Shown here: positions 1-64,000 of the stretch, piece after piece
How positions within the stretch are numbered: the first letter of the stretch is position 1
Layout: each line of letters opens with the position of its first letter
DNA from: Tetradesmus obliquus
Lineage: Eukaryota; Chlorophyta; Chlorophyceae; Sphaeropleales; Scenedesmaceae
Reading direction: 5' to 3'
DNA: 64,000 bases
Assembly (NCBI GenBank): GCA_030272155.1
Contig: CP126199.1
Coordinates: 4,514,501 to 4,578,500 of the forward strand
Translations under genes and position numbers: made by a program
Notes under the pieces: model-generated
Database searches by the model: none
What the model was told of the DNA's origin: nothing
Seen by the model: only the letters and a program-made list of their open reading frames with translations

Positions 1-70
1 GTGCAGCTTACTTGCAAACTGCTATCGCACTGCCAACGCCACCACCTATCATCCTGATGTCCCATTGCAG

Positions 71-289
71 GGCTCCAACCACGTGCAGCGCAAGATGAAG
101 GAGCGCGCGCGCGGCCACAAGAAGGTCGACCAGGCGCTGGCCGACCAGTTCAGCGTGGGCCGCCTGTTTGCGTGCGTGTCCAGCCGCCCCGGGCAGTGCG
201 GGCGCTGCGACGGCTACATCCTGGAGGGCCGCGAGCTGGAGTTCTACCTGCGCAAGATGCAGAAGAAGAAGTCCAAGGCCGCAGCCTAA
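71..289 (+). CDS. RPS8: 40S ribosomal protein eS8, C-terminal exon (partial)
   Basis: This is the last coding exon of ribosomal protein eS8, a component of the small subunit of cytosolic ribosomes. The exon follows an acceptor (cattgcag) and encodes 72 residues to a TAA at 287-289. It contains the family hallmarks [17 protein letters not shown] and [15 protein letters not shown], which form the conserved eS8 C-terminus. The earlier exons lie outside the window on the left. A TGTAA box, the usual chlorophyte poly(A) signal, lies about 160 bp after the stop. Most of this exon and its 3' UTR is repeated at 739-1029. The family assignment is secure; the N-terminal two thirds cannot be seen. Confidence 0.93.
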
Positions 290-447
290 GCAGCACAGCT
301 GGTTTCCTGCAAGCTGCTGACGCAGCGTTGTGGTGTGCAGCAGTGCGGCAGGGCAGCTGGTTGCGCGTGCTGCGGGCACGAGCAGAGCTGTGCTGCCGGC
401 CGTTGGTTGCCGCGTCCACTTTAGGCCATCGTTTAGAGCTTTCCACG

Positions 448-452
448 TGTAA
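448..452 (+). terminator. Candidate TGTAA poly(A) signal of eS8
   Basis: The pentamer TGTAA lies in the 3' UTR about 160 bp after the eS8 stop. It is the usual polyadenylation signal in chlorophyte algae. The same box is present in the duplicated 3' UTR near 1010. Confidence 0.4.
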
Positions 453-738
453 GCGAGCGGCTTCCTGAGATTGCCTGTTGCACCGAGTCCCGACGATCAG
501 CAAAGCGTAAAACTGATCTGCGATCTGAGGTTTTAAGCAGCCATGGTAGCGGGGGCAAAATTGCTAGAAATTCTAGCAAATGTGAGTGCGCAATATGTTG
601 CATGTCTTTTTGCAAAGTGTATTACCTGCAACTCTAATGCAGCAAGCGTTCTAAACTGATCTGAAACCGATGGCTTGAGAACCTGCGGTCTCTTTAGAAC
701 CGACCGTCTGAGCGCAGCGTTGCGCTGGTGCACAAGTG

Positions 739-1029
739 GTGTCCAGCCGCCCCGGGCAGTGCGGGCGCTGCGACGGCTACATCCTGGAGGGCCGCGAGCT
801 GGAGTTCTACCTGCGCAAGATGCAGAAGACGAAGTCCAAGGCAGCAGCCTAAACCCCTGGGTTGCAGCTGAGCAGGGCAGTTGCGGCACGGGCGTTTTCC
901 TGCAGCAGCGGGGTGTGCAGCAGCTGCGTGTTGCTGGCATGAGCAGTGCTGTGCTGCCGGCCGTTGGTTGCCGCGTCCACTTTAGGCCATCATTTAGAGC
1001 TTTCCACGTGTAAGCGAGCGGCTTCCTGA
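739..1029 (+). repeat. Duplicate of the eS8 last exon and 3' UTR
   Basis: This segment repeats 176-468, covering the second half of the eS8 last exon, its TAA (850-852) and the 3' UTR. The coding part stays open and changes one lysine to threonine (QKKKSK becomes QKTKSK). The middle of the UTR has diverged with gaps, while the last 60 bp are nearly identical. No clear acceptor precedes the copy, so it is probably not a usable exon. Confidence 0.85.
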
Positions 1030-2480
1030 TATCCTGATTGCGCAAGCTTGTCAATACGTATGTTAAATGGACACAGCTGCGGGTGCACACATGCCAGGAG
1101 ACTTGGCTCTCAGAGAGAGTGTTATGTTGCATTGTGCTTTGGCAAAGTGTGCAAAGTGTGCAACGTCCTACACTTGCAATTGGCAGTACAACACGAGGCT
1201 GGTGCCACGAGGCAGAGCCTGATGCAACAGCAGCTGTCAGGTGCCAGCCGCCAGTTACTGCCTTCAAACGCAGAGGTCTGTCGGACTTCAACTACGTAAA
1301 CGACGTTGATGCCCGAGTCGTCAGCAGCATCGTGTATCACCGGTGGTTTCAAATCACCCGCCTTCTGGTCATGATCGCGTTCCGCCGATTCGCAATGCGC
1401 TTGCGTTCTTGGCGAGGTACAACTGAAAGCAAAGCACACACCGTGTACAAACAGTTTGCTCATTAGTACTTACTACAGACGACCGTATGACGGCTTTTCC
1501 GGATGCCGATGCTGGGCAACTGTGGCTAGATCTCCCTGAGATCACAGCATCGCATGAGGCATACGGGCAGCCGCGTGCCTGTTCAGAAGCGCAAGACACG
1601 CCTGTTCACAGAGAGTTTGCATATAGCATGAAAGCATGGAAGTATCCTCAGCACGTTTCAGTCGAGAAGCGCGTCGAAAGCATTCATAATATCGCGACGT
1701 GAACTGGTAAAAGGTTTACGGGCCGCTGGGGTTGGATACCCTGTATCAGCCACCTTTAGCACATATTGCTGACTTCTCTCAGGCTGATGAATCAGCAGCC
1801 CCAACAGAGTGATAGCTGCAGTCTACCTACAGTCAGTGCAACCCTTGAAAGGTGCCCCCGGGGCACACACCCCGCACAGCTGACTCTGCAAGATAAGCAC
1901 CACTGCATGCACTGCACGATACCTGAATACCCTGACTGCTCAGTGAATCGCCAAGGTGTAGATGCTCCGAGTTACACAGCAGATCAAGGGCCAGCATGCC
2001 CAGGAGTATCAAGACAGCTACACTCTTGTGTGTGCAGCAGCAGATGGGCGGAGCAGCCACCATCTGACAGCCACGCACACTCAATGCAACAACCTGCTTG
2101 CCCTAACTGACACAGGCCTGCTCGGCAGAGAGGCACACAGCAAAGCAACAATCCATCCAACACATGTGCTGCTGTGCACAGGGTCGTGCAACACAACCCT
2201 GCACGCGCCAAGCACATGTCGCCACCAAACGCGCACTCAACGTACAACTTGCTGTTACACCGCACAGCAGCATAGGATGCCAAGGCACCCGCAGCTGCTC
2301 ACAGCGCCAACACAGCAGCGCTTACTGCGTGACAACTGTGTTGTTTAACAATGTCAGCCAAGCCGAACCGCGCCACCTCCCCAAAACACACAACCTACAT
2401 AGCACTGCACACCCACACACCCACACGGCGCCAGCAGCAGCTACGCCGCCGCACCAGCTGTTCCAACCACACACATGACG
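1030..2480. other. Intergenic region, no recognised gene
   Basis: Several open frames of 70-140 codons occur on both strands, but none has a recognisable motif or a convincing exon chain. The right end holds the 3' flank of the LHCA gene on the minus strand, including a TGTAA box (minus strand) near 2486, about 10 bp beyond the stop. Confidence 0.5.
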
Positions 2481-2495
2481 TGTTACATAACACAT

Positions 2496-5244
2496 TTACA
2501 GGCTGATGGGGATGGACACGCCGTTGTCCACGAATGTGGTCTTCAGGGGTGCTGCCAGGTGGTCAGCCAGGTTGTCAAGAGGGCCCTTGCCTGTGGCGCC
2601 GTACTGAGCAGCAAAGCCCAGGCATGCCAGCATTGCCAGGCGGCCGTTCTTGACCTCCTTCAGCTTCAAGTCCTTGGTCTTCTCAGCGGACTCGCTGTTG
2701 GTGTGAAAAAAGAGCAGGAGGAGGAGCAACAGCAGGAGTGAGAACAGACTCATAGAGGCGGCCAGGTGTTGGCATGATGGCATTCGTACAGTTGCTAGTC
2801 CAGCCATGTGGCTGTAGCTGGTTGAAGGACTAGCTGGTAAGTGCAGCTGAACAGCAGCAGTGCACAGCCTGAAGCAGCACGAGGTGTGTGCAAGCCAGGC
2901 GCACTCTCACTGCAATTGATACCCACTTATAATCGGCCACATCAAATGAAGCCAATCTGATTACACAGCCTGATCACGTGCAACACACACCAATCACTGC
3001 CCCGGCCGCTCCAAGCCCCAAACGCGATGCTCAATGCATCCGTCCTAAATAAGCTCGTAAAAAGCCAGGCCCAGCACATCCACTAGCTTTACCCACAGCA
3101 CTCCTTGCCCCTGCGCCACTCACTTGCACATGCCCATGGGGTCGAATGGCCCGCCCGGCTAGCCGTTGCCCTGGCCCTTGAAGCTGGCCTCACAGCCTCT
3201 TTCAAATACAACAAAGATACCAAAAGATACGCTGCACGCGCGGCCACTCACTTGCACATGCCCATGGGGTCGAATGGCCCGCCTGGGTAGCCGTTGCCCT
3301 GGCCCTTGAAGCTGGCCTCAAAGCCCAGGAAGGTGCCCGGCTCGGCCTGGCTGCCGGGCTTGCGGAAGTCCTGCCAGCGCTTGGCCTCAACAAAGCCGCA
3401 CATGAACAGCTGCACAGCCAGCAGGGGGCCTGCAATACATCAGAGCAGCAAAGCAAAGAAGATGAGGTTACAGGAGCTGAGGAGTGAGCACCAGGTGGTG
3501 AGGAGGTGCTTAAGACGAGTGCAGATGTATGCCATGGCTGCGATACAGGCTGTGGTGCTCTTATAGTCGGTGCAGGCGCTGGGGTGCGCAATAATGCCAT
3601 GTTGCACCGTATCTGCTGCTGTTGTGGGTGCATTTGGCATAACTACGCGTGCGAACTCCGTCAATTGCAGCTGTGGCTCCACACAACTAGAATCACTGCT
3701 GCTGCTGCACAGCCTGTTGAGCGTTTGCTATCCATCTGCTGCAGCTGCGAGGGGGTGGTTGTAATAACTCACCCAGGGCGATGCCGGTCTGCTCTGCAGA
3801 GACCTTGCCAGCCTCGTACCACTCAGGCACGTTCAGCACACCAGCCTTGGTCAGCACCTGCGCAGCAAACCGATCAGGGGGCAAAACAGTCAGGGGGCAG
3901 ATAGCACATCAGGGGTGGCGAATGCAGTCTGCCTAGTGCTTTGCTGGGAGCCTAATAGGGCAGCAGCAGCTGCTCACTCTGGCCACCCTACTGCTGGCCC
4001 GTGCGCAGCTGCACTCAAGCTGGTGCTGCACCTGCAGCTGGTGTGGGTTTGCTGGAGCTCCAAAGCAGTGTCATGCACATCAAATCGCTGTCGTATTTGA
4101 GTTGGAACTGTTGGAGCCCGCTGCCAATGTGGCTGGCTGCTGCTGCAGCAGGCCGGCACAGCACTGTGCGCCTGCTGCCCCAGCTGCTGCATCACATCTG
4201 CCAAACTGCCATAAAAGAACAACTACTAGCACACCAGACATGGCCTGATGCGAGCAGCTGCATCCTCTCTGCCAATGACTACAAGGGCAGCTGCTCCTGG
4301 CCAAGCTGACAATCGCTGTCGCTCCATCACTGCTCCTCAAGCTGTTTGCCACTGCCGCTGCTGCTGCTGCCAGATATGCTGCTGCTGCTGCTGCGTCTCA
4401 CCGCTGGGATGAGGATGCCCGCCACGCCAGCCATGGCAGTGCGGCAGTGCACCAGCTCAGCCTGCACGTACCAGCGGAGTGCCTCGGGGTCCTTGCCCAG
4501 GCCCTGCAGCAGCAGCAGAGACACAAACAACGTGCAGCCAAAGTGAGGATTCCATTGCTATTGTAGTAACAGTTCATTGAAGAGAAATGGTTCAGGTACA
4601 GCTGCGGCATGAAAGGGGCACTACAGGTTGCAGGATGCAGGGCGCTGAACATGCTGCTCCTTGGGATCCTGTTGCTTTATTGTCACTCAAGCAATATGCT
4701 GCAGCTGCTGTTACTGTATCGAAGGATCTGTATGCATACTCACAAGTGGGTCGAAGCCAAAGTCGCCGGCCAGCCTGCATGCAGCACACCGCAGCAACAA
4801 CAGCAGCAGGAGTCAGCCCACTGCTACTTTGGCTTAAAGCACTGCAGCACTGTTGAAGAGTCAGAGGCTGCCTGAAAGCATTCCGGGCGCTGAACGTCAC
4901 TCTTGTGCTCGTGCTGATCGCTGCTGCCTGCATCTTGCTTCCAGCAGTAGCTCTGACAATCTCTATCAATCGTGATCTGCTGCTGCCGCAGCGGCGTGAT
5001 GACCCTTTTCAAACTTTAGAAACATCGATCTCGCTATAAATACCGATAATCTGCGACTGCGTGCTGAGATTGGGCGGGGCGAGCACCGTGCCGCTTGCTC
5101 TGGTACTCACTCGCCGTTGAGGTGAGCGGGCACATCTGCTCCTGGCATCCACAGGGGCCTGCTTGCAGCCTGCACCTTCACGCTGCGAGAAGCAGCGCGG
5201 GCAGTGAGGCCTGCCTGGGCCTTGCGGGAGAGCAGCATTGCCAT
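2496..5244 (-). CDS. LHCA: Photosystem I light-harvesting chlorophyll a/b protein (LHCI)
   Basis: This is a light-harvesting antenna protein of photosystem I, located in the thylakoid membrane. Six exons (5244-5111, 4774-4744, 4503-4402, 3857-3773, 3429-3252, 2694-2496) join in phase to 242 residues, normal for the family. Residues 1-30 resemble a chloroplast transit peptide ([20 protein letters not shown]). [17 protein letters not shown] is the conserved stretch before helix B. Helix B contains ELVHCRTAM, with chlorophyll-ligating Glu and His; the His suggests it is not a red Lhca3/Lhca4-type antenna, which carry Asn there. The third helix contains [25 protein letters not shown] is the usual C-terminal stretch. 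The start is the first in-frame ATG. The exact LHCA subtype was not resolved. Exon 5 has a damaged copy downstream in its intron. Confidence 0.95.
3117..3197 (-). pseudogene. Decayed copy of LHCA exon 5 end with its donor site
   Basis: About 80 bp repeats the end of LHCA exon 5 (3252-3325), including the GTGAGT donor. It lies about 130 bp downstream in the following intron. In the real exon the frame reads [13 protein letters not shown]. In the copy the tyrosine codon is TAG, so splicing to this donor would truncate the protein before its third helix. Confidence 0.85.
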
Positions 5245-6124
5245 GGCTTCTGATGTGGTGTTTTGGTGGCGAACGGCTACCCTGTAAAGCTAGCAGCGCG
5301 ACACAGCGTCCTGGGGCCGCTGACAAGTCCTAGAACAGCCAGCTCGGTCTTGATCTCTGTGGTCAAGGGTTCAGGGTGCAGCGAGCCATGTGTGTCGCGT
5401 ACCTCTGATTCGCACCCGCCTTGGCCGAAGACACACTTGAAAGTTTTTAACGGCTTAGAATCACCACCTGCAGGAATACCATACGCACACCGGAGGTCGT
5501 GATAGGAGGCAGTACGCTGCAGGTCTGGGAAGGCGAATACCTCATCCACAGCACTGTTACCTGGTAGCATGGCATCCATCATATTACACTTGACATCTGA
5601 CGTTCCGTTGGCATGATGCAGCTGCGGGCGTTTTGTATGATCATCATTGGTGCTGCTACCAAACTGCACGCCTGGTTGCATGCCTGGTACCTGCATGCTG
5701 ACTGCACTGCGAGTGCAAGAACGCACATTGGTAGTATAGATTTGCACTTGAACTAGTGCATGGTTTGAGCAGTTCCAGTATTCCGCAGCTGTATGTGTGG
5801 GCCAGCCTGCTGAGCTGGTCAACCACTGAGCCCTCAAGCTGTCTTAAGACTGGGACTTTGCTGGCCTGCTTCACGCTAGTGCCCATCAGTCAACTCTTTA
5901 CAACTCTTTATAGCTGGGCTGGGCTGATGGGAGCGAACTAAAAACGTACAACAAATTAGGCAAGTTGTTGACAGTTGCAGAGCCCTACCAGGGTTCTGCA
6001 TATTGCTTGCTGTGCGCACTGCCGTTACTGGCTGCCTGCCCAAGCTGTATTCCCGACAACTACACGTCTGCTGACACACTCTCGCATCAGGCGATTGCCC
6101 ACTGTTGCCAGCAGGCACTACCTC
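5245..6124. promoter_or_regulatory. Divergent intergenic region between LHCA and HINT
   Basis: This 0.88 kb separates the start codons of two divergently transcribed genes and must hold both 5' UTRs and promoters. No clear TATA box was identified. A 186-codon minus-strand frame (5277-5837) covers much of it but resembles nothing known to me. Confidence 0.45.
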
Positions 6125-8676
<2,552 letters not shown>

Positions 8677-8682
8677 GATACA

Positions 8683-8716
<34 letters not shown>

Positions 8717-8750
8717 TGGATGGCAGCAGCAGGGGCGCATCCTGCAGCAA

Positions 8751-8797
8751 CCAGACATGGGCGGCCGGCAGCTAACTTGGCCACCAGGCTGCTGAGG
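8751..8797 (+). repeat. Copy of the HINT last exon end
   Basis: This repeats the last 40 bp of the HINT coding sequence, including the TGA ([14 protein letters not shown] region at 8632-8676), about 120 bp further downstream. It lies between interrupted CAG tracts. Confidence 0.8.
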
Positions 8798-9803
8798 TAC
8801 AAAATGCAGCAGCAGCAGCAAGAATGGCAGCAGCAGCAGTAGCAGCAGCAGCAGCGCATCCAGTAGTAGCCGGACATGCAACCGTTGAGCTGGTTGAGCG
8901 CTTCAGTGTCTTGGACATTGTATGGCAGCTGGCTGCTGGTTGCCTGGCAGCTGGGTAGTATAGATGCCGCACATGCAGTGCAGCGGTCTGACAGGCATGC
9001 TGCAGTAGGTTACTGGTGGCAGTGGCAAGCCCAGGCAGCCTGCAGGGAGCCAGTAATGGCTGTGACAAGAAGAAGTAATGGCTGTGGCTGAAGCAGCTGA
9101 GTCACTGAGCAAGCAGTCACTAGTGAGTCACTAGAACTGTTCACGCCTGCATGACGTTCGCAACGACAATGTCGCTTCCATAAGGTCGTACAGTGGTTGA
9201 GTGCAGCGATCATTAGTGTGCCTAGGCAGTTGTGTGTGTGCATGTACACAGTGAGTACGAAGAATTCATGATCAGGCTGAGCAAGGCTCGTGCTGCCAGT
9301 CTTTGCTTACTGTGCATGACGCATGCAGTGGACGTGCTGTTGCACAGCATAGCATGGTTTGTAGATGGGCGCCTTTAATGCATTGTGCCTTGCCATCATA
9401 GCATCAAACCATCATGGCTTGATTTGTAACAGATTGATGATGATCTACATGCCGTCGGCCTGCTGTCACAGCTGCCAGGTGGTGAAAAAACAGGCATGTG
9501 AGGCCGCCTGATGCAGGAGCATGCCTTGCACTTTTTTGCCTGCTGTGCAGCAACGGGGCTGACATCAGTATGATATCGGCAGGAGTGGGGGCAACCTGGA
9601 AAAGGCCATGATTTGGAACTCCATGACGGTCATGAACTGGATGTTACATCGTCACAGACTGTTGAACTGCGCACCCTGCCCAGGCATCAGTGTTGACGAT
9701 GGAACCGTCACACAATGCCTCCGGTTGCCGTGATCAACACCAGCCATGCGGCACATACACTACTATGGTGTGGAGTTTGCTCAACAGCCTACGACTACGC
9801 GCC
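8798..9803. other. Intergenic region between convergent genes
   Basis: This region lies between the 3' ends of HINT (+) and the beta-propeller gene (-). It starts with interrupted CAG runs and then continues as less GC-rich sequence. I see no gene, RNA or element in it. Confidence 0.5.
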
Positions 9804-10541
9804 TCATTGCAGCTCGCCTAGCATCTGCTGCTGCTGCTGCTGCTCGCCTTGCTGCTGCTTCTTGCCCGTGCGCCGCTTGAAGCTTAGCACACCACCACCT
9901 TCGCCAGGGCCCCCAAGCGCAACACCTATCCCCTCCCAGGGCCCCTGCTGCTGCCGCCGGCCCGCATAGTACAGCCGCCACTTGCCTTCAGACATCGCAA
10001 CAGCGCAAGGTGCACCCACACCTCCAGCATCCCAGGCATCTGCAGCATCATTGGGCTGCAGGATTGGCTGTGAGCAGCGCTTCCAGTTGCTGCGGCCGTC
10101 TGCTGACGTGGCTAGGCCGATGCTGCGGGAGCCGTCTGCTGCCACTGCCTCGTAGAACATGAGGAACTGGCGGCTGTCTGGGTCGCGCACCTGCAGCAGC
10201 GGCAGCAGCAGCAGCAGCAGCTTGTGATTTCCACGCAACACCAGACGGCCCCTGGCGGCAGCAGCAGCAGCAAGTTGCTCGGCAGCATGCTTCGCGGCAG
10301 CAGCAGCAGCAGCAGCATGCTTGGCGGCAGCAGCAGCAGCATGCTTGGCGGCAGCAGCAGCAGCAGCTTGTGGATTTACACGGCACAAGACAGCCCCTAG
10401 CAACAGCAACAGCAGCAGCAGCAGATTGCTCGGCAGATGCTTCCATAGCACATGACAACAGAATGCATCCATGCATACGCGCCACGCTATGTTACAGTCA
10501 GGAGTGGCTGTTCTTTCCACGCAACAGTACATCACATCCCG

Positions 10542-10573
<32 letters not shown>

Positions 10574-13142
10574 CCTGTTGACCCACCACTTGGCATGCTG
10601 CTGCGCCAGCCGCGTCAAAGTCGCCCGCTGCCGCGCCTCCCTCAAATACGGGCCCGGCCTTGCTCCACTGGAAGCCATCCTTTGAGGTGGCCAGCCCCAC
10701 CTTGAACTTGCCTGCTGCTGCATCGAAGGAGTGGTAGTACATGCGCATGTCGCGCGGGCCTGCTGCTAGCACCTGCAGGAGGGAGGGGAGACAGGAAAAT
10801 GTTTGATCAGATAGCAGGAGGTTGGGAGGGCAAAGGTAAGAGTGGACACCAACTGACAAATCAAACAAGGCAGCAAGATAGTGCAGGTTGAACGCTGGAT
10901 TGATGTGCAGGTTGCGATAGGCAGTAGTATCACGGAACAAGCACTATGAAGTCGATCGCAAGCACAGAACCTGCCGAAAGTGCCCAGCGCATGTCGCTTA
11001 AATCCTCATCATGCTCTGCACCTGTGGGTGTCCGATGTATGCTGCATCCCACTGGCCAGCCTCCCCGACATCAAAAAGCGCCCAGGTGTGGTGATCAGCC
11101 TCAATGCGCGCCCAGTTGCGGCCGTCCTGCAGCACATAAAAGCAGCAGCTGAATCAGCCATGTCCCCTCTGCCTGTTGCAATCCCTCAGTAACCTACTGT
11201 ATGTTTTCAGTGCCGTCTTTGTTCAATGGCCAGAAAGCAACATGCGGAACACACACGTTCTTGGCGCCACAACATATCATAAGACACACGTGTTTCATGT
11301 CGTATGTTGCACGTATGTTGCAGAGCAGCAAAGCAGCGCCATCCACCCACCTGGCTCATTGCCAGCCCCGGCCGCATGCGCAGCCCTTCCACTGCGTCAC
11401 CAGCAGCAGCACCAGGCAGGCCTGGGGGCGCAGGCACCGGCTCGAAATCACCGCCACTGTTTATAAAAACACATGTTCCATGCATGTTCCATGTTTTACT
11501 GTTGCAAACTTTGCTTGAAGCAGTGCTGCCAAAGCAGCGCCATCAACCCACCTGGCTCATTGCGAGTCCAGGCCGCATGCGCAGCCCTTCCACTGCGTCA
11601 CCAGCAGCAGCGCCAGGCAGGCCAGGGGGTGCAGGCACCGGCTCGAAATCACCGCCGCTGTAGAACATCCAGTACACACCCACGCCGCTGCTGACACTGC
11701 TGTTGGACAGCACCTGTGTCAAGCGCATGTTGCAACAATGAGTGTCGCGCAATTCTTGACGTGGTGTAAAGTGGGGAGTTAATGAGCATCTGGCGGCAGA
11801 CACACAGCATGCATTGCATTCTAGAAAGAAAAACAGCCAGGACACACCCACGCCGCTGCTGACGCTGCTGTTGGACAGCACCTGCAGGCGCACACACAAC
11901 GTATGCAATGCAGCAGATGGAATAAGTGCAGGCAGGGGTGCAGGCTTGCCCTGGCACGTGGAAGACATTGCTGTCAGAGCTAGTACGGCTGGCAGTGATG
12001 AGTCGATGGATATCAACCCATACCAGGGCGAACCACACATTCAGCAACTGCAGCACACTACACGTTGAGCTGCTGCTCTACGCACATTCTGCAGTTGCAC
12101 TGCTCTCACCAAGCATCCCACTGCTGCGCACCTGCACGTCAGACACAGCGAGGTGGCACGTGTCCAGCGCCCACCAGCTGTCACTGTTGGGCCCCAGCAC
12201 CACACCCACGTCTCCATCTTTTGCGGAGCCCCTGTGGCCCTCAACAAGGCCATCACCCCGCAGCCAATCGATGCCGTCATGCGACACGGCAACGCCTGCG
12301 GCAGCACAACACAACACGACCGCTTTGCTTACAGGCTTGCATGCAGCGGGCGATCTTCTGTCAACAACAGCAGGTGTACCAGCTGCCTGCTGTGCTGCTG
12401 TGAAGCAATGGCGGCCAGCTGCAGTTTGGCGCGTATGCTGAAACCTTTTAAGGCGCAGCTTGGCACTGTGCATGTAGCACTGCAGCTGCTGGTCACACAA
12501 AGTATTAAAAAATTACGACCACATGTTACTACTGCTGACAACTGTGCATGGCGGCTCACCAATGCTGCCTGCTGCTGGTGCCACGCCTGCCAGGCCTGCC
12601 AGGGGCGCGCTGCTGCCAGAGTACCACATGTACCAGCGCTGCTCATTGTCGCCCATGTAGCAGCGCACCTGCACTTGCAGGAAGCATGACAGAGCTTTGA
12701 CTGATGTTTTCCTTGTGCAAAAACGTTTCGATAATGGACAGATGGCCGTCTGCTGCTCTGCCATGCTGGCTGTTGTGTGGGTGCACGCACAACCCGCACA
12801 GCGCAACTATACTGGCTTGATTACATTCAAAGCCGAGACTGTTGGCTGCCATGGGTGAGGTTGTACAGGAGGGTGTCAGCCTACATCTTGTCTGTGGCAG
12901 CCAAGGCAGCGGCAGCAACAGCTACTGCTACTACGTGCGCCAAGGAGCAGTGGCAGCTGCACAGCGGCCAGACCCACCACTGGATTGCCCACAGCTGCTG
13001 AGTCCCATGCTCCCGAACTGCCTCTGGAGAACACTAGGCCCTCAGTATGCACGGCAACCTCCGTAGTGCTCGAGATCTGCAGAGCATCACACATACACTG
13101 ACTGACTGCAATGAGCAGCATTAACCACGCAACAGCGCTCAT
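9804..13142 (-). CDS. Five-bladed beta-propeller, glycosyl-hydrolase-like protein
   Basis: This belongs to the plant/algal proteins usually annotated as arabinanase/levansucrase/invertase-like (GH32/43/68 superfamily fold). The substrate is unknown. Seven exons (13142-12978, 12668-12560, 12295-12132, 11713-11552, 11126-11022, 10772-10590, 10190-9804) join in phase to 424 residues. Repeated blade motifs are visible: WDSAAVGNPVV, QRWYMWYSG, GVAVSHDGIDW, YWMFYSGGDF, MRMYYHSFDAA, VGLATSKDGFQW, FLMFYEAV, IGLATSADG and KWRLYYAGR. The first 20 residues are a hydrophobic signal-like segment, so it is probably secreted or enters an organelle. An ATG 13 codons upstream (13181) is an alternative start. 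The C-terminus ends in a low-complexity Gln run. Confidence 0.82.
11345..11463 (-). repeat. Copy of the end of propeller exon 4 with donor
   Basis: This repeats the second half of exon 4 (GGDFEPVPAPPGLPG through AMSQ) and its GTGGGT donor, about 200 bp downstream in the intron. The coding part is nearly identical to the real exon. Confidence 0.85.
11841..11885 (-). repeat. Copy of the start of propeller exon 4 with acceptor
   Basis: This repeats the first third of exon 4 (VLSNSSVSSGVGV) and its acceptor, about 170 bp upstream in the intron. With 11345-11463, it means the exon exists as a start copy, the complete exon and an end copy in that order. Confidence 0.82.
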
Positions 13143-13751
13143 ACGTGCTTCCTGCAGATCCCATTGCACGGAAACAGCCATTTAGAACGTTGACGACTGC
13201 TGCCTGAGAGCTCAGGTACCTGGCAGACTGGCTGTAGCCTCGACCTTCTCGTCCAAACTGCACACCGATGCTGGCAGAGCGGTCGCCCAGCTGCTGCCCT
13301 ACTTTGAAGAGCTTGCATGCTTAGTTTTTGTTTTATTTATGTTATGCAGAGGTGACAGCCAACTCTGAAGCTCCTGGTGGGTTGGCAGGCTTTGGCTGTG
13401 AAAGCAACTTGTGGCTTTGACTGTGATGCTGCTGTCGCCTCCTTCCCTGCTTGTCGAAATCAGGCACACCAGTTCCCCGATCGCTCATCTGTGCCTTCAA
13501 CCTGCCTGGTCCTTGCCTTGTTCGTGACCCATACGAGCTAAATCGCATGGTGACATCACTGAAGTAACATGTTACAAGTTGAACTGGCTCTGGTAGCCAA
13601 CCCCACAGCCATTGCTGCATTGTGCACCGCCATATGTGTGGTATGCAGCAGTTGTAACACACTAGCAGCAAAATTTGCCACACAGCCACGTGAAAAAGAG
13701 CAACAGCCTGTGCCGCAGAGGAGTACCGTAATCCACTGGTATGCCACCGCC
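13143..13751. other. Left flank of the large duplication, no assigned gene
   Basis: This is the 5' flank of the propeller gene up to the duplication boundary. A minus-strand open tail of about 72 codons (13556-13342) follows a plausible acceptor (cttcag) and ends in a stop, so it could be the last exon of a gene interrupted by the duplication. I cannot identify it, and no partner exon was found. Confidence 0.35.
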
Positions 13752-14012
13752 AGCAAGGGTGCAAAATGACAGTTGTAGGCATGGTAAAACCACAACTGAC
13801 ACGGTGCCTTGCATGTCCCAACCTCCACGGTTCAAGCAGCAACCACTTGCACGCAGCTGTCACTGGACGGCTGCCAGGGTGATGCTGTCACACAATGTGT
13901 GTGTTTGCACAACGGCAACACGGCCCCTGCTCAAGCCAGACTGACAGGGCTCATTCGCCCAACCACAGTCCGAAACCAACCCAACATCTACTGCACGAAA
14001 CCAACCCAACAT

Positions 14013-17000
14013 CTACTGCACGAGCGTCAGCTTGCTGCCGCAGCGCAGGCCGCCGCTGTCGTCCCGCAGCAGCACCGTGACTGCTGTGGAGGCAGCCGCA
14101 AAGCCCACAGACGCCACAAAGCACCAGCCCAGGCCATACACCACGCTGCTGCCGCCAAACGTGTACAGCGCCCCTGAAACAAGCGTGCCAGTCAGCCGGC
14201 CCATGGCATTTGCCATGTAGTAGAACCCGACGTTCATTGCCACCTTGTTGCCATCAGCATACCTGCAAGCGACAGCACCACAGGCGGAGGAGCGAGGTCA
14301 GATGCCGTTGCTTGCAGTTCCTTTCGTGGAGGTAATGTGGTGCAGGTCGCTGCCACAACAGATTGCTGCTGCTGCAGCGGGGGCGGCAAGCCCGCGGCGC
14401 GCACTCGACACACTGGGAGGCTTGCCCCGCAAAATTCGGAGTAAAGATTGCTGTTATGTTATGTTGGGCAGCCAAAGCGGCGGCTTCGGCAGCCGCAGCT
14501 CTAACAGCCAGAGTCACCTAGTGCAGCCTGCTTGCAGCTGCCAAAGACACGATGGCAAGCACCATCTGATGCACGTCAGGTGCAGCAAAGCAGGTTGCTG
14601 CATGGTGTTTGCTGTCTACATGGCAACATTCTCAAACTCACTTGACAATGAGGAAGCTGTGAACGCTGGAGTTCACCGCGAACAGCACGCAGTACAGCAG
14701 CAGGCCCGGCAGCAGCACGCCCGCCATGGCCTGCAGCTGCCGCTCCACAAAGATGGGCGTGCACAGAAACATCACGGCCAGGAAAGCAGGCGCAACGCAC
14801 AGCAGGCCATTCCACAGCAGCTCGACATACCTGCAGCAGTGCAACAATCACATGCGCATTTACGTTGCAGGAGGATGTTGGTGGAGAATGATGACAGACC
14901 TGGCATCGCACAATCATGGCCATGATTGGTGACGGGTGAAAATGGTGGCAGCGCTGTGGTGCCAAGTGCAGCGCCGCAACAACAGGTGGAACAGAGCGAG
15001 ACGTGTTGGATCTGAGCAGGCACCCACTTGCAGGGGGGTAGCGTGCATTTTGAGGCTACTGTCATGCTGCTGCATTATGGCATGCACAGTCAAGAGTGGC
15101 TGTGCGGGCTCAAACTGTACTCTTGACTGTGCGCAGTCAGATATGGCTGGCTGCCACAATTCAAAGCACCCTGCCGACTTACTTGTTGGCGGGGCTTTGT
15201 TTGAGCGGCTGCAGCACCAGCTGCGGCGTCCAGCTCTGCACCTGGCCGTACATGATGATGAAGCCCTGGAGGATTGCAGCAGCAGCAGCAAGTGGCAGCA
15301 GTGTGCACACAAAGCAGACAGTTCACGTCAGCGCATTACAACCTGGCCGTACAGGATGATGAAGCCCTGGCGGTTTGCAGCAGCAGCAAGCGACAGCAGC
15401 ATGCACACAACACGAGGCAGGCAGTTCACGACAGCACATCACAACAAGGGCCCACGGCGTTGTTGCTATGGCTCAATGGGTGAGTTAATGCTGATGAGCA
15501 CATCGCAACACACGACAACACACCTATCTGCCAGCCGGCCGCAAGTCCGTCAGCACCTTCAGCAGCCCTGATTACAAGGGTTGACCATCAAGCCCCATCT
15601 ACTGCATTCAGAGCTCGTTGCAGCCCGCCCCACCGCCCATCACTCTGTCCTGCACGTGGACGGCAACATCGATTAAGGGAACCTCAATCTGCCAGGCCCT
15701 CACCGCGAGCACGGCGCCCACCGCCACGCGCTCCCATCCAAAGCCGTGCACAGCGTCGCGCAGGAAGAAGGGCAGCGGCACCTCAAACCACATGTCCCTG
15801 CTGCCAAACAGGAAGAAGCGCGCCACGCTGAGCACGTTGACGTTGTAGGCTTGCTTGAAGAGCACGGAGAGCTTGATGTTCTCCTTGCGCGCCCTGGAAC
15901 GAGGCCGCAGCAGCAGCAGCAGCAGCAGCAGCACGGCAGCAGTTGCATGCACTGGACAAGATGCAGCAGCAGCAGTGGCATCCTCACACACAGCCACATA
16001 CAAACATGCAACCTACGACCATCGTGCCGGCCCATGGCACACCCTGTACATGCATGCAGTAATATGTACAGACTCATTTGCACAATTCAAAGTTATGTTT
16101 TTCAGTGTTTTTGTTTTTCAGGTTTTTTTCTAGTTTTGCATTTCAGTTTTTTTCCTGCCGCAGTGGCCTGCGCACCTGCCCAGCTGGTTGCTGAGGCCCA
16201 CCACGGCCCAAGGCATCGCCGCCAGCACCAGCAGCAGCAGGATGCCCAGCGCACAGTAGTATTACGACGTGCATGCATGCAGTGCTGAGTGCTGCCGCAG
16301 AAGCAATAACAGCAGAAAACAGTCAAACTGAAAGCACTCTGCCAAAATATTCCTGACCTAAAGCCAAAATATTCCTGACCTAAAGCAATGCTTTCGGATT
16401 CCAATGGATGGAATTCAAAATCACTTTCGCAGCGGCCTGCGCACCTGCCCAGCTGGTTGCTGAGGCCCACAACGGCCCAAGGCATCGCTGCCAGCACCAG
16501 CAGCAGCAGGATGCCCAGCGCAAAGTAGTAGTTGAATGTCAGCGCTGCAGCACCAATGAAGTAGCCAACGCCCTTCATGCTGTTCTTGAACCCGGTGATG
16601 AAAGACACCACCTTGAACAAGCGGCTCTGCGCATCCCGCGGCAGCACAGGGACACAAACACGCAGCAAGAGCAGGCGGGTGATGAAGCCTTGAACGCGCG
16701 GCTCTGCGCAGCAGCCCATGGCCGCACAGGAACAGACAGCCAGCGCAGGCCAGCATGCGGCACAGGGGTTATGCAGTATCACAGGACATGCATGCTCTCT
16801 GAACTCTAACCAAGCCCCGAGTTGCTGCTGCTGTCAATGACGTGCAGTCAAAGATACGCTTGCTGCCGCTGCTGCTGCTGCTGCTGCTGCTGCTGTCCAG
16901 GGCGAGCCCGGCTTGACACGCTTCTGAAGCATGGCATTTGGAGATGCGGCTGCGCGTCTGGCCAGGCACAGTAGCGACAGCTTGCATTCCGGCCAGCACA

Positions 17001-19776
17001 ACCCAGCCAAATAAAGATGGGCATTGAATCAAGTAGCAATGTGATGATGATGTCAGGCCAGCCAGCACGCACCTCCCGCTCATCAGGAGTGACAAGTTTT
17101 GTAACAGTCTTGCCACCAAGCTTCGTAAGGTCCTTTGCAACGCCGCACAGCATCTGTGCAGCCGTCACAAATACGATGCCTTTGGTGACCTCTCCGTTTG
17201 CAGCCCAGGCATCCTGCCAGCCAAACAGCATGCCTATGCCGCACAGCTGCAATGTCAGGCCTGCAGCAGCAGCAGCAGCAGCCAGCAAAGGACACGGCGA
17301 CAGCGGCAGCGGTGGTAGCTGAATTGAACATCAACAGGAAGGCGCCGTACAAGGCTTGTACGCTGTTTCTGATTACCTTCAGGCTTGCAAAGTGCATACA
17401 TAAGCTGTTATATTTCATTTGAACCGCACAAGGACGTGCGGCACAACATCACCAGCAGGACATCATCATGGTTATCACATCACCAATCAAGCCATGGCAA
17501 TGACCAGTGCTACCTGTGCACAGTGTGGACTTGATGCCCCAGCGCGCCCCCATGAGCCCAGCAACATTATTAGTAAGAGATTCCAACTTGAAAAATTATT
17601 ATATGATTAAATATATGATGAATATATGAGTATTATCAGTAGCACCTGTGAGCAGTGTGGACTTGATGCCCCAGCGCGCCCCCATGAGCCCAGCCAGCAG
17701 GTTTGTGACCACGCCCGCCACCTCATACAGCGTGAACATGACTGCGGTCTGCCACGCGGTGAAGCCCAGGTGGTAGGCGTGCAGCAGCACGATCATGCTG
17801 CAGCGCAGCAGAAAAGCAGGCAGGCAAGCATTATGTTACGTTATGTTACAAGTAGTGAGTATCGACGAAGAAGGAGTGAAGCCCAGGTGGTAGGCGTGCA
17901 GCAGCATGATCATGCTGCAGCACAGCAGAAAAGCAGGCAGGCAAGCATTATGTGAGGTAATGTTACAGGCAGTGAGCATGGACGCAGAAAGCAGTGAAGC
18001 CCAGGTGACAGGTGTGCAGCAGCACGATCATGCTGCAGCGGTGAGTCACCAACTGCAGCATGTGCATTGTGTCTTTGCTTCTGCTGCTGCTGCTGCCGCT
18101 GTTGCTGCTGCTGCTGCCGCTGTTGCTGCTGCTACGGCAGCAGCGGGCGCAGGCTGAATGCCACACGAGAGTCTGCATATGCAGCTGCAGCTGCATACCA
18201 ATGCCACAACTTCTACACGGGCTGCTGAGCACCGCTGTGCGCATGCGCCTGGGCTGCCATGCCATCCAACCGTGTGTCAACTGCTATGGCAGGCTGTACC
18301 ATGGTAGGCTGTACTATGGTAGGCTGTACTATGATAGGCTGTACTATGGTAGGCTGTACTATGATAGGCTGTACTATGGTAGGCTGTACTATGATAGGCT
18401 GTACTATGATAGGCTGTACTATGGTAGGCTGTACTATGGCAGGCTGTACTATGATAGGCTGTACTATGGTAGGCAGGATCGCTCACCGCACCGCGCCGTC
18501 AGTTGTGGTGAACAGCAGGTAGCTGAGGCTGATGATGACAAATGGCTTCAGCGCGGAGTACTCCCGCTTGAGGTACCTGCAGCAGCAGCAGCAGCAGCAG
18601 CGGCAGCAGCAGCAAGGGTGACGCTAAGAGTCCGAAGTGTGACAGCACTGCCAGGAGCAGCGGCTGCGGCAATACAAGTGATCAGCGCAGGTCATTCCAA
18701 AGCTACTTAGCCGTCAGCTGCAACAGCATCTGGCGCATGTTGTCACCTCAACATTGCGTGGGCAGCTAGCTGAAAATGTGCCCAACAGTGCAGCCTGTAG
18801 CAGCCAAGTGTCCTTCACACCTCACCCCCAGACCCTGCTACACAGGCAACACGGACAGCCAAAGACCTTGTCACAGTCAGCAGCTGCAGCTGCACGCTCA
18901 CTCTTTGCGGGACTCGTTCTCATGCCTGCCAAAGTCTGGGGTGTCAGGTGTCTTGCCATGCGTGCTGCCTGCAGCTGCGCTGGCCGCAGCAGCAGTCTCC
19001 TGCAAGCCGTCCTGCAAGCTGACCATGTCCCCTTTGGATTTGGCAGGGGCACAGCACTTGCCGGCGCTGCAGCAGCGTCACAACAACAGCAACGTAACAA
19101 GAGGGCATGTGGCAGATACAGGGGATGTACAACCAGGTGCAGCTGCTGGAGTATGGCTTGGCAAGCGTAGCGGAACAGGGCATGCTATAGGTGATAGGAG
19201 AGCTGCTGAAGCAAATGCTGCTGTATGCGCCGACAAAGCGGGCACGGTGGCCATTTTACATTGCTTGCTGGCCAGCGGAGTCACAACTGTTGGCTGCACT
19301 TACTCCTGCTGCGGCCCTGCAGCTGCTGTGCTGGCCTCGCAGTTGGGATATGCAAACAGCAAAGCGTCGTTGCCGTCGAGCACTGAGTAGCACAGGTCCT
19401 CAGCATCTGCCTGCAACCATCAGGTGCAGGAACAGGTGTGCTTCCTCCAGCTGAATCAGGGCAGCTTTTGAAAAAAACCAGCTACTAACATGCCAGGTGG
19501 GCAGCACACTTCGCAAACACTTTCAAAAATTGTTGATATGTATGTGTGTATGGATGTTCGTGGGGAAGGCGGTGCACGTCATCAGGCAGTGAAGGCAGGC
19601 TGACGGGGGCTCACCAGCTGGGGAGGTGCACAGCAAACAGTGTCGCCGCAAAGCATGGCCGGCACATCCACTGACCCAAAGCGGCACTTAAGGCCTGAAG
19701 CTGCGATATCAACGCTGCTTGGCACACTGCAGCACAGCTTGCTGCCTGCAGGGCAGCAAGCTTTTCCGTCTCCCAT
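14013..19776 (-). CDS. arsJ: ArsJ-type organoarsenical efflux permease with Cys-rich N-terminus, copy 1
   Basis: ArsJ is a 12-helix major facilitator permease that exports 1-arseno-3-phosphoglycerate. Eleven exons (19776-19615, 19410-19304, 19066-18902, 18576-18487, 17797-17646, 17260-17073, 16626-16445, 15893-15683, 15265-15183, 14830-14642, 14262-14013) join in phase to 592 residues. From about residue 146 it follows bacterial ArsJ: TDGAVRMIVLLHAYHLGF, MFTLYEVAGVVTNLLAG, GVAKDLTKLGGKTVTKLV, FITGFKNSMKGVGYF, NVNVLSVARFFLFGSRDMWF, SFLIVKYADGNKVAMNVGFY and YYMANAMGRLTGTLVSG. Exons 1-3 add a soluble domain absent from bacterial ArsJ as I recall it, with 12 Cys in the first 95 residues (CC at 7-8, 15-16, 48-49, 94-95). 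The open frame extends upstream of the chosen ATG, so the N-terminus could be longer. It is head-to-head with gapdh. The membrane it sits in is unknown. Confidence 0.9.
15338..15380 (-). repeat. Copy of the start of arsJ exon 9 with acceptor
   Basis: This repeats the acceptor and first bases of exon 9 (FIIMYG region at 15240-15270), about 97 bp upstream in the intron. One base change turns the Met codon into a Leu codon. The same copy exists in unit 2 near 31590. Confidence 0.75.
16163..16258 (-). repeat. Copy of the end of arsJ exon 7 with donor
   Basis: This repeats about 95 bp of the end of exon 7 (ALGILLLLVLAAMPWAVVG onward) and its donor, about 275 bp downstream in the intron. A short copy of the exon 7 start also lies upstream at about 16685-16716, so both edges of the exon are copied. 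Confidence 0.85.
17511..17577 (-). repeat. Copy of the end of arsJ exon 5 with donor
   Basis: This repeats the end of exon 5 (GLMGARWGIKSTL region) and its donor, about 130 bp downstream in the intron. The sequence between the copies is AT-rich. Confidence 0.82.
17870..18040 (-). repeat. Two copies of the start of arsJ exon 5 with acceptor
   Basis: Two further copies of the acceptor and the first 40 bp of exon 5 (MIVLLHAYHLGF) lie upstream of the real exon, about 117 and 238 bp away. All three have a plausible CAG acceptor. Both units carry them. Confidence 0.85.
18291..18471 (+). repeat. 15-bp minisatellite, 12 units, in arsJ intron (copy 1)
   Basis: Twelve units of aggctgtactatggt, with G/A variation at one position, form a perfect-period array in the intron before arsJ exon 5. 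Its open frames on both strands are consequences of the 15-bp period. I do not consider them genes. Confidence 0.95.
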
Positions 19777-20140
19777 GATGCCTCGAGCCTGTCGAGTGAC
19801 TGCAACTGGACAAGATCGTGACAAGGCTCTAATAAACAGTTCGAAGGATTGCTTGGTGTGTTCAAGGCAATCTGACAAGTGCCAGTCACGTTGATACTTT
19901 GATACTGTTATGAGCGTTCCGTACACACTTCGATGCTGTCTTTGGCTGCGTTTAACCACGTGCAGGTGCACTCCTCTTCATTGCAAACAAACCCAATCTT
20001 AGATACGAACGAGGCTGCAGCACGGACACAACAGCAACAGAAGCAGTAGCAGCAGCAGCAGGAGCAGCAGGAGCAGCAGCAGCAGTACCAGCAGCAGCAC
20101 CACCACCACCACCACCACCGCACCTGCAGCAGAGCCCACA
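19777..20140. promoter_or_regulatory. Shared divergent promoter region of arsJ and gapdh, copy 1
   Basis: Only about 365 bp separate the two start codons, so both promoters and 5' UTRs must lie here. The part next to gapdh is a run of CAG/CAC repeats ending in cctgcag, 16 bases before the ATG, which may be a 5' UTR intron acceptor. No known metal-responsive motif was recognised. Confidence 0.6.
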
Positions 20141-24871
<4,731 letters not shown>

Positions 24872-25854
24872 GCTGCATGAATGAACTATACAGAATTACA
24901 CATGTGTAACAAGGCACCTCTTTTCTGGCACCTCAGCCGTTGTGTGCCCAGCTCATCTTGATGGCAACATGATGAAACGGGCTGTGTTCCCGTCGTGTAA
25001 CACACAAATTGTGATGTCCACAGAGCAGTGCTCTGCTGTGCTTGCAATTGCAACTGCAAGCATGCTGCATGCCCAAACAAGACAATCAGTGACCTGCCAG
25101 TCTTGCCGCTTACTCTGCACAACCCTGCTGTAAGCTGCTCGACCCCACAGTCGATCCCAAATTGTGTTCAAACAGCAACATGGCAGATGCGCGTACGTTA
25201 GTTGTGGTCATCCTTGCAGTGCCACGCCGCTGCACGAGGACAATAGCCTGACGGAGGTGGAAGCCTAACACACTGCGCTAAAAAAACTGCACAGATTGAT
25301 GACTGACAAATTGTGGACAAATGGCCATGGCCACAAACTCTGACAATGCATTGGTAAAAGATTCTGGCAACAGACTCTGGCAATGGTCACAGAATCTGAC
25401 ATTGGCGGCAAAATCTTGCAACGGCCAAATTCTCCACACAATCTGGCGACGTTGCCATGGCTTAACATGATGGTGATGATTTTCTGCACATACATGAATC
25501 CACAGCCGCTCAACAGCACAAAAGCACATGCACTACTATGCAGACACCACACCTGCTCGGCACACCAATGTAAGTCCAAAACATGTATGCCCCCTCCCTC
25601 ACCCGGGGGGCCCCCGGTTGCTGCTGCTGCTGTGGCGTGACTGCTGAGCCCCAGCTGGCTGCTGCTGCTGCTGCTGCTGCTGCTGCCTTTGCCTTGTGCG
25701 AGCGTGCGTATGCCTGGCAGCTGCTGGCTGCTGTGGCTGCTGCTGCTGCTGTTGCGTGACTGCTGAGCCTCAGCTGGCTGCTGCTGCTGCTACCGCCTGT
25801 GCGAGTGTGGGTATGCCTGCAGCAGCTCTGCTGCTGTGGCGTGACTGCCGAGAC
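24872..25854. other. Intergenic region between convergent gapdh and pgk, copy 1
   Basis: This region holds the two 3' UTRs. Its right part (25615-25854) contains three or four degenerate copies of the pgk exon 7 end, each about 100 bp, made of CTG runs and the sequence cctgtgcgagtgtgggtatgc. The left part has no recognised feature. Confidence 0.6.
24905..24909 (+). terminator. Candidate TGTAA poly(A) signal of gapdh copy 1
   Basis: TGTAA occurs 34 bp after the gapdh stop, a typical distance for the chlorophyte polyadenylation box. Confidence 0.5.
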
Positions 25855-25861
25855 TCAGCTG

Positions 25862-25896
<35 letters not shown>

Positions 25897-28800
25897 TGCC
25901 TGTGCCAGCGCGCGTATGCCTGGCAGCAGCTGCCCTTGTATCAGCTGCAGGCTTGCACCCCCGCCTGTGCTGATGTATGAGATGGCTGGCGGCGGCTGCA
26001 TCTCATTGATTGCAGACACTGAGTCTCCACCTGCAAGGAAGCATCAGTATCTCAGCGATGCATGCATGCAGTGCAAGGTCAGCACACATCATCGCGATGA
26101 TGTGTCTCGGAATTGGTGGGGCGCAACAGCTGTATCGATGTTCTGCTTGCATGCATCCACATGCAGTTCCTTTGTCAACAGTATGATCATCAACCGCCAA
26201 TATAGCTATAGCACTGGCGCCAGCGATTACCATACATGCCAGGCAATGTAATCGGTATCACACTTTACTGGCCTGGCTGTGCGCACGTATCTTTAACTTG
26301 TTGCCGTGGGCAGTGCTGCTAGTACTGCTCTTGCAGCAGCCTCCAACTACTGCCTGCAACAGCTCAATCTCCCCTACTGCCTGCTGCTGCTCACCTCCCA
26401 CTATCGTTGTGCTGCCTGCTGCTGTCGCCTGCCCCATGGCCCGTGCCACTGCGTGCGTGCCAGCAGCAAACCCCGGCACCTCAAACCTGCCCATGGGTCC
26501 ATTCCAAAAGACTGTCTTGCAGCCCTGTATGGCCTCTGTGAACGCTGCTGCTGTCTCCGGCCCGATGTCCAGTCCATAGCAGCCTGTGCAGCGCGGATAT
26601 GCACGCATGGCGGTTGATGGTGAAACAGGCAGCAGCAGCAGCAGCAGCTACATCCTCAACTGTTGTGTAGTGGTCTGTCACACGGCGGCGTTTTTCTTTT
26701 ACTGATAATCAAGCGCTGCCAATGGTGCCAAAGGCGCCATTTGCCAGCTGAACGTGTAGACAAACACACACCAAGCACAGCGACCCACCGTTTGGCACGC
26801 AGGGGGCTTCCGGGGTGCAGCAGCTCACTGTGAGCGGCACGGTGCAGCAGCCGCTCTATGTGTGATATATATCATATACAACAACCATGTAACAACCCAC
26901 CGTTTGGCACGCAGGGGGCTTCTGGAGTGCAGCAGCTCACAGTGAGCGGCACTGTGCAGCAGCCGCAGTCGTCATCCAGGCTGCGTGCTACCACAATGTC
27001 ACGAGGCAGCAGCAGCTTCACGCCACGGGCTGCAGCAGACTCCCGCATCACCCGGCACGCCTGTAGGATGCCGAGGTGACCGGCAGCAGCGTGACCAGTA
27101 GCAGCAGCAGCAGAAGGGTGAAACAGCAAGCACAACATGTAAAGAGCAGGGTTGCTAGCAGATTAACAGCAGGGTTTGAGAGAGGGAGAGGAGAAGAGAG
27201 AGGGGACGAGAAGGTGCGTGGGCTAGCTACAACCACACCGACTGGGGCACTCTTTCTTCACTGTCTCACTCTTTCTAGGCAACATCGCGTCGCTCTCTCA
27301 CTTCTTTACTTTCTCACTCTGTCACTCCCCCAGCAACCCACCTCCAACCAATCCTCCTCGATCTGCGTCCTGCCGCACGCCACGCCCTCCGCTGCCAGGA
27401 AGGTGAAGGCCATGCGGCCGCCGATCAGCAGCACATCTGCGCTGCTCACAAGCGCCTGCAGCACGCCGATCTTGTCACGCACCTTGGCGCCGCCAATGAC
27501 CACACCAAACGGCCTGCGGGGGCAGCAGCAGCAGCAGCAGCAGCAGCGACAATCATTGTAAACACCTCAACTGTTATTACTAACATCATAGTATGTATTA
27601 GTAATCAATGTCAGTATCAGTATCCCTGCAAACATTTGCCCATGTACCCTCTGCAGCAGAAGTTGTTACTGCGAGCGGAACAGGGCAGGCCGCACAGCTC
27701 AGCTGGCTGCATTGCACTGTGTGTGCATTGTGCTGTGTGAGGCCAAGACAGCGGCGGAGTCTGTTGCGCTCGCGGGTGTTGTGCTGCTTTGCAAAACAGG
27801 CAAGGCTGGCACTACTTCTTGCTTGAACCAAATCACTGCAAAGCAACAAGGACACCATGAAAGAGAACTGCCTGCGCACCTTTCAGGGGTGTGGCAAGTG
27901 CTGTGCAGGTATCGCAGCTCAGACTGCATCAGCAAGCCAGGGTAGCAGGCGGCCATGTGCTGCAGCACTCCCTGCATGCCACAGTGCACACAATGCAGCA
28001 AGGTAAAAAGCATACAGGAGGGACACAAGGGTATAGCTTGCAGGAAGGACGCCACAGTGCAAGCGAGCAGACAGCTCAGCATCAAACTGTTCAGGTTTCC
28101 GAACAACAGCAGTGTGAAAAATGCTGGTTGGGGCGTTGCTGAAAACATGCATCAGCATGTGCTGCACCGCCATGGGTTGGTTGAGCTGATGTTAAACATG
28201 TGGCGACCAAGCACAGCACAACACAGCGCAGCATGCCTGAGCACAGCGCAGCTCAGCACAGTACATCACAGCAACAGTAATCGTCTCAGATGCCAAAGCA
28301 TTGCAGGAGAGAGATGGACGTTTAAGCACCTGATGGTGTGTGCAGCATGCATGCAGAACACTGTGCAGAACAGTATGCAGCGCGTAACCATGTCAATGCG
28401 GCATGTAACACAAGTAACACTGTCACGCCGCACTCACTGTGACGCTGGCCTGCTCCCTGTGCGCCACGCCGAAAGCGTCACTGACGTAAACATCGCCCAG
28501 CGCAGCCAGCTGCTGAGCGAATGACGGCTCGCTTGCTGCCTCTCCGCTGTGGAACCGCAAGTTTTCTAGCAGGCATGCCTGCGGCGGTTGGAGTGCGCAT
28601 CAAATATGGCGGTGGAGCCGCGAGAAGCAGCAGGTGTGTGTGTTGGGGCTGTGATTTCAGGCAAAAGGCTCTGCGATGTGTAGAGCAGGGGCATAGAATA
28701 TGAATAGGAAGCTTTGTTATACTGCAGCATAGCTGCTGGCTTACTGGTGATAGGGGTCTACCCATCAGCATCACAGCATACGCTGCATATGGTACAGGCT

Positions 28801-29233
28801 ATGCTTCAGGGTCAAGTACCACACAATGAGAAAGAACAGAAAGCTGCTTGTTCACCTGCCCTGGCTGCAGCTGTTGCACAGCAGCTTGTGCAGCGCTGCC
28901 AACGCAGTCTGCAGCAAGGCCAGTGAACACATCTGGCCCTAGCTGCTGCTCCAGCAGCTGCGCTACAGGTGCCAGACTGAATTTCTGTAGCTCCTCTATC
29001 GAAGAGGCATGATCAGGTCGACCCCAGTGGCTGCAAAGCACTACTCTGGCACCTTTCTGCAGCAGCAGCTGCAGTGTGGGAAGAATGCTACGCAGCCTCG
29101 TGTCATCAACAACTCGTCCTTGACATACGGGAACGTTTAGATCTACTCTGTATAGTACGCGTTTATTGTGCAATTGAACAGCAGCAAGGTCGACGCTGAG
29201 GAGTGTGGCAACGGCATCATCTAGCTGCGCCAT
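25855..29233 (-). CDS. pgk: Phosphoglycerate kinase with Cys-rich segment, copy 1
   Basis: PGK converts 1,3-bisphosphoglycerate and ADP to 3-phosphoglycerate and ATP, the step after GAPDH. Seven exons (29233-28856, 28578-28438, 27971-27880, 27513-27342, 27060-26901, 26583-26395, 26030-25855) join in phase to 435 residues, slightly longer than usual. Family motifs are [27 protein letters not shown] (usually SHLGRP), [78 protein letters not shown] and [11 protein letters not shown]. The substrate-binding Arg and His positions look intact. Before GLDIGPE there is an unusual segment with nine cysteines (CGCC, SCC, APC, NGC). No transit peptide is seen at this ATG. It lies tail-to-tail with gapdh. 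An ordinary housekeeping role cannot be excluded. Confidence 0.92.
26795..26870 (-). repeat. Copy of the end of pgk exon 5 with donor
   Basis: About 75 bp of the exon 5 end ([11 protein letters not shown] region) and its GTGGGT donor are repeated about 110 bp downstream in the intron. The copy includes part of the Cys-rich segment. Confidence 0.83.
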
Positions 29234-29973
29234 GTCGTGACACTTTGAACATGATCGCAGACGCACATAGCAGTTTTATGAAAAATGCGTATTGAAATCG
29301 TTACCAATCGAAAAAATCCAGCCATTGTTCACCTGGAGTGGATATCCTGTCATTTCGCACACCTGCAGTCACTGACAGTATCTTCACACAAAAGTAATCT
29401 GTGATTTCTGCGACTGTCAAACGGTTCGCAATAATCAAAGGCAGAGCGGCGACGTTCTGTTGATTGAATTGAGTATTGTTGCTCGTCGTACCTGGAGGAG
29501 GAGCATACACAGACGCTGTCATGAGCACGCGCTGTTACGACTGCTGAATCAGCAGGGCCTGCACTGAAACAATCAGATGGAAATTGTTCCCATGGGGAGT
29601 AGGGGGAGAAAAAGGTTGTTACAATGCCACGGTACGCTGGCCAAGCGCTGTCACAATGCTGATAGGGAAACCCCCTTTGAGTGACTGATTGACCAGCACA
29701 CCACCCTGCCACCGTGGTGGTAATCACGCCTCAAGTAAAATAATAGGTTTAAGTATTATTATACTTTCCTGACCAGGTATCACAGAGCTGTGCTGCACCC
29801 AGCCAGTAGGGGCAACACCCCTACAGTTGAACTTGAAGTTTTCTGCGGCACATGTTCTACTGCGTGTGCAGCGTGTACAAGCGTACTACGCTGCTTTTAG
29901 TAAAAGCTGGACTGCTGCCACGCTGCCCTCCTGCTCATCATTAACATCATTGACACCATCCGGCTGCCAATCA
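29234..29973. other. 5' flank of pgk up to the duplication junction, copy 1
   Basis: No gene is recognised. Open frames of up to 125 codons occur on the minus strand, but their sequence differs between the copies without signs of constraint. The pgk promoter should lie in the right-hand vicinity of 29233. Confidence 0.5.
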
Positions 29974-30253
29974 AGCAAGGGTGCAAAATGACAGTTGTAG
30001 GCATGGTAAAACCACAACTGAAACGGTGCCTTGCATGTCCCAACCTCCACGATTCAAGCAGCAACCACGCCTGCAAACAGGTGTGGCTTGCACGCAGCTG
30101 TCACTGGACGGCTGCCAGCGTGATGCTGTCACACAATGTGTGTGTTTGCACAACGGCAACACGACCCCTGCTCAAGCCAGACTGACAGGGCTCATTCGCC
30201 CAACCACAGTCCGAAACCAACCCAACATCTACTGCACGAAACCAGCCCAACAT

Positions 30254-33200
30254 CTACTGCACGAGCGTCAGCTTGCTGCCGCAGCGCAGGCCGCCGCTGT
30301 CGTCCCGCAGCAGCACCGTGACTGCTGTGGAGGCAGCCGCAAAGCCCACAGACGCCACAAAGCACCAGCCCAGGCCATACACCACGCTGCTGCCGCCAAA
30401 CGTGTACAGCGCCCCTGAAACAAGCGTGCCAGTCAGCCGGCCCATGGCATTTGCCATGTAGTAGAACCCGACGTTCATTGCCACCTTGTTGCCATCAGCA
30501 TACCTGCAAGCGACAGCACCACAGGCGGAGGAGCGAGGTCAGATGTCGTTGCTTGCAGTTCCTTTCGTGGAGGTAATGTGGTGCGGGTCGCTGCCACAAC
30601 AGATTGCTGCTGCTGCAGCGGGGGCGGCAAGCCCGCGGCGCGCACTCGACACACTGGGAGGCTTGCCCCGCAAAATTCGGAGTAAAGATTGCTGTTATGT
30701 TATGTTGGGCAGCCAAAGCGGCGGCTTCGGCAGCCGCAGCTCTAACAGCCAGAGTCACCTAGTGCAGCCTGCTTGCAGCTGCCAAAGACACGATGGCAAG
30801 CACCATCTGATGCACGTCAGGTGCAGCAAAGCAGGTTGCTGCATGGTGTTTGCTGTCTACATGGCAACATCCTAAAACTCACTTGACAATGAGGAAGCTG
30901 TGAACACTGGAGTTCACCGCGAACAGCACGCAGTACAGCAGCAGGCCCGGCAGCAGCACGCCCGCCATGGCCTGCAGCTGCCGCTCCACAAAGATGGGCG
31001 TGCACAGAAACATCACGGCCAGGAAAGCAGGCGCAACGCACAGCAGGCCATTCCACAGCAGCTCGACATACCTGCAGCAGTGCAACAATCACATGCGCAT
31101 TTACGTTGCAGGAGGATGTTGGTGGAGAATGATGACAGACCTGGCAGCGCGCAATCATGGCCATGATTGGTGACGGGTGAAATTCATGCAGAAAATGGTG
31201 GCAGCGCTGTGGTGCCAAGTGCAGCGCCGCAACAACAGGTGGAACAGAGCGAGACGTGTTGGATCTGAGCAGGCACCCACTTGCAGGGGGGTAGCGTGCA
31301 TTTTGAGGCTACTGTCATGCTGCTGCATTATGGCATGCACAGTCAAGAGTGGCTGTGCGGGCTCATACTGTACTCTTGACTGTGCGCAGTCAGATATGGC
31401 TGGCTGCCACAATTCAAAGCACCCTGCCGACTTACTTGTTGGCGGGGCTTTGTTTGAGCGGCTGCAGCACCAGCTGCGGCGTCCAGCTCTGCACCTGGCC
31501 GTACATGATGATGAAGCCCTGGAGGATTGCAGCAGCAGCAGCAAGTGGCAGCAGTGTGCACACAAAGCAGACAGTTCACGTCAGCGCATTACAACCTGGC
31601 CGTACAGGATGATGAAGCCCTGGCGGTTTGCAGCAGCAGCAAGCGACAGCAGCATGCACACAACACGAGGCAGGCAGTTCACGACAGCACATCACAACAA
31701 GGGCCCACGGCGTTGTTGCTATGGCTCAATGGGTGAGTTAATGCTGATGAGCACATCGCAACACACGACAACACACCTATCTGCCAGCCGGCCGCAAGTC
31801 CGTCCGCACCTTCAGCAGCCCTGATTACAAGGGTTGACCATCAAGCCCCATCTACTGCATTCAGTGCTCGTTGCAGCCCGCCCCACCGCCCATCACTCTG
31901 TCCTGCACGTGGAGGGCAAAATCGATTATAGGGAACCTCAATCTGCCAGGCCCTCACCGCGAGCACGGCGCCCACCGCCACGCGCTCCCATCCAAAGCCG
32001 TGCACAGCGTCGCGCAGGAAGAAGGGCAGCGGCACCTCAAACCACATGTCCCTGCTGCCAAACAGGAAGAAGCGCGCCACGCTGAGCACGTTGACGTTGT
32101 AGGCTTGCTTGAAGAGCACGGAGAGCTTGATGTTCTCCTTGCGCGCCCTGGAACGAGGCCGCAGCAGCAGCAGCAGCAGCAGCAGCACGGCAGCAGTTGC
32201 ATGCACTGGACATGATGCAGCAGCAGCAGTGGCATCCTCACACACAGCCACATACAAACATGCCACCATCGTGCCGGCCCATGGCACACCCTGTACATGC
32301 ATGCAGTAATATGTACAGACTCATTTGCACAATTCAAAGTTATGTTTTTCAGTGTTTTTGTTTTTCAGGTTTTTTTCTAGTTTTGCATTTCAGTTTTTTC
32401 CTGCCGCAGTGGCCTGCGCACCTGCCCAGCTGGTTGCTGAGGCCCACCACGGCCCAAGGCATCGCCGCCAGCACCAGCAGCAGCAGGATGCCCAGCGCAA
32501 AGTAGTATTGCGACGTGCATGCATGCAGTGCTGAGTGCTGCCGCAGAAGCAATAACAGCAGAAGACAGTCAAACTGAAAGCACTCTGCCAAAATATTCCT
32601 GACGTAAAGCCAAAATATTCCTGACCTAAAGCAATGCTTTCGGACTCCAATGGATGGAATCAAAATCACTTTCGCAGCGGCCTGCGCACCTGCCCAGCTG
32701 GTTGCTGAGGCCCACAACGGCCCAAGGCATCGCTGCCAGCACCAGCAGCAGCAGGATGCCCAGCGCAAAGTAGTAGTTGAATGTCAGCGCTGCAGCACCA
32801 ATGAAGTAGCCAACGCCCTTCATGCTGTTCTTGAACCCGGTGATGAAAGACACCACCTTGAACAAGCGGCTCTGCGCATCCCGCGGCAGCACAGGGACAC
32901 AAACACGCAGCAAGAGCAGGCGGGTGATGAAGCCTTGAACGCGCGGCTCTGCGCAGCAGCCCATGGCCGCACAGGAACAGACAGCCAGCGCAGGCCAGCA
33001 TGCGGCACAGGGGTTATGCAGTATCACAGGACATGCATGCTCTCTGAACTCTAACCAAGCCCCGAGTTGCTGCTGCTGTCCAGGGCGAGCCCGGCTTGAC
33101 ACGCTTCTGAAGCAAGGCATTTGGAGATGCGGCTGCGCGTCTGGCCAGGCACAGTAGCGACAGCGTGCATTCCGGCCAGCACAACCCAGCCAAATAAAGA

Positions 33201-35959
33201 TGGGCATTGAATCAAGTAGCAATGTGATGATGATGTCAGGCCAGCCAGCACGCACCTCCCGCTCATCAGGAGTGACAAGTTTTGTAACAGTCTTGCCACC
33301 AAGCTTCGTAAGGTCCTTTGCAACGCCGCACAGCATCTGTGCAGCCGTCACAAATACGATGCCTTTGGTGACCTCTCCGTTTGCAGCCCAGGCATCCTGC
33401 CAGCCAAACAGCATGCCTATGCCGCACAGCTGCAATGTCAGGCCTGCAGCAGCAGCAGCAGCAGCCAGCAAAGGACACGGCGACAGCGGCAGCGGTGGTA
33501 GCTGAATTGAACATCAACAGGAAGGCGCCGTACAAGGCTTGTACGCTGTTTCTGATTACCTTCAGACTTGCAAAGTGCATACATAAGCTGTTACATTTCA
33601 TTTGAACCGCACAAGAACGTGCGGCACAACATCACCAGCAGGACATCATCATGGTTATCACATCACCAATTAAGCCATGGCAATGACCAGTGCTACCTGT
33701 GCACAGTGTGGACTTGATGCCCCAGCGCGCCCCCATGAGCCCAGCAACATTATTAGTAAGAGATTCCAACTTGAAAAATTATTATATGATTAAATATATG
33801 ATGAATATATGAGTATTATCAGTAGCACCTGTGAGCAGTGTGGACTTGATGCCCCAGCGCGCCCCCATGAGCCCAGCCAGCAGGTTTGTGACCACGCCCG
33901 CCACCTCATACAGCGTGAACATGACTGCGGTCTGCCACGCGGTGAAGCCCAGGTGGTAGGCGTGCAGCAGCACGATCATGCTGCAGCGCAGCAGAAAAGC
34001 AGGCAGGCAAGCATTATGTTACGTTATGTTACAAGTAGTGAGTATGGACGAAGAAAGGAGTGAAGCCCAGGTGGTAGGCGTGCAGCAGCATGATCATGCT
34101 GCAGCACAGCAGAAAAGCAGGCAGGCAAGCATTATGTGAGGTAATGTTACAGGCAGTGAGCATGGACGCAGAAAGCAGTGAAGCCCAGGTGACAGGTGTG
34201 CAGCAGCACGATCATGCTGCAGCGGTGAGTCACCAACTGCAGCATGTGCATTGTGTCTTTGCTTCTGCTGCTGCTGCCGCTGTTGCTGCTGCTGCTGCCG
34301 CTGTTGCTGCTGCTAAGGCAGCAGCGGGCGCAGGCTGAATGCCACACGAGAGTCTGCATATGCAGCTGCAGCTGCATACCAATGCCACCACTTCTACACG
34401 GGCTGCTGAGCACCGCTGTGCGCATGCGCCTGGGCTGCCATGCCATCCAACCGTGTGTCAACTGCTATGGCAGGCTGTACCATGGTAGGCTGTACTATGG
34501 TAGGCTGTACTATGATAGGCTGTACTATGATAGGCTGTACTATGATAGGCTGTACTATGGTAGGCTGTACTATGATAGGCTGTACTATGATAGGCTGTAC
34601 TATGGTAGGCTGTACTATGGCAGGCTGTACTATGATAGGCTGTACTATGGTAGGCAGGATCGCTCACCGCACCGCGCCGTCAGTTGTGGTGAACAGCAGG
34701 TAGCTGAGGCTGATGATGACAAATGGCTTCAGCGCGGAGTACTCCCGCTTGAGGTACCTGCAGCAGCAGCAGCAGCAGCAGCGGCAGCAGCAGCAAGGGT
34801 GACGCTAAGAGTCCGAAGTGTGACAGCACTGCCAGGAGCAGTGGCTGCGGCAATACAAGTGATCAGCGCAGGTCATTCCAAAGCTACTTAGCCGTCAGCT
34901 GCAACAGCATCTGGCGCATGTTGTCACCTCAACATTGCGTGGGCAGCTAGCTGAAAATGTGCCCAACACTGCAGCCTGTAGCAGCCAAGTGTCTTTCACA
35001 CCTCACCCCCAGACCCTGCTACACAGGCAACACGGACAGCCAAAGACCTTGTCACAGTCAGCAGCTGCAGCTGCACGCTCACTCTTTGCGGGACTCGTTC
35101 TCATGCCTGCCAAAGTCTGGGGTGTCAGGTGTCTTGCCATGCGTGCTGCCTGCAGCTGCGCTGGCCGCAGCAGCAGTGTCCTGCAAGCCGTCCTGCAAGC
35201 TGACCATGTCCCCTTTGGATTTGGCAGGGGCACAGCACTTGCCGGCGCTGCAGCAGCGTCACAACAACAGCAACGTAACAAGAGGGCATGTGGCAGATAC
35301 AGGGGATGTACAACCAGGTGCAGCTGCTGGAGTATGGCTTGGCAAGCGTAGAGGAACAGGGCATGCTATAGGTAATAGGAGAGCTGCTGAAGCAAATGCT
35401 GCTGTATGCGCCGACAAAGCGGGCACGGTGGCCATTTTACATTGCTTGCTGGCCAGCGGAGTCACAACTGTTGGCTGCACTTACTCCTGCTGCGGCCCTG
35501 CAGCTGCTGTGCTGGCCTCGCAGTTGGGATATGCAAACAGCAAAGCGTCGTTGCCGTCGAGCACTGAGTAGCACAGGTCCTCAGCATCTGCCTGCAACCA
35601 TCAGGTGCAGGAACAGGTGTGCTTGCTCCAGCTGAATCAGGGCAGCTTTTGAAAAAAAACCCAGCTAATAACATGCCAGGTGGGCAGCACACTTCGCAAA
35701 CGCTTTCAACAATTGTTGATATGTATGTGTGTATGGATGTTCGTGGGGAAGGCGGTGCACGTCATCAGGCAGTGAAGGCAGGCTGACGGGGGCTCACCAG
35801 CTGGGGAGGTGCACAGCAAACAGTGTCGCCGCAAAGCATGGCCGGCACATCCACTGACCCAAAGCGGCACTTAAGGCCTGAAGCTGCGATATCAACGCTG
35901 CTTGGCACACTGCAGCACAGCTTGCTGCCTGCAGGGCAGCAAGCCTTTCCGTCTCCCAT
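30254..35959 (-). CDS. arsJ: ArsJ-type organoarsenical efflux permease with Cys-rich N-terminus, copy 2
   Basis: This is the second complete arsJ gene, with the same 11-exon structure and 592 residues as copy 1. All exons checked are open. The only protein change I noticed is Glu to Asp in exon 3, outside the transporter core, and all 12 N-terminal cysteines are kept. The intron after exon 6 lacks about 62 bp present in copy 1. As a result the stretch from exon 6 through exon 7 (33471-32626) is open without a stop, so an intron-retaining mRNA would still be translatable. That longer product would insert some 150 residues in the middle of the permease and is unlikely to be functional. Confidence 0.9.
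34472..34652 (+). repeat. 15-bp minisatellite, 12 units, in arsJ intron (copy 2)
   Basis: This matches 18291-18471 in unit number, but the order of variant units differs at one internal position. It gives an independent marker that the two 16 kb copies are distinct sequences. Confidence 0.95.
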
Positions 35960-36326
35960 GATGCCTCGAGCCTGTCGAGTGACTGCAACTGGACAAGATC
36001 GTGACAAGGCTCTAATAAACAGTTCGAAGGATTGCTTGGTGTGTTCAAGGCAATCTGACAGGTGCCAGTCACGTTGATACTTTGATACTGTTATGAGCGT
36101 TCCGTTCACACTTCGATGCTGTCTTTGGCTGCGTTTAACCACGTGCAGGTGCACTCCTCTTCATTGCAAACAAACCCAGTCTTAGATACGAACGAGGCTG
36201 CAGCACGGACACAACAGCAACAGAAGCAGTAGCAGTAGCAGCAGCAGGAGCAGCAGGAGCAGCAGCAGCAGTACCAGCAGCAGCACCACCACCACCACCA
36301 CCACGGCACCTGCAGCAGAGCCCACA
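35960..36326. promoter_or_regulatory. Shared divergent promoter region of arsJ and gapdh, copy 2
   Basis: This is the same arrangement as 19777-20140, with a few substitutions and a small change in the CAG run. Nothing suggests that either copy has lost its promoter. Confidence 0.6.
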
Positions 36327-41068
<4,742 letters not shown>

Positions 41069-41853
41069 GCTGCATGAATGAACTACACAGAATTACACAT
41101 GTGTAACAAGGCACCTCTTTTCTGGCACCTCAGCCGTTGTGTGCCCAGCTCATCTTGATGGCAACATGATGAAACGGGCTGTGTTCCCGTCGTGTAACAC
41201 ACAAATTGTGATGTCCACAGAGCAGTGCTCTGCTGTGCTTGCAATTGCAACTGCAAGCATGCTGCATGCCCAAACAAGACAATCAGTGACCTGCCAGTCT
41301 TGCCGCTTACTCTGCACAACCCTGCTGTAAGCTGCTCGACCCCACAGTCGATCCCAAATTGTGTTCAAACAGCAACATGGCAGATGCGCGTACGTTAGTT
41401 GTGGTCATCCTTGCAGTGCCACGCCGCTGCACGAGGACAATAGCCTGACGGAGGTGGAAGCCTAACACACCGCGCTAAAAAAACTGCACAGATTGATGAC
41501 TGACAAATTGTGGACAAATGGCCATGGCCACAAACTCTGACAATGCATTGGTAAAAGATTCTGGCAACAGACTCTGGCAATGGTCACAGAATCTGACATT
41601 GGCGGCAAAATCTTGCAACGGCCAAATTCTCCACACAATCTGGCGACGTTGCCATGGCTTAACATGATGGTGATGATTTTCTGCACATACATGAATCCAC
41701 AGCCGCTCAACAGCACAAAAGCACATGCACTACTATGCAGACACCACACCTGCTCGGCACACCAATGTAAGTCCAAAACATGTATGCCCCCTCCCTCACC
41801 CGGGGGGCCCCCGGTTGCTGCTGCTGCTGTGGCGTGACTGCTGAGCCCCAGCT

Positions 41854-41890
<37 letters not shown>

Positions 41891-42060
41891 TTTGCCTTGT
41901 GCGAGCGTGCGCATGCCTGGCAGCTGCTGGCTGCTGTGGCTGCTGCTGCTGCTGTTGCGTGACTGCTGAGCCTCAGCTGGCTGCTGCTGCTGCTGCTACC
42001 GCCTGTGCGAGTGTGGGTATGCCTGCAGCAGCTCTGCTGCTGTGGCGTGACTGCCGAGAC
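41069..42060. other. Intergenic region between convergent gapdh and pgk, copy 2
   Basis: This matches 24872-25854. The CTG runs within the pgk-end copies are a few units longer here. No other feature is seen. Confidence 0.6.
41102..41106 (+). terminator. Candidate TGTAA poly(A) signal of gapdh copy 2
   Basis: TGTAA occurs 34 bp after the stop, at the same spacing as in copy 1. Confidence 0.5.
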
Positions 42061-45000
42061 TCAGCTGGCTGCTGTTGCTGCTGCTGCTGCTGCTGCCACT
42101 GCCTGTGCCAGCGCGCGTATGCCTGGCAGCAGCTGCCCTTGTAACAGCTGCAGGCTTGCACCCCCGCCTGTGCTGATGTATGAGATGGCTGGCGGCGGCT
42201 GCATCTCATTGATTGCAGACACTGAGTCTCCACCTGCAAGGAAGCATCAGTATCTCAGCGATGCATGCATGCAGTGCAAGGTCAGCACACATCATCGCGA
42301 TGATGTGTCTCGGAATTGGTGGGGCGCAACAGCTGTATCGATGTTCTGTTTGCATGCATCCACATGCAGTTCCTTTGTCAACAGTATGATCATCAACCAC
42401 CAATGGAGCTATAGCACTGGCGCCAGCGATTACCATACATGCCAGGCAATGTAATCGGTATCACACTTCACTGGCCTGGCTGTGCGTACGTATCTTTAAC
42501 TTGTTGCCGTGGGCAGTGCTGCTAGTACTGCTCTTGCAGCAGCCTCCAACTACTGCCTGCAACAGCTCAATCTCCCCTACTGCCTGCTGCTGCTCACCTC
42601 CCACTATCGTTGTGCTGCCTGCTGCTGTCGCCTGCCCCATGGCCCGTGCCACTGCGTGCGTGCCAGCAGCAAACCCCGGCACCTCAAACCTGCCCATGGG
42701 TCCATTCCAAAAGACTGTCTTGCAGCCCTGTATGGCCTCTGTGAACGCTGCTGCTGTCTCCGGCCCGATGTCCAGTCCATAGCAGCCTGTGCAGCGCGGA
42801 TATGCACGCATGGCGGTTGATGGTGAAACAGGCGGCAGCAGCAGCAGCAGCAGCAGCTACATCCTCAACTGTTGTGTAGTGGTCTGTCACACGGCGGCGT
42901 TTTTCTTTTATTGATAATCAAGCGCTGCCAATGGCGCCAAAGGCGCCATTTGCCAGCTGAACGTGTAGACAGACACACACCAAGCACAGCAACCCACCGT
43001 TTGGCACGCAGGGGGCTTCCGGGGTGCAGCAGCTCACTGTGAGCGGCACGGTGCAGCAGCCGCTCTATGTGTGATATATATCATATACAACAACCATGTA
43101 ACAACCCACCGTTTGGCACGCAGGGGGCTTCTGGAGTGCAGCAGCTCACAGTGAGCGGCACTGTGCAGCAGCCGCAGTCGTCATCCAGGCTGCGTGCTAC
43201 CACAATGTCACGAGGCAGCAGCAGCTTCACGCCACGGGCTGCAGCAGACTCCCGCATCACCCGGCACGCCTGTAGGATGCCGAGGTGACCGGCAGCAGCG
43301 TGACCAGTAGCAGCAGCAGCAGAAGGGTGAAACAGCAAGCACAACATGCAAAGAGCAGGGTTGCTAGCAGATTAACAGCAGGGTTTGAGAGAGGGAGAGG
43401 AGAAGAGAGAGGGGACGAGAAGGTGCGTGGGCTAGCTACAACCACACTGACTGGGGCACTCTTTCTTCACTGTCTCACTCTTTCTAGGCAACATCGCGTC
43501 GCTCTCTCACTTCTTTACTTTCTCAATCTGTCACTCCCCCAGCAACCCACCTCCAACCAATCCTCCTCGATCTGCGTCCTGCCGCACGCCACGCCCTCCG
43601 CTGCCAGGAAGGTGAAGGCCATGCGGCCGCCGATCAGCAGCACATCTGCGCTGCTCACAAGCGCCTGCAGCACGCCGATCTTGTCACGCACCTTGGCGCC
43701 GCCAATGACCACACCAAACGGCCTGCGGGGGCAGCAGCAGCAGCAGCAGCGACAATCATTGTAAACACCTCAACTGTTATTACTAACATCATAGTATGTC
43801 TTAGTAATCAGTTTCAGTATCAGTATCCCTGCAAACATTTGCCCATGTACCCTCTGCAGCAGAAGTTGTTACTGCGAGCGTAACAGGGCAGGCCGCACAG
43901 CTCAGCTGGCTGCATTGCACTGTGTGTGCATTGTGCTGTGTGAGGCCAAGACAGCGGCGGAGTCTGTTGCGCTCGCGGGTGTTGTGCTGCTTTGCAAAAC
44001 AGGCAAGGCTGGCACTACTTCTTGCTTGAACCAAATCACTGCAAAGCAACAAGGACACCATGAAAGAGAACTGCCTGCGCACCTTTCAGGGGTGTGGCAA
44101 GTGCTGTGCAGGTATCGCAGCTCAGACTGCATCAGCAAGCCAGGGTAGCAGGCGGCCATGTGCTGCAGCACTCCCTGCATGCCACAGTGCACACAATGCA
44201 GCAAGGTAAAAAGAATACAGGAGAGACACAAGGGTATAGCTTGCAGGAAGGACGCCACAGTGCAAGCGAGCAGACAGCTCAGCATCAAACTGTCCAGGTT
44301 TCCGAACAACAGCAGTGTGAAAAATGATGGTTGGGGCGTTGCTGAAAACATGCATCAGCATGTGCTGCACCGCCATGGGCTGGTTGAGCTGATGTTAAAC
44401 ATGTGGTGACCAAGCACAGCACAACTCAGCGCAGCATGCCTGAGCACAGCGCAGCTCAGCACAGTACATCACAGCAACAGTAATCGTCTCAGATGCCAAA
44501 GCATTGCAGGAGAGAGATGGACGTTTAAGCACCTGATGGTGTGTGCAGCATGCATGCAGAACACTGTGCAGAACAGTATGCAGCGCGTAACCATGTCAAT
44601 GCGGCATGTAACACAAGTAGCACTGTCACGCCGCACTCACTGTGACGCTGGCCTGCTCCCTGTGCGCCACGCCGAAAGCGTCACTGACGTAAACATCGCC
44701 CAGCGCAGCCAGCTGCTGAGCAAATGCCGGCTCGCTTGCTGCCTCTCCGCTGTGGAAGCGCAAGTTTTCTAGCAGGCATGCCTGCGGCGGTTGGAGTGCG
44801 CATCAAATATGGCGGTGGAGCCGCGAGAAGCAGCAGGTGTGTGTGTTGGGGCTGTGATTTCAGGCAAAAGGCTCTGCGATGTGTAGAGCAGGGGCATAGA
44901 ATATGAATAGGAAGCTTTGTTATACTGCAGCATAGCTGCTGGCTTACTGGTGATAGGGGTCTACCCATCAGCATCACAGCATACGCTGCATATGGTACAG

Positions 45001-45436
45001 GCTATGCTTCAGGGTCAAGTACCACACAATGAGAAAGAACAGAAAGCTGCTTGTTCACCTGCCCTGGCTGCAGCTGTTGCACAGCAGCTTGTGCAGCGCT
45101 GCCAACGCAGTCTGCAGCAAGGCCAGTGAACACATCTGGCCCTAGCTGCTGCTCCAGCAGCTGCGCTACAGGTGCCAGACTGAATTTCTGTAGCTCCTCT
45201 ATCGAAGAGGCATGATCAGGTCGACCCCAGTGGCTGCAAAGCACTACTCTGGCACCTTTCTGCAGCAGCAGCTGCAGTGTGGGAAGAATGCTACGCAGCC
45301 TCGTGTCATCAACAACTCGTCCTTGACATACGGGAACGTTTAGATCGACTCTGTATAGTACGCGTTTATTGTGCAATTCAACAGCAGCAAGGTCGACGCT
45401 GAGGAGTGTGGCAACGGCATCATCTAGCTGCGCCAT
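42061..45436 (-). CDS. pgk: Phosphoglycerate kinase with Cys-rich segment, copy 2
   Basis: This is the second complete pgk gene, seven exons and 435 residues. Changes against copy 1 are conservative: Gln to Glu near the N-terminus (AAVELHNKR), Ser to Ala after SEP in exon 2, and Ile to Leu after GGASLQ in exon 7. The Cys-rich segment and all substrate-binding motifs are kept. Like copy 1, it runs tail-to-tail with gapdh and carries end copies of exons 5 and 7 downstream of those exons. Confidence 0.92.
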
Positions 45437-46496
45437 GTCGTGACACTTTGAACATGATCGCAGACGCACATAGCAGTTTTACGAAAAATGCGTATTGAAA
45501 GCGTTACCAATCGAAAAAATCCAGCCATTGTTCACCTGGAGTGGATATCCTGTCATTTCGCACACCTGCAGTCACTGACAGTATCTTCACACAAAAGTAA
45601 TCTGTGATTTCTGTGACTGTCAAACGGTTCGCAATAATCAAAGGCAGAGCGGCGGTGTTCTGTTGATTGAATTGAGAAGTGTTGCTCGTCGTACCTGGAG
45701 GAGGAGCATACACAGACGCTGTCATGAGCACGCGCTGTTACGACTGCTGCCTCAGCAGGGCCTGCACTGAAATATCCAGATGGAAATTGTTCCCATGGGG
45801 AGTAGGGGGAGAAGAAGGTTGTTACAATGCCACGGTACGCTGGCCAAGCGCTGTCACAATGCTGATAGGGAAGCCCCCTTTGAGTGACTGATTGACCAGC
45901 ACACCACCCTGCCACCGTGGTGGTGATCACGCCTCAAGTAAAATAATAGGTTTAAGTATTATTATACTTTCCTGACCAGGTATCACAGAGCTGTGCTGCA
46001 GCCAGCCAGTAGGGGCAACACCCCTACAGTTGAACTTGAGGTTTTCTGCGGCACATGTTCTACTGCGTGTGCAGCGTGTACAAGCGTACTACGCTGCTTT
46101 TAGTAAAAGCTGGACTGCTGCCACGCTGCCCTCCTGCTCATCATTAACATCATTGACACCATCCGGCTGCCAATCAGCCATAGTAATGACGCCATTGTGG
46201 CTGCCTTATTCATACACCCAAGCAGCAGTGGATGGCGTGTAGTCAGCCAGCTCCTCCGCCTGCATGCAGCAGCATGTAAAAGGATCAATTTCACATGGGC
46301 AAAGCACACAGGTATTGCAGGATTTGGTAAAGTTATCAAAAGATGGCACGTAGCTGGCCCCGTTCTTGACACTATCGGCCCCATTGTTATGCGTTGGGTA
46401 TTGGCTGCCCAGCCAAGAGCTGGTGTGTGCGCCGCTACAGCAGGCAGCACGCCCTGACAATCTGGAGAGCCTGGAGAGCTTCAGGCTGAGAAAGTA
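45437..46496. other. 5' flank of pgk copy 2 and right flank of the duplication
   Basis: Up to 46176 this matches 29234-29973. Beyond it is single-copy sequence leading to the NDK 3' end. A minus-strand ATG at 46184 opens a 31-codon frame (MADWQPDGVNDVND) that crosses the duplication edge. It could be a lost first exon or chance. No other gene is recognised. Confidence 0.45.
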
Positions 46497-47176
46497 CTAG
46501 CTCAGACCACGCACCTTGAACCACAGAGCAATCTCCCGCTGGGCAGACTGCAGTGCACAACAGCAACAGCACAGAATTGATCTGCTTGCGGTGGCAACAT
46601 GGCACTGTGGGTGTCACAGGCAGCACTGATGGCATTACTGGCACTGCAGGCAGGGATGCGAGCGCCAGCCTGACAGTGCTGCAAACAGCACACAGTAATG
46701 CTGCAGCTGCCGCAATTGTTGCATTCTAGGTGCCACACACGTTCCGCTGTGCTGCACATCTGTTCAGCCCGTCTTTGCAGCAACAGATAATATCGCAGCA
46801 ACCGGAAGCACTGCGCCACCTGCGCACCTCCACTGAGTCAGAGCCGTGGATGATGTTGCGCCCCGTGTCAATGCCGTAGTCACCCCTGGCCAGCAGCAGC
46901 AGCAGCAGCAGCAGCAGCATCTGGTTGGCTCATGGTGATGTGTTAACATACCAGACAGGATTGTGCTTCATACTTGTAGAGAGAGACTAAAGACAATACG
47001 TTGGACTCCGCGGTACTGCCACACAGCTGGCTGGTGTGGAGGCCAGGGGGCTGGCCGCCCGATCAACCCCCTGCCGTACTGCACAGCAACACTCCTGCCC
47101 TCCCACGCCATGACTTGCTGCAGCTCACCAACTGCCCATGGCAGCCCAAACAGCCGGGCAACAGCACACGTAAGTC

Positions 47177-47213
<37 letters not shown>

Positions 47214-49170
47214 CTGGGGCGTCGCGCATCCTTTAACACACAGAAGTGACTTGCAGCGCATACATCACGCGCGCACCTGATGGTGCCTGGTGGTGAGGCC
47301 AGGGGGTTGGTGGCCCCAATCATGGTGCGGCCGTATTTCACAACACTCTTGCCCTCCCACACCATGGCCACCACAGGCCCGCTGCAACAACATACAATTG
47401 AGAGCATAGTTAATGGTGTGCATATGGATGTATGCACTGCTTGCCCACCCACACCATGGCCACCACGGGCCCGCTGCGCAGGTGATAATCCATAAAGACA
47501 GCACATGGATGAGTGGTGTGATTATGGATGCGAGTGACAGTATGTATGGCTGTACTTGACCATAGCCTTGCCCTCCCACACCATGGCCACCACGGGCCCA
47601 CTGCAACAACAAACAATAAAAAGCATGGATCAACGGTGTGCATATTGATGTATGTGGCAGTATGTGTTAAGTAACAGGGCGAACACTGTAAGATTTGAAG
47701 AACAGGCTATGTATCACTGCTGCAGTCACCTTGACAGGAAGTTGACCAGCTTTGGGAAGAAGGGCTTGCCATCATGCTCCGCATAGTGCTTGGCAGCCAG
47801 CGCCTGCAGCAGCGGCCAATTGTTGGGCAAATTCCGTAACATGGTACATAGTTGCATGTTGATGCAGAATGTGTTATTTGATGCGCACATCACAGGGGGC
47901 ATGCTTGCCACGGTGCACCACATGGCAAGTTGCAGTTGAAACAGCACAGCTGTATGTACATCATACACGCACCAATCATCATCGAGTGCAATTGGCCATA
48001 CACACTGTTCCCACCTGGCTGGTCAGCCACAGCCTGACAAGCACGGCAACACTCACATCACGTGTGTGTAGACGCAAAATACCGCTCACCCACAACATGC
48101 ACGCACCTGTGTGGGCACCAGCACCTTGATCCCGACCAGCTTGTAGCCCTTGCGCTCAAAGCGGGCGATGATGTCGGAGATCAGGCCGCGCTGCACACCA
48201 TCTGAGGCAGCAGCAGCAGCAGCAGCAGGCATGGCAGTATCACATGGCCTGCCCTGAGATGACACAACTTATTCTGGAAGCAAGAATACACCACCTGCTG
48301 CTTCAGTCACACTGCCCATGCTGTGCTGCTTTGTCAACATCCCCCAAACCTCCCAGGTTCCAGGCAATTTCTCAGATACCAGGCAGTTTCTGTACCAGGG
48401 CCTGGACCTGTCGCCCATTGTTACTTCGTGCTCTTCCTGCTCCTGCTCCATTCAGCGCTGTGGTGTAATTCCCATGCTGTGCTGCTTTGTCAACAACCAG
48501 CATGCACAGCCAAGCGCACCTGGCTTGATCATGATGAAGCTCAGCTCCTCCCGCTCCAGGCAGGCAGGCGCGTCAGCAAGCACACTGGGCGCAAAGCCTG
48601 GGGCAGGTTGCCATCACCAAAAGCAGCAGCAGCAGCAGCAGCAAGTAGGTGTCGACAATGCAGATGCGCCAGTGACGTAGACAGAACCTGCAGGCGCTGA
48701 GCCAGCACTGCCCTCTCAAGGTTCACCTGAACTGATTTAACGCATGGGAATGACAGCTGCTGTAACATGCAGTCACATGGAACAACACACACACGCATTG
48801 CTGCATCAGCACTGCCAAATGCAGCGGCAAATTGCTTCAGCGTCCATGAAGCATCTCCTGTACTGCTTACCGAGCATTGCTGCGCCAGCCACCATCAGCA
48901 CTGCTGCACCAGCACCATACACAGGCCTGGTCGAGCTGAACTTGCCAGCTGCTGCTGCCGAGTGCAGTCCGCATGCAGCTCCACGGGAACCTGTATATAT
49001 TTGCCAACACAGCAGCAGGCAGCAGTAGCAGGCACGTAACTGTACTGCCCAGGGCGGATCGATGCGGTGTGCAGCAGACGATTTGCTGATCTGCTGTATA
49101 AGCTACCTTGTTGCGCCAGCGATTGCAGCTGGCGAGCAGCCCGCAGGAACACGCGGCTAGACTTGAACAT
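46497..49170 (-). CDS. NDK: Nucleoside diphosphate kinase, organelle-targeted type
   Basis: NDK transfers the gamma phosphate between nucleoside triphosphates and diphosphates. Eight exons (49170-49107, 48990-48871, 48597-48520, 48201-48107, 47803-47730, 47381-47277, 46885-46828, 46547-46497) join in phase to 214 residues. The catalytic domain is complete: [68 protein letters not shown], then [12 protein letters not shown] with the phosphorylated His, and REIALWF. Residues 1-90 contain an Arg/Ser-rich leader ([20 protein letters not shown]) and a hydrophobic stretch ([15 protein letters not shown]), as in mitochondrial or plastid NDPK3-type enzymes. Which organelle is not decided by the sequence. 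Exon 6 edges are copied on both sides. Confidence 0.93.
46990..47110 (-). repeat. Diverged copy of the end of NDK exon 6
   Basis: This segment resembles exon 6 ([12 protein letters not shown], compare [11 protein letters not shown]) but is strongly diverged and frame-shifted towards its end. It lies downstream of exon 6 and is the oldest-looking exon-edge copy in the window. Confidence 0.7.
47435..47606 (-). repeat. Two copies of the start of NDK exon 6 with acceptors
   Basis: Copies near 47440-47475 and 47560-47606 repeat the acceptor and the sequence for [10 protein letters not shown], upstream of the real exon at 47381. Each is followed by similar intron sequence, giving a period of about 120 bp. 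Confidence 0.83.
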
Positions 49171-49476
49171 ACTGCAGCTGCTGCTGGTGGTGACCTGACG
49201 CGCGGGATCACTCGCTGCTTACGTTCTCCCGCTTGCAAAGAATGAACAGGCCGCGAATGATGTTAGAGCGTTTTGGCGAGCCAGATGATCGGCAAACCCT
49301 AGGGCGTGTTATACACACTTTTGAACTCAAAGGTTGCACCGTGTAAGGTGCTGCTGTCATCACGACACGCCCCAGAGCTTTAAGTGCTGGTACAAGCCAT
49401 CAGCAGAAAGCAAATCATGGATATGAGCTAGCTCACAGCTCCAGCTTCATTTGTTACAAAGAGAACTCCGGATGAC

Positions 49477-49499
49477 ATGGGGGCGAACCACAAACCACC

Positions 49500-49530
<31 letters not shown>

Positions 49531-49695
49531 GGGGGGACGCGGGGTTTCGAGGCACCCCTACCCCCTATGCGAAAAGTGGCTTCCGAAGGGGGAGTGGCTA
49601 CCGCAAGGCCGGGCTCGTCGAACCCCTAGCCCCTATGCAAAAAGTGGCTACGCGTCCCCCCCCCCCCCTATACGGTGGTTTGTGGTTCGCCCCAT
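49477..49695. mobile_element. 219-bp inverted-repeat element with G and C tracts (MITE-like)
   Basis: The ends are a 24-bp inverted repeat (left 49477-49500, atgggggcgaaccacaaacc...; right 49672-49695), matching except for one extra G. Just inside the left end are a (GT)n run and 23 consecutive G (49514-49536). Just inside the right end are 13 consecutive C (49656-49668). The interior has two direct copies of cccctatgc(g/a)aaaagtggct about 70 bp apart. No coding capacity and no convincing target-site duplication were found. It could be a non-autonomous DNA transposon or another fold-back element. Confidence 0.6.
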
Positions 49696-49740
49696 GCTGC
49701 CAAATGCGCATGTCACGCACACCCAATAGGGGCAATGTCA

Positions 49741-51350
49741 CTACACCTGCTCCCCCAGCTTGTGACTGCTGCTGCATACAGCCCACACCACTGCAGCAAC
49801 ACCATACAGCGCCGCCAGCACCCAAAACACCGCAGAATATGAGCCAGTCGCATCCACCACCCATCCAGTCAACAAACTGCCCAGCAGCCCAGCTAGAATG
49901 CTGGCACTGTTAGTAACGCCTTGCAGGACACCTGCCTTTGCTCCAGCAACGTCCTGCAAGTACGCATGGAAGCCTCCATAGCTCAAACTGTAGAAGGTGA
50001 GGTTTGCTGTGAGGCACAGCACTGCAGGGATCAGGCCTGGGGTGGTAGTGAGAGCCAGTGGAACCACGCTGAGGCCGCATCCAGCAAATGAGATGCACTG
50101 CATCAGCCGCCGTACAGACAGGGTGGGGAGCCCGCTGCGGATGAGGCTGCAAGGTAAAAGGTGTGGCGCAGCATGACAGCAAGGCAAGGCAGACGGCAGA
50201 GAGGTAAGAGGCTGTGGTGAAAACCAAGAGGATGCCAGGTGTTTGCTAGTTAGAACAAAGGACACATGCATTGCAAGGTGTGTTGAAGATGCCCCTGCCG
50301 CAGGCACAAGCTGCTGCTGCCTAACACTACTCTGTCATGCACACAAGCAGATGACTTCTGCCAATTCAAGCAGCTGGAGCGTGCATCTGTTTTAGCACCA
50401 TTGCCGCACATCCTGCCAACCTCTGTCTTGCTGAAACAGCAATCATCCCAGTGGTTTGCTGGAGAACAGCACCTCAATACGCCAGCACCAGGCGTGGTAG
50501 GCACGCCGTGGCAGCTGCACCAGGCCTCACCTTACGCTGCAACGTACACAGAGGCACAGCAGCCACAAAACAGCAGGACTAGACATGGCAGGCACACTGC
50601 ACACCTTGCACTGTCGTCCTCAAGTTGCAATAATGACTTAACAACAATCTGGGTGGCCTCACCTGTCTGCTGCTGAGCCCGCCAGCATGCCCGCCACTGC
50701 TGCTGCCAGCCAGGGCATGCTGCTGAGCCGGCCCGTGACTGCCAGGCCCTGGCTGCCCAGGGAGGCCATGTACAGCGGCATCCAGTTCTGCGGAGCAAAG
50801 ACGAAACAAAGTAATATTCAACATTGACAGGTGTTTTGTAGAACACTGGCTACACAACGATGTGGGTTGTGGTGCCTCCTTGGAATGCAGGCAGCTCCAC
50901 CAGTTGCTGCTTATACATGCATATGCCACATGCAAGCAGCAGGGCTGTCTTGGATGAATGCGTCTTGAAATAGATTTGGAAACGCAGCAAACCGTGCTAC
51001 ACTCAGCCATGCACAGACACAGGCAAGGCATGTACAAGGCACCAAAGTTGCCAGCCAGACAGCGACAGCAGCAGCAACATCATCAACAGCAACGCAAGGC
51101 AGCCGACTCGAGGTGATTGGTAAGGCATGACAGCACAGGGACGCTTCACACCCATCTGACATCTGGACACAACATCCGACAAGTGAAGGGATGCGGGCAT
51201 CTACACTATACCCGCTTTTCTGCTGCGCCCACCTGCATCAGGAAGAAGCCGAAGCCAATGACAGCGTGTGCAAAGCACAGCAGCGCCACCTGCCTCGTGC
51301 TGGCAGCATCCAGCTGCCAGCTGAACGGTGGCGGCGGCTGCTGCTGCTTG

Positions 51351-51384
<34 letters not shown>

Positions 51385-52230
51385 CTTGCTGCCTGCTACC
51401 TGCAATCAGCTTGCCTTGTCCCGCAGCTGCTGCGTCTCCTGTTGCTGCCCCTTCTGCTTTCGACCGGCCCCCTGCTGCTGCATGTTGAGCAGTTACTCGC
51501 TGCATTATCATAGCACCAACGGCAGCCCACGCAACGCCAACTGCTCCAGAAATAACAAATGCGCCACCGCCTCCAAATGCATCTGCCAGCAGAGGCACCA
51601 TCGTCAGTCCAATCACGCCACCCAGATTGAAGTTTGCATATGTAAAAGATATTGCTGAAGCCCGCTCAGCTGCAGGCACCCACTGCACAGCCATTGCTGC
51701 AACACAAGGCATTGCACAGGCAGAGGCCAGCCCAAGCAGCACCCTTGACAGTATGATCGCTGCTAGCGGCCACCAGCTGCTGCTGCTGCTGGTGCCGACA
51801 GCAAGGCCAGCAGCAGCAGTGAGGGCTGTGGCCAGGGACCAGAGGCACAGCCCCCATAGCAGCACCCTGCAGGGGTCAAGGCAGCAGCAGCAGCAGCAGC
51901 AGCAGCAGGCACAGCAGGTGGACGCAACTGCTGTGTTGTCCAACAGTCCGCCCAAACACCCACTATGCTGAAATCTAGCTGCCATGTCAGCAGGCTGCTG
52001 TTGATACGGGGGTGACCTACTGCACATATTGCAGCAGCAGCAGCTTGTAGGCGTGCAGCGGAGCGCACTGCAGCACCTCTGCTGCAGCACCGCTCACCGT
52101 GTGCCGGAGTACTTATCCGCAAGCCGCCCCAGCTGGCACCTGCCCTGCCAGGTAAGCAGCCAGCATGGCAGCCTGCACTGTGCCTACTGCTCACACCAAA
52201 ACTCGGCAGCCCTTCACAAGCTGCTGCTGC

Positions 52231-52269
<39 letters not shown>

Positions 52270-53628
52270 ACGTGTGGATCACAGCACACCGCAGCACCTG
52301 TGCTGCAGCACCGCTCACCGTGTGCCGGAGTACTTGTCAGCCAGCCGCCCCGCTGGCACTTGCCCTGACTGGCTGCTGAGTGCTGACTTTAGTTCAGTGC
52401 TGCTGGCTTGCTGGCCACATCATCCCGTTTGATTCAAAACATGCCAGCCCAACATCCAGAATGCTGCTGCTGCTGCTGCTGTACGTGTGAATTACAGCAC
52501 ACCGCAGCGCCTGTGCTGCAGCACCGCTCACCGTGTGCCGGAGTACTTGTCAGCCAGCCGCCCCGCTGGCACTTGCCCTGACTGGCTGCTGAGTGCTGAC
52601 TTTAGTTCAGTGCTGCTGGCTTGCTGGCCACATCATCCCTTTTGATTCAAAACATGCCAGCCCAATATCCAGAATGCTGCTGCTGCTGCTGCTGTACGTG
52701 TGAATTACAGCACACCGCAGCGCCTGTGCTGCAGCACCGCTCACCGTGTGCCGGAGTACTTGTCAGCCAGCCGCCCTGCTGGCACCTGCCCTGCCAGGTA
52801 AGCAGCCAGCATGGCAGCCTGCACTGCACCAGCCTGAGAGGCCCTCAGGCCCAGCTGAGTTGCTAAGTCAGGCAGCAGCACTGCAAATGTGCTGCGGTGC
52901 AAGTTGCACAGCAGCAGGCAGCCGGCTGTCACTGCCACCACCTGCCGCCACTGAGTGGTGTGGTGTAGAGGGGCACAGTTGATGAAGGACAGCAGTAGCA
53001 GCAGCAGAGGAAAGACAAGTTTTGTAATTTGGATGCTGTAGGTGTTGCTGAAGAAATTGAATTGCACAGGTCGAGTCCAGGCAACCTCGTGGATATGAGG
53101 ATGCTGCTGCAAGCTAGCGCTAGCATCACCTGCTGTGTCAGCCACAAAGTTTCCCAGTGTCCCTCAGTTGTTAGCAGCGCAACTTCTGGAGGAGGTACAA
53201 CCTTGCAGTACAATGCTCTATGTGTACAAACTGGCAACTGATTGCCATCAAGTCGGTAACACTGTTAGCTTTAGCACATGCCAAAGAGCATGCATGCAAA
53301 GGATGCGTACTTCATATAGCAGCTCGCACAACTTCCTCATGCAATCCCTTTGTCAACATAATACCACAACCATAGGCTGCAGTGAATCGGGGGACTTACA
53401 GGAGGCACTGCATCGTTTGCAGGGGTGGCTCCAGCAGCTGCTGCTGCATGCAGTTTGCAGGAGCTGCCTCTCCCCAGCATCTGCTGTTGTTGATGCTGCT
53501 GCTGCTGCCGCTGCTGTGCAGCACGGTTCCTGCAGGGGCAACTGCAACAGCGAGCTGCTGCTGCACAGTGTCGGGACCTGTGGCTTTTGCTGTAGACATC
53601 TTGGCTTTGCAACAGCTGCCGCTGCCAT
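49741..53628 (-). CDS. SLC17/PHT4-like anion or phosphate transporter
   Basis: This is a major facilitator of the SLC17 (ANTR/PHT4) family, which carries phosphate or organic anions across plastid, Golgi or plasma membranes. Core exons 52950-52745, 51866-51233, 50787-50663 and 50146-49741 are secure. They show LLLCNLHRSTFAVLLPDLAT, YLAGQVPAGRLADKYSGTR, LLWGLCLWSLATALT, ILSRVLLGLASACAMPCVAA, NWMPLYMASLGSQGLAVTGR and GVLQGVTNSASILAGLLGS, the typical 12-helix pattern. The central loop is Gln/Pro-rich because of CAG repeats. Two N-terminal exons (53628-53400 and one near 53134) fit in phase and give a transit-like leader (MAAAAVAKPRCLQQKPQV) and 547 residues in total, but they are tentative. The substrate is not evident. 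Exon 52950-52745 has three extra end copies downstream. Confidence 0.82.
52085..52850 (-). repeat. Four-copy array of a transporter exon end with donor
   Basis: The end of the transporter exon (AGRLADKYSGTR) with its GTGAGC donor is repeated three more times downstream, with a period of about 200-220 bp (units near 52095, 52313, 52520 and the real one at 52745). The two central units are almost identical over 200 bp, including (CTG)n runs. Confidence 0.88.
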
Positions 53629-54775
53629 TGTTGGTGCTTGGACACCTGCCAGTGTTGTTGCAGGTGCTGCGACTGTAGACGTAGATCCATCATCATTCTA
53701 CATGCATGTAAATAGCCAGGAGTTTAGCATTGCAGTCTTTCCAGGCCTGCGGATTTGAACTGTTCAGTGGCTTGAGGGCTGCTGCTGATGCTGATGCACT
53801 TGTCACGTGAACTCCAGACGTTTGTCGAGTAAAAGACGGTAACGTATTGAAGCAGACTGATGGTGAAAGTAGAACTTATGCGTAAGCGAGGGAGCACTGG
53901 GAACAAAAATGACAGTACGTACCTTCCATGCCGAGCACGACAGCAATCGCGCTTCCCTTCCTCTCGCTGCTAGGCAAGTGTCGCTCTTCAACATTTCATG
54001 CTGAAGTAATGATCAATTTGCGCGGCATGCAGGATAGTCGCATCTCGGTGCAACTTTGGAGGTGGCCTTCAGCATTCCCCTGGATCCAGGCATTTGGACA
54101 GCTGCCGGGGTTGCCATATAAGGATGAAAACCATAGGATTAAGGCTTGGTAACTCTCAGCATCACCATTCAGCGGTTGGATTGGTACATTTTTGACCAGT
54201 GCCACTGTACATGTACCTGCCTGCGGCAGGTGGGATGATCCAAGGATTTAGGAACGCATGGGCACCCTCATTGGCAGCCGCCAAAGAGGTGATGTGTCAT
54301 ATTGCTTGCTTGGAGCCATCGGGGTAGCTTGTGTACACCAAGCGCTGAGTGATTGCAATCTACCAGTAGGCAGCCTAGTGAGTCATCTTCACCATGCACA
54401 TGAAGCAGGCACCGTGCTAAGGAATGTTGAAGAGATATTGCAACACTTGAAGTACTCATAGATCGTCTACGGAGCTTGAACAAGAAGAGCAACAGCTGCA
54501 TACCGAGAAGTAACTTGTCCTAGTGACACCAGCTGCCTCCAGCGACGCCACGGTTCTCGTGCGTGCAGCATGAACTAATACTTTGCATTTCTGTAAATGC
54601 AGGTTTTTTTTACCATTGTCGTTTTCAGGCAGCGACACAGTAGCACTGCCGGGGAGAGGCAAGTACGGAGCCACCGAGCACGATGCCCTATCTGGTCCAG
54701 GACCGTTAAAGACAATATTTACGTTACAAGGGTCTTCTTTCGGATCCCAGGAGCGGGACAGCAGCGCAGGCCATT
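53629..54775. promoter_or_regulatory. Divergent region between transporter and sulfatase
   Basis: This 1.1 kb separates two divergent genes. It is less repeat-rich than the introns, and no gene or element was recognised. It should contain both promoters. Confidence 0.45.
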
Positions 54776-55565
54776 ATGATCGCAAGCGTCGGAGGCCGGG
54801 GCAGCTGTTTCCTGCAGCGTCTGCTGTTCTTGGTCATTTGCATATATAGTGTGAATGCAGTGGCAGCGAGCTCGCGCGTCGGTGTCGCCGAATTGAGAAT
54901 GGACCGCGACCCCGACAGCAGCAGCAGCAGGGCCACGGGGGATGTGCAGCAGCCTGACCCGGTATTGCTGGAAGGCTATGCGCAAGGTTGCACTCCACCA
55001 AGTAAGTTGACGCGATATACGCCATGTGGTACAGCAGGCACGTGCTGCAGCACAACATGTGGATCTGACACCCTGAGCAAGGCAGGTCAGGCTGCACTGC
55101 GTTGTCACATTCCCGTGGGCCATCAGCAGCAGCTACAGCTAGCAGCAGCAGCGATTGTAGTATGGCTGTAACGACAGTTTGCACCAACTTCTGCAGCTGC
55201 TGCAACTGTCAACGGCTGTCAATGAATGCCAAGCATGCAGCTGCCAGCATGTACGCCTTGGGACACGTGTGCGAATACGGCACTTTACTCATATGTCGTC
55301 AGCAGCAACACCTACTGTCCTGCAACATGCTAACCCACATACCCTACCCTACCCTACCCTGTTGCTGCTGCTCTGCTCAGACCTGCAGTCATGGCCTGTG
55401 GGCCCACCCCGGGTGCCTGCCCTGCAGCCAGGCCAGAAGCCCAACTTCATTGTTATTTTGGTGGATGACCAAGGTTATGACGACATCGGGTTACACCACC
55501 CGAGGGGGCCGGATGGTGTGAGCTCCGCAGGCGCGCAGACACCCAATTTGGACAAGCTGGTGAGG

Positions 55566-55616
<51 letters not shown>

Positions 55617-55798
55617 AACGCTGCCGCAGAGTGTTGGTCTGTGAACTCGCCTGCTGTACCCTTACTGGTGGTTGTGGCTGATGTCGCACTTGTCACAACA
55701 AACCAACTAACCTGCTGCATGTTTGCTGCGACACTCATGATGATGCTTGCGGTAGCAGATATTGCTGCGCGCTTCACGCCATGCTTTGCTGAAGCCAC

Positions 55799-55851
<53 letters not shown>

Positions 55852-55983
55852 CAGATCAAGGGCGGCATGTCCTTCTCCAACTTCTACGCCAGCTCGCTGT
55901 GTGCCATCTCGCGCGCCGCGCTGCTCACGGGCCGCGACGCCGTGCGCACCGGCAACCTGTTCAACGGGTGAGACCTGACGCTG

Positions 55984-56020
<37 letters not shown>

Positions 56021-57725
56021 GCGGCACCGTTTGTCTAGGTAACCAGCTGGCTGGCTCTCAGCATCTAGGTGCACGCAGGAGGGACTGCACGGGCAAGGAG
56101 AGAAGACCTAGCTTCTGTTTTTTGCAGCACACAGCAGACGAAAATAGCTGGGTGGGCGACGCACACGCAGCAGCTGTGAACACGTTCCTGCCGGCAGCTG
56201 CTCTGCACATAGCTTGCTGCGCGGCGGTGGCTTCCTGCAGTGTGTCAATGGCGATGGTTTTACAAATGCTTCCTCTCACTGCATGGCTTGCTTGTTGCTG
56301 CGTGGCATGGCATGCAGGTTTGGCTATGACTCCTTCTCTCTGAAGGAGGCCACGATGGGTGACGTGATGCAGCAGGCCGGCTACGTCACCGCACATTATG
56401 GCAAGTGGTGAGTCATGCAGGCATTCATTGGATTCAAGAAAGGCAATGCAATCAGTGGATGTGATTGGTGGCGGCAGCAATCAGCATATACTGCTGTAAG
56501 GTACTGCAGCACACTCTCATGGGAGCATGCGTGGCAAGCTGCAACAGCATGTGACCCTGTACATTTGGCAGTACAGCAGACAGCCACACACGGAAGCTGT
56601 CACAGGGCACAAACAGCTGATCCTCTGCTCCTTTGAGCCAGTGAGCCTGTCATTGGCTCCCTGCCGAGGTTGCCTGTGTAATTTTTCAAATGCAAGCATC
56701 ACGCCAGCAGGTTGCATTTGTTTTTATTAATCAAAGTTTGGTGTGGTGATGCAGGCACAACGGGCGTGCGCAGGGCTACGAGCCGTGGAACCGAGGCTTC
56801 AACGACAGCTGGCTGCCGGACGACTACGTGCATGTGGACAACCTCATGAGGTGTGTTGTTATGCTATGTTACATTGTGTTACACTGTGTTATAACATGAC
56901 AGAGCAGCAACTGAAATTGTCCTCATTGGATTGGAGCGCTTGCTGAACCATATGTTGCGCTACTGCGCAAATCTGCTTCTTAGTGACATATATATTTTCT
57001 TCTTAAATATCAAAGTATTCGCCATGTGGTGCGCTGCCAAACTGCATGCTGTGCTTTCGCTGAATTTGTTTATAAACCTTCAACCTTAGAGACACATCTC
57101 GTATTCTAAAGAAGTCATTGTATTGCCACACCTGTGCAGGCATAACGGCGAGTACGCGCCCACCAAATTATCCTCAAATATCTTGCCAGTTATGTCATCT
57201 TTTTTGCATACATCATTTCTGAAACATGAAATAATCCGTTGCTCCGTGCAGGCACAATGGCAAATATGCGCCCACCAAGGGCTTGATGGAGCAGGCGCTG
57301 CTCAACCGCATGCTGCGCTGCTGCTGAATTTGATTCGCAAACCTTCTAACTAGTGATACATCTGGTGAATATGAAACAAAACATTGTATTGCCACACCTC
57401 TGCAGGCACAACGGCAAGTATGCGCCCACCAAGGGCCTGATGGAGCAGGCGCTGCTCAACCGCATGATAGGGTTCATGCAGGAGCGCGAGGCGGACGGCA
57501 CGCCCTTCCTGACCTACTATGCACCCTTTGCCATACACAGGAGGTAAGCGTGGCACCTTGTGCTGTGTATGTATCTCTTGATAACTAGTACGCGTGAATG
57601 GCTGCAAATCTGCTGCACCCTGCGGGGCATTTGTGGCGGCCGCTGAGTAGGCAGTCTTTGCTGCTTGCTACTAGTACCTGCAGCACGCCTTGCCAAACAC
57701 CATCTGCTGACCTTGCTACTGCCGT

Positions 57726-57776
<51 letters not shown>

Positions 57777-60700
57777 AGGCCACCATCAAAAGGCGGTGCG
57801 CCGCGTGACATGGACTCCGCCTACTTCTCACCCAGCCCCTACCTGCAGCTAACTCAGGAAAAGGTGCCGGCAGCGGAGCCGTGGAATGCACGGGTGAGCA
57901 GCAGGCGTAGAATACATTGCAGTCCGCATCATGGGTTACATGCTAACCACACGCGCGCACACAAATTAAAGGCGGGTGATGGAGTCATGATGCTGGTGCA
58001 GCTGTAGGTGTATAATAAACAGTGTATCTGTGACTCTGCTGCTGTGCCACGCACGTACATGTTTAGTCTGCTGGGCTGCAGTTACGCCTGACATGAGGCA
58101 CAAGTCACGGCATCTGAACGCTCCTGGGCCCAAGTCCCATGGTTCTGCACCCAACGCGACTGACATCCGGCAGAACTAAACCACAAATGCCATGATCTGC
58201 CTGTTATTTTGCAGTTGTGGGCGATGCTGATGTACTTTGATGAAATCCTGGGCCAGCTTGTGGACTATGTGGATCAGAGCCCACAGCTGCGTGGCAACAC
58301 CTACATACTGATTGCAGGTGAGTTGATAAAGCCAGCAGCAGTAGCTGCGGGGTGTTGCTGAGCAACATTAAAGCGGTTCAATGCTGCACCAAATAAATAA
58401 GGCCATAGCTTATTGGATATTGAACAAGGATTACTGATTGCAGGTGAGCTGACAAAGCCAGCACAGCAGTACATGCGGGGCGCTGCTCAGCAGCAGCAAT
58501 GTGGTGTGTCATTGTACAAGAGTAAGGCCACAGCATGTTGTACAACGATTGTCATCTTCAAGCTGGTAGCAATGTGGCACGCCTTATGGAATGTATGCTA
58601 CAGGCAATGTGAGTCAGTTTAGTTCAGGTTGCTGCAGTTGGCATCAGTGTAGCAACCGTTTACATCTAGATCAACTGCAATGCTGTGTTGTATGCTACAA
58701 TGAGTTAGCAAATTGGGTACAATCGCAAGAGGATGCTCATCATCAATGTGACATAACAACCTCACTGCCCCAACGCCAGTTGTCACATATCGTGTATGCT
58801 GTGTGCGTGCTTTCAGGTGACAATGGGCCGGCGCTGCCTTCAAAAGTTGACAACAATGCACTCAACCGACTGGTGAGCGGCCTGCACAGATTTTGAGCGG
58901 CCAAGCAGTCTGTATGTGTACTACATGCTTCAACACATAAACAACAACCCTTGAAGTGCCTTGCTACCACCTACAGCTGCGAGTTTTCAGCACGCCCTTG
59001 CGCCAACATCCTTTGCTGTGCCTTGTATCTGCAGCGGCGCATGCCAAGTGGCATGATCGGAGACAAAAACAGCTTCATTGATGACGCAAGCATACGCTCA
59101 AGCGGCACCGAAGGATCCCTGCGCAACCACCTCACCGTGTGGGGCCCGGGCGTGCCGTCAGGGGCCGTTAGTGACGTGTTACTAACGTTATCTGACATCC
59201 TGCCAACACTGGCAGAGCTCGCAAACGCCACAGACACCAAGCACATGCCTTGGTCTGGCCAGAGTTTTGCAAACCTTCTGGCACCTACTGCGGAGCCAAC
59301 GCCGCAGCAGCAGAGCCGCTTTTTGTTTACGTTTGTGGCCTCAGGGGCGGAGGGGCAGTGCCCGCAAGTGGACAGGCTGATGACAGAGCTGCTGCCCGAT
59401 TTGGACGCTGAAAGGTGAGAGCAGCTTGATGTTATTGGTTTAGGTTCATTTACGGCGGATTCAACGCGATTTGCAGGGGAAACGGTGCCGAAAATCTTTT
59501 TAGCGGCAAGTGTTAGCGGGCATCTTTTTACCGGTCTTTTTACCTGAAGTGTCCAGAGCACTAATGTACGGTGGTTTGTTGAACACACGCCGATGAAGCT
59601 TGCATGCGCAGGCTGCCTTGTGGTGCCAAGTAGACTTCCTGGGTGTTGGAGCGCAATCAAAAGTAAGCCAGTTTCACGTTGTTGCTCTCATGCAGCGTTG
59701 TGGGTGAGGCAGAGGTGCTACTAGCAGCTTAGCTCAAGCTTTTGCAGCATCCGTCGGAATGTGCAGGTAAAACCGGCAGCTGTTTGGACTGTGCCTGGTG
59801 TCACCTGAAGCCATCGCCTGGTGTATTGTGTTGGTCGTGCAGCCTTGCACACAAAGCCAGGGCTGTGAAGTGTGTATGAGCATTACAACCGCTGTTGTTG
59901 ACAGCTGCTGCTGCTGCTGCCGCTGCTGTTCTTTGTGGAGCCAGGGAGGTGATGCGGCCGCAGCCTCTGTTGGCCTACAGGGACCCCACTGGCCGCAGCA
60001 TCATGAAGAACTGCATCGTGGGCAGGTGCGGACACCAGCAGCTAGCGCTTGAATCAGGCTGCAAAAAATTATAATCTTGCTGTGGATGAGTCAGGCCTGT
60101 TGTGTGCAGCGTGCACAGCGCTGTGAGGGGTCGGTGTGGTTCGGTTACATCACGTGGCAGTGCATGCACATCATGCAGCATGCGGCACTGAATGCCATGA
60201 GCCTGCAACACACACTGACATGCAAAAGTCGCATCTAAGTATCCTTCCGTGCAAAAAGCAACCTCACTCTGGTCTCACGGTCATAAACATGTCGCAACAA
60301 CGGCCATTGTGGTCCACGGCAACGGCGGCTGTCATGATCATACATCGCAATGCCCGTTGTTGCTGCTGCTGCTGCTGCTGCTGCTGGTGCAGGTTCAAAG
60401 ACTTCAAATGGTACGGCAGCACTGACAAAGTCTTCCGCCTTGCCAACGGCTCCCACATCGAGCTGCCGTGCAACGAGGTCACCGGGGAAGCACTGGGCCG
60501 GCTAAACCTGCTTTTCAACCAGGCTGCTCGCCAGTGGTGGGACAGCGTGGTTGCAGAGCCAGATAGCTTTACGAAGCCCGTGTATTACATCGGGCAAAGC
60601 GGCTCGCTGGCGAGTAATGTGGAAGCAAATGGCGCGATCGCGCTGACGCGAGGGGATATCAACATGACGTCGACGGTGGTGTTTAGCGGCCTGGGATACG

Positions 60701-62401
60701 TCTGCTACGCCGTGAACGTGAGTTGCGGGGCTGCTGTGCTGACTGGGCACGGACTGCTTGCATGCACCGGTGTGCGCAGCTTCTGACTGTTCAGCTGATC
60801 ACGTGCTTGCAGAACGATGTGTGTACATGGTGTGCTTGCGCAGCTGCTGGCTTGCGTTGTGCTTGACTGCGGCTGTTGATCGGCGGCTGTTGATCGGCTG
60901 GTCAGCACATCTTCGCAGAATCAAAGTACGCCTTGGGTTTTCTTTGAAAGCACATTTAGCCAACCGCCTCATTGCACTACATGCCAACCCTGCTGTGCTT
61001 CATTGCGCTGCCCCTGCAGATTGTCACCCGCGGCATGTACAGCATCACAGCCATGTACAACTCCCGCTTCCGCGGCCCCCGCCCACAGTTCACTCTAGCA
61101 GTTGGAGAATGGAAGGACATCGTTGCCGGCACAGCCCCCAGCCTCACCAACACCCTGGGACACAAGGTGAGGCTCAAGTGTACTAGAAGCTGGCTGGAAT
61201 GCTTGTTGCCGGTCCGATAGCCTGCTGCTGCTGCTGCTGGTGGCTGCCTGCAAGATGCTGTGCTGTTGCCATGCACCAAACCCGGCAGCAGCAGAGGGTC
61301 TCTGGAGGACAGCTGCTGCTCTGCATCGCAGACAATCCATGTAAAAGGTCCGCGCCACCTTGTGTCCACAACCAGTACTGCCTTGGGCACCAGCACAAAC
61401 CCCAATACCGCCTGACATCAACCCCAACTACTATCTTGCAGGGAGGCCCATCAGGCAGCCGCTTGGGTACCATGTTCCTTGAGAAATCCAATGGCACCCG
61501 CACAGAGGTGTGCTTCAAAATGCTTGGCATCCGCCAGCGGCCTGACAGGCCAAACCCTGCAAAACCAGCTGCCAGCCAGCAGCAGCAGCAGCGGGACGCC
61601 TCAAATAACAGCGGCAGCAGCAGCAGCAGTCAGATCAGCGCGGAGGCTGCTGCTGGTGTGCCGTCAGCACTTGGCAATCTCCCTGCAACCGCCACACAGT
61701 ATGGCTACGCCACGCTAAACCGCGCCCAGCCGTGGTCTGTAAAACTTGGCAGCTATGCGGCGGTTCAGGGCCCCTGGGCTTTCAGACTGGTGAACCTCAG
61801 GTTCATTTATCTTCCCTGGGTGAAAGATATGCCGCGCGACGGCTGCTGCAGGGAAGATCCATCAACCGGTGCTGCTGCCGGCACTGTGCTTGAAGACGCG
61901 CTTAATGCAGCATCCACAGGAGCAGAAGCAGCAGGCGCTGCACATGCCTCTGTCAAGTCTCAGCTGCCTGCAGCCCAGCAGGCAAGCAGCAGCAGCAGTG
62001 CCGACGCTGCGCCGGCAGGCATTCCAGATGCAGTTGCGCAAGCAGCAATGGCTGAGACTGCAGCTGAGCCGGAGCGGTACACCTACTTCAATGCAACACC
62101 TGCTATGGTGCAAATGGAAAGAGAGGTCCGGGCAGCTGTGAGGAAAGCAAGCAGCCAGGCAGCAGCCACTGCAGCTGATGACAGCAGCAGCAGCAGCAGC
62201 TGGCGAGGAGTTGCTAGCTTTGCAAGTTATGGCGGCAGCAGCAGCAGCAGCGCTGCTGTGCGCAGCAAGTCCACCCCGCAGCAGGTGTGGCAGGTTCTGA
62301 AGGACAGGTATCGCTATGCAGATGGTCAGGAGGTCTTTGACAGTTTGTACAGGCCGTGCTATGCCGAAACGAAAGGCATGTGCGTTGAAACGTGTGGGTG
62401 A
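54776..62401 (+). CDS. Secreted sulfatase-family hydrolase with long C-terminal extension
   Basis: Sulfatases hydrolyse sulfate esters. Fourteen exons (54776-55001, 55381-55559, 55855-55967, 56318-56407, 56755-56850, 57406-57543, 57779-57893, 58215-58317, 58817-58872, 59035-59414, 59945-60025, 60393-60717, 61020-61166, 61442-62401) join in phase to 1002 residues. Residues 1-30 are a signal peptide. PNFIVILVDDQGYDDIG supplies metal-binding Asp residues. The active-site Cys lies in SSLCAISRAALLTGR. HYGKWHNGRAQGYEPWNRGF, TYYAPFAIHRRPP and AGDNGPAL follow the family order. At the position after C-A, the usual Pro or Ala of C-x-(P/A)-S-R is Ile. The last 450 residues have no domain I recognise and include low-complexity Ser/Ala/Gln runs. 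Extracellular or periplasmic location is likely; the substrate is unknown. Confidence 0.9.
55341..55360 (+). repeat. (ACCCT)4 microsatellite near the sulfatase exon 2 acceptor
   Basis: Four perfect pentamers, followed by a CTG/CT stretch and the exon 2 acceptor. It probably serves as part of a pyrimidine tract. It is too short and of the wrong unit for a chlorophyte telomere. Confidence 0.8.
55568..55614 (+). repeat. (CTG)n tract just after the sulfatase exon 2 donor
   Basis: About 15 CTG units start 8 bases after the donor. A second tract of about 16 units (55801-55850) ends at the acceptor of exon 3, so both ends of this 295-bp intron carry the same repeat in the same orientation. Confidence 0.9.
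57137..57330 (+). repeat. Two copies of the start of sulfatase exon 6 with acceptors
   Basis: Copies at about 57137-57175 (degenerate, HNGEYAPTK) and 57248-57325 (80 bp, HNGKYAPTKGLMEQALLNRM) lie upstream of exon 6 at 57406. Each is preceded by tgcag. The second diverges right after the Met codon, where the real exon continues. Confidence 0.88.
58428..58462 (+). repeat. Copy of the end of sulfatase exon 8 with donor
   Basis: The exon 8 end (actgattgcag) and its gtgag donor, with about 15 bp of intron, are repeated about 125 bp downstream. Confidence 0.75.
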
Positions 62402-64000
62402 TGCGGGGAGCGCGGTGCGCCAGTGCTTTTGGTAGGCGGGTTTTCAAAAATCTAGTTGCACTGATGAGGCCATCTGCTGCATATGATGATAGCACAGCAG
62501 AGCAACCGCACCTGCCACTCAGCACGTGAACAGTAGTGCTGCTAGTGGCGTGATATGGTGTCAGAGCGTAGCAGTTGCTTGATGATCACAGGATGGTGCA
62601 TGTCATTCATCGTGTGGGAAGGGGGAGCTGTGGTTGCTGCAGCACAGTAAAGGCTGTGTCAGCCTCTTAACAGCGCAGCATCACCACAAACATTAACTGC
62701 GCTAGGTTGCTAACCATGCGCCAGCGCTTATCTTGGGTATGCCGATGCTGCTGCAGCAATCATTTGCCTTGCACGGCTCATTCAAAGAAGAGGTGGCCAG
62801 ATGTTTATTTTGACTGTGGAAGTTGTCAGAAGTGACACTTGCGCAGCATGCACAGTGTTGGTGGTTATGCTGCAAGAAGCCTCGTTGCAGGTACAGAAAG
62901 TCTGCAGGGAGTTGCGCTCTACACATGCATGTAGCACAGTTCAGCAGGCAATCCCTTATAGTCAAGCGCAGGGCATGTCCATGGCGACCTGGGTTTCTTG
63001 ATTGATGAGAGCCGGCTAAGCTGTTAATTACGTGCTAATGGTGCAGTAGTCACACCTGTGCTGCCATGTGGCGCCTTATACAACAAGAGCTGCATTCTCT
63101 CAAGTTTTTTGTGGGTGCACACTACTGCTATGTCATCCAAAAGCATTGCAAGCACCATAGGAAAGTGTGCACGTCCAGTGCACGTGCAGCATGGTTGCAG
63201 AAGTGTGCATGATGTATTATTTGGCTCTTGCACGGCATCTAGAGGGTTCCTTTGCATGCTGGTTTCCTTCTGTGCAGCGGTAGCTTCTTTCTTTTGCTGT
63301 AGCGGGCAATGCAGAACAAGGCAGCTGTAGCAAGGCTTATGCTTCTTTTTGAGTTAAAGCATGAGCTGCAGCTGTCTTCCTGGTTACACACTGTGCTGCA
63401 TGGTAGTGGGTGACATGCAGATCACTGCATAGCTCTCTCCGTGTGGCGGGACAATCCGACTGGCTTTGTACAGATAATGCACATGCTTTACATGCAGATC
63501 ATGCAGCGTGACTGGCTTTTTCAAATGGCTGTTGCTGGGTTGCATGTGCAACGGCATCAGCCTCGTGTTGGGTATACAGCACACATATCATGCTATACTG
63601 TTCACCTTTATGTATCAGCACTGAGCTGAGCAATGCGTGTGCACCAACCCATGTGCACCCACATGACGTTGACCCACGCACTGCACAGCTGTTGGACTGC
63701 AGCTTTTGATTGAACGTGATGTGTGAGCCTAAGAAATTGGGCCATCACACAGTGTAGAGCTTGCAGGTGCTGCCAGGCCAGCATTATGCTAAAACATTTG
63801 CTGCAGCGGCACATGTGCTTACATGGGTTGGCCTGGCCCTCCCGGGGACTTGCTTCTGCACTGCAGCGCTAAGCAGCTGCAGCTGCAGCGAATGCCTTTG
63901 CGCGTGCTGCTGCACCAGCACTGCTGGCAGCAGGCACAGCAGTGCCATTTGTGGACAAGGCTGCGTGTTTGAGGCCGGCTTCCTGCTCTTGACTGCGCAG
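62402..64000. other. 3' flank of the sulfatase gene, no recognised gene
   Basis: Only short open frames without known motifs occur on either strand. Sequence is moderately AT-rich with few CAG tracts. The last 150 bp become GC-rich and could belong to the next gene, but nothing can be identified. Confidence 0.5.

Follow-up and report, generated by a model that had tools for sequence, protein, structure and literature searches.

The ArsJ-GAPDH3-PGK3 arsenate-detoxification cluster of green algae most probably resides in Tetradesmus obliquus as two intact tandem copies, acting through the export mechanism proposed below. The window, i.e. the 64,000 nucleotides of contig CP126199.1 that were analyzed, carries at positions 13752-46176 exactly two head-to-tail units of ~16.2 kb, in which the arsJ/GAPDH/PGK cluster is present twice (blastn, alignment). 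The two copies are 97.9–98.4% identical, and match in two pieces (blastn). An earlier note on this DNA had described one cluster over the same span. The three genes are found where that note placed them, with open frames (splice models), and the division of the span into two tandem copies had gone unmentioned.

Organization of the cluster

13752..29973, no strand, tandem unit copy A (arsJ, GAPDH, PGK); blastn, alignment and junctions
29974..46176, no strand, tandem unit copy B (arsJ, GAPDH, PGK), beginning one base past copy A; blastn, alignment and junctions
19777..20140, no strand, arsJ/GAPDH divergent intergenic region, copy A; 364 bp between start codons
35960..36326, no strand, arsJ/GAPDH divergent intergenic region, copy B; 367 bp between start codons

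Each unit features 10, 8 and 6 introns in ArsJ, GAPDH and PGK, respectively, and bacterial contamination is ruled out because of these introns. All are of the GT-AG type in the splice models, partly by construction, exon boundaries having been set by hand using the GT-AG rule. No stop codon interrupts the frames of the three genes in either copy. ArsJ and GAPDH are divergently arranged, as claimed in the earlier note, which gave 365 bp for the shared promoter; the measured distances are those listed above. A scan built for bacterial promoters, applied here to an algal host, detected none in the divergent region. PGK is on the minus strand, convergent to GAPDH as previously described, at 983 bp (copy A) or 992 bp (copy B) from it. 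An NF033734 profile search of the genome gave no arsJ beyond these two (11/11 candidates scored).

The ArsJ-type permease

14013..19776, minus strand, ArsJ-type MFS permease, copy A; 11 exons, 585 aa; splice model, NF033734 exon matches
Exons of copy A, minus strand: 19776-19615, 19410-19304, 19066-18902, 18576-18487, 17797-17646, 17260-17073, 16626-16445, 15893-15704, 15265-15183, 14830-14642, 14262-14013
30254..35959, minus strand, ArsJ-type MFS permease, copy B; 11 exons, 585 aa; splice model, NF033734, MFS_1
Exons of copy B, minus strand: 35959-35798, 35591-35485, 35247-35083, 34757-34668, 33980-33829, 33443-33256, 32871-32690, 32147-31958, 31518-31436, 31071-30883, 30503-30254
18902-19776, minus strand, ArsJ N-terminal extension, copy A (exons 1-3); counterpart of copy B 35083..35959
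35083..35959, minus strand, ArsJ N-terminal extension, copy B (exons 1-3); ~145 aa, 12 cysteines, four CC pairs

The 11 exons reproduce the model of the earlier note, but the product measures 585 rather than 592 aa. Copy B matches NF033734, its sole NCBIfam match, with 373.3 bits (profile positions 3-390 of 392), and MFS_1 with 40 bits. Since the former score is lower than the curated equivalog cut-off of 400, the permease is called an ArsJ-type homologue here, without the status of a certified NF033734 equivalog. It keeps 90 of the 115 columns conserved among 87 bacterial ArsJs, and its gene adjoins that of an ArsJ-associated-type GAPDH (splice models). A Calothrix plasmid copy ranks first among the ArsJ plasmid matches listed (best 30 of 66 records). 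No donor is named, because in the ArsJ tree the algal protein is on a very long branch without a starred placement.

All 12 cysteines of the N-terminal extension fall within residues 1-146. The TDGA motif is preceded by 169 residues in the algal protein, and by 63 or fewer in all bacterial ArsJs open to this measurement (83 of 87). The codon usage of the extension resembles that of coding sequence, in a comparison in which the ArsJ-core control yielded no value. Searched against Pfam up to E = 1, the extension gives no match, nor does it match anything elsewhere in this genome. It goes unmentioned in the main text of PMC7826186, and is added here to the published description of the algal cluster.

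The ArsJ-associated GAPDH

20141..24871, plus strand, GAPDH3, copy A; 9 exons, 346 aa; splice model, NF033735 exon matches
36327..41068, plus strand, GAPDH3, copy B; 9 exons, 346 aa; splice model, NF033735, tree
Exons of copy B, plus strand: 36327-36486, 36799-36905, 37297-37464, 37838-37915, 38194-38312, 39367-39511, 39989-40033, 40625-40738, 40964-41068

Exon number and protein length coincide with those given in the earlier note, which had also indicated the NCBIfam families for both proteins. GAPDH3 copy B passes NF033735 (498.6 bits, cut-off 450), whereas the permease remains under the NF033734 cut-off, as said above. GAPDH3 exceeds also the cut-off of the type I GAPDH profile (379.5 versus 367.2 bits). 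Both motifs previously taken as typical of arsJ-linked enzymes are present. TNTQ is found in 80/84 arsJ-linked bacterial GAPDHs and in 0/13 other bacterial GAPDHs, TGSATAI in 60/84 and 0/13, respectively.

Grouping with GapA/GapC had been considered in the earlier note as the outcome contrary to its reading. In a quick tree GAPDH3 is instead found inside the arsJ-linked clade (SH-aLRT 100), made by 31 rows, the alga and 30 bacterial ones, of which 29 are arsJ-adjacent, one (L159) is assigned by likeness only, and two are identical to others. The two other GAPDHs of the alga fall in the same tree among the 13 other bacterial GAPDHs. In 14 bacterial genomes, 4 fragment rows being left out, GAPDH3 is 56–63% identical to arsJ-type GAPDHs (15 rows) and 36–47% to other full-length GAPDHs (21 rows). 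Both the gene identities and the kinship of the GAPDH with bacterial enzymes, as proposed at the outset, hold.

The PGK-like gene

25855..29233, minus strand, PGK3, copy A, convergent to GAPDH; 7 exons, 435 aa; splice model, PF00162 exon matches
42061..45436, minus strand, PGK3, copy B; 7 exons, 434 aa; splice model, PF00162 435 bits
Exons of copy B, minus strand: 45436-45059, 44781-44641, 44174-44083, 43722-43551, 43269-43110, 42786-42598, 42233-42061

The PF00162 score of PGK3 largely exceeds the gathering cut-off of 27, and 89 of the 101 columns conserved among 15 other PGKs are kept. Across the genome PF00162 identifies the window copies and one gene on C13 only. The latter encodes a plastid-type leader, judged by eye, which the window PGK lacks. 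The C13 protein clusters with cyanobacterial PGKs and with PDB chain 7zy7, presumably from Chlamydomonas (100/98). The best tree, which includes PDB chain 1v6s, taken here to be from Thermus, places PGK3 apart from the clade of cyanobacterial and plastid PGKs (99/100); joining this clade is not rejected (AU p 0.28). The kinship with Actinobacteria, Chlamydia and Deinococci published for PGK3 (PMC7826186) is represented in our sample by one actinobacterial genome and by 1v6s, with no chlamydia.

A GAPDH resides in the flanks of 84 of 87 bacterial arsJ loci, a PGK in none (0/87), and PGK is therefore probably a later addition to the arsJ-GAPDH pair. The recruitment of a PGK by algae may be explained by the plastid-type leader of the sole other PGK found.

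Proposed function

The gene set very probably lets the alga dispose of arsenate. The efflux pathway is likely to operate, since arsJ and pgk3 mutants of C. reinhardtii are reported to be arsenate-sensitive (PMC7826186). GAPDH3, by its predicted catalysis, would couple arsenate to glyceraldehyde-3-phosphate, yielding 1-arseno-3-phosphoglycerate. ArsJ would carry arsenic out, either as this compound or as arsenate once the compound decays. PGK3 would convert leftover 3-phosphoglycerate to 1,3-bisphosphoglycerate, from which GAPDH3 would regenerate glyceraldehyde-3-phosphate, 3-phosphoglycerate recycling being an idea already in print (PMC7826186). Both enzymes would work in the cytosol, where PGK3 seems to be the only PGK of the alga. 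Two copies of the genes would provide extra dosage. Elsewhere in the genome, profile searches revealed an ACR3-like gene on C1 near 1.46 Mb, with five exon matches, all below the cut-off, and no match to ArsH.

Even for bacterial ArsJs there is dispute over the substrate, 1-arseno-3-phosphoglycerate or free arsenate, and the Vibrio cholerae ArsJ has been reported as an exporter of free arsenate (PMC9601151). On such a model, to which we give a limited though not negligible chance, GAPDH3 would briefly store arsenate as 1-arseno-3-phosphoglycerate, ArsJ would export free arsenate, and PGK3 would degrade the arseno compound in place of the phosphatase VarH, moving arsenate to ADP, with subsequent hydrolysis. 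The natural substrate of PGK is the phospho-analogue of 1-arseno-3-phosphoglycerate, in line with this role, but PGK action on the arseno compound is putative, and the transfer to ADP would free arsenate inside the cell, which ArsJ must then accept. Consistent with the model, in V. cholerae extracellular 1-arseno-3-phosphoglycerate was reportedly not detected, inactivation of VarH increased the intracellular compound, and the arsJ mutant fared worse than the varG mutant (PMC9601151). The model is a variant of the mechanism preferred here, not a separate pathway.

Divergence of the two copies

Coding mismatches between copies A and B amount to 11/4104 sites in the DNA alignment, or 16/4095 in the codon alignment, non-coding mismatches to 124/12010. 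Coding DNA diverges less than non-coding DNA (p 4e-7 and 5e-5 in the two alignments, respectively). Both ArsJ (3/1755) and GAPDH (2/1038) are below the non-coding rate, PGK (11/1302) is no lower (p 0.66). The overall pN/pS of 0.43 is not significantly <1 (p 0.09). New here are the intact tandem doubling and the fact that the two copies differ less in ArsJ and GAPDH than in non-coding DNA, which is not clear for PGK.

It is rather unlikely that the second copy arose artificially during assembly, from two alleles or strains joined end to end, with one real cluster. The copies are adjacent and ~98% identical, their number is that of the assembly, and the contrast between exons and non-coding DNA would suit alleles too. 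In contrast, the units have flush ends at the 29973/29974 junction, their outer flanks differ from each other, no N is found in the window, and both units reside on a single 5.9-Mb contig. A glycolytic cluster unrelated to arsenic, made by cytosolic GAPDH and PGK and a sugar-phosphate or phosphoglycerate transporter, is highly improbable: two genes are glycolytic enzymes by family, in which the motif of the catalytic cysteine and the majority of conserved columns are retained, but GAPDH and permease are both closest to the bacterial arsJ pair, and the sensitivity of the Chlamydomonas mutants, reportedly specific to arsenate and accompanied by otherwise normal growth (PMC7826186), also argues against it.

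The arsenate-detoxification reading can be extended, though doubtfully. The module would have been amplified as a block and kept under selection in both copies, for ArsJ and GAPDH at least; a cysteine-rich cytosolic domain of the pump would bind trivalent arsenic and sense or gate export; and the PGK would be the sole cytosolic one, explaining, with upper glycolysis located in the plastid, why algae needed this addition whereas bacteria run the pathway without a PGK. This location is restated for C. reinhardtii in PMC5556983, which allows, for another green alga, that some upper glycolytic steps take place in the cytosol.

Comparison with known systems

The cluster has been known since 2020 from other green algae, and is not new in kind. 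The ArsJ-GAPDH3-PGK3 neighbourhood was described by Foflonker and Blaby-Haas 2020 (PMC7826186), who proposed a bacterial origin of algal ArsJ and GAPDH. There, as here, the three genes lie within a few genes, ArsJ and GAPDH are of bacterial type, and the GAPDH is distinct from GapA/B and GapC, and close to bacterial ars GAPDHs. The published PGK is apparently distinct from plastid PGK; the separation of PGK3 from plastid and cyanobacterial PGKs in our best tree is not significant (AU p 0.28 for joining). In contrast to that neighbourhood, the entire cluster is tandemly doubled in T. obliquus; the doubling described in PMC7826186 is that of the other, ArsBHC-type cluster, at separate loci in C. 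zofingiensis. No report on doubling of the ArsJ-GAPDH3-PGK3 cluster, and no work on algal ArsJ besides PMC7826186 and PMC9812998, was found among the papers listed from the open-licence PMC literature. One more alga joins the short list of those with a glycolysis-linked exit route for arsenate. The entire route can duplicate in one block, a finding relevant to arsenic tolerance among the organisms on which freshwater food webs are built. The absence of a further PGK lacking a plastid leader suggests why a PGK, at first sight an odd partner, belongs to the cluster, and this explanation can be tested.

Eukaryotic arsJ genes occur also in Cyanidiales, reportedly monophyletic with those of the green lineage, but solitary rather than clustered (PMC9812998). 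The V. cholerae var operon (arsR-varG-varH-arsJ), which confers arsenate resistance, similarly combines an alternative GAPDH with ArsJ, but the third partner is the phosphatase VarH, not a PGK (PMC9601151). In bacteria, where arsJ and gapdh form a pair, for instance in Pseudomonas aeruginosa, ArsJ is ~37–45% identical to the algal protein, and GAPDH mostly 52–62% (range 47–65%) over the 87 loci. The two genes are near one another in 84 of them, as in the alga. The bacterial pair differs as it lacks PGK (87 loci), introns, and the long ArsJ N-terminus (83/87 measured). In the six annotated bacterial plasmid loci GAPDH and arsJ are arranged in a row on one strand, whereas in the alga they are divergent.

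Tandem organization of the cluster

The genome holding the window measures 104.7 Mb in 17 contigs, and the window's contig 5.9 Mb. The ArsJ, GAPDH and PGK genes are carried by two 16.2-kb units, arranged head-to-tail and 97.9–98.4% identical (blastn), which together make up exactly the span delimited in the earlier note:

13752–29973: copy A (ArsJ, GAPDH, PGK)
29974–46176: copy B (ArsJ, GAPDH, PGK)

The junction between the units is flush, the outer flanks are unlike each other, and the window contains 0 N bases. A genome-wide search found no third arsJ. ArsJ and the GAPDH (GAPDH3) are divergent, spaced by 364 or 367 bp; GAPDH3 and the PGK (PGK3) are convergent, about 1 kb apart. Splice models were built by hand, guided by open frames and family matches. 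ArsJ measures 585 aa (11 exons) and GAPDH3 346 aa (9 exons) in both copies, PGK3 (7 exons per copy) 435 aa in copy A and 434 aa in copy B. No gene of either copy has internal stops, and introns are GT-AG, partly by construction, as the rule guided their choice. The gene models agree with those of the earlier note, apart from ArsJ, which is 7 aa longer there.

Aligned as DNA, the copies differ at 11/4104 coding, 95/9662 intronic and 29/2348 intergenic sites, coding DNA being 3.9-fold less diverged than the rest (Fisher p 4e-7). The codon alignment counts 16 coding differences; a gap within the alanine-rich PGK3 tail accounts for the unequal totals. On this count the contrast with non-coding DNA is 2.6-fold (p 5e-5). 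Changes are synonymous in 7 cases (~1020 sites) and non-synonymous in 9 (~3075 sites; ratio 0.43, p 0.09); 7 of the latter reside in PGK3, 4 of them in its tail. Gene by gene, the copies differ at 3/1755 coding sites in ArsJ (p 7e-5 versus non-coding DNA), 2/1038 in GAPDH3 (p 0.004) and 11/1302 in PGK3 (p 0.66). Since their divergence is below that of non-coding DNA, ArsJ and GAPDH3 look maintained in both copies, as judged from sequence; the claim leaves PGK3 out.

Family assignment and bacterial relatives

GAPDH3 scores 498.6 bits against the NCBIfam profile of ArsJ-associated GAPDHs (cut-off 450), in line with the type proposed earlier, and, at 379.5 bits, also clears the cut-off (367.2) of the broader type I GAPDH model. 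ArsJ matches the full-length NCBIfam ArsJ profile NF033734, and no other NCBIfam family, with a score (373.3 bits) under the cut-off of 400. PGK3 matches PF00162 (435 bits). Solved structures matched by sequence are GAPDHs and PGKs, judged by name.

The bacterial sample includes 87 arsJ loci, 7 of 66 matching plasmid records and the best 80 of at least 585 confirmed loci in prokaryote genomes. Both flanks span 4 kb or more in 67/87 loci; among the others a flank can be as short as 0.2 kb. An ArsJ-type GAPDH resides in the flank of 84/87 sampled loci (all except L059, L063 and L075), a PGK in 0/87 (tblastn, E ≤1e-6). In 14 bacterial genomes, 15 GAPDH rows share 56–63% identity with GAPDH3, and 21 other full-length rows 36–47%; 4 further rows are fragments. 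Marinobacter lutaoensis (G015, locus L094; loci L154 and L159) has two ars-type GAPDHs, only one adjoining arsJ. ArsJ proteins of two Chromatiaceae loci (L091, L127) carry C-terminal extensions of ~200 aa, lipoyl-type or membrane-fusion-like by eye.

A quick GAPDH tree was made of 46 rows (28 of the 40 rows from the 14 genomes, 15 of the 84 flank GAPDHs, 3 algal genes). GAPDH3 and 30 arsJ-linked bacterial rows form a clade of 31 (SH-aLRT 100); 29 of the 30 are arsJ-adjacent and one (L159) is labelled by likeness, two being identical to others. It stands apart from the alga's GAPDHs on contigs C6 and C1 (joined exon matches, splices inexact), which cluster with 13 other bacterial GAPDHs; the bacterial arsJ affinity suggested in the earlier note is thereby upheld. 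The ArsJ tree (63/87 bacterial rows, 24 being dropped by name as kin of retained rows) identified no donor of algal ArsJ. In the PGK tree (13/14 bacterial loci, three PDB chains, two algal genes) PGK3 lies outside the cyanobacterial/plastid clade; joining that clade is not rejected (AU p 0.28).

Predicted mechanism and compartment

The best supported reading is that GAPDH3 would capture arsenate, ArsJ export the arsenic, and PGK3 recycle 3-phosphoglycerate. The recycling step is a hypothesis already published; a reason for it, the compartment, is added here. A genome-wide PF00162 search found PGK3 and one PGK on contig C13 only. The latter starts with a leader resembling a chloroplast transit peptide, and clusters with cyanobacterial PGKs. 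The Pfam domain begins at residue 4 in GAPDH3, leaving no space for a transit-type leader, and at residue 18 in PGK3, leaving little; the PGK3 N-terminus is acidic. Localisation of window and C13 proteins was judged by eye. PMC5556983 restates that C. reinhardtii runs upper glycolysis in its plastid, and allows upper steps in the cytosol of Monoraphidium. Given the plastid location in C. reinhardtii, an arsenate trap working in the cytosol would leave 3-phosphoglycerate stranded unless a PGK were supplied there too, and we infer that PGK3 is the partner for this reason. Bacteria would require no additional PGK, which agrees with the count at the sampled loci.

The ArsJ extension, encoded by exons 1–3, is rich in cysteines: 12 occur in the first 146 aa of the protein, including four CC pairs, and 7 in the other 439 aa. 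The TDGA motif is preceded by 169 residues in algal ArsJ, and by at most 63 in all of the 83/87 sampled bacterial ArsJs in which it is recognisable (start codons chosen by script). Among 329 overlapping open intronic windows, the fractions with codon usage at or above that of the three exons are 0.6%, 0 and 0; the exons, ranking above nearly all windows, are therefore probably coding. The extension matched no Pfam family, and nothing elsewhere in the alga's genome. That it binds arsenite is a guess.

Neighbouring genes and repeats

Other genes noted are:

about 47270–47385, minus strand: nucleoside diphosphate kinase exon, just right of the array (PF00334, 42.6 bits)
51209–52093, minus strand: exon belonging to a different MFS transporter (MFS_1, 70 bits), separated from the array by ~5 kb
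C1:1459984–1463103: ACR3-like arsenite transporter gene elsewhere in the genome (five TIGR00832 exon matches, none singly above cut-off)

The MFS exon weakly resembles D-galactonate and Na/phosphate transporters, all far below cut-offs. ArsH had no match in the alga's genome.

Copy A contains 15 partial same-strand copies, mostly of exon edges, from 8/27 exons. They sit near their own exon, are 83–97% identical to it, and are intronic in 14 cases, one being located just beyond the PGK gene. Comparable double matches occur in the C1 GAPDH and C13 PGK genes. Local tandem duplication spanning splice sites seems common here, and may possibly be tied to intron growth or intron gain. Repeats include:

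16176–16261, 17876–17914, 22954–23025, 24122–24167, 26789–26854: example exon copies, copy A
18284–18474: 15-bp minisatellite CTATGGTAGGCTGTA, ~12.7 copies, ArsJ intron 4, copy A
about 34470–34655: same minisatellite, ArsJ intron 4, copy B (spotted by eye)
7134–7919: local repeat outside the cluster, ~98-bp units
52249–52793: local repeat outside the cluster, 332-bp match at 213-bp spacing

Comparison with known systems

The observation of the earlier note is confirmed; its main claim is already in print. The ArsJ-GAPDH3-PGK neighbourhood was described in green algae by Foflonker and Blaby-Haas 2020 (PMC7826186), where a bacterial origin of ArsJ and GAPDH, with later recruitment of PGK3, is proposed, and insertions in the C. 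reinhardtii genes arsJ (Cre07.g354150) and pgk3 (Cre07.g354250) are shown to impair growth on arsenate. In PMC9812998 an arsJ standing alone is described from Cyanidiales, and the green-algal cluster is cited. V. cholerae ArsJ is argued in PMC9601151 to export free arsenate. Tandem doubling, the ArsJ extension and the reasoning on compartment add modestly to what was known. A duplicated cluster is reported also in C. zofingiensis (PMC7826186); there the doubling involves another, ArsBHC-type cluster, whereas in the window it involves the ArsJ-GAPDH-PGK cluster.
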